In this document: positions 1 through 64,000 of the stretch, one piece after another | How the letters are laid out: each line of letters starts with the position of its first letter | How positions within the stretch are numbered: the first letter of the stretch is position 1 | NCBI GenBank assembly: GCA_037783545.1 | Contig: JBBELK010000329.1 | Span: 248,001-312,000, forward strand | DNA from: Henricia sp. BOLD:AAB3569 | Lineage: Eukaryota > Echinodermata > Asteroidea > Spinulosida > Echinasteridae | Length of the DNA stretch: 64,000 bases | Reading direction: 5' to 3' | Program-made: the position numbers and the translations under genes | Notes under the pieces: model-generated | What the model was told of the DNA's origin: nothing | Database searches by the model: none | Seen by the model: only the letters and a program-made list of their open reading frames with translations

Positions 1-545
1 ATGGATATCGCTTACGCTAAGCGTCACCATGTTCTCCTTGTGTCCGACTCGATGTTCAGAGGGTTCAAAGGATTCGGCTGGCCCAAGGCATTGAGCGTGC
101 AAATGTTAACCAACGGAGGCACAACAATGGCCCCGTTATGTAGACATCTGGTGGTATCTTGCAGGGCTTTTCAGCCGGAGGTGGCTGTTCTGCGCGGAGG
201 CATAAATTATTTCAGCCGATTGACCGACCCTTCGCAGGGTGTACTTGACGTGGTAGGGGTTTTTCGCGCTGTTGCCCAACTGATCAGGGAGAAAATTCCC
301 AATATGCATATTTGTTCTTTCCTCAAGGTGCCAAACCAAGATGGTGGACATCAATCGCTCAGTCGCCGTAGTCAACTCATTATTGAAAGAGGTCTGTCAT
401 GAATGCTAGCTGGCAGTTTTTCTCGAACGATTACATCGTGGAGCAGGATCTTGCGGACATTGTGCACCTATCGATGATGGGATATCTAAGCTCCAGCGCA
501 GGCTGCGGCTGTTTTCAGATCCGTTTCGGGCTTGCCCTCGGAAAT
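1..545 (+). pseudogene. SGNH-hydrolase-like domain remnant, frameshifted, 5' end outside window
   Basis: Two overlapping reading frames together resemble an SGNH/GDSL-type esterase domain. The first (1-402, 133 residues) has S-D-S at residues 15-17 in place of the usual G-D-S nucleophile block, an N-G-G-T-T turn at 38-42, and G-G-I-N at 66-69 matching the G-x-N-D block. The second frame, starting near 399, continues with D-I-V-H-L-S (its residues 20-25), which fits the C-terminal D-x-x-H dyad followed by a typical G-Y. The Ser, Gly, Asn and His landmarks are therefore still readable, but the frame breaks at about 385-405 and the first block is altered. SGNH domains are known in some tyrosine-recombinase retrotransposons (Ngaro/DIRS-like), and a tyrosine recombinase wreck lies just downstream, so I infer both belong to one dead element. 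No reverse transcriptase is visible between them. The assignment rests on motif reading only. Confidence 0.5.
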
Positions 546-882
546 TGCGATACAATGCTAAATTTCTTCTTCAATCATGCCCTCCCCTTCTTCACGAGAG
601 CGTTTTGGTATCTTTTTGAAGATGATCAGTGCGGCAACCAGGCTGACAAAACTAGGAAACGAGTTGGATACGCAGGGATATGGAGTGCAAAAGAGCAGAC
701 TTATTTGCAGCATTAGACCGATTTCTGCGGGAGCATCAAAGCAAATGATGCTGTACTGAAGGGGAGGATCTGGAGTCAGTGACATCACTTGACATCCTAT
801 GCTTTTTGATCGATCGTGACTCAGAAGGTCGCACGCAGATTCACGGCTTAGGGTGAAAAATTTTTGGGTAAGCACGGGATCT
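546..882. other. gene-free interval between the hydrolase-like and recombinase-like remnants
   Basis: Short open frames occur on both strands (558-896 minus, 577-759 plus), but they shadow one another and show no motif I recognise. This is probably degenerate body of the same mobile element. Confidence 0.4.
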
Positions 883-1045
883 GCAGCCGATTTCACGAAT
901 CCTTACGCACTGCGTAAGTCCGCTTGCGCAACATTTTATTGCGTAGGCTGCGCAACATTCCTGTGAAAATTACACGCAAGCTATAGGGCTTGCGCCATTT
1001 TGCAAAAGTTGCGCAAGCTGCGCACTCTTTCGTGAAATCGGCTGC
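883..1045. mobile_element. 163-bp MITE-like inverted-repeat element
   Basis: A 16-bp perfect inverted repeat lies at 883-898 (GCAGCCGATTTCACGA) and 1030-1045. Inside it, GCTTGCGCAAC (about 922-932) is mirrored by GTTGCGCAAGC (1009-1019), and GCGCAA-type words recur. I see no coding capacity and no clear target-site duplication. The size and the layered inverted repeats fit a miniature inverted-repeat element inserted in the degenerate recombinase element. Confidence 0.55.
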
Positions 1046-1201
1046 CGCTCTTGTGGGTGCCCGCTTATATTAGCGGCATGCACCGTGGACTCTTATGTTG
1101 GGCAGATAAGGGCATACTTTAACTCATTCGGTAAGACCGAAGTCTGGCGAGTGGGATAAAAGTTCGCAAACCCTTGCATCTCTCACCAAGTTCGTAGATA
1201 C

Positions 1202-1993
1202 ATGAACGCAATGCAGCTGGAGCAGGCTGAGTCTCACATTACTTCAAAGCAGGCAATTCCATTGTTTTCTGATAAGTTACGATGGTCGGTGAAAGAGATC
1301 ACTGACCGATCCTGGAGACTTGGCAAAGGCGAAGGTCTTTTCCCCTAGCGCTACGTGGTACAACGAGACTTGGCCCTTTTCCTCTGCCTATAATGGGCCG
1401 GAGACAGAGCTGGTGACCTAGGAGGAATCGGAACCTGAAAAATAACAAGGATCGAAGGAGGCGATTTTTTATTCAGCCACACTATTGGCAAGACGGTAAG
1501 TGAGGGTGACTCATCATTGATAATGATCCCAAAGTTGCAGGACCAAGGAAAGATGGATCCAGTCGGCGCAGTTCAAAGTCTGGTTGATCTTTCGCCCCTT
1601 GGCGGCCAATCGCAGAGTCCTCGTAAACAAACCCTTCGCCTGTTAACGGACCGAATTCACGGCTGAAGATGTATTTTGCCGCAACAGACAACCCTGAAAA
1701 CCAGCTTTTGAGAGCGCACAACAGCCGTGCCATGGGTAGCAACCACACTGCGGCTCCTGGATGCATCAGACGAGCAGGTGATGGACCACCGCCAATGGGC
1801 GTCGCGGAAGACGTACAAGCACTATACCCAGGTTGAGAGAGTTATGAGGCGTCAGAGCACGGTCCAGGTATTACGCGACGCCGTCTCCACAGCTGAACAA
1901 AGTCCAATGGCAGATATCGTCGGACAATTCTATAGGCGTCTGAACTCGGGCCTCGGGGCCCGCGTAGCTTTCCCGCCATCTACATGCAGCTGA
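1202..1993 (+). pseudogene. tyrosine recombinase (integrase) pseudogene
   Basis: Most of the domain reads in one frame from 1202, interrupted by stops at 1346, 1391, 1436 and 1664. The recognisable order is a PLFSDKLRW segment (about 1259-1285), then W-A-G-D-R-A-G-D-L-G (about 1394-1423) holding the box I arginine, then FLFSHTIGKTVSEGD around the beta-hairpin lysine. H-N-S-R (1717-1728, box II H-x-x-R) is displaced by one base. The original frame then resumes with ATTLRLLDASDEQVM, HRQW and TYKHYT, which supply the H/W and catalytic tyrosine positions (Tyr codons 1814-1816 and 1823-1825). This is the R-K-H-R-H/W-Y signature of tyrosine recombinases found in DIRS/Ngaro retrotransposons and Cryptons. 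With at least four stops and two frameshifts it cannot work. The upstream SGNH-like remnant suggests an SGNH-bearing YR element; the clade is undecided. Confidence 0.75.
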
Positions 1994-2666
1994 TATGTCT
2001 AAAAATGCCATCACCTACTAACAAAACTACCCATTTTGTTTTTTAATCAATTTTATAGGCAGCGACAGCTTGAGAAAAGAAAAGAGAAGAAAATAAAATG
2101 AAAGAAAGGCAGCAAGACAACTAGTCCAGTTTTTCTTTCCTTTCTATCTGATACAGTCTCCCGCTTTCGTTTGAGGTTTGGGTAAGGATTGGGGTGTATT
2201 TGGGCAGGTTTGGGGGTTCTCGGCGGCCTAAGAGGGCAGGTTTTGGCGAAATCCATCTAACCCATATCTAAACCCTATAGATGCCGGAGTCGGACGGAAA
2301 CAAAGGCGTTGTGCAAATAGGTTACTATTTGCACAACCGCCGACGTTGAGGGCTGCGTAGGAATCTACGCAGTCTCGAGTATACCAAGGTGGCAGGTGGG
2401 GAGTATTTGGACGAGAAGGAACGAGTCGGCAGAGGACGGTATACGGTTGTATGTCTCAACGGTGGTAAGATAATAGTTTGGCCTCGGCGGCCAGCTTCTG
2501 GTGAGTATTATTATATATACCTTTTTTTTCCCCGCCCACCCGACCTCCTTCCTCATTGCTGAGCTTTCCTATGGCTTCGGTTTCTATGCTCAATCCATCT
2601 AACCCATATCTAAACCCTATAGATGCCGGAGTCGGACGGAAACAAAGGCGTTGTGCAAATAGGTTA
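1994..2666. other. gene-free left flank of the tRNA array
   Basis: A purine-rich stretch at 2060-2120 and a G/T-rich one at 2170-2240 precede two copies of a 78-bp direct repeat. A perfect 10-bp inverted pair with a 4-nt loop sits at 2311-2334 (GTGCAAATAG, then its complement). I see no coding or RNA gene. Confidence 0.6.
2250..2327 (+). repeat. 78-bp direct repeat, copy 1
   Basis: The same 78 bases recur 342 bp downstream (2592-2669) with no difference seen. Copy 1 continues into TTTGCACAACC, forming a small palindrome with its own end, while copy 2 runs straight into the first tRNA unit. Confidence 0.9.
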
Positions 2667-2669
2667 CTA
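2592..2669 (+). repeat. 78-bp direct repeat, copy 2, abutting the array
   Basis: This matches 2250-2327. Its last three bases (CTA) overlap the first bases of array unit 1, so the array boundary falls exactly at the end of this repeat. That suggests the duplicated sequence took part in the rearrangement that joined the array to its left flank. Confidence 0.9.
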
Positions 2670-2776
2670 GACCACACTCGTGCAGCTCGCAACTCTCTCT
2701 AATATAGAAGTATTTGAGGGCATACAAGATATTCACGAGCTCGGCGCACGGGTCTCTGCCTATTTACACAGTCGAG

Positions 2777-2848
2777 TCCCATATGGTCTAGTGGTTAGGA
2801 TCCGGCGCTCTCACCGCCGTGGCCCGGGTTCAATTCCCGGTGTGGGAA
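2777..2848 (+). tRNA. tRNA-Glu-CTC: tRNA-Glu (CTC), unit 1
   Basis: All cloverleaf parts can be placed. The 7-bp acceptor stem TCCCATA/TGTGGGA has one G-T pair, followed by discriminator A. The D arm is GTCT-AGTGGTTA-GGAT. The 5-bp anticodon stem CGGCG/CGCCG closes the loop CTCTCAC with anticodon CTC at positions 34-36. The variable loop is TGGC, and the T arm is CCGGG-TTCAATT-CCCGG. The length is 72 nt, as usual for eukaryotic tRNA-Glu, and the body closely follows the vertebrate tRNA-Glu-CTC pattern. The A box (TGGTCTAGTGG) and B box (GGTTCAATTCC) are intact. There is no intron and no encoded CCA; a normal eukaryotic end is added after transcription. This is the consensus form of the array. 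Confidence 0.97.
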
Positions 2849-2941
2849 GTCGTTGATCAGCAGCAGCAAAGATTCCTCTGCAAGCTACTGGCAAAACACT
2901 GCGAGGAAACGTCTGTCGTGTCTTTGAAAAATTGGTAAATC

Positions 2942-2946
2942 TTTTT
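2942..2946 (+). terminator. candidate Pol III terminator T5, distal (unit 1; repeated in every unit)
   Basis: This is the first run of four or more T after the tRNA, and 93 nt separate it from the tRNA 3' end. Most eukaryotic tRNA genes have such a run within about 10-25 nt. A second T5 lies at 2987-2991. The same spacing holds in the other units apart from unit 17. Confidence 0.5.
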
Positions 2947-3350
2947 GTCTCGCGACAACAACCCAATTACTCATTGAAGTCTCATCTTTTTAGTTCTGTT
3001 CAATTTTATGTGGCTGATCCGTCACTTGTATTCCATAATTTCCACTTGAAACAAAACTACCCCAGCCTGCAGCTGCAAGAGTGAAAATTGCCAAACAGCA
3101 GACCAGCGTCTATTTTGGGAAACGAAAGTCACATACGCTACTGAGCAAACTAGGGCCTCTTTTCCGAGCTAGATAGATTGTTCAAAATGTTTGCGGTTGC
3201 AAGAAAATACCCCACATCACGATGGTGGCCTATTTCTACACTAGACCACACTCGTGCAGCTCGCAACTCTCTCTAATATAGAAGTATTTGAGGGCATACA
3301 AGATATTCACGAGCTCGGCGCACGGGTCTCTGCCTATTTACACAGTCGAG

Positions 3351-3422
3351 TCCCATATGGTCTAGTGGTTAGGATCCGGCGCTCTCACCGCCGTGGCCCG
3401 GGTTCAATTCCCGGTGTGGGAA
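3351..3422 (+). tRNA. tRNA-Glu-CTC: tRNA-Glu (CTC), unit 2
   Basis: Consensus tRNA. The spacer has a private A-to-C change (ATTGGTCAAT) just before the distal T5 run. Confidence 0.96.
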
Positions 3423-3924
3423 GTCGTTGATCAGCAGCAGCAAAGATTCCTCTGCAAGCTACTGGCAAAACACTGCGAGGAAACGTCTGTCGTGTCTTTG
3501 AAAAATTGGTCAATCTTTTTGTCTCGCGACAACAACCCAATTACTCATTGAAGTCTCATCTTTTTAGTTCTGTTCAATTTTATGTGGCTGATCCGTCACT
3601 TGTATTCCATAATTTCCACTTGAAACAAAACTACCCCAGCCTGCAGCTGCAAGAGTGAAAATTGCCAAACAGCAGACCAGCGTCTATTTTGGGAAACGAA
3701 AGTCACATACGCTACTGAGCAAACTAGGGCCTCTTTTCCGAGCTAGATAGATTGTTCAAAATGTTTGCGGTTGCAAGAAAATACCCCACATCACGATGGT
3801 GGCCTATTTCTACACTAGACCACACTCGTGCAGCTCGCAACTCTCTCTAATATAGAAGTATTTGAGGGCATACAAGATATTCACGAGCTCGGCGCACGGG
3901 TCTCTGCCTATTTACACAGTCGAG

Positions 3925-3996
3925 TCCCATATGGTCTAGTGGTTAGGATCCGGCGCTCTCACCGCCGTGGCCCGGGTTCAATTCCCGGTGTGGGAA
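3925..3996 (+). tRNA. tRNA-Glu-CTC: tRNA-Glu (CTC), unit 3
   Basis: Consensus tRNA. The downstream spacer carries the CAGTAG variant (consensus CAGCAG). Confidence 0.96.
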
Positions 3997-4498
3997 GTCG
4001 TTGATCAGCAGCAGCAAAGATTCCTCTGCAAGCTACTGGCAAAACACTGCGAGGAAACGTCTGTCGTGTCTTTGAAAAATTGGTAAATCTTTTTGTCTCG
4101 CGACAACAACCCAATTACTCATTGAAGTCTCATCTTTTTAGTTCTGTTCAATTTTATGTGGCTGATCCGTCACTTGTATTCCATAATTTCCACTTGAAAC
4201 AAAACTACCCCAGCCTGCAGCTGCAAGAGTGAAAATTGCCAAACAGTAGACCAGCGTCTATTTTGGGAAACGAAAGTCACATACGCTACTGAGCAAACTA
4301 GGGCCTCTTTTCCGAGCTAGATAGATTGTTCAAAATGTTTGCGGTTGCAAGAAAATACCCCACATCACGATGGTGGCCTATTTCTACACTAGACCACACT
4401 CGTGCAGCTCGCAACTCTCTCTAATATAGAAGTATTTGAGGGCATACAAGATATTCACGAGCTCGGCGCACGGGTCTCTGCCTATTTACACAGTCGAG

Positions 4499-4570
4499 TC
4501 CCATATGGTCTAGTGGTTAGGATCCGGCGCTCTCACCGCCGTGGCCCGGGTTCAATTCCCGGTGTGGGAA
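4499..4570 (+). tRNA. tRNA-Glu-CTC: tRNA-Glu (CTC), unit 4
   Basis: Consensus tRNA and consensus spacer. Confidence 0.96.
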
Positions 4571-5072
4571 GTCGTTGATCAGCAGCAGCAAAGATTCCTC
4601 TGCAAGCTACTGGCAAAACACTGCGAGGAAACGTCTGTCGTGTCTTTGAAAAATTGGTAAATCTTTTTGTCTCGCGACAACAACCCAATTACTCATTGAA
4701 GTCTCATCTTTTTAGTTCTGTTCAATTTTATGTGGCTGATCCGTCACTTGTATTCCATAATTTCCACTTGAAACAAAACTACCCCAGCCTGCAGCTGCAA
4801 GAGTGAAAATTGCCAAACAGCAGACCAGCGTCTATTTTGGGAAACGAAAGTCACATACGCTACTGAGCAAACTAGGGCCTCTTTTCCGAGCTAGATAGAT
4901 TGTTCAAAATGTTTGCGGTTGCAAGAAAATACCCCACATCACGATGGTGGCCTATTTCTACACTAGACCACACTCGTGCAGCTCGCAACTCTCTCTAATA
5001 TAGAAGTATTTGAGGGCATACAAGATATTCACGAGCTCGGCGCACGGGTCTCTGCCTATTTACACAGTCGAG

Positions 5073-5144
5073 TCCCATATGGTCTAGTGGTTATGATCCG
5101 GCGCTCTCACCGCCGTGGCCCGGGTTCAATTCCCGGTGTGGGAA
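5073..5144 (+). tRNA. tRNA-Glu-CTC: tRNA-Glu (CTC), unit 5, D-stem variant
   Basis: G22 is T (TTATGATCC instead of TTAGGATCC), turning the T13-G22 wobble pair of the D stem into T-T. The spacer has GAAAAAAAAC in place of GAAACAAAAC, the same pair of variants as unit 10. The gene may still function but is weakened. Confidence 0.9.
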
Positions 5145-5646
5145 GTCGTTGATCAGCAGCAGCAAAGATTCCTCTGCAAGCTACTGGCAAAACACTGCGA
5201 GGAAACGTCTGTCGTGTCTTTGAAAAATTGGTAAATCTTTTTGTCTCGCGACAACAACCCAATTACTCATTGAAGTCTCATCTTTTTAGTTCTGTTCAAT
5301 TTTATGTGGCTGATCCGTCACTTGTATTCCATAATTTCCACTTGAAAAAAAACTACCCCAGCCTGCAGCTGCAAGAGTGAAAATTGCCAAACAGCAGACC
5401 AGCGTCTATTTTGGGAAACGAAAGTCACATACGCTACTGAGCAAACTAGGGCCTCTTTTCCGAGCTAGATAGATTGTTCAAAATGTTTGCGGTTGCAAGA
5501 AAATACCCCACATCACGATGGTGGCCTATTTCTACACTAGACCACACTCGTGCAGCTCGCAACTCTCTCTAATATAGAAGTATTTGAGGGCATACAAGAT
5601 ATTCACGAGCTCGGCGCACGGGTCTCTGCCTATTTACACAGTCGAG

Positions 5647-5718
5647 TCCCATATGGTCTAGTGGTTAGGATCCGGCGCTCTCACCGCCGTGGCCCGGGTT
5701 CAATTCCCGGTGTGGGAA
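5647..5718 (+). tRNA. tRNA-Glu-CTC: tRNA-Glu (CTC), unit 6
   Basis: Consensus tRNA and spacer. Confidence 0.96.
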
Positions 5719-6220
5719 GTCGTTGATCAGCAGCAGCAAAGATTCCTCTGCAAGCTACTGGCAAAACACTGCGAGGAAACGTCTGTCGTGTCTTTGAAAA
5801 ATTGGTAAATCTTTTTGTCTCGCGACAACAACCCAATTACTCATTGAAGTCTCATCTTTTTAGTTCTGTTCAATTTTATGTGGCTGATCCGTCACTTGTA
5901 TTCCATAATTTCCACTTGAAACAAAACTACCCCAGCCTGCAGCTGCAAGAGTGAAAATTGCCAAACAGCAGACCAGCGTCTATTTTGGGAAACGAAAGTC
6001 ACATACGCTACTGAGCAAACTAGGGCCTCTTTTCCGAGCTAGATAGATTGTTCAAAATGTTTGCGGTTGCAAGAAAATACCCCACATCACGATGGTGGCC
6101 TATTTCTACACTAGACCACACTCGTGCAGCTCGCAACTCTCTCTAATATAGAAGTATTTGAGGGCATACAAGATATTCACGAGCTCGGCGCACGGGTCTC
6201 TGCCTATTTACACAGTCGAG

Positions 6221-6292
6221 TCCCATATGGTCTAGTGGTTAGGATCCGGCGCTCTCACCGCCGTGGCCCGGGTTCAATTCCCGGTGTGGGAA
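6221..6292 (+). tRNA. tRNA-Glu-CTC: tRNA-Glu (CTC), unit 7
   Basis: Consensus tRNA. The spacer has CAGTAG and the 3-bp TAG insertion near the unit end (GGCTAGCTAT), making the unit 577 bp. Confidence 0.96.
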
Positions 6293-6797
6293 GTCGTTGA
6301 TCAGCAGCAGCAAAGATTCCTCTGCAAGCTACTGGCAAAACACTGCGAGGAAACGTCTGTCGTGTCTTTGAAAAATTGGTAAATCTTTTTGTCTCGCGAC
6401 AACAACCCAATTACTCATTGAAGTCTCATCTTTTTAGTTCTGTTCAATTTTATGTGGCTGATCCGTCACTTGTATTCCATAATTTCCACTTGAAACAAAA
6501 CTACCCCAGCCTGCAGCTGCAAGAGTGAAAATTGCCAAACAGTAGACCAGCGTCTATTTTGGGAAACGAAAGTCACATACGCTACTGAGCAAACTAGGGC
6601 CTCTTTTCCGAGCTAGATAGATTGTTCAAAATGTTTGCGGTTGCAAGAAAATACCCCACATCACGATGGTGGCTAGCTATTTCTACACTAGACCACACTC
6701 GTGCAGCTCGCAACTCTCTCTAATATAGAAGTATTTGAGGGCATACAAGATATTCACGAGCTCGGCGCACGGGTCTCTGCCTATTTACACAGTCGAG

Positions 6798-6869
6798 TCC
6801 CATATGGTCTAGTGGTTATGATCCGGCGCTCTCACCGCCGTGGCCCGGGTTCAATTCCCGGTGTGGGAA
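6798..6869 (+). tRNA. tRNA-Glu-CTC: tRNA-Glu (CTC), unit 8, D-stem variant
   Basis: G22-to-T D-stem variant. The trailer has GATTCTTCTGC, and the spacer contains the 62-bp duplication at 7127-7250, giving a 636-bp unit. Confidence 0.9.
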
Positions 6870-7126
6870 GTCGTTGATCAGCAGCAGCAAAGATTCTTCT
6901 GCAAGCTACTGGCAAAACACTGCGAGGAAACGTCTGTCGTGTCTTTGAAAAATTGGTAAATCTTTTTGTCTCGCGACAACAACCCAATTACTCATTGAAG
7001 TCTCATCTTTTTAGTTCTGTTCAATTTTATGTGGCTGATCCGTCACTTGTATTCCATAATTTCCACTTGAAACAAAACTACCCCAGCCTGCAGCTGCAAG
7101 AGTGAAAATTGCCAAACAGCAGACCA

Positions 7127-7250
7127 GCGTCTATTTTGGGAAACGAAAGTCACATACGCTACTGAGCAAACTAGGGCCTCTTTTCCGAGCGTCTATTTTG
7201 GGAAACGAAAGTCACATACGCTACTGAGCAAACTAGGGCCTCTTTTCCGA
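7127..7250 (+). repeat. 62-bp tandem duplication inside unit 8
   Basis: Bases 7127-7188 repeat at once as 7189-7250, starting GCGTCTATTTTGGG. It is the only unit with this and probably arose by slippage between GAGC and CAGC edges. It makes a natural marker for this unit. Confidence 0.95.
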
Positions 7251-7433
7251 GCTAGATAGATTGTTCAAAATGTTTGCGGTTGCAAGAAAATACCCCACAT
7301 CACGATGGTGGCCTATTTCTACACTAGACCACACTCGTGCAGCTCGCAACTCTCTCTAATATAGAAGTATTTGAGGGCATACAAGATATTCACGAGCTCG
7401 GCGCACGGGTCTCTGCCTATTTACACAGTCGAG

Positions 7434-7505
7434 TCCCATATGGTCTAGTGGTTAGGATCCGGCGCTCTCACCGCCGTGGCCCGGGTTCAATTCCCGGTGT
7501 GGGAA
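7434..7505 (+). tRNA. tRNA-Glu-CTC: tRNA-Glu (CTC), unit 9
   Basis: Consensus tRNA and spacer. Confidence 0.96.
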
Positions 7506-8007
7506 GTCGTTGATCAGCAGCAGCAAAGATTCCTCTGCAAGCTACTGGCAAAACACTGCGAGGAAACGTCTGTCGTGTCTTTGAAAAATTGGTAAATCTT
7601 TTTGTCTCGCGACAACAACCCAATTACTCATTGAAGTCTCATCTTTTTAGTTCTGTTCAATTTTATGTGGCTGATCCGTCACTTGTATTCCATAATTTCC
7701 ACTTGAAACAAAACTACCCCAGCCTGCAGCTGCAAGAGTGAAAATTGCCAAACAGCAGACCAGCGTCTATTTTGGGAAACGAAAGTCACATACGCTACTG
7801 AGCAAACTAGGGCCTCTTTTCCGAGCTAGATAGATTGTTCAAAATGTTTGCGGTTGCAAGAAAATACCCCACATCACGATGGTGGCCTATTTCTACACTA
7901 GACCACACTCGTGCAGCTCGCAACTCTCTCTAATATAGAAGTATTTGAGGGCATACAAGATATTCACGAGCTCGGCGCACGGGTCTCTGCCTATTTACAC
8001 AGTCGAG

Positions 8008-8079
8008 TCCCATATGGTCTAGTGGTTATGATCCGGCGCTCTCACCGCCGTGGCCCGGGTTCAATTCCCGGTGTGGGAA
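8008..8079 (+). tRNA. tRNA-Glu-CTC: tRNA-Glu (CTC), unit 10, D-stem variant
   Basis: G22-to-T variant with the GAAAAAAAAC spacer change; it looks like a duplicate of unit 5. Confidence 0.9.
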
Positions 8080-8581
8080 GTCGTTGATCAGCAGCAGCAA
8101 AGATTCCTCTGCAAGCTACTGGCAAAACACTGCGAGGAAACGTCTGTCGTGTCTTTGAAAAATTGGTAAATCTTTTTGTCTCGCGACAACAACCCAATTA
8201 CTCATTGAAGTCTCATCTTTTTAGTTCTGTTCAATTTTATGTGGCTGATCCGTCACTTGTATTCCATAATTTCCACTTGAAAAAAAACTACCCCAGCCTG
8301 CAGCTGCAAGAGTGAAAATTGCCAAACAGCAGACCAGCGTCTATTTTGGGAAACGAAAGTCACATACGCTACTGAGCAAACTAGGGCCTCTTTTCCGAGC
8401 TAGATAGATTGTTCAAAATGTTTGCGGTTGCAAGAAAATACCCCACATCACGATGGTGGCCTATTTCTACACTAGACCACACTCGTGCAGCTCGCAACTC
8501 TCTCTAATATAGAAGTATTTGAGGGCATACAAGATATTCACGAGCTCGGCGCACGGGTCTCTGCCTATTTACACAGTCGAG

Positions 8582-8653
8582 TCCCATATGGTCTAGTGGT
8601 TAGGATCCGGCGCTCTCACCGCCGTGGCCCGGGTTCAATTCCCGGTGTGGGAA
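8582..8653 (+). tRNA. tRNA-Glu-CTC: tRNA-Glu (CTC), unit 11
   Basis: Consensus tRNA and spacer. Confidence 0.96.
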
Positions 8654-9155
8654 GTCGTTGATCAGCAGCAGCAAAGATTCCTCTGCAAGCTACTGGCAAA
8701 ACACTGCGAGGAAACGTCTGTCGTGTCTTTGAAAAATTGGTAAATCTTTTTGTCTCGCGACAACAACCCAATTACTCATTGAAGTCTCATCTTTTTAGTT
8801 CTGTTCAATTTTATGTGGCTGATCCGTCACTTGTATTCCATAATTTCCACTTGAAACAAAACTACCCCAGCCTGCAGCTGCAAGAGTGAAAATTGCCAAA
8901 CAGCAGACCAGCGTCTATTTTGGGAAACGAAAGTCACATACGCTACTGAGCAAACTAGGGCCTCTTTTCCGAGCTAGATAGATTGTTCAAAATGTTTGCG
9001 GTTGCAAGAAAATACCCCACATCACGATGGTGGCCTATTTCTACACTAGACCACACTCGTGCAGCTCGCAACTCTCTCTAATATAGAAGTATTTGAGGGC
9101 ATACAAGATATTCACGAGCTCGGCGCACGGGTCTCTGCCTATTTACACAGTCGAG

Positions 9156-9227
9156 TCCCATATGGTCTAGTGGTTAGGATCCGGCGCTCTCACCGCCGTG
9201 GCCCGGGTTCAATTCCCGGTGTGGGAA
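9156..9227 (+). tRNA. tRNA-Glu-CTC: tRNA-Glu (CTC), unit 12
   Basis: Consensus tRNA; CAGTAG spacer variant, five units after unit 7. Confidence 0.96.
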
Positions 9228-9729
9228 GTCGTTGATCAGCAGCAGCAAAGATTCCTCTGCAAGCTACTGGCAAAACACTGCGAGGAAACGTCTGTCGTGT
9301 CTTTGAAAAATTGGTAAATCTTTTTGTCTCGCGACAACAACCCAATTACTCATTGAAGTCTCATCTTTTTAGTTCTGTTCAATTTTATGTGGCTGATCCG
9401 TCACTTGTATTCCATAATTTCCACTTGAAACAAAACTACCCCAGCCTGCAGCTGCAAGAGTGAAAATTGCCAAACAGTAGACCAGCGTCTATTTTGGGAA
9501 ACGAAAGTCACATACGCTACTGAGCAAACTAGGGCCTCTTTTCCGAGCTAGATAGATTGTTCAAAATGTTTGCGGTTGCAAGAAAATACCCCACATCACG
9601 ATGGTGGCCTATTTCTACACTAGACCACACTCGTGCAGCTCGCAACTCTCTCTAATATAGAAGTATTTGAGGGCATACAAGATATTCACGAGCTCGGCGC
9701 ACGGGTCTCTGCCTATTTACACAGTCGAG

Positions 9730-9801
9730 TCCCATATGGTCTAGTGGTTAGGATCCGGCGCTCTCACCGCCGTGGCCCGGGTTCAATTCCCGGTGTGGGA
9801 A
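9730..9801 (+). tRNA. tRNA-Glu-CTC: tRNA-Glu (CTC), unit 13
   Basis: Consensus tRNA and spacer. Confidence 0.96.
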
Positions 9802-10303
9802 GTCGTTGATCAGCAGCAGCAAAGATTCCTCTGCAAGCTACTGGCAAAACACTGCGAGGAAACGTCTGTCGTGTCTTTGAAAAATTGGTAAATCTTTTTG
9901 TCTCGCGACAACAACCCAATTACTCATTGAAGTCTCATCTTTTTAGTTCTGTTCAATTTTATGTGGCTGATCCGTCACTTGTATTCCATAATTTCCACTT
10001 GAAACAAAACTACCCCAGCCTGCAGCTGCAAGAGTGAAAATTGCCAAACAGCAGACCAGCGTCTATTTTGGGAAACGAAAGTCACATACGCTACTGAGCA
10101 AACTAGGGCCTCTTTTCCGAGCTAGATAGATTGTTCAAAATGTTTGCGGTTGCAAGAAAATACCCCACATCACGATGGTGGCCTATTTCTACACTAGACC
10201 ACACTCGTGCAGCTCGCAACTCTCTCTAATATAGAAGTATTTGAGGGCATACAAGATATTCACGAGCTCGGCGCACGGGTCTCTGCCTATTTACACAGTC
10301 GAG

Positions 10304-10375
10304 TCCCATATGGTCTAGTGGTTAGGATCCGGCGCTCTCACCGCCGTGGCCCGGGTTCAATTCCCGGTGTGGGAA
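10304..10375 (+). tRNA. tRNA-Glu-CTC: tRNA-Glu (CTC), unit 14
   Basis: Consensus tRNA; spacer variant CAGAAG, shared only with unit 18. Confidence 0.96.
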
Positions 10376-10877
10376 GTCGTTGATCAGCAGCAGCAAAGAT
10401 TCCTCTGCAAGCTACTGGCAAAACACTGCGAGGAAACGTCTGTCGTGTCTTTGAAAAATTGGTAAATCTTTTTGTCTCGCGACAACAACCCAATTACTCA
10501 TTGAAGTCTCATCTTTTTAGTTCTGTTCAATTTTATGTGGCTGATCCGTCACTTGTATTCCATAATTTCCACTTGAAACAAAACTACCCCAGCCTGCAGC
10601 TGCAAGAGTGAAAATTGCCAAACAGAAGACCAGCGTCTATTTTGGGAAACGAAAGTCACATACGCTACTGAGCAAACTAGGGCCTCTTTTCCGAGCTAGA
10701 TAGATTGTTCAAAATGTTTGCGGTTGCAAGAAAATACCCCACATCACGATGGTGGCCTATTTCTACACTAGACCACACTCGTGCAGCTCGCAACTCTCTC
10801 TAATATAGAAGTATTTGAGGGCATACAAGATATTCACGAGCTCGGCGCACGGGTCTCTGCCTATTTACACAGTCGAG

Positions 10878-10949
10878 TCCCATATGGTCTAGTGGTTAGG
10901 ATCCGGCGCTCTCACCGCCGTGGCCCGGGTTCAATTCCCGGTGTGGGAA
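10878..10949 (+). tRNA. tRNA-Glu-CTC: tRNA-Glu (CTC), unit 15
   Basis: Consensus tRNA; spacer has CCATGATTT and the TAG insertion (577 bp), as in unit 19. Confidence 0.96.
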
Positions 10950-11454
10950 GTCGTTGATCAGCAGCAGCAAAGATTCCTCTGCAAGCTACTGGCAAAACAC
11001 TGCGAGGAAACGTCTGTCGTGTCTTTGAAAAATTGGTAAATCTTTTTGTCTCGCGACAACAACCCAATTACTCATTGAAGTCTCATCTTTTTAGTTCTGT
11101 TCAATTTTATGTGGCTGATCCGTCACTTGTATTCCATGATTTCCACTTGAAACAAAACTACCCCAGCCTGCAGCTGCAAGAGTGAAAATTGCCAAACAGC
11201 AGACCAGCGTCTATTTTGGGAAACGAAAGTCACATACGCTACTGAGCAAACTAGGGCCTCTTTTCCGAGCTAGATAGATTGTTCAAAATGTTTGCGGTTG
11301 CAAGAAAATACCCCACATCACGATGGTGGCTAGCTATTTCTACACTAGACCACACTCGTGCAGCTCGCAACTCTCTCTAATATAGAAGTATTTGAGGGCA
11401 TACAAGATATTCACGAGCTCGGCGCACGGGTCTCTGCCTATTTACACAGTCGAG

Positions 11455-11526
11455 TCCCATATGGTCTAGTGGTTAGGATCCGGCGCTCTCACCGCCGTGG
11501 CCCGGGTTCAATTCCCGGTGTGGGAA
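11455..11526 (+). tRNA. tRNA-Glu-CTC: tRNA-Glu (CTC), unit 16
   Basis: Consensus tRNA; TAG insertion at the unit end (577 bp). Confidence 0.96.
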
Positions 11527-12031
11527 GTCGTTGATCAGCAGCAGCAAAGATTCCTCTGCAAGCTACTGGCAAAACACTGCGAGGAAACGTCTGTCGTGTC
11601 TTTGAAAAATTGGTAAATCTTTTTGTCTCGCGACAACAACCCAATTACTCATTGAAGTCTCATCTTTTTAGTTCTGTTCAATTTTATGTGGCTGATCCGT
11701 CACTTGTATTCCATAATTTCCACTTGAAACAAAACTACCCCAGCCTGCAGCTGCAAGAGTGAAAATTGCCAAACAGCAGACCAGCGTCTATTTTGGGAAA
11801 CGAAAGTCACATACGCTACTGAGCAAACTAGGGCCTCTTTTCCGAGCTAGATAGATTGTTCAAAATGTTTGCGGTTGCAAGAAAATACCCCACATCACGA
11901 TGGTGGCTAGCTATTTCTACACTAGACCACACTCGTGCAGCTCGCAACTCTCTCTAATATAGAAGTATTTGAGGGCATACAAGATATTCACGAGCTCGGC
12001 GCACGGGTCTCTGCCTATTTACACAGTCGAG

Positions 12032-12103
12032 TCCCATATGGTCTAGTGGTTATGATCCGGCGCTCTCACCGCCGTGGCCCGGGTTCAATTCCCGGTGTGG
12101 GAA
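12032..12103 (+). tRNA. tRNA-Glu-CTC: tRNA-Glu (CTC), unit 17, D-stem variant with near terminator
   Basis: G22-to-T variant. The trailer reads GATTCTTTTGC, two changes from GATTCCTCTGC, which creates a T4 run 27 nt after the tRNA. The unit end has GGCCTACTT instead of GGCCTATTT. Confidence 0.9.
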
Positions 12104-12130
12104 GTCGTTGATCAGCAGCAGCAAAGATTC

Positions 12131-12134
12131 TTTT
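12131..12134 (+). terminator. private near Pol III terminator (T4) of unit 17
   Basis: TTTT lies 27 nt beyond the tRNA 3' end, at a normal distance for Pol III termination. It is found only in this unit, and units 8 and 20 show the half-way form CTTCTG. Confidence 0.5.
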
Positions 12135-12605
12135 GCAAGCTACTGGCAAAACACTGCGAGGAAACGTCTGTCGTGTCTTTGAAAAATTGGTAAATCTTTT
12201 TGTCTCGCGACAACAACCCAATTACTCATTGAAGTCTCATCTTTTTAGTTCTGTTCAATTTTATGTGGCTGATCCGTCACTTGTATTCCATAATTTCCAC
12301 TTGAAACAAAACTACCCCAGCCTGCAGCTGCAAGAGTGAAAATTGCCAAACAGCAGACCAGCGTCTATTTTGGGAAACGAAAGTCACATACGCTACTGAG
12401 CAAACTAGGGCCTCTTTTCCGAGCTAGATAGATTGTTCAAAATGTTTGCGGTTGCAAGAAAATACCCCACATCACGATGGTGGCCTACTTCTACACTAGA
12501 CCACACTCGTGCAGCTCGCAACTCTCTCTAATATAGAAGTATTTGAGGGCATACAAGATATTCACGAGCTCGGCGCACGGGTCTCTGCCTATTTACACAG
12601 TCGAG

Positions 12606-12677
12606 TCCCATATGGTCTAGTGGTTAGGATCCGGCGCTCTCACCGCCGTGGCCCGGGTTCAATTCCCGGTGTGGGAA
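12606..12677 (+). tRNA. tRNA-Glu-CTC: tRNA-Glu (CTC), unit 18
   Basis: Consensus tRNA; CAGAAG spacer variant, four units after unit 14. Confidence 0.96.
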
Positions 12678-13179
12678 GTCGTTGATCAGCAGCAGCAAAG
12701 ATTCCTCTGCAAGCTACTGGCAAAACACTGCGAGGAAACGTCTGTCGTGTCTTTGAAAAATTGGTAAATCTTTTTGTCTCGCGACAACAACCCAATTACT
12801 CATTGAAGTCTCATCTTTTTAGTTCTGTTCAATTTTATGTGGCTGATCCGTCACTTGTATTCCATAATTTCCACTTGAAACAAAACTACCCCAGCCTGCA
12901 GCTGCAAGAGTGAAAATTGCCAAACAGAAGACCAGCGTCTATTTTGGGAAACGAAAGTCACATACGCTACTGAGCAAACTAGGGCCTCTTTTCCGAGCTA
13001 GATAGATTGTTCAAAATGTTTGCGGTTGCAAGAAAATACCCCACATCACGATGGTGGCCTATTTCTACACTAGACCACACTCGTGCAGCTCGCAACTCTC
13101 TCTAATATAGAAGTATTTGAGGGCATACAAGATATTCACGAGCTCGGCGCACGGGTCTCTGCCTATTTACACAGTCGAG

Positions 13180-13251
13180 TCCCATATGGTCTAGTGGTTA
13201 GGATCCGGCGCTCTCACCGCCGTGGCCCGGGTTCAATTCCCGGTGTGGGAA
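13180..13251 (+). tRNA. tRNA-Glu-CTC: tRNA-Glu (CTC), unit 19
   Basis: Consensus tRNA; spacer has a private CAATTTGATG, CCATGATTT and the TAG insertion (577 bp). Confidence 0.96.
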
Positions 13252-13756
13252 GTCGTTGATCAGCAGCAGCAAAGATTCCTCTGCAAGCTACTGGCAAAAC
13301 ACTGCGAGGAAACGTCTGTCGTGTCTTTGAAAAATTGGTAAATCTTTTTGTCTCGCGACAACAACCCAATTACTCATTGAAGTCTCATCTTTTTAGTTCT
13401 GTTCAATTTGATGTGGCTGATCCGTCACTTGTATTCCATGATTTCCACTTGAAACAAAACTACCCCAGCCTGCAGCTGCAAGAGTGAAAATTGCCAAACA
13501 GCAGACCAGCGTCTATTTTGGGAAACGAAAGTCACATACGCTACTGAGCAAACTAGGGCCTCTTTTCCGAGCTAGATAGATTGTTCAAAATGTTTGCGGT
13601 TGCAAGAAAATACCCCACATCACGATGGTGGCTAGCTATTTCTACACTAGACCACACTCGTGCAGCTCGCAACTCTCTCTAATATAGAAGTATTTGAGGG
13701 CATACAAGATATTCACGAGCTCGGCGCACGGGTCTCTGCCTATTTACACAGTCGAG

Positions 13757-13828
13757 TCCCATATGGTCTAGTGGTTATGATCCGGCGCTCTCACCGCCGT
13801 GGCCCGGGTTCAATTCCCGGTGTGGGAA
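13757..13828 (+). tRNA. tRNA-Glu-CTC: tRNA-Glu (CTC), unit 20, D-stem variant
   Basis: G22-to-T variant with trailer GATTCTTCTGC, the same combination as unit 8. This is the last unit carrying the D-stem change. Confidence 0.9.
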
Positions 13829-14330
13829 GTCGTTGATCAGCAGCAGCAAAGATTCTTCTGCAAGCTACTGGCAAAACACTGCGAGGAAACGTCTGTCGTG
13901 TCTTTGAAAAATTGGTAAATCTTTTTGTCTCGCGACAACAACCCAATTACTCATTGAAGTCTCATCTTTTTAGTTCTGTTCAATTTTATGTGGCTGATCC
14001 GTCACTTGTATTCCATAATTTCCACTTGAAACAAAACTACCCCAGCCTGCAGCTGCAAGAGTGAAAATTGCCAAACAGCAGACCAGCGTCTATTTTGGGA
14101 AACGAAAGTCACATACGCTACTGAGCAAACTAGGGCCTCTTTTCCGAGCTAGATAGATTGTTCAAAATGTTTGCGGTTGCAAGAAAATACCCCACATCAC
14201 GATGGTGGCCTATTTCTACACTAGACCACACTCGTGCAGCTCGCAACTCTCTCTAATATAGAAGTATTTGAGGGCATACAAGATATTCACGAGCTCGGCG
14301 CACGGGTCTCTGCCTATTTACACAGTCGAG

Positions 14331-14402
14331 TCCCATATGGTCTAGTGGTTAGGATCCGGCGCTCTCACCGCCGTGGCCCGGGTTCAATTCCCGGTGTGGG
14401 AA
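14331..14402 (+). tRNA. tRNA-Glu-CTC: tRNA-Glu (CTC), unit 21
   Basis: Consensus tRNA and spacer. Confidence 0.96.
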
Positions 14403-14904
14403 GTCGTTGATCAGCAGCAGCAAAGATTCCTCTGCAAGCTACTGGCAAAACACTGCGAGGAAACGTCTGTCGTGTCTTTGAAAAATTGGTAAATCTTTTT
14501 GTCTCGCGACAACAACCCAATTACTCATTGAAGTCTCATCTTTTTAGTTCTGTTCAATTTTATGTGGCTGATCCGTCACTTGTATTCCATAATTTCCACT
14601 TGAAACAAAACTACCCCAGCCTGCAGCTGCAAGAGTGAAAATTGCCAAACAGCAGACCAGCGTCTATTTTGGGAAACGAAAGTCACATACGCTACTGAGC
14701 AAACTAGGGCCTCTTTTCCGAGCTAGATAGATTGTTCAAAATGTTTGCGGTTGCAAGAAAATACCCCACATCACGATGGTGGCCTATTTCTACACTAGAC
14801 CACACTCGTGCAGCTCGCAACTCTCTCTAATATAGAAGTATTTGAGGGCATACAAGATATTCACGAGCTCGGCGCACGGGTCTCTGCCTATTTACACAGT
14901 CGAG

Positions 14905-14976
14905 TCCCATATGGTCTAGTGGTTAGGATCCGGCGCTCTCACCGCCGTGGCCCGGGTTCAATTCCCGGTGTGGGAA
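14905..14976 (+). tRNA. tRNA-Glu-CTC: tRNA-Glu (CTC), unit 22
   Basis: Consensus tRNA; CCATGATTT in the spacer, matching unit 26. Confidence 0.96.
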
Positions 14977-15478
14977 GTCGTTGATCAGCAGCAGCAAAGA
15001 TTCCTCTGCAAGCTACTGGCAAAACACTGCGAGGAAACGTCTGTCGTGTCTTTGAAAAATTGGTAAATCTTTTTGTCTCGCGACAACAACCCAATTACTC
15101 ATTGAAGTCTCATCTTTTTAGTTCTGTTCAATTTTATGTGGCTGATCCGTCACTTGTATTCCATGATTTCCACTTGAAACAAAACTACCCCAGCCTGCAG
15201 CTGCAAGAGTGAAAATTGCCAAACAGCAGACCAGCGTCTATTTTGGGAAACGAAAGTCACATACGCTACTGAGCAAACTAGGGCCTCTTTTCCGAGCTAG
15301 ATAGATTGTTCAAAATGTTTGCGGTTGCAAGAAAATACCCCACATCACGATGGTGGCCTATTTCTACACTAGACCACACTCGTGCAGCTCGCAACTCTCT
15401 CTAATATAGAAGTATTTGAGGGCATACAAGATATTCACGAGCTCGGCGCACGGGTCTCTGCCTATTTACACAGTCGAG

Positions 15479-15550
15479 TCCCATATGGTCTAGTGGTTAG
15501 GATCCGGCGCTCTCACCGCCGTGGCCCGGGTTCAATTCCCGGTGTGGGAA
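15479..15550 (+). tRNA. tRNA-Glu-CTC: tRNA-Glu (CTC), unit 23
   Basis: Consensus tRNA; spacer CTCGATGAAG and CAGTAG, matching unit 27. Confidence 0.96.
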
Positions 15551-16052
15551 GTCGTTGATCAGCAGCAGCAAAGATTCCTCTGCAAGCTACTGGCAAAACA
15601 CTGCGAGGAAACGTCTGTCGTGTCTTTGAAAAATTGGTAAATCTTTTTGTCTCGCGACAACAACCCAATTACTCGATGAAGTCTCATCTTTTTAGTTCTG
15701 TTCAATTTTATGTGGCTGATCCGTCACTTGTATTCCATAATTTCCACTTGAAACAAAACTACCCCAGCCTGCAGCTGCAAGAGTGAAAATTGCCAAACAG
15801 TAGACCAGCGTCTATTTTGGGAAACGAAAGTCACATACGCTACTGAGCAAACTAGGGCCTCTTTTCCGAGCTAGATAGATTGTTCAAAATGTTTGCGGTT
15901 GCAAGAAAATACCCCACATCACGATGGTGGCCTATTTCTACACTAGACCACACTCGTGCAGCTCGCAACTCTCTCTAATATAGAAGTATTTGAGGGCATA
16001 CAAGATATTCACGAGCTCGGCGCACGGGTCTCTGCCTATTTACACAGTCGAG

Positions 16053-16124
16053 TCCCATATGGTCTAGTGGTTAGGATCCGGCGCTCTCACCGCCGTGGCC
16101 CGGGTTCAATTCCCGGTGTGGGAA
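16053..16124 (+). tRNA. tRNA-Glu-CTC: tRNA-Glu (CTC), unit 24
   Basis: Consensus tRNA and spacer. Confidence 0.96.
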
Positions 16125-16626
16125 GTCGTTGATCAGCAGCAGCAAAGATTCCTCTGCAAGCTACTGGCAAAACACTGCGAGGAAACGTCTGTCGTGTCTT
16201 TGAAAAATTGGTAAATCTTTTTGTCTCGCGACAACAACCCAATTACTCATTGAAGTCTCATCTTTTTAGTTCTGTTCAATTTTATGTGGCTGATCCGTCA
16301 CTTGTATTCCATAATTTCCACTTGAAACAAAACTACCCCAGCCTGCAGCTGCAAGAGTGAAAATTGCCAAACAGCAGACCAGCGTCTATTTTGGGAAACG
16401 AAAGTCACATACGCTACTGAGCAAACTAGGGCCTCTTTTCCGAGCTAGATAGATTGTTCAAAATGTTTGCGGTTGCAAGAAAATACCCCACATCACGATG
16501 GTGGCCTATTTCTACACTAGACCACACTCGTGCAGCTCGCAACTCTCTCTAATATAGAAGTATTTGAGGGCATACAAGATATTCACGAGCTCGGCGCACG
16601 GGTCTCTGCCTATTTACACAGTCGAG

Positions 16627-16698
16627 TCCCATATGGTCTAGTGGTTAGGATCCGGCGCTCTCACCGCCGTGGCCCGGGTTCAATTCCCGGTGTGGGAA
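16627..16698 (+). tRNA. tRNA-Glu-CTC: tRNA-Glu (CTC), unit 25
   Basis: Consensus tRNA; private C-to-A change just before the distal T-run (AAATATTTTTG), which leaves the T5 intact. Confidence 0.96.
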
Positions 16699-17200
16699 GT
16701 CGTTGATCAGCAGCAGCAAAGATTCCTCTGCAAGCTACTGGCAAAACACTGCGAGGAAACGTCTGTCGTGTCTTTGAAAAATTGGTAAATATTTTTGTCT
16801 CGCGACAACAACCCAATTACTCATTGAAGTCTCATCTTTTTAGTTCTGTTCAATTTTATGTGGCTGATCCGTCACTTGTATTCCATAATTTCCACTTGAA
16901 ACAAAACTACCCCAGCCTGCAGCTGCAAGAGTGAAAATTGCCAAACAGCAGACCAGCGTCTATTTTGGGAAACGAAAGTCACATACGCTACTGAGCAAAC
17001 TAGGGCCTCTTTTCCGAGCTAGATAGATTGTTCAAAATGTTTGCGGTTGCAAGAAAATACCCCACATCACGATGGTGGCCTATTTCTACACTAGACCACA
17101 CTCGTGCAGCTCGCAACTCTCTCTAATATAGAAGTATTTGAGGGCATACAAGATATTCACGAGCTCGGCGCACGGGTCTCTGCCTATTTACACAGTCGAG

Positions 17201-17272
17201 TCCCATATGGTCTAGTGGTTAGGATCCGGCGCTCTCACCGCCGTGGCCCGGGTTCAATTCCCGGTGTGGGAA
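17201..17272 (+). tRNA. tRNA-Glu-CTC: tRNA-Glu (CTC), unit 26
   Basis: Consensus tRNA; CCATGATTT spacer variant. Confidence 0.96.
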
Positions 17273-17774
17273 GTCGTTGATCAGCAGCAGCAAAGATTCC
17301 TCTGCAAGCTACTGGCAAAACACTGCGAGGAAACGTCTGTCGTGTCTTTGAAAAATTGGTAAATCTTTTTGTCTCGCGACAACAACCCAATTACTCATTG
17401 AAGTCTCATCTTTTTAGTTCTGTTCAATTTTATGTGGCTGATCCGTCACTTGTATTCCATGATTTCCACTTGAAACAAAACTACCCCAGCCTGCAGCTGC
17501 AAGAGTGAAAATTGCCAAACAGCAGACCAGCGTCTATTTTGGGAAACGAAAGTCACATACGCTACTGAGCAAACTAGGGCCTCTTTTCCGAGCTAGATAG
17601 ATTGTTCAAAATGTTTGCGGTTGCAAGAAAATACCCCACATCACGATGGTGGCCTATTTCTACACTAGACCACACTCGTGCAGCTCGCAACTCTCTCTAA
17701 TATAGAAGTATTTGAGGGCATACAAGATATTCACGAGCTCGGCGCACGGGTCTCTGCCTATTTACACAGTCGAG

Positions 17775-17846
17775 TCCCATATGGTCTAGTGGTTAGGATC
17801 CGGCGCTCTCACCGCCGTGGCCCGGGTTCAATTCCCGGTGTGGGAA
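17775..17846 (+). tRNA. tRNA-Glu-CTC: tRNA-Glu (CTC), unit 27
   Basis: Consensus tRNA; CTCGATGAAG and CAGTAG spacer variants. Confidence 0.96.
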
Positions 17847-18348
17847 GTCGTTGATCAGCAGCAGCAAAGATTCCTCTGCAAGCTACTGGCAAAACACTGC
17901 GAGGAAACGTCTGTCGTGTCTTTGAAAAATTGGTAAATCTTTTTGTCTCGCGACAACAACCCAATTACTCGATGAAGTCTCATCTTTTTAGTTCTGTTCA
18001 ATTTTATGTGGCTGATCCGTCACTTGTATTCCATAATTTCCACTTGAAACAAAACTACCCCAGCCTGCAGCTGCAAGAGTGAAAATTGCCAAACAGTAGA
18101 CCAGCGTCTATTTTGGGAAACGAAAGTCACATACGCTACTGAGCAAACTAGGGCCTCTTTTCCGAGCTAGATAGATTGTTCAAAATGTTTGCGGTTGCAA
18201 GAAAATACCCCACATCACGATGGTGGCCTATTTCTACACTAGACCACACTCGTGCAGCTCGCAACTCTCTCTAATATAGAAGTATTTGAGGGCATACAAG
18301 ATATTCACGAGCTCGGCGCACGGGTCTCTGCCTATTTACACAGTCGAG

Positions 18349-18420
18349 TCCCATATGGTCTAGTGGTTAGGATCCGGCGCTCTCACCGCCGTGGCCCGGG
18401 TTCAATTCCCGGTGTGGGAA
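18349..18420 (+). tRNA. tRNA-Glu-CTC: tRNA-Glu (CTC), unit 28
   Basis: Consensus tRNA and spacer. Confidence 0.96.
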
Positions 18421-18922
18421 GTCGTTGATCAGCAGCAGCAAAGATTCCTCTGCAAGCTACTGGCAAAACACTGCGAGGAAACGTCTGTCGTGTCTTTGAA
18501 AAATTGGTAAATCTTTTTGTCTCGCGACAACAACCCAATTACTCATTGAAGTCTCATCTTTTTAGTTCTGTTCAATTTTATGTGGCTGATCCGTCACTTG
18601 TATTCCATAATTTCCACTTGAAACAAAACTACCCCAGCCTGCAGCTGCAAGAGTGAAAATTGCCAAACAGCAGACCAGCGTCTATTTTGGGAAACGAAAG
18701 TCACATACGCTACTGAGCAAACTAGGGCCTCTTTTCCGAGCTAGATAGATTGTTCAAAATGTTTGCGGTTGCAAGAAAATACCCCACATCACGATGGTGG
18801 CCTATTTCTACACTAGACCACACTCGTGCAGCTCGCAACTCTCTCTAATATAGAAGTATTTGAGGGCATACAAGATATTCACGAGCTCGGCGCACGGGTC
18901 TCTGCCTATTTACACAGTCGAG

Positions 18923-18994
18923 TCCCATATGGTCTAGTGGTTAGGATCCGGCGCTCTCACCGCCGTGGCCCGGGTTCAATTCCCGGTGTGGGAA
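18923..18994 (+). tRNA. tRNA-Glu-CTC: tRNA-Glu (CTC), unit 29
   Basis: Consensus tRNA and spacer. Confidence 0.96.
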
Positions 18995-19496
18995 GTCGTT
19001 GATCAGCAGCAGCAAAGATTCCTCTGCAAGCTACTGGCAAAACACTGCGAGGAAACGTCTGTCGTGTCTTTGAAAAATTGGTAAATCTTTTTGTCTCGCG
19101 ACAACAACCCAATTACTCATTGAAGTCTCATCTTTTTAGTTCTGTTCAATTTTATGTGGCTGATCCGTCACTTGTATTCCATAATTTCCACTTGAAACAA
19201 AACTACCCCAGCCTGCAGCTGCAAGAGTGAAAATTGCCAAACAGCAGACCAGCGTCTATTTTGGGAAACGAAAGTCACATACGCTACTGAGCAAACTAGG
19301 GCCTCTTTTCCGAGCTAGATAGATTGTTCAAAATGTTTGCGGTTGCAAGAAAATACCCCACATCACGATGGTGGCCTATTTCTACACTAGACCACACTCG
19401 TGCAGCTCGCAACTCTCTCTAATATAGAAGTATTTGAGGGCATACAAGATATTCACGAGCTCGGCGCACGGGTCTCTGCCTATTTACACAGTCGAG

Positions 19497-19568
19497 TCCC
19501 ATATGGTCTAGTGGTTAGGATCCGGCGCTCTCACCGCCGTGGCCCGGGTTCAATTCCCGGTGTGGGAA
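19497..19568 (+). tRNA. tRNA-Glu-CTC: tRNA-Glu (CTC), unit 30
   Basis: Consensus tRNA; CAACCCGATT spacer marker shared with unit 41 only. Confidence 0.96.
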
Positions 19569-20070
19569 GTCGTTGATCAGCAGCAGCAAAGATTCCTCTG
19601 CAAGCTACTGGCAAAACACTGCGAGGAAACGTCTGTCGTGTCTTTGAAAAATTGGTAAATCTTTTTGTCTCGCGACAACAACCCGATTACTCATTGAAGT
19701 CTCATCTTTTTAGTTCTGTTCAATTTTATGTGGCTGATCCGTCACTTGTATTCCATAATTTCCACTTGAAACAAAACTACCCCAGCCTGCAGCTGCAAGA
19801 GTGAAAATTGCCAAACAGCAGACCAGCGTCTATTTTGGGAAACGAAAGTCACATACGCTACTGAGCAAACTAGGGCCTCTTTTCCGAGCTAGATAGATTG
19901 TTCAAAATGTTTGCGGTTGCAAGAAAATACCCCACATCACGATGGTGGCCTATTTCTACACTAGACCACACTCGTGCAGCTCGCAACTCTCTCTAATATA
20001 GAAGTATTTGAGGGCATACAAGATATTCACGAGCTCGGCGCACGGGTCTCTGCCTATTTACACAGTCGAG

Positions 20071-20142
20071 TCCCATATGGTCTAGTGGTTAGGATCCGGC
20101 GCTCTCACCGCCGTGGCCCGGGTTCAATTCCCGGTGTGGGAA
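20071..20142 (+). tRNA. tRNA-Glu-CTC: tRNA-Glu (CTC), unit 31
   Basis: Consensus tRNA and spacer. Confidence 0.96.
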
Positions 20143-20644
20143 GTCGTTGATCAGCAGCAGCAAAGATTCCTCTGCAAGCTACTGGCAAAACACTGCGAGG
20201 AAACGTCTGTCGTGTCTTTGAAAAATTGGTAAATCTTTTTGTCTCGCGACAACAACCCAATTACTCATTGAAGTCTCATCTTTTTAGTTCTGTTCAATTT
20301 TATGTGGCTGATCCGTCACTTGTATTCCATAATTTCCACTTGAAACAAAACTACCCCAGCCTGCAGCTGCAAGAGTGAAAATTGCCAAACAGCAGACCAG
20401 CGTCTATTTTGGGAAACGAAAGTCACATACGCTACTGAGCAAACTAGGGCCTCTTTTCCGAGCTAGATAGATTGTTCAAAATGTTTGCGGTTGCAAGAAA
20501 ATACCCCACATCACGATGGTGGCCTATTTCTACACTAGACCACACTCGTGCAGCTCGCAACTCTCTCTAATATAGAAGTATTTGAGGGCATACAAGATAT
20601 TCACGAGCTCGGCGCACGGGTCTCTGCCTATTTACACAGTCGAG

Positions 20645-20716
20645 TCCCATATGGTCTAGTGGTTAGGATCCGGCGCTCTCACCGCCGTGGCCCGGGTTCA
20701 ATTCCCGGTGTGGGAA
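20645..20716 (+). tRNA. tRNA-Glu-CTC: tRNA-Glu (CTC), unit 32
   Basis: Consensus tRNA and spacer. Confidence 0.96.
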
Positions 20717-21218
20717 GTCGTTGATCAGCAGCAGCAAAGATTCCTCTGCAAGCTACTGGCAAAACACTGCGAGGAAACGTCTGTCGTGTCTTTGAAAAAT
20801 TGGTAAATCTTTTTGTCTCGCGACAACAACCCAATTACTCATTGAAGTCTCATCTTTTTAGTTCTGTTCAATTTTATGTGGCTGATCCGTCACTTGTATT
20901 CCATAATTTCCACTTGAAACAAAACTACCCCAGCCTGCAGCTGCAAGAGTGAAAATTGCCAAACAGCAGACCAGCGTCTATTTTGGGAAACGAAAGTCAC
21001 ATACGCTACTGAGCAAACTAGGGCCTCTTTTCCGAGCTAGATAGATTGTTCAAAATGTTTGCGGTTGCAAGAAAATACCCCACATCACGATGGTGGCCTA
21101 TTTCTACACTAGACCACACTCGTGCAGCTCGCAACTCTCTCTAATATAGAAGTATTTGAGGGCATACAAGATATTCACGAGCTCGGCGCACGGGTCTCTG
21201 CCTATTTACACAGTCGAG

Positions 21219-21290
21219 TCCCATATGGTCTAGTGGTTAGGATCCGGCGCTCTCACCGCCGTGGCCCGGGTTCAATTCCCGGTGTGGGAA
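21219..21290 (+). tRNA. tRNA-Glu-CTC: tRNA-Glu (CTC), unit 33
   Basis: Consensus tRNA; CAGTAG marker. Confidence 0.96.
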
Positions 21291-21792
21291 GTCGTTGATC
21301 AGCAGCAGCAAAGATTCCTCTGCAAGCTACTGGCAAAACACTGCGAGGAAACGTCTGTCGTGTCTTTGAAAAATTGGTAAATCTTTTTGTCTCGCGACAA
21401 CAACCCAATTACTCATTGAAGTCTCATCTTTTTAGTTCTGTTCAATTTTATGTGGCTGATCCGTCACTTGTATTCCATAATTTCCACTTGAAACAAAACT
21501 ACCCCAGCCTGCAGCTGCAAGAGTGAAAATTGCCAAACAGTAGACCAGCGTCTATTTTGGGAAACGAAAGTCACATACGCTACTGAGCAAACTAGGGCCT
21601 CTTTTCCGAGCTAGATAGATTGTTCAAAATGTTTGCGGTTGCAAGAAAATACCCCACATCACGATGGTGGCCTATTTCTACACTAGACCACACTCGTGCA
21701 GCTCGCAACTCTCTCTAATATAGAAGTATTTGAGGGCATACAAGATATTCACGAGCTCGGCGCACGGGTCTCTGCCTATTTACACAGTCGAG

Positions 21793-21864
21793 TCCCATAT
21801 GGTCTAGTGGTTAGGATCCGGCGCTCTCACCGCCGTGGCCCGGGTTCAATTCCCGGTGTGGGAA
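21793..21864 (+). tRNA. tRNA-Glu-CTC: tRNA-Glu (CTC), unit 34
   Basis: Consensus tRNA and spacer. Confidence 0.96.
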
Positions 21865-22366
21865 GTCGTTGATCAGCAGCAGCAAAGATTCCTCTGCAAG
21901 CTACTGGCAAAACACTGCGAGGAAACGTCTGTCGTGTCTTTGAAAAATTGGTAAATCTTTTTGTCTCGCGACAACAACCCAATTACTCATTGAAGTCTCA
22001 TCTTTTTAGTTCTGTTCAATTTTATGTGGCTGATCCGTCACTTGTATTCCATAATTTCCACTTGAAACAAAACTACCCCAGCCTGCAGCTGCAAGAGTGA
22101 AAATTGCCAAACAGCAGACCAGCGTCTATTTTGGGAAACGAAAGTCACATACGCTACTGAGCAAACTAGGGCCTCTTTTCCGAGCTAGATAGATTGTTCA
22201 AAATGTTTGCGGTTGCAAGAAAATACCCCACATCACGATGGTGGCCTATTTCTACACTAGACCACACTCGTGCAGCTCGCAACTCTCTCTAATATAGAAG
22301 TATTTGAGGGCATACAAGATATTCACGAGCTCGGCGCACGGGTCTCTGCCTATTTACACAGTCGAG

Positions 22367-22438
22367 TCCCATATGGTCTAGTGGTTAGGATCCGGCGCTC
22401 TCACCGCCGTGGCCCGGGTTCAATTCCCGGTGTGGGAA
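22367..22438 (+). tRNA. tRNA-Glu-CTC: tRNA-Glu (CTC), unit 35
   Basis: Consensus tRNA and spacer. Confidence 0.96.
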
Positions 22439-22940
22439 GTCGTTGATCAGCAGCAGCAAAGATTCCTCTGCAAGCTACTGGCAAAACACTGCGAGGAAAC
22501 GTCTGTCGTGTCTTTGAAAAATTGGTAAATCTTTTTGTCTCGCGACAACAACCCAATTACTCATTGAAGTCTCATCTTTTTAGTTCTGTTCAATTTTATG
22601 TGGCTGATCCGTCACTTGTATTCCATAATTTCCACTTGAAACAAAACTACCCCAGCCTGCAGCTGCAAGAGTGAAAATTGCCAAACAGCAGACCAGCGTC
22701 TATTTTGGGAAACGAAAGTCACATACGCTACTGAGCAAACTAGGGCCTCTTTTCCGAGCTAGATAGATTGTTCAAAATGTTTGCGGTTGCAAGAAAATAC
22801 CCCACATCACGATGGTGGCCTATTTCTACACTAGACCACACTCGTGCAGCTCGCAACTCTCTCTAATATAGAAGTATTTGAGGGCATACAAGATATTCAC
22901 GAGCTCGGCGCACGGGTCTCTGCCTATTTACACAGTCGAG

Positions 22941-23012
22941 TCCCATATGGTCTAGTGGTTAGGATCCGGCGCTCTCACCGCCGTGGCCCGGGTTCAATTC
23001 CCGGTGTGGGAA
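22941..23012 (+). tRNA. tRNA-Glu-CTC: tRNA-Glu (CTC), unit 36
   Basis: Consensus tRNA; CAGTAG marker. Confidence 0.96.
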
Positions 23013-23514
23013 GTCGTTGATCAGCAGCAGCAAAGATTCCTCTGCAAGCTACTGGCAAAACACTGCGAGGAAACGTCTGTCGTGTCTTTGAAAAATTGGT
23101 AAATCTTTTTGTCTCGCGACAACAACCCAATTACTCATTGAAGTCTCATCTTTTTAGTTCTGTTCAATTTTATGTGGCTGATCCGTCACTTGTATTCCAT
23201 AATTTCCACTTGAAACAAAACTACCCCAGCCTGCAGCTGCAAGAGTGAAAATTGCCAAACAGTAGACCAGCGTCTATTTTGGGAAACGAAAGTCACATAC
23301 GCTACTGAGCAAACTAGGGCCTCTTTTCCGAGCTAGATAGATTGTTCAAAATGTTTGCGGTTGCAAGAAAATACCCCACATCACGATGGTGGCCTATTTC
23401 TACACTAGACCACACTCGTGCAGCTCGCAACTCTCTCTAATATAGAAGTATTTGAGGGCATACAAGATATTCACGAGCTCGGCGCACGGGTCTCTGCCTA
23501 TTTACACAGTCGAG

Positions 23515-23586
23515 TCCCATATGGTCTAGTGGTTAGGATCCGGCGCTCTCACCGCCGTGGCCCGGGTTCAATTCCCGGTGTGGGAA
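23515..23586 (+). tRNA. tRNA-Glu-CTC: tRNA-Glu (CTC), unit 37
   Basis: Consensus tRNA and spacer. Confidence 0.96.
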
Positions 23587-24088
23587 GTCGTTGATCAGCA
23601 GCAGCAAAGATTCCTCTGCAAGCTACTGGCAAAACACTGCGAGGAAACGTCTGTCGTGTCTTTGAAAAATTGGTAAATCTTTTTGTCTCGCGACAACAAC
23701 CCAATTACTCATTGAAGTCTCATCTTTTTAGTTCTGTTCAATTTTATGTGGCTGATCCGTCACTTGTATTCCATAATTTCCACTTGAAACAAAACTACCC
23801 CAGCCTGCAGCTGCAAGAGTGAAAATTGCCAAACAGCAGACCAGCGTCTATTTTGGGAAACGAAAGTCACATACGCTACTGAGCAAACTAGGGCCTCTTT
23901 TCCGAGCTAGATAGATTGTTCAAAATGTTTGCGGTTGCAAGAAAATACCCCACATCACGATGGTGGCCTATTTCTACACTAGACCACACTCGTGCAGCTC
24001 GCAACTCTCTCTAATATAGAAGTATTTGAGGGCATACAAGATATTCACGAGCTCGGCGCACGGGTCTCTGCCTATTTACACAGTCGAG

Positions 24089-24160
24089 TCCCATATGGTC
24101 TAGTGGTTAGGATCCGGCGCTCTCACCGCCGTGGCCCGGGTTCAATTCCCGGTGTGGGAA
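24089..24160 (+). tRNA. tRNA-Glu-CTC: tRNA-Glu (CTC), unit 38
   Basis: Consensus tRNA and spacer. Confidence 0.96.
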
Positions 24161-24662
24161 GTCGTTGATCAGCAGCAGCAAAGATTCCTCTGCAAGCTAC
24201 TGGCAAAACACTGCGAGGAAACGTCTGTCGTGTCTTTGAAAAATTGGTAAATCTTTTTGTCTCGCGACAACAACCCAATTACTCATTGAAGTCTCATCTT
24301 TTTAGTTCTGTTCAATTTTATGTGGCTGATCCGTCACTTGTATTCCATAATTTCCACTTGAAACAAAACTACCCCAGCCTGCAGCTGCAAGAGTGAAAAT
24401 TGCCAAACAGCAGACCAGCGTCTATTTTGGGAAACGAAAGTCACATACGCTACTGAGCAAACTAGGGCCTCTTTTCCGAGCTAGATAGATTGTTCAAAAT
24501 GTTTGCGGTTGCAAGAAAATACCCCACATCACGATGGTGGCCTATTTCTACACTAGACCACACTCGTGCAGCTCGCAACTCTCTCTAATATAGAAGTATT
24601 TGAGGGCATACAAGATATTCACGAGCTCGGCGCACGGGTCTCTGCCTATTTACACAGTCGAG

Positions 24663-24734
24663 TCCCATATGGTCTAGTGGTTAGGATCCGGCGCTCTCAC
24701 CGCCGTGGCCCGGGTTCAATTCCCGGTGTGGGAA
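24663..24734 (+). tRNA. tRNA-Glu-CTC: tRNA-Glu (CTC), unit 39
   Basis: Consensus tRNA; linked GAACCAAAAC and GCCAGAC markers, also in units 50, 54 and 57. Confidence 0.96.
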
Positions 24735-25236
24735 GTCGTTGATCAGCAGCAGCAAAGATTCCTCTGCAAGCTACTGGCAAAACACTGCGAGGAAACGTCT
24801 GTCGTGTCTTTGAAAAATTGGTAAATCTTTTTGTCTCGCGACAACAACCCAATTACTCATTGAAGTCTCATCTTTTTAGTTCTGTTCAATTTTATGTGGC
24901 TGATCCGTCACTTGTATTCCATAATTTCCACTTGAACCAAAACTACCCCAGCCTGCAGCTGCAAGAGTGAAAATTGCCAGACAGCAGACCAGCGTCTATT
25001 TTGGGAAACGAAAGTCACATACGCTACTGAGCAAACTAGGGCCTCTTTTCCGAGCTAGATAGATTGTTCAAAATGTTTGCGGTTGCAAGAAAATACCCCA
25101 CATCACGATGGTGGCCTATTTCTACACTAGACCACACTCGTGCAGCTCGCAACTCTCTCTAATATAGAAGTATTTGAGGGCATACAAGATATTCACGAGC
25201 TCGGCGCACGGGTCTCTGCCTATTTACACAGTCGAG

Positions 25237-25308
25237 TCCCATATGGTCTAGTGGTTAGGATCCGGCGCTCTCACCGCCGTGGCCCGGGTTCAATTCCCGG
25301 TGTGGGAA
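25237..25308 (+). tRNA. tRNA-Glu-CTC: tRNA-Glu (CTC), unit 40
   Basis: Consensus tRNA; CAGTAG marker. Confidence 0.96.
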
Positions 25309-25810
25309 GTCGTTGATCAGCAGCAGCAAAGATTCCTCTGCAAGCTACTGGCAAAACACTGCGAGGAAACGTCTGTCGTGTCTTTGAAAAATTGGTAAAT
25401 CTTTTTGTCTCGCGACAACAACCCAATTACTCATTGAAGTCTCATCTTTTTAGTTCTGTTCAATTTTATGTGGCTGATCCGTCACTTGTATTCCATAATT
25501 TCCACTTGAAACAAAACTACCCCAGCCTGCAGCTGCAAGAGTGAAAATTGCCAAACAGTAGACCAGCGTCTATTTTGGGAAACGAAAGTCACATACGCTA
25601 CTGAGCAAACTAGGGCCTCTTTTCCGAGCTAGATAGATTGTTCAAAATGTTTGCGGTTGCAAGAAAATACCCCACATCACGATGGTGGCCTATTTCTACA
25701 CTAGACCACACTCGTGCAGCTCGCAACTCTCTCTAATATAGAAGTATTTGAGGGCATACAAGATATTCACGAGCTCGGCGCACGGGTCTCTGCCTATTTA
25801 CACAGTCGAG

Positions 25811-25882
25811 TCCCATATGGTCTAGTGGTTAGGATCCGGCGCTCTCACCGCCGTGGCCCGGGTTCAATTCCCGGTGTGGGAA
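25811..25882 (+). tRNA. tRNA-Glu-CTC: tRNA-Glu (CTC), unit 41
   Basis: Consensus tRNA; CAACCCGATT marker, partner of unit 30. Confidence 0.96.
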
Positions 25883-26384
25883 GTCGTTGATCAGCAGCAG
25901 CAAAGATTCCTCTGCAAGCTACTGGCAAAACACTGCGAGGAAACGTCTGTCGTGTCTTTGAAAAATTGGTAAATCTTTTTGTCTCGCGACAACAACCCGA
26001 TTACTCATTGAAGTCTCATCTTTTTAGTTCTGTTCAATTTTATGTGGCTGATCCGTCACTTGTATTCCATAATTTCCACTTGAAACAAAACTACCCCAGC
26101 CTGCAGCTGCAAGAGTGAAAATTGCCAAACAGCAGACCAGCGTCTATTTTGGGAAACGAAAGTCACATACGCTACTGAGCAAACTAGGGCCTCTTTTCCG
26201 AGCTAGATAGATTGTTCAAAATGTTTGCGGTTGCAAGAAAATACCCCACATCACGATGGTGGCCTATTTCTACACTAGACCACACTCGTGCAGCTCGCAA
26301 CTCTCTCTAATATAGAAGTATTTGAGGGCATACAAGATATTCACGAGCTCGGCGCACGGGTCTCTGCCTATTTACACAGTCGAG

Positions 26385-26456
26385 TCCCATATGGTCTAGT
26401 GGTTAGGATCCGGCGCTCTCACCGCCGTGGCCCGGGTTCAATTCCCGGTGTGGGAA
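26385..26456 (+). tRNA. tRNA-Glu-CTC: tRNA-Glu (CTC), unit 42
   Basis: Consensus tRNA and spacer. Confidence 0.96.
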
Positions 26457-26958
26457 GTCGTTGATCAGCAGCAGCAAAGATTCCTCTGCAAGCTACTGGC
26501 AAAACACTGCGAGGAAACGTCTGTCGTGTCTTTGAAAAATTGGTAAATCTTTTTGTCTCGCGACAACAACCCAATTACTCATTGAAGTCTCATCTTTTTA
26601 GTTCTGTTCAATTTTATGTGGCTGATCCGTCACTTGTATTCCATAATTTCCACTTGAAACAAAACTACCCCAGCCTGCAGCTGCAAGAGTGAAAATTGCC
26701 AAACAGCAGACCAGCGTCTATTTTGGGAAACGAAAGTCACATACGCTACTGAGCAAACTAGGGCCTCTTTTCCGAGCTAGATAGATTGTTCAAAATGTTT
26801 GCGGTTGCAAGAAAATACCCCACATCACGATGGTGGCCTATTTCTACACTAGACCACACTCGTGCAGCTCGCAACTCTCTCTAATATAGAAGTATTTGAG
26901 GGCATACAAGATATTCACGAGCTCGGCGCACGGGTCTCTGCCTATTTACACAGTCGAG

Positions 26959-27030
26959 TCCCATATGGTCTAGTGGTTAGGATCCGGCGCTCTCACCGCC
27001 GTGGCCCGGGTTCAATTCCCGGTGTGGGAA
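26959..27030 (+). tRNA. tRNA-Glu-CTC: tRNA-Glu (CTC), unit 43
   Basis: Consensus tRNA and spacer. Confidence 0.96.
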
Positions 27031-27532
27031 GTCGTTGATCAGCAGCAGCAAAGATTCCTCTGCAAGCTACTGGCAAAACACTGCGAGGAAACGTCTGTCG
27101 TGTCTTTGAAAAATTGGTAAATCTTTTTGTCTCGCGACAACAACCCAATTACTCATTGAAGTCTCATCTTTTTAGTTCTGTTCAATTTTATGTGGCTGAT
27201 CCGTCACTTGTATTCCATAATTTCCACTTGAAACAAAACTACCCCAGCCTGCAGCTGCAAGAGTGAAAATTGCCAAACAGCAGACCAGCGTCTATTTTGG
27301 GAAACGAAAGTCACATACGCTACTGAGCAAACTAGGGCCTCTTTTCCGAGCTAGATAGATTGTTCAAAATGTTTGCGGTTGCAAGAAAATACCCCACATC
27401 ACGATGGTGGCCTATTTCTACACTAGACCACACTCGTGCAGCTCGCAACTCTCTCTAATATAGAAGTATTTGAGGGCATACAAGATATTCACGAGCTCGG
27501 CGCACGGGTCTCTGCCTATTTACACAGTCGAG

Positions 27533-27604
27533 TCCCATATGGTCTAGTGGTTAGGATCCGGCGCTCTCACCGCCGTGGCCCGGGTTCAATTCCCGGTGTG
27601 GGAA
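27533..27604 (+). tRNA. tRNA-Glu-CTC: tRNA-Glu (CTC), unit 44
   Basis: Consensus tRNA; CAGTAG marker, partner of unit 33. Confidence 0.96.
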
Positions 27605-28106
27605 GTCGTTGATCAGCAGCAGCAAAGATTCCTCTGCAAGCTACTGGCAAAACACTGCGAGGAAACGTCTGTCGTGTCTTTGAAAAATTGGTAAATCTTT
27701 TTGTCTCGCGACAACAACCCAATTACTCATTGAAGTCTCATCTTTTTAGTTCTGTTCAATTTTATGTGGCTGATCCGTCACTTGTATTCCATAATTTCCA
27801 CTTGAAACAAAACTACCCCAGCCTGCAGCTGCAAGAGTGAAAATTGCCAAACAGTAGACCAGCGTCTATTTTGGGAAACGAAAGTCACATACGCTACTGA
27901 GCAAACTAGGGCCTCTTTTCCGAGCTAGATAGATTGTTCAAAATGTTTGCGGTTGCAAGAAAATACCCCACATCACGATGGTGGCCTATTTCTACACTAG
28001 ACCACACTCGTGCAGCTCGCAACTCTCTCTAATATAGAAGTATTTGAGGGCATACAAGATATTCACGAGCTCGGCGCACGGGTCTCTGCCTATTTACACA
28101 GTCGAG

Positions 28107-28178
28107 TCCCATATGGTCTAGTGGTTAGGATCCGGCGCTCTCACCGCCGTGGCCCGGGTTCAATTCCCGGTGTGGGAA
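28107..28178 (+). tRNA. tRNA-Glu-CTC: tRNA-Glu (CTC), unit 45
   Basis: Consensus tRNA and spacer. Confidence 0.96.
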
Positions 28179-28680
28179 GTCGTTGATCAGCAGCAGCAAA
28201 GATTCCTCTGCAAGCTACTGGCAAAACACTGCGAGGAAACGTCTGTCGTGTCTTTGAAAAATTGGTAAATCTTTTTGTCTCGCGACAACAACCCAATTAC
28301 TCATTGAAGTCTCATCTTTTTAGTTCTGTTCAATTTTATGTGGCTGATCCGTCACTTGTATTCCATAATTTCCACTTGAAACAAAACTACCCCAGCCTGC
28401 AGCTGCAAGAGTGAAAATTGCCAAACAGCAGACCAGCGTCTATTTTGGGAAACGAAAGTCACATACGCTACTGAGCAAACTAGGGCCTCTTTTCCGAGCT
28501 AGATAGATTGTTCAAAATGTTTGCGGTTGCAAGAAAATACCCCACATCACGATGGTGGCCTATTTCTACACTAGACCACACTCGTGCAGCTCGCAACTCT
28601 CTCTAATATAGAAGTATTTGAGGGCATACAAGATATTCACGAGCTCGGCGCACGGGTCTCTGCCTATTTACACAGTCGAG

Positions 28681-28752
28681 TCCCATATGGTCTAGTGGTT
28701 AGGATCCGGCGCTCTCACCGCCGTGGCCCGGGTTCAATTCCCGGTGTGGGAA
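28681..28752 (+). tRNA. tRNA-Glu-CTC: tRNA-Glu (CTC), unit 46
   Basis: Consensus tRNA and spacer. Confidence 0.96.
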
Positions 28753-29254
28753 GTCGTTGATCAGCAGCAGCAAAGATTCCTCTGCAAGCTACTGGCAAAA
28801 CACTGCGAGGAAACGTCTGTCGTGTCTTTGAAAAATTGGTAAATCTTTTTGTCTCGCGACAACAACCCAATTACTCATTGAAGTCTCATCTTTTTAGTTC
28901 TGTTCAATTTTATGTGGCTGATCCGTCACTTGTATTCCATAATTTCCACTTGAAACAAAACTACCCCAGCCTGCAGCTGCAAGAGTGAAAATTGCCAAAC
29001 AGCAGACCAGCGTCTATTTTGGGAAACGAAAGTCACATACGCTACTGAGCAAACTAGGGCCTCTTTTCCGAGCTAGATAGATTGTTCAAAATGTTTGCGG
29101 TTGCAAGAAAATACCCCACATCACGATGGTGGCCTATTTCTACACTAGACCACACTCGTGCAGCTCGCAACTCTCTCTAATATAGAAGTATTTGAGGGCA
29201 TACAAGATATTCACGAGCTCGGCGCACGGGTCTCTGCCTATTTACACAGTCGAG

Positions 29255-29326
29255 TCCCATATGGTCTAGTGGTTAGGATCCGGCGCTCTCACCGCCGTGG
29301 CCCGGGTTCAATTCCCGGTGTGGGAA
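29255..29326 (+). tRNA. tRNA-Glu-CTC: tRNA-Glu (CTC), unit 47
   Basis: Consensus tRNA; CAGTAG marker, partner of unit 36. Confidence 0.96.
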
Positions 29327-29828
29327 GTCGTTGATCAGCAGCAGCAAAGATTCCTCTGCAAGCTACTGGCAAAACACTGCGAGGAAACGTCTGTCGTGTC
29401 TTTGAAAAATTGGTAAATCTTTTTGTCTCGCGACAACAACCCAATTACTCATTGAAGTCTCATCTTTTTAGTTCTGTTCAATTTTATGTGGCTGATCCGT
29501 CACTTGTATTCCATAATTTCCACTTGAAACAAAACTACCCCAGCCTGCAGCTGCAAGAGTGAAAATTGCCAAACAGTAGACCAGCGTCTATTTTGGGAAA
29601 CGAAAGTCACATACGCTACTGAGCAAACTAGGGCCTCTTTTCCGAGCTAGATAGATTGTTCAAAATGTTTGCGGTTGCAAGAAAATACCCCACATCACGA
29701 TGGTGGCCTATTTCTACACTAGACCACACTCGTGCAGCTCGCAACTCTCTCTAATATAGAAGTATTTGAGGGCATACAAGATATTCACGAGCTCGGCGCA
29801 CGGGTCTCTGCCTATTTACACAGTCGAG

Positions 29829-29900
29829 TCCCATATGGTCTAGTGGTTAGGATCCGGCGCTCTCACCGCCGTGGCCCGGGTTCAATTCCCGGTGTGGGAA
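29829..29900 (+). tRNA. tRNA-Glu-CTC: tRNA-Glu (CTC), unit 48
   Basis: Consensus tRNA and spacer. Confidence 0.96.
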
Positions 29901-30402
29901 GTCGTTGATCAGCAGCAGCAAAGATTCCTCTGCAAGCTACTGGCAAAACACTGCGAGGAAACGTCTGTCGTGTCTTTGAAAAATTGGTAAATCTTTTTGT
30001 CTCGCGACAACAACCCAATTACTCATTGAAGTCTCATCTTTTTAGTTCTGTTCAATTTTATGTGGCTGATCCGTCACTTGTATTCCATAATTTCCACTTG
30101 AAACAAAACTACCCCAGCCTGCAGCTGCAAGAGTGAAAATTGCCAAACAGCAGACCAGCGTCTATTTTGGGAAACGAAAGTCACATACGCTACTGAGCAA
30201 ACTAGGGCCTCTTTTCCGAGCTAGATAGATTGTTCAAAATGTTTGCGGTTGCAAGAAAATACCCCACATCACGATGGTGGCCTATTTCTACACTAGACCA
30301 CACTCGTGCAGCTCGCAACTCTCTCTAATATAGAAGTATTTGAGGGCATACAAGATATTCACGAGCTCGGCGCACGGGTCTCTGCCTATTTACACAGTCG
30401 AG

Positions 30403-30474
30403 TCCCATATGGTCTAGTGGTTAGGATCCGGCGCTCTCACCGCCGTGGCCCGGGTTCAATTCCCGGTGTGGGAA
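30403..30474 (+). tRNA. tRNA-Glu-CTC: tRNA-Glu (CTC), unit 49
   Basis: Consensus tRNA and spacer. Confidence 0.96.
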
Positions 30475-30976
30475 GTCGTTGATCAGCAGCAGCAAAGATT
30501 CCTCTGCAAGCTACTGGCAAAACACTGCGAGGAAACGTCTGTCGTGTCTTTGAAAAATTGGTAAATCTTTTTGTCTCGCGACAACAACCCAATTACTCAT
30601 TGAAGTCTCATCTTTTTAGTTCTGTTCAATTTTATGTGGCTGATCCGTCACTTGTATTCCATAATTTCCACTTGAAACAAAACTACCCCAGCCTGCAGCT
30701 GCAAGAGTGAAAATTGCCAAACAGCAGACCAGCGTCTATTTTGGGAAACGAAAGTCACATACGCTACTGAGCAAACTAGGGCCTCTTTTCCGAGCTAGAT
30801 AGATTGTTCAAAATGTTTGCGGTTGCAAGAAAATACCCCACATCACGATGGTGGCCTATTTCTACACTAGACCACACTCGTGCAGCTCGCAACTCTCTCT
30901 AATATAGAAGTATTTGAGGGCATACAAGATATTCACGAGCTCGGCGCACGGGTCTCTGCCTATTTACACAGTCGAG

Positions 30977-31048
30977 TCCCATATGGTCTAGTGGTTAGGA
31001 TCCGGCGCTCTCACCGCCGTGGCCCGGGTTCAATTCCCGGTGTGGGAA
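30977..31048 (+). tRNA. tRNA-Glu-CTC: tRNA-Glu (CTC), unit 50
   Basis: Consensus tRNA; GAACCAAAAC/GCCAGAC markers (partner of unit 39) plus a private GTCTCTCGAC after the T5 run. Confidence 0.96.
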
Positions 31049-31550
31049 GTCGTTGATCAGCAGCAGCAAAGATTCCTCTGCAAGCTACTGGCAAAACACT
31101 GCGAGGAAACGTCTGTCGTGTCTTTGAAAAATTGGTAAATCTTTTTGTCTCTCGACAACAACCCAATTACTCATTGAAGTCTCATCTTTTTAGTTCTGTT
31201 CAATTTTATGTGGCTGATCCGTCACTTGTATTCCATAATTTCCACTTGAACCAAAACTACCCCAGCCTGCAGCTGCAAGAGTGAAAATTGCCAGACAGCA
31301 GACCAGCGTCTATTTTGGGAAACGAAAGTCACATACGCTACTGAGCAAACTAGGGCCTCTTTTCCGAGCTAGATAGATTGTTCAAAATGTTTGCGGTTGC
31401 AAGAAAATACCCCACATCACGATGGTGGCCTATTTCTACACTAGACCACACTCGTGCAGCTCGCAACTCTCTCTAATATAGAAGTATTTGAGGGCATACA
31501 AGATATTCACGAGCTCGGCGCACGGGTCTCTGCCTATTTACACAGTCGAG

Positions 31551-31622
31551 TCCCATATGGTCTAGTGGTTAGGATCCGGCGCTCTCACCGCCGTGGCCCG
31601 GGTTCAATTCCCGGTGTGGGAA
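31551..31622 (+). tRNA. tRNA-Glu-CTC: tRNA-Glu (CTC), unit 51
   Basis: Consensus tRNA; CAGTAG marker, partner of unit 40. Confidence 0.96.
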
Positions 31623-32124
31623 GTCGTTGATCAGCAGCAGCAAAGATTCCTCTGCAAGCTACTGGCAAAACACTGCGAGGAAACGTCTGTCGTGTCTTTG
31701 AAAAATTGGTAAATCTTTTTGTCTCGCGACAACAACCCAATTACTCATTGAAGTCTCATCTTTTTAGTTCTGTTCAATTTTATGTGGCTGATCCGTCACT
31801 TGTATTCCATAATTTCCACTTGAAACAAAACTACCCCAGCCTGCAGCTGCAAGAGTGAAAATTGCCAAACAGTAGACCAGCGTCTATTTTGGGAAACGAA
31901 AGTCACATACGCTACTGAGCAAACTAGGGCCTCTTTTCCGAGCTAGATAGATTGTTCAAAATGTTTGCGGTTGCAAGAAAATACCCCACATCACGATGGT
32001 GGCCTATTTCTACACTAGACCACACTCGTGCAGCTCGCAACTCTCTCTAATATAGAAGTATTTGAGGGCATACAAGATATTCACGAGCTCGGCGCACGGG
32101 TCTCTGCCTATTTACACAGTCGAG

Positions 32125-32196
32125 TCCCATATGGTCTAGTGGTTAGGATCCGGCGCTCTCACCGCCGTGGCCCGGGTTCAATTCCCGGTGTGGGAA
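32125..32196 (+). tRNA. tRNA-Glu-CTC: tRNA-Glu (CTC), unit 52
   Basis: Consensus tRNA and spacer; opens the three-unit rhythm that runs to unit 60. Confidence 0.96.
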
Positions 32197-32698
32197 GTCG
32201 TTGATCAGCAGCAGCAAAGATTCCTCTGCAAGCTACTGGCAAAACACTGCGAGGAAACGTCTGTCGTGTCTTTGAAAAATTGGTAAATCTTTTTGTCTCG
32301 CGACAACAACCCAATTACTCATTGAAGTCTCATCTTTTTAGTTCTGTTCAATTTTATGTGGCTGATCCGTCACTTGTATTCCATAATTTCCACTTGAAAC
32401 AAAACTACCCCAGCCTGCAGCTGCAAGAGTGAAAATTGCCAAACAGCAGACCAGCGTCTATTTTGGGAAACGAAAGTCACATACGCTACTGAGCAAACTA
32501 GGGCCTCTTTTCCGAGCTAGATAGATTGTTCAAAATGTTTGCGGTTGCAAGAAAATACCCCACATCACGATGGTGGCCTATTTCTACACTAGACCACACT
32601 CGTGCAGCTCGCAACTCTCTCTAATATAGAAGTATTTGAGGGCATACAAGATATTCACGAGCTCGGCGCACGGGTCTCTGCCTATTTACACAGTCGAG

Positions 32699-32770
32699 TC
32701 CCATATGGTCTAGTGGTTAGGATCCGGCGCTCTCACCGCCGTGGCCCGGGTTCAATTCCCGGTGTGGGAA
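32699..32770 (+). tRNA. tRNA-Glu-CTC: tRNA-Glu (CTC), unit 53
   Basis: Consensus tRNA and spacer. Confidence 0.96.
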
Positions 32771-33272
32771 GTCGTTGATCAGCAGCAGCAAAGATTCCTC
32801 TGCAAGCTACTGGCAAAACACTGCGAGGAAACGTCTGTCGTGTCTTTGAAAAATTGGTAAATCTTTTTGTCTCGCGACAACAACCCAATTACTCATTGAA
32901 GTCTCATCTTTTTAGTTCTGTTCAATTTTATGTGGCTGATCCGTCACTTGTATTCCATAATTTCCACTTGAAACAAAACTACCCCAGCCTGCAGCTGCAA
33001 GAGTGAAAATTGCCAAACAGCAGACCAGCGTCTATTTTGGGAAACGAAAGTCACATACGCTACTGAGCAAACTAGGGCCTCTTTTCCGAGCTAGATAGAT
33101 TGTTCAAAATGTTTGCGGTTGCAAGAAAATACCCCACATCACGATGGTGGCCTATTTCTACACTAGACCACACTCGTGCAGCTCGCAACTCTCTCTAATA
33201 TAGAAGTATTTGAGGGCATACAAGATATTCACGAGCTCGGCGCACGGGTCTCTGCCTATTTACACAGTCGAG

Positions 33273-33344
33273 TCCCATATGGTCTAGTGGTTAGGATCCG
33301 GCGCTCTCACCGCCGTGGCCCGGGTTCAATTCCCGGTGTGGGAA
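33273..33344 (+). tRNA. tRNA-Glu-CTC: tRNA-Glu (CTC), unit 54
   Basis: Consensus tRNA; GAACCAAAAC/GCCAGAC markers. Confidence 0.96.
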
Positions 33345-33846
33345 GTCGTTGATCAGCAGCAGCAAAGATTCCTCTGCAAGCTACTGGCAAAACACTGCGA
33401 GGAAACGTCTGTCGTGTCTTTGAAAAATTGGTAAATCTTTTTGTCTCGCGACAACAACCCAATTACTCATTGAAGTCTCATCTTTTTAGTTCTGTTCAAT
33501 TTTATGTGGCTGATCCGTCACTTGTATTCCATAATTTCCACTTGAACCAAAACTACCCCAGCCTGCAGCTGCAAGAGTGAAAATTGCCAGACAGCAGACC
33601 AGCGTCTATTTTGGGAAACGAAAGTCACATACGCTACTGAGCAAACTAGGGCCTCTTTTCCGAGCTAGATAGATTGTTCAAAATGTTTGCGGTTGCAAGA
33701 AAATACCCCACATCACGATGGTGGCCTATTTCTACACTAGACCACACTCGTGCAGCTCGCAACTCTCTCTAATATAGAAGTATTTGAGGGCATACAAGAT
33801 ATTCACGAGCTCGGCGCACGGGTCTCTGCCTATTTACACAGTCGAG

Positions 33847-33918
33847 TCCCATATGGTCTAGTGGTTAGGATCCGGCGCTCTCACCGCCGTGGCCCGGGTT
33901 CAATTCCCGGTGTGGGAA
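33847..33918 (+). tRNA. tRNA-Glu-CTC: tRNA-Glu (CTC), unit 55
   Basis: Consensus tRNA and spacer. Confidence 0.96.
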
Positions 33919-34420
33919 GTCGTTGATCAGCAGCAGCAAAGATTCCTCTGCAAGCTACTGGCAAAACACTGCGAGGAAACGTCTGTCGTGTCTTTGAAAA
34001 ATTGGTAAATCTTTTTGTCTCGCGACAACAACCCAATTACTCATTGAAGTCTCATCTTTTTAGTTCTGTTCAATTTTATGTGGCTGATCCGTCACTTGTA
34101 TTCCATAATTTCCACTTGAAACAAAACTACCCCAGCCTGCAGCTGCAAGAGTGAAAATTGCCAAACAGCAGACCAGCGTCTATTTTGGGAAACGAAAGTC
34201 ACATACGCTACTGAGCAAACTAGGGCCTCTTTTCCGAGCTAGATAGATTGTTCAAAATGTTTGCGGTTGCAAGAAAATACCCCACATCACGATGGTGGCC
34301 TATTTCTACACTAGACCACACTCGTGCAGCTCGCAACTCTCTCTAATATAGAAGTATTTGAGGGCATACAAGATATTCACGAGCTCGGCGCACGGGTCTC
34401 TGCCTATTTACACAGTCGAG

Positions 34421-34492
34421 TCCCATATGGTCTAGTGGTTAGGATCCGGCGCTCTCACCGCCGTGGCCCGGGTTCAATTCCCGGTGTGGGAA
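34421..34492 (+). tRNA. tRNA-Glu-CTC: tRNA-Glu (CTC), unit 56
   Basis: Consensus tRNA and spacer. Confidence 0.96.
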
Positions 34493-34994
34493 GTCGTTGA
34501 TCAGCAGCAGCAAAGATTCCTCTGCAAGCTACTGGCAAAACACTGCGAGGAAACGTCTGTCGTGTCTTTGAAAAATTGGTAAATCTTTTTGTCTCGCGAC
34601 AACAACCCAATTACTCATTGAAGTCTCATCTTTTTAGTTCTGTTCAATTTTATGTGGCTGATCCGTCACTTGTATTCCATAATTTCCACTTGAAACAAAA
34701 CTACCCCAGCCTGCAGCTGCAAGAGTGAAAATTGCCAAACAGCAGACCAGCGTCTATTTTGGGAAACGAAAGTCACATACGCTACTGAGCAAACTAGGGC
34801 CTCTTTTCCGAGCTAGATAGATTGTTCAAAATGTTTGCGGTTGCAAGAAAATACCCCACATCACGATGGTGGCCTATTTCTACACTAGACCACACTCGTG
34901 CAGCTCGCAACTCTCTCTAATATAGAAGTATTTGAGGGCATACAAGATATTCACGAGCTCGGCGCACGGGTCTCTGCCTATTTACACAGTCGAG

Positions 34995-35066
34995 TCCCAT
35001 ATGGTCTAGTGGTTAGGATCCGGCGCTCTCACCGCCGTGGCCCGGGTTCAATTCCCGGTGTGGGAA
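34995..35066 (+). tRNA. tRNA-Glu-CTC: tRNA-Glu (CTC), unit 57
   Basis: Consensus tRNA; GAACCAAAAC/GCCAGAC markers, three units after unit 54. Confidence 0.96.
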
Positions 35067-35568
35067 GTCGTTGATCAGCAGCAGCAAAGATTCCTCTGCA
35101 AGCTACTGGCAAAACACTGCGAGGAAACGTCTGTCGTGTCTTTGAAAAATTGGTAAATCTTTTTGTCTCGCGACAACAACCCAATTACTCATTGAAGTCT
35201 CATCTTTTTAGTTCTGTTCAATTTTATGTGGCTGATCCGTCACTTGTATTCCATAATTTCCACTTGAACCAAAACTACCCCAGCCTGCAGCTGCAAGAGT
35301 GAAAATTGCCAGACAGCAGACCAGCGTCTATTTTGGGAAACGAAAGTCACATACGCTACTGAGCAAACTAGGGCCTCTTTTCCGAGCTAGATAGATTGTT
35401 CAAAATGTTTGCGGTTGCAAGAAAATACCCCACATCACGATGGTGGCCTATTTCTACACTAGACCACACTCGTGCAGCTCGCAACTCTCTCTAATATAGA
35501 AGTATTTGAGGGCATACAAGATATTCACGAGCTCGGCGCACGGGTCTCTGCCTATTTACACAGTCGAG

Positions 35569-35640
35569 TCCCATATGGTCTAGTGGTTAGGATCCGGCGC
35601 TCTCACCGCCGTGGCCCGGGTTCAATTCCCGGTGTGGGAA
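35569..35640 (+). tRNA. tRNA-Glu-CTC: tRNA-Glu (CTC), unit 58
   Basis: Consensus tRNA and spacer. Confidence 0.96.
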
Positions 35641-36142
35641 GTCGTTGATCAGCAGCAGCAAAGATTCCTCTGCAAGCTACTGGCAAAACACTGCGAGGAA
35701 ACGTCTGTCGTGTCTTTGAAAAATTGGTAAATCTTTTTGTCTCGCGACAACAACCCAATTACTCATTGAAGTCTCATCTTTTTAGTTCTGTTCAATTTTA
35801 TGTGGCTGATCCGTCACTTGTATTCCATAATTTCCACTTGAAACAAAACTACCCCAGCCTGCAGCTGCAAGAGTGAAAATTGCCAAACAGCAGACCAGCG
35901 TCTATTTTGGGAAACGAAAGTCACATACGCTACTGAGCAAACTAGGGCCTCTTTTCCGAGCTAGATAGATTGTTCAAAATGTTTGCGGTTGCAAGAAAAT
36001 ACCCCACATCACGATGGTGGCCTATTTCTACACTAGACCACACTCGTGCAGCTCGCAACTCTCTCTAATATAGAAGTATTTGAGGGCATACAAGATATTC
36101 ACGAGCTCGGCGCACGGGTCTCTGCCTATTTACACAGTCGAG

Positions 36143-36214
36143 TCCCATATGGTCTAGTGGTTAGGATCCGGCGCTCTCACCGCCGTGGCCCGGGTTCAAT
36201 TCCCGGTGTGGGAA
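36143..36214 (+). tRNA. tRNA-Glu-CTC: tRNA-Glu (CTC), unit 59
   Basis: Consensus tRNA and spacer. Confidence 0.96.
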
Positions 36215-36716
36215 GTCGTTGATCAGCAGCAGCAAAGATTCCTCTGCAAGCTACTGGCAAAACACTGCGAGGAAACGTCTGTCGTGTCTTTGAAAAATTG
36301 GTAAATCTTTTTGTCTCGCGACAACAACCCAATTACTCATTGAAGTCTCATCTTTTTAGTTCTGTTCAATTTTATGTGGCTGATCCGTCACTTGTATTCC
36401 ATAATTTCCACTTGAAACAAAACTACCCCAGCCTGCAGCTGCAAGAGTGAAAATTGCCAAACAGCAGACCAGCGTCTATTTTGGGAAACGAAAGTCACAT
36501 ACGCTACTGAGCAAACTAGGGCCTCTTTTCCGAGCTAGATAGATTGTTCAAAATGTTTGCGGTTGCAAGAAAATACCCCACATCACGATGGTGGCCTATT
36601 TCTACACTAGACCACACTCGTGCAGCTCGCAACTCTCTCTAATATAGAAGTATTTGAGGGCATACAAGATATTCACGAGCTCGGCGCACGGGTCTCTGCC
36701 TATTTACACAGTCGAG

Positions 36717-36788
36717 TCCCATATGGTCTAGTGGTTAGGATCCGGCGCTCTCACCGCCGTGGCCCGGGTTCAATTCCCGGTGTGGGAA
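36717..36788 (+). tRNA. tRNA-Glu-CTC: tRNA-Glu (CTC), unit 60
   Basis: Consensus tRNA; CAGTAG marker. Last tRNA of the array. Confidence 0.96.
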
Positions 36789-37180
36789 GTCGTTGATCAG
36801 CAGCAGCAAAGATTCCTCTGCAAGCTACTGGCAAAACACTGCGAGGAAACGTCTGTCGTGTCTTTGAAAAATTGGTAAATCTTTTTGTCTCGCGACAACA
36901 ACCCAATTACTCATTGAAGTCTCATCTTTTTAGTTCTGTTCAATTTTATGTGGCTGATCCGTCACTTGTATTCCATAATTTCCACTTGAAACAAAACTAC
37001 CCCAGCCTGCAGCTGCAAGAGTGAAAATTGCCAAACAGTAGACCAGCGTCTATTTTGGGAAACGAAAGTCACATACGCTACTGAGCAAACTAGGGCCTCT
37101 TTTCCGAGCTAGATAGATTGTTCAAAATGTTTGCGGTTGCAAGAAAATACCCCACATCACGATGGTGGCCTATTTCTACA

Positions 37181-37276
37181 CTAGACCACACTCGTGCAGC
37201 TCGCAACTCTCTCTAATATAGAAGTATTTGAGGGCATACAAAATATTCATGACTTCTCGGCGCACGGATCTCTGCC
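37181..37276 (+). repeat. truncated, diverged 61st unit without tRNA
   Basis: The first 60 bp match the unit start. Then mismatches appear (AAATATTCATGACTTC for GATATTCACGAGC) and similarity fades after GGCGCACGGATCTCTGCC, just short of where the tRNA would begin. Being more diverged than any internal unit, it looks like an old edge that escaped homogenisation. Confidence 0.85.
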
Positions 37277-38549
37277 GTGCATATTGTGGCGGTCCGTACC
37301 AGCTTCCGTCAGGCTGGTCCGGTTGGTAGCGTGCCGCATCTGCTTTGTGGAACCCCTGCAGTGGTGGGCCGCAGCACCAGTGGTTTGTGAGACTGAGGAA
37401 TCGGAGTGAGACTGTGGAGTCGGAGTAATCGGAATCGGAGTGTGGAGTCGGAGCTCGGAATATGGGTGGAGCAACTTAAGGGCGGATCAACTTAAGGAAC
37501 TTTGCTCCCGATTTGCTATTCCTACTAGCCAAACTATATAGACTAATAATTGGTGGACGGAGGCAAGGAATCAGAAAACAGTGATCATGTCTTTAATCAT
37601 TCATCTTTATCCGCCATGTCTCTCTTTCACAATCACGAGCCCCCTAATTTAAACAATCTAACAATCGAAGGGAAAACTCTCTCTAAGAAGTCAGCGCCCG
37701 GCACGGCGGCCGGCGCCACTCAAAACTCTCGTGGTTAGCCTGAACGCCACTATATAAACTTCCAGGCCCTATAGACTGAGCACATTTCTCTTTACCATAC
37801 AACAGTGCCTAAACTTGATCGACCAATCAGACAACAGGATTCCCGACTTGTAATGTTCGAGTGACTCAATACATGTGATTAAAACATACAGTTGGTTTTG
37901 TGCTTAAAACATACAGTTGGTGCCTAGGGCTATATACATGTAATTATTGTTCCGTCACAATATTTACTTCGGTGTTAATTAAAGTGCAATGAGGAGTTTC
38001 CATTTTCCAAAGTGCCGAAAAAAAGTAGAAGTTTCCCAAATAGATTATGTAATAAAAATGGAAATTTCGAAAACTATGTGGGGTAGATTTACTTTTAAAG
38101 GGAAATTTTGTCAGCAGTATTACATTTTTTTGCAATTTTAGAGTGGAAAAAGGAGACTTCTCGTTGGCACTTTAGTTAAGCACAAGACTAGTCGACCGAA
38201 TTGACCCCCCTGGCTCCAAAATTTGATCTGCCCTATAGATAACTGAGTTAGATAACGCCGTTAAAAGAAATGGATATGAGAATTTTAAAAAAATCGTTGC
38301 CAGACTGAGAGTCCGAGAACTCATGTTATAAAAAATAAGCCTTGGCCACCTTTTACTTCATGCGTTTGGGATTTTGAGACTGCGGCTGAAAGTCTAAAAC
38401 CGCGGCTGGATTTTGTGCCGAAAACGCGGCTAGGTTCAGTTAGATGCAAACTTCACGGTAAAAATAGTAAACTAGTGACAGTGTCATTCGAAAGAGGGCA
38501 AAAGTGCGGGGAAAGAGTCGCTGCAAAAATAAAGAAGGTTAGTGAAACG
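37277..38549. other. gene-free right flank of the array
   Basis: A short degenerate repeat of TCGGAGT/ATCGGA words lies at 37387-37460. A 15-bp word (AAAACATACAGTTGG) occurs twice, at 37881 and 37906. AT-rich sequence follows. Small open frames (37550-37738 plus, 37944-38135 minus, 38415-38648 plus) show no family motif and I do not call them genes. Confidence 0.5.
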
Positions 38550-39406
38550 TACTTCCAAATACTGAAAGCCACCCAGATCAAACTGCATGGCTTTCAAGAA
38601 CAGCATTTTTTCCCCCATCAAAACCGTTGCTCAAAATGGAATCTTTAGTTTACTCATTTTACATGTTTTACAGGAAATTGCTATTTTTGGTAAAATCTGA
38701 ATCTCCACACGTTCTACATACCTCCCTGGCTGAAATTGTCTGAAAAGTGGCGTACACTCGTCCGTAAAACCCGAATCTTTCAGGAGCAATCATACCGCGT
38801 GCCTTCCCAGTTTTTTCCCAATAACAAGATGGCGGCAACTTAGCCCCGCGAGCAGTGCTTCAGAAACCTCAGCCCTGTCTTCTAATATACACCAAATCTG
38901 TGGCAAACTCACGCAAATGAAATTTGGCCCACGGTTCTGATATTTGCTCAATAGGTGCACTCACCCCAGTTTATAAATATTCCGAAGAGTACGCATCGAT
39001 CCGATGTCTAGTTTCGGTGAAATCGTGGGGACAGTTTGAGACCTTCCTTGCAATGAAATTCCCACTCTTTGACAAAAAATCAAATATGCGCATGCGCGAG
39101 GGCGGAGAGGTCAACATAATAGCGCCATCTCGCGACGGCGTCGTCACGTACCGGCTGCACAGCGGCTGTTTCATGAGAGAGCACATCGACTCTATCGCGC
39201 GGTACGTTCTACACGTACAATATGACGTACAGCGCGCGCTGCAGGCGATGCCATGCCGCCAAGCCAGACGTTTGATCATTTTTGACGAGTAAAAGAGGTA
39301 CTGTAGTCCGTAGGTAGGTAAATGCCGACTCACGTTTCGTTTTTTTTCTTCATATAGGCCTACATTGAACACGGATTTGGGTGAATTTATATATTGGAAT
39401 CAATAG
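38550..39406 (+). repeat. left arm of a large foldback (about 0.85 kb)
   Basis: This is the reverse complement of 39420-39972 joined to 40612-40893, with few mismatches and small indels such as CATATAGGCC present only here. The 13-nt spacer at 39407-39419 separates the arms. It contains the dispersed words AAATCTGTGGCAAACTCACG and GTACGCATCGATCCGATG, which recur elsewhere in this window. Confidence 0.9.
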
Positions 39407-39419
39407 GAAATTTATATTT

Positions 39420-40893
39420 CTATTGATTCCAATATATAAATTCACCCAAATCCGTGTTCAATGTGAAAAAAAAAACTGAAACGTGAGTCGGCATTTACCT
39501 ACCTACGGACTACAGTACCTCTTTTACTCGTCAAAAATGATCAAACGTCTGGCTTGGCGGCATGGCATCGCCTGCAGCGCGCGCTGTACGTGTAGAACGT
39601 ACCGCGCGATAGAGTTGATGTGCTCTCTCATGAAACAGCCGCTGTGCAGCTGGTACGTGACGACGCCGTCGCGAGATGGCGCTATTATGTTGACCTCTCC
39701 GCCCTCGCGCATGCGCATATTTGATTTTTTGTCAAAGAGTGGGAATTTCATTGCAAGGAAGGTCTCAAACTGTCCCCACGATTTTACCGAAACTAGACAT
39801 CGGATCGATGCGTACTCTTCGGAATATTTATAAAGTGGGGTGAGTGCACCTATTGAGCAAATATCAGAGCCGTGGGCCAAATTTCATTTGCGTGAGTTTG
39901 CCACAGATTTGGTGTATATTAGAAGACAGGGCTGAGGTTTCTGAAGCACTGCTCGCGGGGCTAGCGGCAACTTAGACCATGTAGACTCGGCGCAGTCGAG
40001 TCTAACTCCCCTTCCCTCCCTCCCAATTAAACAAATTGTAAAACAAAAATCAGAAAGGACTCGATGAGAACCACAGAACCTCTGGAAATTATACAATTCC
40101 ATGCCTATAGCTTTTGAGTAAGGATGCCGCCAACTTTTTTAAGCACCTGCATATAATTTCCAGAGGTTCTGTGGTTCTCATCGAGTCCTTTCTGATTTTT
40201 GTTTTACAATTTGGGTGGCAATATTTTTCGTCATCTAACGGAATTGCTAAAGAAAAAATCATACTTCATTCGTAGTTGAGACATTGGCAACCGTGTAAAC
40301 AACGCAATTGTCATACATGGACAATCATTTTGAGAGTAATTGGTCGATAATTAAACAGCTTGTAGGTTTTCTAACTAACTATCAATTTACAAAAATATAT
40401 AAACAATTCAGAGATGCAAGCCATGAGGAAATATCACATTTTTAACGTATACTCGCGTCAGTGACTGTGAATTCGCTAGGCGGAGCGCCGGCGGTACGGT
40501 ACATGCCACACAGGCAAGAGCGAATAAATGTGAACAGTGCCCCCCTTGTCTGTACCGTGCTAGTCAGTGCTGGTGGCCCAAAGATCGACTGCGCCGAGTC
40601 TACATGGTCTAAGGCGCCGCCATCTTGTTATTGGGAAAAAACTGGAAAGGCACGCGGTATGATTGCTCCTGAAAGATTCGGGTTTTACGGACGAGTGTAC
40701 GCCACTTTTCAGACAATTTCAGCCAGGGAGGTATGTAGAACGTGTGGAGATTCAGATTTTACCAAAAATAGCAATTTCCTGTAAAATGAGTAAACTAAAG
40801 ATTCCATTTTGAGCAACGGTTTTGATGGGGGAAAAAATGCTGTTCTTGAAAGCCATGCAGTTTGATCTGGGTGGCTTTCAGTATTTGGAAGTA
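39420..40893 (-). repeat. right arm of the large foldback, interrupted by an insertion
   Basis: The inverted copy of 38550-39406 reads continuously at 39420-39972, is broken by a 639-bp element, and resumes at about 40612-40893. Small differences from the left arm include a missing 9-nt stretch opposite 39219-39227. Confidence 0.88.
39973..40611. mobile_element. 639-bp inverted-repeat element inside the foldback arm
   Basis: A 27-bp perfect terminal inverted repeat lies at 39973-39999 (starting TAGACCATGTAGACTCGGCG) and 40585-40611. The left terminus itself folds (TAGACTCG...CGAGTCTA, 39982-40004). A second inverted pair of 62 bp sits inside at 40032-40093 and 40152-40213. No coding potential is evident. 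The flanks GCGGCAACT and GCGCCGCC partly mirror one another, so the true ends may extend a little beyond. Confidence 0.7.
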
Positions 40894-41030
40894 GGGCAGG
40901 GTGTCTTTTTTGGGGTTCAAGTTGTCCTACCGGTAGACCCGTGAACAAGGCTTCGGAAATCCTCAGCCCTGGAGCCGTTTCTACCCAAAATCTGTGGCAA
41001 ACTCACGCAAATTAAATTTGGGCAGTTTGT
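40709..41030 (+). repeat. dispersed repeat family, copy overlapping foldback edge
   Basis: Same order of words as 45602-45935: CAGGGAGGTATGTAGAACGTG, a run ending near CTTTCAGTATTTGGAAG, GTGAACAAGGCTTCGG, and AAATCTGTGGCAAACTCACG. It is more diverged than the two foldback arms are from one another. Confidence 0.75.
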
Positions 41031-41202
41031 GAAAGTCGGACCCTCCGGATCTTTGTTAAAAATTGATATTTAACGAACAGAAAGTAGGCCTACCATTTCC
41101 TTCCTCCATGGGCCTACCTAGTTTGACTTCTAAATATGCTTACATTTACACCTACCTTTTAAGTTTTAGTAGGCCTACCACCATGTATAGCCCTAAAAAT
41201 AG

Positions 41203-41407
41203 GGCTGTAAATTGCTCGCTTTTCAAATCTGACTTATTACAGTCGCAAATCACAGCCCTAATTGAGGTCTGTACGACAATACCAAGTCTCAAACTGCTCA
41301 AATCTGACAAAGTTCCACTACAAACATCGTCCGAAGCACATCAGACCAGTCCGGGAAACCTACAAATTTGACAACGTTGTCGAATTTGACAACAGTTGAC
41401 AAATTTG
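41203..41407 (+). repeat. dispersed repeat, uninterrupted copy (related empty site)
   Basis: About 200 bp ending in tandem AAATTTGACAAC words. Its reverse complement is found at 44087-44884, but there it is split by the foldback at 44160-44738. The intact junction here is CATCAGACCAGTCCGGGAAA. Confidence 0.85.
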
Positions 41408-42264
41408 ACAACTTGAAATTCAAGCAAAAGGCGTGCAAAATTGGTACAGTTACGCACTCTATTAAGTCAATAATATTGTTCACGATTACCTTAACTAACT
41501 TTCTGCGTAAATTCAAACTTTGCCTGTGCATTTTTACGTGACTCTCCACTTTTCACCGGCTGCTCCGCCAAACAGTTCGTGACTGTAGCGACGCCATTTT
41601 AGATTTCGTGGCACGTGACTTTGCGGTACCACGGGCATGAAATTAAAGGAGCGTGTCTAGATTTTTTGAGATTTGAACTAGATCTAACTTAACAATCATA
41701 TAAAATAATTCCAAAAGTAATATTCATGACAAGAAAAAAAAACAAATACAAAATATTAATCGGAAAACAGAATTATGTAACGACAAAGACATGAAAGCAC
41801 TTTTTGACTTGCAAAACGCAAGATGGCGTGGTGACGATATCGGTGCTGCACACATCTTCCCTTTTCTTCTATTAAAATAAGCGTAACCAAAGCGAGGCTG
41901 GCAGAAAAATAGTTTGGCCCCGTGTTAAAAATGTTCATTGTGTGCATCACTAATAATAATATGCGCGCAGCGCGATCAAGAGTCGCGCCGAACTAAATTG
42001 CATTTGGAGCGATTACATTTGGAGCGACTGTAGGTCGACCCAAATAAAATTTGGTTTCATACAGGCGGACTTCCAGGCAAACTTTCGCTGGGCGTCACTG
42101 CGCGTGACGTTCTTTAGTCGTTTTGTGCTAACAGAGGCTCCGACTATTTCACAGAGACCGCAACCTTTTTAAGCACTGCCAAACGTTTGCTAGGTTCACA
42201 GGCAACATTTGCTAAACACTATAGTGACGCTACAAGTAACAATGCCTGTTTCCAAGCACGCGCA
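41408..42264. other. gene-free AT-rich interval
   Basis: I see no RNA gene, motif-bearing frame or structured repeat here beyond scattered short words such as GGAGCGATTACATTTGGAGCG (near 42006). Confidence 0.4.
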
Positions 42265-42410
42265 TGCTTAAAGGCACAGGCTCGTCAGCAATGCGCGCCC
42301 GCCAAATGTGTGCCACGCAATACGCAGCTCCATAGCAAAGGCATGGAGCTGCGTGTTTCGAGCACGAATTTGGCGGGCGCGCATTGCTGACGAGCCTGTG
42401 CCTTTAAGCA
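42265..42410. mobile_element. 146-bp hairpin MITE
   Basis: Arms 42265-42333 and 42343-42410 are nearly perfect inverse copies around the 9-nt loop AGCAAAGGC. The arms are GC-rich (GCGCGCCCGCCAAAT) and end in TGCTTAAAGGCACAGGC. A frame on the + strand spans it but only because the hairpin lacks stops. Confidence 0.8.
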
Positions 42411-42519
42411 CGCCGCGGTCGTAAAATAGCGTTAAAGTTAGCACAACTTTTATGGTACAGTAAGCACACGTTTTTAGCTAGCCCTTATAGCAGCGCCATA
42501 AAATTGGCCCCAGGTCAGG

Positions 42520-43310
42520 TCAGGTGTGGGAGCACGTGTCGCGGCGGCACTTCACCGCATTCACCTTCTTTCCCCACCCCCTGGTCTCCTTATAGACTGC
42601 CGAAGTGAATACGTCATCTTTTGTTGGTTGCCTAGGCAATTAGCTCTACACTGAAAATCACTAAACCGTGTCCCTGTGCTTTTGCAATGGTACTTTTTTC
42701 CGACGGGCATGACGTTTAGAGCCTATTGCCGTGGCAATCACGTCACACTTCGGCAGTCTATAGCGATCGATCGGGCCTGCGTCGGGCCCATCCCCAGGTG
42801 TCCCCGCCAGCTGCGCCAACCACGACGCACGGGGTCGACCGACCTGTCGCCTCCACCCCGGCCCCTTAGGGTCGTTGGCGCATGGCACTGAGGATCCGAT
42901 TCGCCGGATCCAACGGGGAGAAGCGAACCACGTGGTGCCGTAGAGGCGCAGCTGCCGCTCTCGGATCAAGTAGGTGACCCCCTATCCGCGCCCTATCGAG
43001 CACCTCCCGGTTCGTATTTCTATCTTCACTGCAATCTCTGTTCCCTAATAGAGCTAGAGGGAGGCGATGAGATGCACAACTGAGGGGGATACGGCAGAGC
43101 CCAAGGAACTTCCAAAGGGCATCCATAGTCCATACTGACTGAGTCAAACGCCTTCTTGAAGTCAATGTACATGTAGGCTGCCATCAGCCCACGATCGAAC
43201 TCTCAATAGCGTTTGGTGGGGACTCGAAGGGCCAGGATCTACGGTAGATCTTTTTGGAGTGAACCCGGACTGCTCAGCTGCCTAGCAGCTGCTGACGCAC
43301 CCGAACCGAC
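42520..43310 (-). pseudogene. LINE (non-LTR retrotransposon) reverse transcriptase fragment
   Basis: On the minus strand, from high to low coordinates, I read SGFTPKRSTVDP (about 43270-43235), then AAYMYIDFKKAFDSV (about 43175-43135), the palm motif A that follows it in many LINE reverse transcriptases. MDALWKFLGLCRIP follows at once. After a large internal deletion the C-terminal part RERQLRLYG, RFSPLDPANRILSA, DPKGPGWRRQVGRPRASWLAQL appears (about 42965-42800), with a frameshift near 42895-42930. A further segment NAVKCRRDTCSHT reaches a stop at 42520-42522, then repeated CCTGA words typical of a 3' tail. The YxDD catalytic motif is missing with the deleted middle. A 168-bp MITE splits the C-terminal part. 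It is a dead 3' fragment; the exact clade is not decided. Confidence 0.78.
42593..42760. mobile_element. 168-bp TA-flanked MITE inserted in the LINE fragment
   Basis: Terminal inverted repeats TAGACTGCCGAAGTG (42593-42607) and CACTTCGGCAGTCTA (42746-42760) are flanked by TA on each side (42591-42592 and 42761-42762). Similarity continues inward (ACGTCA, GCCTAGGCAAT versus GCCTATTGCC). A TA target duplication and small size fit a Tc1/mariner-type nonautonomous element. It interrupts the LINE C-terminal coding segment, so it is younger. Confidence 0.8.
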
Positions 43311-44086
43311 CAACTGAAAATCACAGATTCACAAAAACGTTTGCTGCCACAATGGTGTTCGGTGCATCGTTTCACTCCAAAATTCCTCCACACTGACGGA
43401 ATAACGGAAACAACTAATCGGAAAAGTTAAATTTGGTTCATCTTTGCTGACTGTTTACGTATACTGTTTGCGTTGCCAGGGCTGCGTTCCTAAAGCCGGC
43501 CGTACAACCTTGCATTCCGACTCCGTTGCGATTGCACATACGCCAAATGTCGAGCACGCTCGAAATTATATGATTGCGTTCCGACGGATACGCACACTTA
43601 ATCGTGACTACATCGCCATCGGAACGCATAGCAAAACCCGTACATCTTGTGATGCGACTGCACAACATGCGCTATCGTGATCGAATCACGGACGAAACGC
43701 AAGGTGTACGGCCAGCTTAACACGTAAACATTCCAAACGTTTTCATCGTTCGCCAGCATGCAACAACTGGTACCCGGCTTTCCATTGACGAGTAAAAAGG
43801 TACTGTAACCAGTGGCGAACGTTGGCAACTTTTGCGTATGTGGAACGCAGCCATGTTTGCGGTACTCCTTGCGTTTGTTGAGATAATATGGAAACCTGGG
43901 CTGCGTTCCAAAAACGTTTGCCAACAATGGTACCCGGCTTTCCATAGACGTGTGCACAAAAGCACTGTAACCAGCTTGACCTGTGGAGAACGTTGGTAAC
44001 GTATGAACGCGGTAAGTATGAACGCGTGAAAAAGCTTCAGTGTGTCAATCCATCTTTATTATGTGTGCTGCATAATATAATTTGGG
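43311..44086. other. gene-free interval with a diverged duplicated segment
   Basis: The segment around 43761-43837 (GGTACCCGGCTTTCCAT, CACTGTAACCAG-like, GAACGTTGG) recurs at 43921-44000 with substitutions and a gap. Overlapping frames on both strands (43444-43680 plus, 43438-43668 minus, 43598-43957 minus) have no known motif and appear to come from open repeat sequence. Confidence 0.5.
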
Positions 44087-44884
44087 AAGTGGTCAAATTT
44101 GACAACTGTTGTCAAATTTGACAACGTTGTCAAATTTGTAGGTTTCCCGGACTGAGACCAGAGCACTTTCACATACACCATTGCAATCCTGAGAGTCGAG
44201 TGTTTCATAAAATAACGGTAACGCTTACGGAATCGTCAATTTGGCCATTTACGATGTCTGGAAACATTGGACAAAATTCGGACAACGTTGTGACCTGCAT
44301 CCCTATGGGCGACGCCATCTTAGCTGATATGCTGGACGCGTGGTGGCGCTTCTCGGTCAAGGAGCCCGGCTGTGCAATATGCATAATTCATATTGACGTC
44401 CGTGTGTTTATCCCAGCTGGCAATACGTCACTCGCACAGTTCGATAACTAGCTGCACCGCGCGTGACGTATTGCCAGCTGGGATAAACACACGCGATGTC
44501 AATATGAATTATGCATATTGCACAGTTAGCCGGGCTCCTTGACGTCTCATGATTGAGAAGCGCCAGCATATCAGCTAAGATGGCGTTGCCCATAGGGATG
44601 CAGGTCACAACGTTGTCTGAATTTTGTCCAATGTTTCCAGACATCGTAGATGGCCAAATTGACGATTCCGTAAGCATTACCGTTATTTTATGAAACACTA
44701 GACTCTCAGAATTGCAATGGTGTATGTGAAAGTGCTCTAGTCTGATGTGCTTCGGACGATATTTGTAGTGGAACTTTGTCAGATTTGAGCAGTTTGAGAC
44801 TTGGTATTGTCGTACAGACCTCAATTAGGGCTGTGATTTGCGACTGTAATAAGTCAGATTTGAAAAGCGAGCAATTTACAGCCA
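44087..44884 (-). repeat. dispersed repeat, inverted copy split by a foldback
   Basis: Reverse-complement copy of 41203-41407. The outer parts 44087-44153 (GTTGTCAAATTTG words) and 44740-44884 match, with the 579-bp foldback between. Confidence 0.85.
44160..44738. mobile_element. 579-bp foldback element
   Basis: Arms 44160-44432 and 44463-44738 are near-perfect inverted copies around a 30-nt loop. The outer 28 bp (starting AGAGCACTTTCACATACACC) are identical. It lies inside a repeat whose unsplit relative is at 41203-41407, which marks it as an insertion. No clear target-site duplication is left (GACTGAGACC on the left, AGTCTG on the right). Frames on both strands shadow each other and are not called genes. 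Confidence 0.85.
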
Positions 44885-45601
44885 TGTATTGCACCAATTT
44901 GTAATCATACACTAAATCCTGTCCACATATTTACTTCCCCACACGTCGTATAAGAGCGAGAGCAGCGTAGCGCACATAGACAGGGGACCAGTCTAGGCTT
45001 AACATAGTGTAAACAAGATCCATCCGCGTTGGTGGGACTACTTTCCTTTTGACGCGATTAGTAGCGAAGTCAAGTCCCCCCGTCTGTTCCAGATTTGTAG
45101 ATTTTACTCAAAATTCCCGCTCCACATATTCCACATACAACGATTAAGGACCGGTCCTCAATGGGGACTTTGTGGCGTCCTCGCCACGACCCTAGCGTGT
45201 CTGCCACGACCCCACTATGCATTCGGAGTCCTTATGGCGTTGTCAGGGCGATATCACATGTACGATGATTTCACGTTGCGCGATTGCACCACGTCCAGGC
45301 CTCGTGGGGCTCCGGCTGCGCCTATGGCATTCTTAGATGTATGGGGACTTCGTGGCGTCCTCGCCATGGCTCGATCTGAATTAGTGGCTTTGGCTGTGGC
45401 TATGGCTGTTGCTATTGCTGTTGCTACATGTATGGGCGGATAATGAAAATCAATTCGACCACTCATTGTGAATAACGCCCCTCTTTGTCCCACTGGTGCT
45501 TTCCCATAATTCAATGCGGCAGCCATCACTGCCATGTTTGACGACTGCACGTGCACGCGAGGTGAGTTTGACAATTTGAGAAAAATGAAGGTGTGTACGC
45601 A
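44885..45601. other. gene-free interval left of the 9.2-kb duplication
   Basis: It holds a diverged direct repeat, GGGGACTTTGTGGCGTCCTC (45161) versus GGGGACTTCGTGGCGTCCTC (45342), and a short GCTNTGGCTGTTGCTATTG-type microsatellite at 45388-45432. The latter gives a spurious Ala/Val-rich frame. Confidence 0.5.
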
Positions 45602-46030
45602 AGTTTTGAGATTATTACGGCCAGGGCGGTATGTAGAACGTGTAGAGATTTTGATTTTACCCAAAAATTGCAATTTCCCGTAAAAAGACTTGCTTAAAGA
45701 TTCTATTTTTAGCAATGAAATTAATGGGAAAAAAAAATGGTTCTATTGAAAGTATTTATAAGCCATTTAAGCATATCAGTTTAAAAAAAGCCTATACTTT
45801 CAGTATTTGGAAGTAATTGATTGTTAGATGTTAGACCTGTGAACAGGGCTTCGGAAAATCCTCAGCCCTGGAGCATGCAGTTTCTAACCCAAAATCTGTG
45901 GCAAACTCACGCAAATAAAATTTGTACCTTGGCTCTGATATTTGCTCAATAGGTGCTCTCACCCCAATGTTCAATTATTCCGAAGAGTACGCATCGATTC
46001 GATGTCTATTTTCGGTAAAATCGTGGGCAA
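45602..46030 (+). repeat. dispersed repeat family, copy at the duplication start
   Basis: Related to 40709-41030 and, further on (GCTCTGATATTTGCTCAATA, TACGCATCGATTCGATG), to the foldback arms around 38930-39030. It therefore shows a longer version of the family that links both. It lies exactly at the start of the 9234-bp duplication. Confidence 0.8.
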
Positions 46031-47580
46031 ACTTGTTTGTTTGTTTTAGCCCACAAAAATGATTATCAGTTACTCTTTGTAAGCGTCGTAAACATTGCTA
46101 TGTGGTGCATGTTGGCCTTGGTGCCCTTTTTCAATCCTCCCATAGTCTTTTTTATTTTCCACTGGAAGTCCCCTTTTAAACTCCAAATGACTCCTCCAAC
46201 AACACAAATGGCAGTGCCCTTATAGGTTACATGGGCCACGTGTGCGCTCCCGACAAACTGCCCGTAGCTACATGTACATGTAGCTAGCTACGCCGCTGCA
46301 ATTAGCATGCAGCGCCTTCAAGAGGTCAACACATTCACCACTTGAGGGCACTGTTTAAAACAAATGCATGCAGCTGTGCCTGTCATGGCCGTTATCGACG
46401 CTGATACAATATATTTGCGGGGTAAGTGAACGATAGTGGCTAGCGAATCACGTTTGGTGAATTTAAACCTCATTTTGGAATGACTTGGCTGTACATGTAC
46501 TTTCACAGTGTTTTAGAGGGGAAAATTAGTTATTTTTGTCCGGGCGGCCGAGTTTTTTGTCTGGGCGCTAATGGTACCTGTGATGATTTTGTCTACTGTT
46601 ACCTGTTTTGTGAAAAAAACGGTGAAATTGTGGCTCACAATGAAGCTCTTTTGAAGCAAATACTGGTGCATTGCGATGGGTGGTTTTGTCACGGAACGAA
46701 CGGCATTCACAGCGGTTTGTGTACCGTGGGAACGGTCCCTGCGGGCCGTAGTTACCACGTGTTTGAACATCGGCCGGTACAAGTTACATGTAGAACGAGC
46801 GACTCAGTTTTTTATCTCTCTTGGTAATAAAAAAGTAAATCATTCTGCTCTTTTTTTTCATGGTGTCTGGTAAAGCATACAACCTCACAACTAGTACTGG
46901 GCACATCTCTGGCTTTTTGCACTGTTGCACGAGAACAATTCTTCAAAAAACACCATTAAACAGAGACGGTTTTCTGAGTTTTTTTCGTGTAAATGTATGG
47001 AACTGCCGACCGTGTTTACTCCTGTTTCTCAGGATTGTGTCACAGGGGCCTTGCGCTGATAATTAATACCTAATGAGCGTTTAAGAAATCGCGAAAATTT
47101 CATTTCCGAAAACCGCCCTTTTGCTTGCGATTTAATCACTTAAAACAGACAATTTAAAATAAACAGCGGTGTAAGTCGGCTGGAGGGATATGTCGACTAT
47201 TGAAAAAGGTTCAAATGCAAGATTTTTCGTCAAGGGGGATTCTAGCTCTTTTAATTATGGTTGGGATGAGAAGTTAAATATCTTGCAATTTTTCGGCTTT
47301 AAATTTCCTCTTTTGGGGTACTAAAAACGACGTATAGTAGACCGAGCTGTACAAGTTCATAGATTACCGTATAAACAACTGAACGACAAAATGTTATCCC
47401 CCTTGCACAAAATAGAGAAAATTAAGTAAATCCAAGAGGCACTACATTCACCTATAAAATGTTGGGGTTTATAGTTGAAACATGTTCCAACTAACCCCCT
47501 TATTTTGTTCCAACTAAACCCGCTGGCCCATTTGACATTTGCAACAGGGACTGTTTGACATTTCTTTAATCTCATTTTGT
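46031..47580. other. gene-free interval in copy 1
   Basis: The palindrome GCTACATGTACATGTAGC sits near 46267. A 115-residue frame at 46480-46827 has no motif I recognise. The word TTCCAACTAACCCC (about 47487) recurs near 52424 on the far side of the nested elements. Confidence 0.4.
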
Positions 47581-48408
47581 AGCCGTGGTTACACAGACTG
47601 ATTTTGTCGGCCAACTGGCCTGTCGGCAGACAAAATCGGCATGATCGGTCTGTGTAAACACTTCATTTTGGCTGATCGACCGACAAAACCAGGGGCCTAT
47701 CAAGTTCTGACCTGTCAGACTCCAGCCGGCCGATAAAATCGGTGTCAGCCTGTGTAAACAGCAAATTGGGTTATGTAACAACGGCATACCGTAAGTGTGA
47801 TACCGCATAAGTGTGATTACGTCAGCCGATAAACTTACGCAAAGCATGTGCCAATCGCAATTTTACTAAGTCGAGTTGCCCGATAATTACGCCGCTCTTT
47901 GGGTGCCATCGTACTTTAGGTACCGAGATAATTTATCTCACCAAGTTGACTTTATAGCGTGGGTTATGTCGACTTGGCGAGATAATTTATGTCGCAAGCT
48001 CAACCTCCTGAATTCAATAAGTAAACTTGGTAGAATAATTTGTTGCCAACTCGAAATGACTTACCAAGTCGACTTAGTAGATTTAGAAAGGCGACTTGGC
48101 AACCAAAATATCTCGCCAATAAATCGACTTATAAATTTCAGGAAGTCGAAGACTACTTGATTTCAGGAAGTTAACTTGACAATTGAATATCTCGCCAAAT
48201 CGACTTATTCCACGTTATAAGTCAACTCGGCGAGTCTCGGTATCTAAACAAGTGGGATGGCACTCACAGAACGCCATAGTACATGTAGGCACACTGGGTG
48301 ATAATCGGGCAGTGTAAACACTGCATGTTTTTCTCAAAATCGGAAACAAAATTGGTCGACCAAATAAAAATGGTGGACTTACGAAAATCGGGCTGTGTGA
48401 CCACTGCT
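47581..48408. mobile_element. about 0.83-kb inverted-repeat element
   Basis: Imperfect terminal inverted repeats lie at 47581-47608 (AGCCGTGGTTACACAG...) and 48381-48408 (...CTGTGTGACCACTGCT), about 22 of 28 matching. Subterminal words GTGTAAACA and AAAATCGG recur several times. It is host to a second element at 47891-48275. Confidence 0.65.
47891..48275. mobile_element. nested element with GTCGACTTGGCGAGATA repeats
   Basis: Imperfect 38-41-bp terminal inverted repeats lie at 47891-47928 (GCCGCTCTTTGGGTGCCATC...TACCGAGA) and 48235-48275. The core is a degenerate tandem series of AAGTCGACTTGGCGAGATAA-like words on both strands, which also gives a spurious 94-residue frame at 47876-48160. Confidence 0.65.
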
Positions 48409-49131
48409 TTACGGTCCGAGAGGGTGTAGGGCCATGTACATTGGTTCCCGATCCTATCGCTTGTTGCGAAAATATAAGGAACGGTAAAGGGCAGCCATGA
48501 CGGGCAGAATTCTGCCCATGGTCACGTGGTTATTATTATATTTTTAGTGCGCATATTTTGCATTGACATTTGTAACCCGGCCGTGCGTGTCAAACATATC
48601 CAAATGTAAATGGGTGATTCCATAAATTCGGGCCCCAATGGCATGAATGGGTAGTTTGTACTTGCATGTTGAATTGTCAAGTTACTTTAGTCCACATGTT
48701 ATTTTTTGAGTTTTGCTTGTGTCGCCAACATCAATTTGTACTAAACAAAACCTTCAAAATTGGTATCATGAATATTCGTTGTCCTAATTCTGACTAAAAA
48801 TAGGCTAAAATTATCACTTTTTTGGCAAATATTTGTGACATTTCAAACGCATCATTTTAAAACTAAGATTTTCCTTGTTTTCGGTGGGTTAGCTTAGTTA
48901 TTTGTAAACTGAAATGATTGACAATAAAACCCACATTTGATGAACAATTTGATATTTTCGTAATACAAAAGGTTTGGCAAAAAATGTGTTTCACGTGTAA
49001 GATTTGGTGTCCCCTGTTACGCGTGAAACATGTGTACGTAACTTTTAACTGTTTTGGCCACAACAACTGCCACAACTTTTCAATTTCCATGCATAATGTA
49101 AACCCGTACTTAGTTTCAAATCACTTAAATG

Positions 49132-50633
49132 CAGCGTTGTAGTCGAGTACTTTTATCCGAGTATTCAGACGTACGAGTACGAATATTTTGGCAACCGAGT
49201 ACAAGTACAGGAGTCCAAGTACTTGAACATCCGAGTACGAGTACTTGAACATCCGAGTACGAGTACTTGAACATCCGAGTACGAGTACTTGAACATCCGA
49301 GTACGAGTACTTGAACATCCGAGTACGAGTACTTGAACATCCGAGTACGAGTACTTGAACATCCGAGTACGAGTACTTCAACATCCGAGTACGAGTACTT
49401 CAACATCCGAGTACGAGTACTTCAACATCCGAGTACGAGTACTTCAACATCCGAGTACGAGTACTTCAACATCCGAGTACGAGTACCGAGTACTTACATC
49501 CCTACACGCAGCGCGTGTCCACGTACCCCGGTAGACTGCAGCCGACCGCGCACTGCGCTGGCTCCATGATGGTCATGCGACACGTCCCACTAAAATAGAC
49601 CACTCGTCGCTCAAATGCGCCACCAGTCTGCATTTCAGATTCAACATTCCAAGGGTACATGTATTTATAACCTAAAACTTCAAAAAATGGGCGCTAGTTT
49701 CTTGATGACATTTTTTCACGACAACCTCGACAAATTCCTCAGAAATATGGCACGAAACAGTAGACGAATGACACCGAAGCTAAGTATATGAACAAACCCC
49801 AAAACGCACTCCTAGCCTAACATGCCTAAGCTAGCTAGCTGCGCACGCTACACAAATTTGGCGTTACCAGACAGTAGCTACCGGTAGCTTCACTACACCA
49901 CGCGCATGTAAAGACTCCACAACCCTGAATATGATCTTGATAATATTTACTCAAATCTCTCCCACGATCAAATTGTCATATTTACTCCATCAAACGTGTC
50001 CTGTAGATGATACAAACATACTTGTATACGTACATATTTCCAAATTATTCCATTGTCATGAATACCTTGTCCTGAAGAGGACATTACCATATTTTATTTA
50101 ACGGGAAATCCACTTTATTTTGAAATGTTCATAAAATAAACATTTTTTGACCGAATTACACCAACCCAAATTTCACAATATTGTTGAACACTATATATCC
50201 ATGATTGATCACCAAATTCACCACAATAATGCATCATCAACAAATGATTCCACTTAAAGAAATGAAAAACTTGAAATGAGACTCAAAAATGGTGTTAAAA
50301 GTGCATGTAAATAGAGAAATTCAAAAAGAATAACTCGTAGAATTATGTAAAAATAGTTCTGTAGCTTGTCCTTCATATTACCCATCATATAAAATCACTC
50401 ATAACATGTATTTGCACTGATAAAGTTATCCAGGATGGGTTATACTGTAATTTACTCAAATGAGTACTTGGAGAGTCGAGCACAGTGCCGAGTCCGAGCA
50501 TTTCGCTTGCCGAGTACGAGTACAAATTGTTCGAGTATTTTTACTTTCGAGTACGAGTACTCTCAAAATGGTACTCGAGTAGTACTCGAGTAGTACTCGA
50601 GTGCGAGTACTGAGTACGAGTACTACAACGCTG
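49132..50633. mobile_element. 1502-bp hAT-like nonautonomous element
   Basis: The ends are CAGCGTTGTAGTCGAGTAC and GTACGAGTACTACAACGCTG, starting with CAG as in many hAT elements. The flanks CTTAAATG (49124-49131) and CTTAAATA (50634-50641) form an 8-bp target duplication matching 7 of 8, the length expected for hAT. CGAGTACGAGTAC words fill both subterminal regions, and one side has expanded into a minisatellite. No transposase frame exists. Confidence 0.78.
49219..49486 (+). repeat. 22-bp minisatellite, 12 copies
   Basis: The unit is CGAGTACGAGTACTTGAACATC. Seven copies carry TTGAACATC and the next five TTCAACATC, with a single switch at 49377. It sits just inside the left end of the hAT-like element and gives spurious frames in several phases. 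Confidence 0.95.
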
Positions 50634-51406
50634 CTTAAATATTTGGACATGGAAATTTAGGCAAACAATAAAAAATATGTTCATTCTGATTTATGTCGGA
50701 CCACTTTGGTGTCCCCCTATTATTTATGACATGAAACTTTACAGTTACTACCGGTATAACAATATTTGCTGAGCTTAACATACAGACTTTTCTAGCAAAA
50801 ATGTATTTTCGTGGAGCCTTTTAAACATATACAGCACAAAACATTTTGTAAACTTGTTTCAGAATTTGGAAATTTAAGCAAAACAACTTTGGTGTCCCCA
50901 AAAATTCCTTAGCTTGGAATTGAGTACATCTTCAAAAATAAACACATAAATGGTATGAAACAAATATTACACTGGTTCTAATGAGAAAGAGGCGTTTTGG
51001 TGTCCCCCACCCCCCTTACGTGAGAAACCAATAATTTTTCGATGAATGGAGATATTTAGAGGGTATAGCCTACATGATTCTTAACCCCTGACAAGAACTT
51101 ACATACCATAACTTTTAGGAAACTGAGTAAATATGCAAATTTAATAAATGGTTCTACAAAATAAAGGATGAATGGTGATGATTTATGGATTTAGGGCCTA
51201 GAACAGAATGTGCATGTCACAAGTTGGTACCCTAACTTATGGAATCACCCATATAAAGTACATTGCTAAGCCAATTTTAAAATTAAAAACACACAATGCG
51301 CACGCGCAAAGACGACCAATTACAGATCAAGATGAAGCGCCCTTTACCTGTCCCTACATGTATATTCTCCTATGTGGAATATGTGGACGGGAACCAGTCT
51401 AAGGGC

Positions 51407-53679
51407 CGTGGTGCTAAATAATAATAGCCTAGTCCATTCTGCAAATAGGGTGTGTATCTTTTCGAAATCAAATATTTATCACAGAAAACACGTACACCCT
51501 TTGTAAATTCATGACATTTATTTTCAGCCTTATACCATATACTGTTTGCTTCAAGAAGGTGTCATTATACCGGTAGATGGTTAAATTGACCGTATATGGG
51601 ACCGTATACCAGTATACAAACGACATACAACAACATAACTGCGCGCGCATGATTCGATTAGCCTAGCAATGCATAAACACACTGTGGCAAGCTCACAGAC
51701 ATACAATGTAGAACCTATAGACTGCCAATAGGGGGCACAAAACTGGATCAGATTGGGGGCATGACTTGGCGTTTTTTAAACGTTGCGTAAAGCTAACGCG
51801 CAAGTCGCGTATGACGCTTATATGACGAACATTAGGCATTGCACACATTATTAAACACAACTTGCAGTTTTTGATCAGTTGTTAAATACATGTAGCTTGT
51901 TTCTTTGTAACAAATTACCAGCCTTTTCATGCTTCAAAACTACATGATACATGTACTTCAACCAAAGTACATGTAGTAACCAAGTAGAATTATGGTGAAA
52001 TTTCGCAAATGAATAAGTATGGATTTTGGTTAGTCAGAAAAACCAAACATTTTTGTTTCCCAATCAGCCAAATAGTTGGGTGCCATCCTAATTACAGTCG
52101 CGGCAACGTTATTTGAATAGGGACTGGCAGTATAGGTGCTATACATGTACGTCTGTTGGCGAGCTCGCATAAATAATGAGCCTCCACTCTTTGGGATTGT
52201 AAGAGCAGCTGCCCTACTCAGACAAGGTATTGAGCGAGTCTGCGTCTTTAAACGGTGAAAAAACTAACATTCCTTTCTCATTTCAATTTGATCATGTGGA
52301 TTGAAGCACATGTGCTGTGGGAAATATGGTGGATGGCTGTTAGTAAAAGCAACATATGAGTGGCAGTATTTCATAAAAATAACTACAGCCGTAGAAGAAA
52401 ATATCAATGTTTCAACCCAATGTTCCAACTAACCCCACACTCCACTACGTACATGACCCCTCTTCTGGTCAGTCCCATTCTTATCCTACTTGATTGTTAA
52501 AACCGTCGCATTCCTGTTCTTATTACATAAACTGTGAATTCTCACCATTGTATTTTTATTACAAATTCCAGAGATGCCGCATGACAAAGACATATTTCTT
52601 AACAGTTGTCTGTTATCACTGCTGAGGGTCAATGCCACAGTGGTTGAAATTTCAATAAAACGTGAACAATATTTAGGTATTGCACTCAGAACACACCCCT
52701 TGAATTTTTGTCTTGGTCATTCAGACTAGGTGCCTTGGTGCATGTATTTCCACCACTAGGCTCACATGTGCCGCCCCAGCATGCCCAGGAAGGAGCTAAT
52801 ATTTAACCTCGGGGGCTGCAGTGCTGCAGACAAAAACAGGATGGGTGTGTAAAGTTACAAAGCATTGCTATGGGTAACGGTCCGTCTACACGAGCCAACA
52901 TTTGTTGGCCAACAAGGACCAACATGAAGTTGGAACTCGTTGAGCAGTACATGGATGCACTCAACCGCGCAAACCAACATGTTCCAACATATCTGGACTG
53001 CAGTTGGTTGCTGCCTGTAACGTGACGGGTGTTCTAATCTGCTATTGGCCACAGCAGACGGGGGGAAATGGCCATAGCAGACAGTGGAAAATGAGGGGAA
53101 TCATTACGTCCGTACGAGGGAAAAAAGTCGCATGCGCAGAGCGCGGGCCGTGGCGCGCACATGTTGATTTCCATTAAAAGTAAATGTTTGGAAGGCGTGC
53201 ACGCGTACCGCGTTTTGTGTTCGAACATAACACGCGATGGGCACGGGCCACTTGAAAGCGCCCTCACGCGTTCAAGAATACGGCCTATTGTTACTCATGT
53301 GCAAGACTACATGTAATCTTTCCCTTCCTCAATGAGTGCAGAAGCTTGTGTGTACAACAAGCTTCAAAAGTAATGTGCGGTAATGTGTTCCAAAATCGGG
53401 ATAATCTTCTTCCATGCTGCCGTTGAGCCTCTGTAAATCCTGGAATTGTTGGGTTAACTCCCGACCCTTTGACCAGGTCTAAAAGTTACCCAGTGCCCAG
53501 TGGCATTTTTGACCATATTTAAAGGCAGTATACTGTACATGATTGGTATCTCGAAAATCAGAAATGTTCACAGATTTACGCCTAACTTACACAATATAAA
53601 CATGATGACCGTAGAAAACGTCCCCTGAAATGGTTTTGTCTGAAGTGCTATAGTCTTTGAGAAATGAGTAAAACAATTC
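51407..53679. other. gene-free interval in copy 1
   Basis: It includes a hairpin-like stretch near 52890-53010 with repeated CCAACATTTGTTGGCCAACA-type words. The rest is AT-rich sequence with several ACATGTA words and no gene I can support. Confidence 0.4.
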
Positions 53680-53883
53680 AATTCGCCCCAAAACCATTTT
53701 GCCCAAGTGCCATTTCGCCCCCAAACCACTTCGGCCGAGTGCCATTTCGCCCCAAATCACTTCGTCCAAACACTACCGGGTACATGTACATCGCCCAAAT
53801 GCCACTTCGCCCCAAAACCACTTCGTGCACAGGCCGTGGTTCAGGGCGAAATGGTTCAGGGCGAAGTAGTTTTGGGGCGAAAT
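53680..53883. repeat. TTCGCCCCAAAACCA inverted/tandem repeat cluster
   Basis: Ends at 53680-53694 and 53869-53883 are inverse copies (14 of 15). The phrase CATTTCGCCCCAAACCACTT and its complement recur about eight times between them. Frames in both directions are low-complexity translations of this. Confidence 0.75.
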
Positions 53884-54162
53884 GACTGCAAACCCTTTTT
53901 GACTGTTTTCTCAAAAGTTAGAAGAAGTACAGAGCTGGTTTTTGCTCAGGTTGGTTTTAATCATGCATATCTTCAATAACACAAGGAGATAAAACCATTT
54001 GCAACGGTTTACCAATCATTATCTGTATAGGTACACATACTATTCGTATATTTTCTCGATTCGTCATTCAACGATGCTTAGATACTAGATAAACACTGGC
54101 TCTTAGTTGGCACATGCTTGCAATTGTAACACATCTGTGTTATATTTCTTTCATTTTTTCAG

Positions 54163-54213
54163 GTAGACAAAGCTAAACAAGAAGAGGAAACTTTTTCTTT
54201 GGAATACAACCAG
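54163..54213 (+). other. possible 51-bp coding exon
   Basis: A pyrimidine-rich tract ending TTTTTTCAG (54152-54162) precedes 17 sense codons reading VDKAKQEEETFSLEYNQ, followed by GT (GTTGGG, a weak donor). The composition is more protein-like than nearby frames, but no neighbouring exon was identified, so this is a weak guess. Confidence 0.2.
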
Positions 54214-54424
54214 GTTGGGTGTACGTACATACTGTACACGTAGTTGCTGTACTTCAAAATACATGAAACAGGATTTCTTTCAAGTACATAAAGTGTTAGA
54301 CATGTTTAATTCTGTTTACCAGCAAATTGAAACTTGTTATATGTTTAATACCCATTGTGCTGTTTAGATAGCAAATAATTTTGATGTGCAAACTTTGAAC
54401 AAACAGATTTATACCCCTTTCTCA

Positions 54425-54700
54425 CTACAAAATCTTCCGGTTAACTCGGGCGTAATGGCAATCCTTGACCCCGAGATACCCCGGGGCAGCGCTAGCTTTC
54501 CCACTACTCTTTTTCCGCCCCGGGTTAAGACAAAAAAATTGGCAGTAACCCCTGGGTTCGTTAGCCCTGCCAGCGACCAGGGTTAAGGATGGCAATCTTG
54601 GGGTTAACATGGTTAACGGCCAAACCCCGGGGTTAGCAAACCAAGCAGGGTTAAAGTTTTCACAGGCAATCTCAGGGTTAGCGCGTGCTACGCTGGCACA
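54425..54700. repeat. GC-rich CCCCGGGGTTA repeat segment
   Basis: Variants of CCCCGGGGTTAGC and CCAGGGTTAAGG recur in both orientations. Open frames on both strands (54386-54586, 54425-54724) come from it. Confidence 0.5.
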
Positions 54701-54835
54701 GATCATATACGTACGTACGTGCACATTTTTGCTCTCCCAATAAGGCGTGGCCTCTCAAGCACCGTATATATGGGCAATTTCCAAAATTAGGGGTCCAAAA
54801 GTGTGACATGCTTTTAAAGATTTTCAAGTGTGTTT

Positions 54836-55264
54836 AGTTTTGAGATTATTACGGCCAGGGCGGTATGTAGAACGTGTAGAGATTTTGATTTTACCCAAAA
54901 ATTGCAATTTCCCGTAAAAAGACTTGCTTAAAGATTCTATTTTTAGCAATGAAATTAATGGGAAAAAAAAATGGTTCTATTGAAAGTATTTATAAGCCAT
55001 TTAAGCATATCAGTTTAAAAAAAGCCTATACTTTCAGTATTTGGAAGTAATTGATTGTTAGATGTTAGACCTGTGAACAGGGCTTCGGAAAATCCTCAGC
55101 CCTGGAGCATGCAGTTTCTAACCCAAAATCTGTGGCAAACTCACGCAAATAAAATTTGTACCTTGGCTCTGATATTTGCTCAATAGGTGCTCTCACCCCA
55201 ATGTTCAATTATTCCGAAGAGTACGCATCGATTCGATGTCTATTTTCGGTAAAATCGTGGGCAA
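54836..55264 (+). repeat. dispersed repeat family, copy in duplicate 2
   Basis: Same as 45602-46030. The junction of the two 9.2-kb copies is at its left end. Confidence 0.8.
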
Positions 55265-56814
55265 ACTTGTTTGTTTGTTTTAGCCCACAAAAATGATTAT
55301 CAGTTACTCTTTGTAAGCGTCGTAAACATTGCTATGTGGTGCATGTTGGCCTTGGTGCCCTTTTTCAATCCTCCCATAGTCTTTTTTATTTTCCACTGGA
55401 AGTCCCCTTTTAAACTCCAAATGACTCCTCCAACAACACAAATGGCAGTGCCCTTATAGGTTACATGGGCCACGTGTGCGCTCCCGACAAACTGCCCGTA
55501 GCTACATGTACATGTAGCTAGCTACGCCGCTGCAATTAGCATGCAGCGCCTTCAAGAGGTCAACACATTCACCACTTGAGGGCACTGTTTAAAACAAATG
55601 CATGCAGCTGTGCCTGTCATGGCCGTTATCGACGCTGATACAATATATTTGCGGGGTAAGTGAACGATAGTGGCTAGCGAATCACGTTTGGTGAATTTAA
55701 ACCTCATTTTGGAATGACTTGGCTGTACATGTACTTTCACAGTGTTTTAGAGGGGAAAATTAGTTATTTTTGTCCGGGCGGCCGAGTTTTTTGTCTGGGC
55801 GCTAATGGTACCTGTGATGATTTTGTCTACTGTTACCTGTTTTGTGAAAAAAACGGTGAAATTGTGGCTCACAATGAAGCTCTTTTGAAGCAAATACTGG
55901 TGCATTGCGATGGGTGGTTTTGTCACGGAACGAACGGCATTCACAGCGGTTTGTGTACCGTGGGAACGGTCCCTGCGGGCCGTAGTTACCACGTGTTTGA
56001 ACATCGGCCGGTACAAGTTACATGTAGAACGAGCGACTCAGTTTTTTATCTCTCTTGGTAATAAAAAAGTAAATCATTCTGCTCTTTTTTTTCATGGTGT
56101 CTGGTAAAGCATACAACCTCACAACTAGTACTGGGCACATCTCTGGCTTTTTGCACTGTTGCACGAGAACAATTCTTCAAAAAACACCATTAAACAGAGA
56201 CGGTTTTCTGAGTTTTTTTCGTGTAAATGTATGGAACTGCCGACCGTGTTTACTCCTGTTTCTCAGGATTGTGTCACAGGGGCCTTGCGCTGATAATTAA
56301 TACCTAATGAGCGTTTAAGAAATCGCGAAAATTTCATTTCCGAAAACCGCCCTTTTGCTTGCGATTTAATCACTTAAAACAGACAATTTAAAATAAACAG
56401 CGGTGTAAGTCGGCTGGAGGGATATGTCGACTATTGAAAAAGGTTCAAATGCAAGATTTTTCGTCAAGGGGGATTCTAGCTCTTTTAATTATGGTTGGGA
56501 TGAGAAGTTAAATATCTTGCAATTTTTCGGCTTTAAATTTCCTCTTTTGGGGTACTAAAAACGACGTATAGTAGACCGAGCTGTACAAGTTCATAGATTA
56601 CCGTATAAACAACTGAACGACAAAATGTTATCCCCCTTGCACAAAATAGAGAAAATTAAGTAAATCCAAGAGGCACTACATTCACCTATAAAATGTTGGG
56701 GTTTATAGTTGAAACATGTTCCAACTAACCCCCTTATTTTGTTCCAACTAAACCCGCTGGCCCATTTGACATTTGCAACAGGGACTGTTTGACATTTCTT
56801 TAATCTCATTTTGT

Positions 56815-57642
56815 AGCCGTGGTTACACAGACCGATTTTGTCGGCCAACTGGCCTGTCGGCAGACAAAATCGGCATGATCGGTCTGTGTAAACACTTCAT
56901 TTTGGCTGATCGACCGACAAAACCAGGGGCCTATCAAGTTCTGACCTGTCAGACTCCAGCCGGCCGATAAAATCGGTGTCAGCCTGTGTAAACAGCAAAT
57001 TGGGTTATGTAACAACGGCATACCGTAAGTGTGATACCGCATAAGTGTGATTACGTCAGCCGATAAACTTACGCAAAGCATGTGCCAATCGCAATTTTAC
57101 TAAGTCGAGTTGCCCGATAATTACGCCGCTCTTTGGGTGCCATCGTACTTTAGGTACCGAGATAATTTATCTCACCAAGTTGACTTTATAGCGTGGGTTA
57201 TGTCGACTTGGCGAGATAATTTATGTCGCAAGCTCAACCTCCTGAATTCAATAAGTAAACTTGGTAGAATAATTTGTTGCCAACTCGAAATGACTTACCA
57301 AGTCGACTTAGTAGATTTAGAAAGGCGACTTGGCAACCAAAATATCTCGCCAATAAATCGACTTATAAATTTCAGGAAGTCGAAGACTACTTGATTTCAG
57401 GAAGTTAACTTGACAATTGAATATCTCGCCAAATCGACTTATTCCACGTTATAAGTCAACTCGGCGAGTCTCGGTATCTAAACAAGTGGGATGGCACTCA
57501 CAGAACGCCATAGTACATGTAGGCACACTGGGTGATAATCGGGCAGTGTAAACACTGCATGTTTTTCTCAAAATCGGAAACAAAATTGGTCGACCAAATA
57601 AAAATGGTGGACTTACGAAAATCGGGCTGTGTGACCACTGCT
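56815..57642. mobile_element. 0.83-kb inverted-repeat element, duplicate 2
   Basis: Counterpart of 47581-48408. It carries 56833 C (copy 1 has T at 47599) inside the left terminal repeat. The GTCGACTT-rich nested element lies at 57125-57509. Confidence 0.65.
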
Positions 57643-58365
57643 TTACGGTCCGAGAGGGTGTAGGGCCATGTACATTGGTTCCCGATCCTATCGCTTGTTG
57701 CGAAAATATAAGGAACGGTAAAGGGCAGCCATGACGGGCAGAATTCTGCCCATGGTCACGTGGTTATTATTATATTTTTAGTGCGCATATTTTGCATTGA
57801 CATTTGTAACCCGGCCGTGCGTGTCAAACATATCCAAATGTAAATGGGTGATTCCATAAATTCGGGCCCCAATGGCATGAATGGGTAGTTTGTACTTGCA
57901 TGTTGAATTGTCAAGTTACTTTAGTCCACATGTTATTTTTTGAGTTTTGCTTGTGTCGCCAACATCAATTTGTACTAAACAAAACCTTCAAAATTGGTAT
58001 CATGAATATTCGTTGTCCTAATTCTGACTAAAAATAGGCTAAAATTATCACTTTTTTGGCAAATATTTGTGACATTTCAAACGCATCATTTTAAAACTAA
58101 GATTTTCCTTGTTTTCGGTGGGTTAGCTTAGTTATTTGTAAACTGAAATGATTGACAATAAAACCCACATTTGATGAACAATTTGATATTTTCGTAATAC
58201 AAAAGGTTTGGCAAAAAATGTGTTTCACGTGTAAGATTTGGTGTCCCCTGTTACGCGTGAAACATGTGTACGTAACTTTTAACTGTTTTGGCCACAACAA
58301 CTGCCACAACTTTTCAATTTCCATGCATAATGTAAACCCGTACTTAGTTTCAAATCACTTAAATG

Positions 58366-59867
58366 CAGCGTTGTAGTCGAGTACTTTTATCCGAGTATTC
58401 AGACGTACGAGTACGAATATTTTGGCAACCGAGTACAAGTACAGGAGTCCAAGTACTTGAACATCCGAGTACGAGTACTTGAACATCCGAGTACGAGTAC
58501 TTGAACATCCGAGTACGAGTACTTGAACATCCGAGTACGAGTACTTGAACATCCGAGTACGAGTACTTGAACATCCGAGTACGAGTACTTGAACATCCGA
58601 GTACGAGTACTTCAACATCCGAGTACGAGTACTTCAACATCCGAGTACGAGTACTTCAACATCCGAGTACGAGTACTTCAACATCCGAGTACGAGTACTT
58701 CAACATCCGAGTACGAGTACCGAGTACTTACATCCCTACACGCAGCGCGTGTCCACGTACCCCGGTAGACTGCAGCCGACCGCGCACTGCGCTGGCTCCA
58801 TGATGGTCATGCGACACGTCCCACTAAAATAGACCACTCGTCGCTCAAATGCGCCACCAGTCTGCATTTCAGATTCAACATTCCAAGGGTACATGTATTT
58901 ATAACCTAAAACTTCAAAAAATGGGCGCTAGTTTCTTGATGACATTTTTTCACGACAACCTCGACAAATTCCTCAGAAATATGGCACGAAACAGTAGACG
59001 AATGACACCGAAGCTAAGTATATGAACAAACCCCAAAACGCACTCCTAGCCTAACATGCCTAAGCTAGCTAGCTGCGCACGCTACACAAATTTGGCGTTA
59101 CCAGACAGTAGCTACCGGTAGCTTCACTACACCACGCGCATGTAAAGACTCCACAACCCTGAATATGATCTTGATAATATTTACTCAAATCTCTCCCACG
59201 ATCAAATTGTCATATTTACTCCATCAAACGTGTCCTGTAGATGATACAAACATACTTGTATACGTACATATTTCCAAATTATTCCATTGTCATGAATACC
59301 TTGTCCTGAAGAGGACATTACCATATTTTATTTAACGGGAAATCCACTTTATTTTGAAATGTTCATAAAATAAACATTTTTTGACCGAATTACACCAACC
59401 CAAATTTCACAATATTGTTGAACACTATATATCCATGATTGATCACCAAATTCACCACAATAATGCATCATCAACAAATGATTCCACTTAAAGAAATGAA
59501 AAACTTGAAATGAGACTCAAAAATGGTGTTAAAAGTGCATGTAAATAGAGAAATTCAAAAAGAATAACTCGTAGAATTATGTAAAAATAGTTCTGTAGCT
59601 TGTCCTTCATATTACCCATCATATAAAATCACTCATAACATGTATTTGCACTGATAAAGTTATCCAGGATGGGTTATACTGTAATTTACTCAAATGAGTA
59701 CTTGGAGAGTCGAGCACAGTGCCGAGTCCGAGCATTTCGCTTGCCGAGTACGAGTACAAATTGTTCGAGTATTTTTACTTTCGAGTACGAGTACTCTCAA
59801 AATGGTACTCGAGTAGTACTCGAGTAGTACTCGAGTGCGAGTACTGAGTACGAGTACTACAACGCTG
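58366..59867. mobile_element. hAT-like nonautonomous element, duplicate 2
   Basis: Same ends and same 8-bp flanks as 49132-50633, so the insertion predates the 9.2-kb duplication. Confidence 0.78.
58453..58720 (+). repeat. 22-bp minisatellite, duplicate 2
   Basis: Twelve copies, again seven TTGAACATC then five TTCAACATC. An unchanged copy number in a fast-changing repeat argues for a very recent duplication or an assembly duplicate. Confidence 0.95.
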
Positions 59868-62800
59868 CTTAAATATTTGGACATGGAAATTTAGGCAAAC
59901 AATAAAAAATATGTTCATTCTGATTTATGTCGGACCACTTTGGTGTCCCCCTATTATTTATGACATGAAACTTTACAGTTACTACCGGTATAACAATATT
60001 TGCTGAGCTTAACATACAGACTTTTCTAGCAAAAATGTATTTTCGTGGAGCCTTTTAAACATATACAGCACAAAACATTTTGTAAACTTGTTTCAGAATT
60101 TGGAAATTTAAGCAAAACAACTTTGGTGTCCCCAAAAATTCCTTAGCTTGGAATTGAGTACATCTTCAAAAATAAACACATAAATGGTATGAAACAAATA
60201 TTACACTGGTTCTAATGAGAAAGAGGCGTTTTGGTGTCCCCCACCCCCCTTACGTGAGAAACCAATAATTTTTCGATGAATGGAGATATTTAGAGGGTAT
60301 AGCCTACATGATTCTTAACCCCTGACAAGAACTTACATACCATAACTTTTAGGAAACTGAGTAAATATGCAAATTTAATAAATGGTTCTACAAAATAAAG
60401 GATGAATGGTGATGATTTATGGATTTAGGGCCTAGAACAGAATGTGCATGTCACAAGTTGGTACCCTAACTTATGGAATCACCCATATAAAGTACATTGC
60501 TAAGCCAATTTTAAAATTAAAAACACACAATGCGCACGCGCAAAGACGACCAATTACAGATCAAGATGAAGCGCCCTTTACCTGTCCCTACATGTATATT
60601 CTCCTATGTGGAATATGTGGACGGGAACCAGTCTAAGGGCCGTGGTGCTAAATAATAATAGCCTAGTCCATTCTGCAAATAGGGTGTGTATCTTTTCGAA
60701 ATCAAATATTTATCACAGAAAACACGTACACCCTTTGTAAATTCATGACATTTATTTTCAGCCTTATACCATATACTGTTTGCTTCAAGAAGGTGTCATT
60801 ATACCGGTAGATGGTTAAATTGACCGTATATGGGACCGTATACCAGTATACAAACGACATACAACAACATAACTGCGCGCGCATGATTCGATTAGCCTAG
60901 CAATGCATAAACACACTGTGGCAAGCTCACAGACATACAATGTAGAACCTATAGACTGCCAATAGGGGGCACAAAACTGGATCAGATTGGGGGCATGACT
61001 TGGCGTTTTTTAAACGTTGCGTAAAGCTAACGCGCAAGTCGCGTATGACGCTTATATGACGAACATTAGGCATTGCACACATTATTAAACACAACTTGCA
61101 GTTTTTGATCAGTTGTTAAATACATGTAGCTTGTTTCTTTGTAACAAATTACCAGCCTTTTCATGCTTCAAAACTACATGATACATGTACTTCAACCAAA
61201 GTACATGTAGTAACCAAGTAGAATTATGGTGAAATTTCGCAAATGAATAAGTATGGATTTTGGTTAGTCAGAAAAACCAAACATTTTTGTTTCCCAATCA
61301 GCCAAATAGTTGGGTGCCATCCTAATTACAGTCGCGGCAACGTTATTTGAATAGGGACTGGCAGTATAGGTGCTATACATGTACGTCTGTTGGCGAGCTC
61401 GCATAAATAATGAGCCTCCACTCTTTGGGATTGTAAGAGCAGCTGCCCTACTCAGACAAGGTATTGAGCGAGTCTGCGTCTTTAAACGGTGAAAAAACTA
61501 ACATTCCTTTCTCATTTCAATTTGATCATGTGGATTGAAGCACATGTGCTGTGGGAAATATGGTGGATGGCTGTTAGTAAAAGCAACATATGAGTGGCAG
61601 TATTTCATAAAAATAACTACAGCCGTAGAAGAAAATATCAATGTTTCAACCCAATGTTCCAACTAACCCCACACTCCACTACGTACATGACCCCTCTTCT
61701 GGTCAGTCCCATTCTTATCCTACTTGATTGTTAAAACCGTCGCATTCCTGTTCTTATTACATAAACTGTGAATTCTCACCATTGTATTTTTATTACAAAT
61801 TCCAGAGATGCCGCATGACAAAGACATATTTCTTAACAGTTGTCTGTTATCACTGCTGAGGGTCAATGCCACAGTGGTTGAAATTTCAATAAAACGTGAA
61901 CAATATTTAGGTATTGCACTCAGAACACACCCCTTGAATTTTTGTCTTGGTCATTCAGACTAGGTGCCTTGGTGCATGTATTTCCACCACTAGGCTCACA
62001 TGTGCCGCCCCAGCATGCCCAGGAAGGAGCTAATATTTAACCTCGGGGGCTGCAGTGCTGCAGACAAAAACAGGATGGGTGTGTAAAGTTACAAAGCATT
62101 GCTATGGGTAACGGTCCGTCTACACGAGCCAACATTTGTTGGCCAACAAGGACCAACATGAAGTTGGAACTCGTTGAGCAGTACATGGATGCACTCAACC
62201 GCGCAAACCAACATGTTCCAACATATCTGGACTGCAGTTGGTTGCTGCCTGTAACGTGACGGGTGTTCTAATCTGCTATTGGCCACAGCAGACGGGGGGA
62301 AATGGCCATAGCAGACAGTGGAAAATGAGGGGAATCATTACGTCCGTACGAGGGAAAAAAGTCGCATGCGCAGAGCGCGGGCCGTGGCGCGCACATGTTG
62401 ATTTCCATTAAAAGTAAATGTTTGGAAGGCGTGCACGCGTACCGCGTTTTGTGTTCGAACATAACACGCGATGGGCACGGGCCACTTGAAAGCGCCCTCA
62501 CGCGTTCAAGAATACGGCCTATTGTTACTCATGTGCAAGACTACATGTAATCTTTCCCTTCCTCAATGAGTGCAGAAGCTTGTGTGTACAACAAGCTTCA
62601 AAAGTAATGTGCGGTAATGTGTTCCAAAATCGGGATAATCTTCTTCCATGCTGCCGTTGAGCCTCTGTAAATCCTGGAATTGTTGGGTTAACTCCCGACC
62701 CTTTGACCAGGTCTAAAAGTTACCCAGTGCCCAGTGGCATTTTTGACCATATTTAAAGGCAGTATACTGTACATGATTGGTAACTCGAAAATCAGAAATG

Positions 62801-62913
62801 TTCACAGATTTACGCCTAACTTACACAATATAAACATGATGACCGTAGAAAACGTCCCCTGAAATGGTTTTGTCTGAAGTGCTATAGTCTTTGAGAAATG
62901 AGTAAAACAATTC

Positions 62914-63117
62914 AATTCGCCCCAAAACCATTTTGCCCAAGTGCCATTTCGCCCCCAAACCACTTCGGCCGAGTGCCATTTCGCCCCAAATCACTTCGTC
63001 CAAACACTACCGGGTACATGTACATCGCCCAAATGCCACTTCGCCCCAAAACCACTTCGTGCACAGGCCGTGGTTCAGGGCGAAATGGTTCAGGGCGAAG
63101 TAGTTTTGGGGCGAAAT
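62914..63117. repeat. TTCGCCCCAAAACCA repeat cluster, duplicate 2
   Basis: Counterpart of 53680-53883. Confidence 0.75.
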
Positions 63118-63396
63118 GACTGCAAACCCTTTTTGACTGTTTTCTCAAAAGTTAGAAGAAGTACAGAGCTGGTTTTTGCTCAGGTTGGTTTTAATCATGC
63201 ATATCTTCAATAACACAAGGAGATAAAACCATTTGCAACGGTTTACCAATCATTATCTGTATAGGTACACATACTATTCGTATATTTTCTCGATTCGTCA
63301 TTCAACGATGCTTAGATACTAGATAAACACTGGCTCTTAGTTGGCACATGCTTGCAATTGTAACACATCTGTGTTATATTTCTTTCATTTTTTCAG

Positions 63397-63447
63397 GTAG
63401 ACAAAGCTAAACAAGAAGAGGAAACTTTTTCTTTGGAATACAACCAG
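63397..63447 (+). other. possible 51-bp coding exon, duplicate 2
   Basis: Identical to 54163-54213, with the same splice-like borders; carries the same doubt. Confidence 0.2.
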
Positions 63448-63658
63448 GTTGGGTGTACGTACATACTGTACACGTAGTTGCTGTACTTCAAAATACATGA
63501 AACAGGATTTCTTTCAAGTACATAAAGTGTTAGACATGTTTAATTCTGTTTACCAGCAAATTGAAACTTGTTATATGTTTAATACCCATTGTGCTGTTTA
63601 GATAGCAAATAATTTTGATGTGCAAACTTTGAACAAACAGATTTATACCCCTTTCTCA

Positions 63659-63934
63659 CTACAAAATCTTCCGGTTAACTCGGGCGTAATGGCAATCCTT
63701 GACCCCGAGATACCCCGGGGCAGCGCTAGCTTTCCCACTACTCTTTTTCCGCCCCGGGTTAAGACAAAAAAATTGGCAGTAACCCCTGGGTTCGTTAGCC
63801 CTGCCAGCGACCAGGGTTAAGGATGGCAATCTTGGGGTTAACATGGTTAACGGCCAAACCCCGGGGTTAGCAAACCAAGCAGGGTTAAAGTTTTCACAGG
63901 CAATCTCAGGGTTAGCGCGTGCTACGCTGGCACA
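63659..63934. repeat. CCCCGGGGTTA repeat segment, duplicate 2
   Basis: Counterpart of 54425-54700. Confidence 0.5.
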
Positions 63935-64000
63935 GATCATATACGTACGTACGTGCACATTTTTGCTCTCCCAATAAGGCGTGGCCTCTCAAGCACCGTA

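What the first reader, a model, noticed from the sequence alone, without database searches (positions are those of the whole stretch)
2667..37180. Sixty head-to-tail tRNA-Glu(CTC) genes in one 574-bp tandem array
One isoacceptor is repeated 60 times in the same orientation with near-identical spacers, an organisation more like 5S rDNA than ordinary dispersed tRNA genes. The tRNA is canonical in every stem and both promoter boxes, so most copies could be active. This could be a dosage reservoir for tRNA-Glu, a source of tRNA fragments, a chromatin boundary or insulator block, or a silenced satellite born from a tRNA gene.
Basis: partly seen in the sequence, partly recalled or inferred. Interest (0 to 1): 0.85.

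Follow-up and report, generated by a model that had tools for sequence, protein, structure and literature searches.

The report
Giant single-locus tandem tRNA-Glu gene array
The 60 repeated tRNA-Glu genes are real, but they are only one end of a roughly 200-kb array of about 300 copies that looks like a satellite born from a tRNA gene, while at least three ordinary, well-kept tRNA-Glu genes sit elsewhere in the genome.

Summary
Confirmed: 60 of 60 tRNA-Glu(CTC) genes at window 2777-36788, all +, mostly 574 bp apart. The window shows only the right-hand end. In the window's own genome (740.7 Mb, unnamed) the array spans about 200 kb on contig C329 and 221 kb on C326; their borders match at 99.0-99.4%, so probably two alleles of one locus. 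Genome-wide 651 copies have at most 3 mismatches, 3 of them dispersed.

The 3 dispersed Glu-CTC genes are identical to each other and have T4+ at +10 to +12. Array genes differ from them at one base (A for G, in box B); their first T4 run is at +94 in 147 of 153 scored copies. In sampled units tRNA and spacer vary equally by substitution (0.0032 v 0.0035 per site).

Best reading: a tRNA-born, satellite-like array whose copies are competent but not individually maintained; routine Glu-CTC comes mainly from dispersed genes. Expression was not testable. The apparent left edge is a Ngaro-type insertion with split direct repeats. Homogeneous tRNA arrays are known (Nippostrongylus, Arabidopsis): new member of a known kind.

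The parts
2667..37286 (+). Tandem array block: 60 head-to-tail units, each a tRNA-Glu(CTC) gene plus about 500 bp spacer; right-hand end of a ~200-kb array on contig C329
   Evidence: larger array
2777..2848 (+). First tRNA-Glu(CTC) gene of the block (the last is 36717-36788); 55 of 60 identical, 5 of 60 with G22T
2849..2946 (+). Downstream of the first gene: no run of four or more T until TTTTT at +94 (2942-2946); the same distance in 147 of 153 scored copies in the window and 20 loci
7126..7252 (+). 62-bp tandem duplication inside one spacer, giving the single 636-bp unit
37181..37286 (+). Diverged partial unit at the right border; the same border is found on contig C326
1..2669 (+). Right-hand part of a ~10.4-kb Ngaro-type insertion (C329 240,238-250,669) that interrupts the array
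   Evidence: ALOG-domain match at about 1016-1210; weak PDB match of the 1-402 ORF, E 0.0024
2250..2327 (+). Split direct repeat B1 of the insertion, identical to B2 (78 of 78)
2324..2387 (+). Split direct repeat A2, identical to A1 at the far end of the insertion (64 of 64; L013 239-302)
2592..2669 (+). Split direct repeat B2, abutting the array at the same nucleotide of the unit where the far side stops

Best explanation
This is one end of a single-locus, length-variable tandem array of about 300 or more units, each a competent tRNA-Glu(CTC) gene plus about 500 bp of spacer. SHOWN: head-to-tail near-identical units; block duplications inside the array; two contigs with the same borders and different array lengths; three dispersed, mutually identical Glu-CTC genes with close T-runs; array genes set apart from these by one fixed base and a distant first T-run; equal substitution load in tRNA and spacer of sampled units. 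INFERRED: a dispersed Glu-CTC gene or its ancestor was copied next to new sequence without a close terminator, then amplified and homogenised by unequal exchange and block duplication, as satellites are. Any one copy is dispensable, so damaged copies build up. Routine Glu-CTC supply rests mainly on dispersed genes; the array is silent, weakly active or active only under some condition. If Pol III does transcribe it, the precursor would carry a 3' trailer of about 95 nt ending at the T5 run.
For: 60 of 60 genes and 574-bp period; block repeat PAACAACAA at an 11-unit lag and two 9.5-kb stretches of C326, 32 kb apart, 99.989% identical; same borders on C326 and C329; 651 genome-wide copies at up to 3 mismatches, control 0; three dispersed genes identical 72 of 72, first T4+ at +11, +10, +12; array first T4 at +94 in 147 of 153; substitutions per site 0.0032 in tRNA v 0.0035 in spacer over the window and 18 loci; invariant U8 hit by A, G and C in different copies; exact adjacent 50-mers genome-wide: tRNA 535, trailer 595.
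Against: 125 of 154 examined copies still carry the exact consensus tRNA, and array and dispersed genes score alike in Rfam (59.4 bits), so most copies could work. Gap letters are rarer in the tRNA than in the spacer (5 v 102 over the sampled units), though most of the 102 are a repeated 3-letter insertion. In the oldest-looking stretch (L009) the tRNA has fewer substitutions than the spacer (0.0087 v 0.0134). With hundreds of active copies selection on each would be weak anyway, so equal variability does not prove inactivity. A distant T-run is not a bar to transcription; read-through is common (PMC5356446 passages). CpG is not strongly depleted.
Confidence: 0.6

Rival explanations
1. A working dosage array: hundreds of Glu-CTC genes are switched on in one stage or tissue with extreme demand, as for Xenopus oocyte-specific tandem tRNA arrays or the Arabidopsis SYY cluster in the root cap.
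For: Most copies are intact and canonical. Precedents exist: oocyte-specific tandem tRNA arrays (PMC11500080 passages) and the SYY cluster, silent in most tissues but active in root-cap cells (PMC12308677 abstract). Singleton variants are denser in the tRNA than in the spacer (0.194 v 0.082 per site, binomial p 0.007), which could reflect transcription-linked mutation (recalled idea).
Against: No substitution-level constraint on the tRNA in sampled copies, no kept close terminator, and dispersed genes exist. No expression data.
Confidence: 0.25
2. A chromatin boundary or insulator block made of many TFIIIC sites.
For: Box B sites repeated hundreds of times; barrier activity of tRNA genes is reported for the mouse counterpart of the human 1q23.3 repeat (PMC4041453 passages).
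Against: Nothing in the window ties the array to neighbouring genes; Pfam found no host gene in the flanks scanned. Not tested directly.
Confidence: 0.05
3. A source of small RNAs: the array is kept for its tRNA fragments or its ~95-nt trailer.
For: The first T4 run is at +94 in 147 of 153 scored copies, which would give a long trailer.
Against: Rfam at E up to 10 on two units gave the tRNA and otherwise only weak hits below gathering scores. A 93-nt stretch without T4 arises in 67% of shuffled spacers.
Confidence: 0.04
4. An assembly artefact that multiplies a few real units.
For: Very high identity between blocks and a 9.2-kb near-perfect duplication in the same window.
Against: Two contigs have the same borders but different interiors. 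18 unit types in the window, unit forms of 574, 577, 636 and 711 bp, and two nested insertions differing from each other are not what a simple collapse or loop would give.
Confidence: 0.04

Closest known systems
Nippostrongylus brasiliensis very long complex tandem repeats of tRNA genes (PMC5765664, passages seen)
   Same: Homogeneous tandem arrays of one tRNA gene in an animal: close to 150 copies of a ~200-bp tRNA-Trp repeat and 90 copies of tRNA-Ser with an 80-bp spacer
   Different: Here tRNA-Glu(CTC), a 574-bp unit, about 300 copies per allele by estimate, with element insertions inside
Arabidopsis SYY cluster (PMC12308677, abstract and section on cluster structure read)
   Same: Clustered and dispersed gene classes distinguishable by sequence; expansion by tandem duplication; variants and pseudogenes in the cluster
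   Different: SYY mixes Ser and Tyr genes; its expression and methylation are known, none is known here
Human 1q23.3 tDNA repeat (PMC4041453, passages seen)
   Same: Length-variable tandem array of tRNA genes
   Different: 7.3-kb units with five tRNA genes each and CTCF binding; 9-43 units per allele
Entamoeba tRNA arrays (PMC2652664, abstract seen)
   Same: tRNA genes in tandem arrays of near-uniform units
   Different: There almost all tRNA genes are arrayed, with up to 5 genes per unit and short tandem repeats between genes
Large tDNA clusters of Nematostella and teleosts (PMC2888827, passages seen)
   Same: Clusters with fifty or more tRNA genes
   Different: The passages do not describe a 574-bp single-gene unit of this kind
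Ngaro-like retrotransposons (PMC9210276 and PMC4157794, passages seen), for the insertion only
   Same: Split direct repeats A1 ... B1-A2-B2 with A1=A2 and B1=B2
   Different: No reverse transcriptase found by Pfam in the + frames examined; two copies sit at the same nucleotide of the tRNA unit

Membership tests
Homogeneous tandem tRNA array (Nippostrongylus type) | Many head-to-tail near-identical units carrying one tRNA species | tested here: met
   60 of 60 Glu-CTC, one strand, 99.74% identity; continues on both contigs
Homogeneous tandem tRNA array (Nippostrongylus type) | Copy number confirmed in reads | not testable with these tools
   No reads available; only the assembly
SYY-type redundant cluster | Clustered genes differ in sequence from the dispersed genes | tested here: met
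   One fixed base between the array consensus and 3 of 3 dispersed genes found
SYY-type redundant cluster | Damaged or minor variants within the cluster, more so in flanking regions | tested here: inconclusive
   29 of 154 examined copies differ from the consensus; the stretch near the C326 left border (L009) is the most variable sampled, but sampling was uneven
SYY-type redundant cluster | Silenced in most tissues, reactivated in a few | not testable with these tools
   No expression or methylation data
tRNA-derived SINE | Copies dispersed by retroposition with a tRNA-unrelated tail | tested here: not met
   No unit copy in the window's flanks; the three dispersed genes share only the tRNA with the unit, not the spacer. 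The remaining reverse-strand copies were not located
Human 1q23.3-type tDNA repeat | Multi-gene kilobase unit | tested here: not met
   One tRNA gene per 574-bp unit
Human 1q23.3-type tDNA repeat | CTCF binding in each unit | not tested
   No motif scan or binding data used
Entamoeba-type array | Almost all tRNA genes of the genome are arrayed | not tested
   Other isoacceptors were not surveyed; three Glu-CTC genes at least are dispersed
Ngaro-like element (the insertion) | Split direct repeats A1 ... B1-A2-B2 | tested here: met
   A1=A2 64 of 64, B1=B2 78 of 78, in that order
Ngaro-like element (the insertion) | Reverse transcriptase and tyrosine recombinase coding regions | tested here: inconclusive
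   No Pfam hit in 3 of 3 + frames of L013 (- frames not scanned). One ALOG-domain match, E 2e-8, in window 1-2660; its kinship to tyrosine recombinases is recalled

The most novel reading that the evidence does not exclude
The array is a specialised reserve of a distinct Glu-CTC isodecoder (A57, long trailer), switched on only in one stage or tissue. It is also a recurrent landing site for a Ngaro-type element that inserts at one exact nucleotide of the tRNA unit, as R2 elements do in rDNA (comparison recalled). Two insertions at the same nucleotide of the unit are seen on C329; duplication of one insertion along with the array is not excluded.
Probability: 0.15. Interest if true: 0.65.

Novelty: new member of a known kind. 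Interest (0 to 1): 0.42.

Why it matters
The locus offers a natural test of how a tRNA gene turns into a satellite. Dispersed, well-kept genes and an arrayed class share one genome and are told apart by a single base (A57 v G57) that tRNA sequencing can in principle read, so the question whether giant tRNA arrays are used or only tolerated becomes directly answerable. It also warns that tRNA gene counts, and codon-supply models built on them, can be far off where such arrays exist.

Tried and rejected
The 60 copies as the size of the array: rejected; the array continues beyond the insertion and on a second contig. Two independent loci on C326 and C329: not favoured, because both borders match at 99.0-99.4%; but the three dispersed genes show no such pairing, so the assembly is not generally diploid and a near-identical segmental duplication remains possible. 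SINE origin: no dispersed unit copies where looked for. A second RNA gene in the spacer: Rfam at E up to 10 on two units gave the tRNA and, otherwise, hits below gathering scores with E 0.36 or more. Host genes in the flanks: Pfam found nothing in six frames of 37246-46000 and 45601-54900 and nothing in the + frames of the next 9.5 kb, and only the ALOG match in six frames of 1-2660. Plasmid collection searched with the unit: no match. Literature: ten searches; none of the listings named a tRNA-Glu array of this form, but listings were capped in several and most subscription papers are not held. The organism was not identified; that the tRNA looks animal-like is recall only.

Left undone because the genome machine stopped answering: genome-wide places of the inserted element; array-type genes with a close terminator outside the array; places of most of the 22 reverse-strand copies; a survey of other isoacceptors; repeat B1 and most of A2 of the second insertion.
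Full report
WHAT IS THERE. The window holds 60 tRNA-Glu(CTC) genes, all on the + strand, each an Rfam tRNA match (60 of 60). The 72-nt gene is the same in 55 of 60; 5 of 60 have G22T, which by my hand numbering breaks the 13-22 pair. Spacing is 574 bp in 54 of 59 cases, 577 in four and 636 in one. The 60 units form 18 types with mean pairwise identity 99.74% by substitutions. A run of nine unit types (PAACAACAA) occurs twice at an 11-unit lag, the mark of block duplication; two 9.5-kb stretches of the array on C326, 32 kb apart, are 99.989% identical.

THE ARRAY IS MUCH LARGER. The window is contig C329:248001-312000 of a 740,731,340-base genome in 2104 contigs. The same unit is found on C329 from 85,110 to about 285,286 and on C326 from 1,712,281 to about 1,933,027. 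This rests on borders and samples, not on complete sequence. C329 has two insertions, at about 97,627-108,304 and 240,238-250,669; C326 has at least one break, at about 1,918,586. If there are no further interruptions, C329 holds about 179 kb or 312 units (my arithmetic) and C326 at most about 384. Genome-wide the 72-nt gene with at most 3 mismatches occurs 651 times (629 forward, 22 reverse; reversed-pattern control 0). Copies with indels are not counted there.

PROBABLY ONE LOCUS, TWO LENGTHS. The left borders of C326 and C329 are 99.41% identical over 1698 bp, about 510 bp of it outside the array, and begin with inverted units. At the right, C326 matches window 36701-37736 at 99.04% over 1042 columns, about 450 bp of it outside the array. 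A sample 72 kb left of the C326 array matches C329 about 82 kb left of its array at 99.2-99.6%. The simplest reading is two alleles kept as separate contigs. Against it, the three dispersed genes do not come in such pairs, so a near-identical segmental duplication is not excluded.

THE APPARENT LEFT EDGE IS AN INSERTION. A 78-bp direct repeat lies at window 2250-2327 and 2592-2669 (78 of 78). A 64-bp stretch at 2324-2387 is identical to the far end of the insertion (64 of 64). This is the A1 ... B1-A2-B2 layout described for Ngaro-like and PAT-like elements (passages of PMC9210276 and PMC4157794). The two junctions share CTA and the uninterrupted unit reads through it, so no target-site duplication is seen. 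Protein evidence is thin: one ALOG-domain match, a weak structure-database match of the first ORF (E 0.0024), and no Pfam hit in the three + frames of the rest. A second copy on C329 sits at the same nucleotide of the unit. Over 592 columns from their left ends the two copies are 95.8% identical, with 6 mismatches and 4 gap openings; in the 25 bases of A2 seen for the second copy, A1 and A2 differ at one. Independent insertion and duplication of one insertion cannot be told apart from this.

ORDINARY GLU-CTC GENES EXIST. A pattern for Glu tRNAs (CTC or TTC) with the usual GTTCGA arm found 3 genes, on C93, C132 and C298, all CTC. They are identical to each other and differ from the array consensus only at gene position 56, canonical 57 by my numbering (array A, dispersed G). 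Compared with the array unit, only the tRNA itself matches at these loci; among themselves similarity beyond the gene is limited to some tens of bases of T-rich trailer and a few short stretches at 77-90%. Their first T4+ runs are at +11, +10 and +12. Array genes have their first T4 run at +94 in 147 of 153 scored copies (154 found); 3 are at +83, 2 at +139 and 1 at +28. Four T residues suffice for human Pol III, and read-through of terminators is common (PMC5356446 passages). The pattern covers one arm sequence only; other Glu genes may exist.

LITTLE SIGN OF COPY-LEVEL SELECTION ON THE ARRAY tRNA. Over the window and 18 loci the tRNA has 0.0032 substitutions per site per copy against 0.0035 in the spacer; distinct variant alleles per site are 0.264 against 0.169 and singletons 0.194 against 0.082 (binomial p 0.10 and 0.007). 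Locus by locus the picture is mixed: in L009 the tRNA varies less than the spacer (0.0087 v 0.0134), in L033 more (0.0054 v 0.0021). Gap letters are fewer in the tRNA (5 v 102), but by my count at least 84 of the 102 belong to units with the same three-letter gap. Copies are related and L010 and L011 are near-duplicates, so the tests are rough. Changes include the invariant U8 (A, G and C in different copies) and the T-arm. In five loci chosen because they held variants, 16 of 39 Rfam-matched array copies score below the consensus, the worst 29.2 bits. Even so, 125 of 154 examined copies carry the exact consensus. Genome-wide, the exact 50-nt 3' part of the tRNA occurs 535 times and the exact 50 nt next to it 595 times. 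Only these two 50-mers were compared, and units of 711 bp repeat part of the trailer, which could add to the second count; in two such units checked in the listing it did not.

HOW IT MOST LIKELY WORKS. The array behaves as a satellite that carries a good tRNA gene: amplified by blocks, homogenised, length-variable, tolerant of broken copies and of element insertions. Cells probably depend mainly on the dispersed genes. This is inference: hundreds of good copies could also serve a special tissue, and the denser singletons in the tRNA might reflect transcription-linked mutation (recalled idea, not read here).

COMPARISON. Homogeneous tRNA arrays are known: close to 150 tRNA-Trp and 90 tRNA-Ser repeats in Nippostrongylus (PMC5765664 passages); Arabidopsis Pro and SYY clusters (PMC11700998 passages; PMC12308677 abstract and one section); the human 1q23.3 repeat (PMC4041453 passages); Entamoeba (PMC2652664 abstract); clusters of fifty and more in Nematostella and fishes (PMC2888827 passages); oocyte-specific tandem tRNA arrays in Xenopus (PMC11500080 passages). 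SYY is closest in logic, with clustered and dispersed classes distinct in sequence. The present case differs in isoacceptor, unit, size and the nested Ngaro-type insertions. Verdict: new member of a known kind. None of the listings of the ten paper searches named this array.

Noticed in passing
window 45602-54766 and 54836-64000: A 9.2-kb direct duplication, 99.978% identical over 9165 bp: very recent, or an assembly duplication.
   Followed up: no
window 38550-41021 and 44087-44890: Nested long inverted repeats (arms up to 379 nt, 96-100% complementary), probably foldback-type mobile elements.
   Followed up: no
window 49211-49486 and 58445-58720: A 22-bp tandem repeat, 12.5 copies at 98% match, present in both copies of the 9.2-kb duplication.
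   Followed up: no
C329 97,627-108,304 (L064, L040, L041) and window 1-2669: Two related Ngaro-type insertions at the same nucleotide of the 574-bp unit: a possible array-targeting element. The genome-wide test did not complete.
   Followed up: partly
L009 (C326:1713500-1723300) and C329 87,578-96,661: A 711-bp unit form in the left part of both contigs' arrays; in L009 it is consensus 1-283 followed by 145-574, a partial internal duplication.
   Followed up: partly
L065 511-1447 and L066 1282-2218: The left border of the array on both contigs begins with more than one unit in inverted orientation.
   Followed up: partly
L010 and L011 (C326, 32 kb apart): Two 9.5-kb stretches of the array are 99.989% identical, suggesting a very recent block duplication of tens of kilobases.
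   Followed up: no

Follow-up and report, generated by a model that had tools for sequence, protein, structure and literature searches.

The tandem tRNA-Glu(CTC) genes in the analysed 64,000-nt stretch of DNA (the window) are best explained as a homogenised macrosatellite with a 574-bp unit that carries a structurally intact tRNA. The array probably grew by unequal exchange from a founder without a nearby terminator, and most of its copies would be passengers; we give this reading a probability of about 0.55. The features are listed in Table 1, where C329 is the contig that contains the window.

ARAGORN and Rfam RF00005 agree on 60 tRNA genes, all on the forward strand between 2777 and 36788, and ARAGORN reads the anticodon CTC in all 60. 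Neighbouring tRNAs are spaced by 574 bp in 54 of 59 intervals, by 577 bp in four and by 636 bp in one, the last reflecting a 62-bp duplication within the unit. These results confirm the 60 same-strand genes at a 574-bp period reported by the initial annotation. The RF00005 scores are 59.4 bits for 55 tRNAs and 58.0 bits for five (gathering cut-off 29), every unit carries a complete nuclear-type tRNA, and further copies lie beyond the window, as in a tandem tRNA array. The tRNA sequence is identical in 55 of the 60 genes, the other five having G22T. The commonest tRNA sequence has complete pairing in all four stems, carries U33 and the anticodon CTC, and has A and B boxes that are intact by comparison with the consensus. 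The BLAST coverage of the unit spans 2666 to 37276, with the last unit starting to decay at about 37242.

Table 1. Coordinates of the tRNA-Glu(CTC) array and associated features in the window
Feature	Position	Strand	Remarks
Right end of the 10,424-bp insertion	1..2665	.	C329:240242-250665; array units also to the left
ACTA, 4-bp target-site duplication of the insertion	2666..2669	+	Second copy at C329:240238-240241
Right-hand block of the tRNA-Glu(CTC) array, made up of a partial unit followed by 60 tRNA units, the last with a degenerate spacer	2666..37276	+	BLAST coverage; C329:250666-285276
Partial first unit, truncated by the insertion; matches unit positions 464-574 at 100%	2666..2776	+	
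60 tRNA-Glu(CTC) genes, 72 nt each, head to tail	2777..36788	+	ARAGORN, Rfam
Commonest 574-bp unit; 28/59 units (tRNA start to next tRNA start) identical	2777..3350	+	
Predicted 3' trailer of unit 1	2849..2946	+	TTTT absent before TTTTT at 2942-2946 (+94 to +98)
Unit with G22T, 13-22 D-stem pair lost	5073..5144	+	Likewise genes at 6798, 8008, 12032 and 13757
62-bp direct duplication in unit 8 (636-bp unit)	7126..7252	+	
TTTT at +28 of unit 17, from two substitutions	12131..12134	+	Only window unit with the first T-run not at +94
Diverged right edge of the last unit	37242..37276	+	Homology ends after

The initial description of this tRNA as canonical holds for the stems and boxes but not for the 3' side, where the commonest unit has no TTTT within 93 nt. 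Among 188 array genes examined (60 in the window, 104 on contig C326, 17 on contig C1004 and seven at L050), the first TTTT lies at +83 to +94 in 186. The two exceptions are one gene with a TTTT at +28 and one that lacks it throughout 300 nt, its T-run having been lost through a deletion. A canonical working eukaryotic tRNA gene has a T-run terminator close by, and since the first TTTT of the array copies lies so far downstream, we do not class them as such genes. TTTT is missing from 48% of 8336 flanking-DNA stretches of 93 nt, so that its absence near the array genes resembles what unselected DNA often gives. The predicted trailer folds no more strongly than its shuffles (swap shuffle, z about +0.5). 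RNase Z cleavage is endonucleolytic, and a long trailer is therefore compatible with function.

Across 186 units, variable sites make up 10 of 72 tRNA positions and 58 of 502 spacer positions (Fisher P=0.56); recent homogenisation and the non-independence of the units give this test little power. As few or fewer variable sites than in the tRNA are found in 76% of 72-nt stretches of spacer. The varying tRNA positions include T8, G10, G15, G22 and T33, with U33C present in nine of the 186 units. The tRNA-Lys array of the same genome, taken as a yardstick, varies at 1 of 72 tRNA positions versus 57 of 498 spacer positions (P=0.005), in four units only, which are more diverged and were chosen at sites found by their high tRNA score.

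The 59 window units differ pairwise by a mean of 0.26%, and their haplotypes show a lag-3 periodicity, indicating a three-unit higher-order repeat, which was reached by eight of 5000 shuffles. Homogenised tandem units with higher-order structure, as seen here, are a feature of macrosatellites and satellite DNA. The segment of about 20 kb duplicated within the C326 array and the degenerate right edge of the window block likewise fit satellite-type homogenisation. Of the options listed in the initial annotation, a satellite derived from a tRNA gene, putatively silenced, stands as the best fit for the origin of the array and for the absence of detectable constraint. The CpG observed/expected ratio is 0.86 in the array, 0.92 in the left flank and 0.97 in the right flank, giving only a weak hint regarding methylation. 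Some observations point against a satellite, namely the intact stems and boxes, the identical tRNA in 161 of 192 full-length copies, and a diverged left-edge unit (L037) with none of its 15 substitutions in the tRNA; in unit L038 the tRNA holds two of 14. The identity of the copies and the intact stems and boxes are explainable by recent homogenisation.

The notion of one 60-gene array is correct inside the window and understates the scale, as the array goes on leftward and the 35-nt core of the array-type tRNA has 561 exact copies in the 740.7-Mb assembly (541 forward, 20 reverse). The reversed core pattern, used as a control, has 0 copies genome-wide, and the copy number is far above chance. 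The array is interrupted by an insertion of 10.4 kb, flanked by a 4-bp target duplication (ACTA), and units resume on its left; when its flanks are fused with a single ACTA, they equal the unit across 120 bp. Because the insertion splits the array, the left edge of the window is not the array edge. On C329 the array was sampled at several positions between about 85 and 285 kb, and the block in the window is the right-hand end of it. C326, a second contig, holds a similar array with flanks matching those of C329, which is likely the other haplotype, and a third, C1004, holds an array of 17 genes. The array would measure about 189.7 kb without the insertion on C329 and 192.7-222.7 kb on C326, if each is continuous and with allelism judged from the flanks, and we estimate about 330 units per haplotype.

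It is very improbable that this copy number is mostly an assembly artefact. Near-identical units with a combined length greater than most reads would favour such an error, as would a segment of about 20 kb that recurs almost exactly within C326 at a 31,964-bp offset, and the two flank-matched contigs may be two haplotypes that are double-counted. However, the array is found on three contigs, the unit variants differ from contig to contig, and the C329 insertion is missing from the 60 kb of C326 examined.

The exact canonical core is found in three dispersed Glu-CTC genes, compared to the 561 array-type cores. A single base sets their tRNA apart from that of the array, standard position 57 being G in the dispersed genes and A in the array. 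Their first T-runs are located at +10, +11 and +12, and those of the two dispersed Glu-TTC genes examined at +8 and +10. A fourth copy called as CTC lies on contig C397; its identity is 91%, and the 110 nt examined contain no TTTT. The genome search with RF00005 scored 63 of 135,043 candidates. The working tRNA likely comes from a small number of ordinary dispersed genes that have normal stop signals. The initial annotation had considered that the units might be pseudogenes with Glu-CTC supplied elsewhere; the second part is borne out by the three exact-core genes, whereas the units themselves score as intact tRNAs. Three such genes seem few for a 740-Mb genome, which is a point against a satellite.

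The proposed macrosatellite would have started from a canonical Glu-CTC gene with a G to A change at position 57, in a copy placed without a nearby Pol III terminator, and unequal crossing-over together with conversion may have driven the amplification. If there is transcription, the intact A and B boxes would direct Pol III, which would continue as far as the TTTTT at +94, and RNase Z would then have to cut off a trailer of about 95 nt. As a repeat that likely came from a gene lacking the usual stop signal, the array would consist mostly of satellite passengers. The case shows how a single tRNA gene can likely turn into a satellite of several hundred copies. Since array and dispersed tRNAs differ at position 57, use of the array is testable by tRNA sequencing, and the difference provides a natural tag by which to see if amplified tRNA genes are in use, are silenced or are simply tolerated.

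A possible, though less likely, explanation is a working dosage array of hundreds of Pol III units, perhaps serving mainly the germline or early embryo, in which RNase Z trims the trailer. Lys(TTT)/Tyr(GTA) arrays, whose units measure 572-594 bp, occur in the genome too, as does a Glu(TTC) plus Trp-like array with units of about 714 bp, and the first T-runs of the genes examined there lie at +8 to +33. These nearer terminators make the working array the main rival, since arrayed tRNA genes may in general be working genes in this genome. The intact cloverleaf and boxes and the small number of exact-core dispersed Glu-CTC genes also argue for it, as does an Arabidopsis tandem tRNA cluster that is silent in most tissues and is described to be reactivated in root-tip cells (PMC12308677). 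Against it, and against the dosage reservoir suggested by the initial annotation, 187 of the 188 genes have no T-run nearer than +83, the tRNA is conserved no better than the spacer, U33C has spread to nine units, and Glu-CTC is encoded elsewhere too. A more doubtful extension is that the animal holds whole nuclear tRNA isotypes in short-unit arrays, in the manner of Entamoeba, with the Glu-CTC array as a stage-specific bulk source, for example in oogenesis. Several hundred A57 genes, each with 3'-extended precursors, would then exist beside three G57 housekeeping genes. The Lys/Tyr and Glu-TTC/Trp-like arrays alongside suggest tandem tRNA organisation to be a wider trait of the genome.

A chromatin boundary or architectural block, where TFIIIC on the A and B boxes would matter and the tRNA output would not, is improbable. 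Both boxes are intact and the human 1q23.3 tRNA repeat has been proposed as a boundary (PMC4041453), but the sites within the tRNA are as variable as the spacer, and the window sequence to the right of the array is rich in repeats and has no Pfam-supported gene among the ORFs tested. A source of tRNA fragments, which the initial annotation also named, would be a purely hypothetical role. Eight ORFs of the window searched against Pfam gave two sub-threshold matches only, the better one being GDSL-like (E 0.11, 13.4 bits, cut-off 32.9). For a LINE ORF from L046, about 1098 aa long, relatives reach 79% identity, and those with a species name come from Penaeus indicus (77%, over 77% of the query), Branchiostoma belcheri (73%), Patiria miniata (62%) and others, in support of an animal host. 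When positions 36600-38000 were searched with Rfam at E up to 5 for an additional RNA gene within the unit, only the tRNA and four sub-threshold hits came back.

The origin of the array from a tRNA-bearing mobile element, either a SINE or a Helenus-type LTR element, is very unlikely. A Helenus element would have a PBS and a PPT between two LTRs, and some TGG-led stretches are putative PBS. The unit is repeated and has a tRNA-type promoter, and Helenus LTRs are described to contain a tRNA (PMC10886601). Yet among the scored candidates (all 27 for the tRNA and 40 of 943 for the piece spanning tRNA and trailer), the trailer occurs beyond the three array contigs only once, as a 130-bp fragment on contig C24, and the dispersed sequence adjoining this fragment is separate. 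A tRNA-derived SINE would be expected as numerous dispersed copies that share a body and a tail, no such set is seen among the 40 of 943 candidates scored, and the single uniform 574-bp unit has no alternation of LTR and internal region. We rejected the SINE and Helenus origins on the single off-array trailer among the candidates scored and on the uniform unit.

Long tandem tRNA gene arrays are known in an animal from Xenopus laevis, like here, but with multi-tRNA units of about 3 kb. No animal tRNA-Glu array of this kind was found among the matches listed from the open-licence literature, and the main text of a sea cucumber tRNA copy-number paper (PMC8580430) contains no words starting with Glu or tandem. 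The human 1q23.3 macrosatellite (PMC4041453) resembles the present array in its homogenised tandem nuclear tRNA genes, tRNA-Glu among them, but its units are 7.3 kb long, carry five tRNAs from four isotypes and number 9-43 per allele, whereas here several hundred 574-bp units carry one tRNA each. The human tRNA-Glu is identical to a chromosome 6 copy (PMC4041453) and thus offers no sequence tag. The Arabidopsis SYY (PMC12308677) and tRNA-Cys (PMC10701932) clusters combine a tandem array with dispersed copies, as here. SYY is described to include pseudogenes and variable flanking regions, and the tRNA-Cys cluster has one tRNA per unit, as in our array, with a unit of 0.4 kb; they comprise 54 Tyr genes and four Cys genes, respectively, compared to hundreds here. 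Other plant tandem duplications (PMC12652284) likewise consist of identical tRNA genes, with a described maximum of 26 per cluster. Entamoeba (PMC2652664) shares the tandem tRNA units and the presence of several array kinds in one genome. Almost all of its tRNA genes are described to belong to 25 array types in which short tandem repeats separate the genes, whereas here at least three array types exist beside dispersed genes, in a host that is likely an animal.

The window carries 60 tRNA-Glu(CTC) genes, all head to tail on one strand as the initial annotation had stated, and its description of the tRNA as canonical is borne out for the commonest copy, in which every stem pairs and neither the anticodon nor U33 departs from the canonical form. 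The 72-nt tRNA is the same in 55 genes, the other five carrying G22T. The units (n=59) are mostly 574 bp long (54), with four of 577 bp and one of 636 bp, which carries a 62-bp duplication; 28 are fully identical, and the average pairwise difference is 0.26% (substitutions only). Haplotypes recur with a three-unit periodicity, the observed value being reached by 8 of 5000 shuffles.

A search of the 740.7-Mb assembly, in which the window lies at C329:248001-312000 (contig JBBELK010000329.1), counted 541 forward and 20 reverse exact matches to a 35-nt core of the array tRNA, and the same pattern read backwards had no match genome-wide. The reverse cores would be explained by contigs C1004 (16), C329 at 85 kb (2), and C326 at 1712 kb (2). 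The C329 array is likely continuous between the sampled points and, if so, its 189.7 kb would hold about 330 units. The C329 and C326 left flanks are 99.55% identical over 2674 bp and their right-flank pieces match at about 98%, so these contigs probably represent the same locus in two haplotypes. A segment of about 20 kb in C326:1845001-1905000 (L009-L014) recurs at a 31,964-bp offset with nearly 100% identity, being either a recent duplication or an assembly artefact.

Locations of the array and neighbouring features
Feature	Location	Detail
Array genes in window	Window 2777-36788 (+)	
C329 array units, sampled points	C329 85-93, 108-112, 158-163, 168, 231, 238-240 kb, and window	
C329 array break	C329:240241 to 250666	Unit positions 467 (breaks off) and 464 (restarts)
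C326 array genes, among matches listed	C326:1712-1774 kb	
C326 array	C326:1845-1905 kb	Array over the entire 60 kb read
C326 stretches read with no array genes	C326:1935-1945 and 1965-2005 kb	
Insertion, right end	Window 1-2665	
ORF inside insertion	Window 1-402	Sub-threshold GDSL/SGNH-like match
78-bp direct repeat, right end of insertion	Window 2250-2669	342 bp apart
Nested near-perfect inverted repeats	Window 38550-40893 and 41196-44890	Resemble foldback elements; arms 379 bp (99%), 189, 181, 154, 131 bp
9,234-bp tandem duplication	Window 45601-64000	9163/9166 compared bases identical; each copy holds a 22-bp minisatellite (12.5 copies)
LINE-type ORF	L046 5444-8743 (-)	Unbroken, 1099 aa; named relatives in Penaeus, Branchiostoma, Patiria
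Glu(TTC) genes	C490:301-2300 (L055)	2 kb read

Both sides of the C329 break share the four bases ACTA, and its flanks, joined with a single ACTA, equal the unit across 120 bp; window 1-2665 is therefore the right-hand part of an insertion of 10,424 bp. The 78-bp repeat there suggests a short element beside or inside a longer element, the two having related ends. The true left end of the array lies near C329:85 kb, where two opposite-orientation units precede the forward array.

Constraint was compared over 186 full units (58 from the window, 102 from C326, 16 from C1004, and 10 others), with partly matched units and units split by insertions dropped. Variable sites number 10/72 in the tRNA and 58/502 in the spacer (Fisher P=0.56, a test of little power), and per-site diversity is 0.0045 versus 0.0037. 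The variable tRNA sites include T8, G10, G15, G22, and T33, and nine units carry U33C, a change expected to impair decoding. In two diverged left-edge units, only 0/15 and 2/14 substitutions fall in the tRNA, which weighs against a reading of no tRNA constraint.

The first TTTT starts 94 nt downstream of the gene (+94) in 59 of the 60 window genes and at +28 in the other. It lies at +94 (97), +83 (4), or +91 (2) in the 104 C326 genes, one unit there, bearing a deletion, having no TTTT within 300 nt; at +94 or +93 in 17/17 C1004 genes; and at +91 to +94 in 7/7 genes of stretch L050. Four inverted left-edge genes, kept out of this count, include one at +94 and one at +73; the other two have no TTTT in 110 nt, array sequence stopping about 14 nt behind them. 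Since 48% of 8336 stretches of 93 nt in flanking DNA are likewise free of TTTT, the trailer in the array resembles DNA that is not under selection. According to PMC5356446, a run of four Ts is enough for Pol III termination in humans, and runs of five and six in two yeasts.

Other tRNA arrays occur in the same genome. Exact Glu-TTC cores number 22, of which C490 carries 18, many of them spaced by about 714 bp. The stretch read there consists of tandem units of about this length that combine Glu(TTC) with a Trp-like tRNA on the opposite strand; it holds three Glu genes, all with T-runs at +14, and two of the opposite-strand tRNAs, with the called anticodons CCA (Trp) and ACA. C109 (L056) and C837 (L057, L058) carry tandem Lys(TTT) units, 572-594 bp long, at places found by a search favouring high-scoring tRNAs. 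The C109 units also contain Tyr(GTA); in both stretches read on C837 ARAGORN made no such call, and the Tyr gene there seems to be decaying. T-runs start at +33 in six of seven Lys genes (+21 in the other) and at +8 in both Tyr genes. Cut at a 40-nt exact core common to all seven Lys genes read, four units of the tRNA-Lys array vary at 1/72 tRNA sites versus 57/498 elsewhere (P=0.005).

The tRNA is identical in the three dispersed Glu-CTC genes with the canonical core, whose T-runs start at +11 (C93), +10 (C132), and +12 (C298). A single base sets the array tRNA apart from them: at standard position 57 (linear 56), which falls within the B box, it has A where they have G, either purine being permitted by the B-box consensus. 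C397 (L040) holds a fourth copy called as CTC, with 91% identity; the 110 nt behind it contain no TTTT, and by eye the sequence that follows resembles a tRNA-type SINE.

Among the 40 of 943 candidates scored, the array flanks recur at one further place, in a C24 fragment of 130 bp (89% identical, A57, anticodon CCC), so an origin from a SINE or LTR element is unlikely. We read the array, with a probability of roughly 55%, as a macrosatellite born from a tRNA gene, with intact internal promoter boxes. A working dosage array, the main rival, has a lower but appreciable probability, and the A57/G57 tag decides between the two. At the right edge of the array, unlike the left, divergence sets in at position 526 of the last unit and the homology then stops, a pattern shown by old satellite edges.
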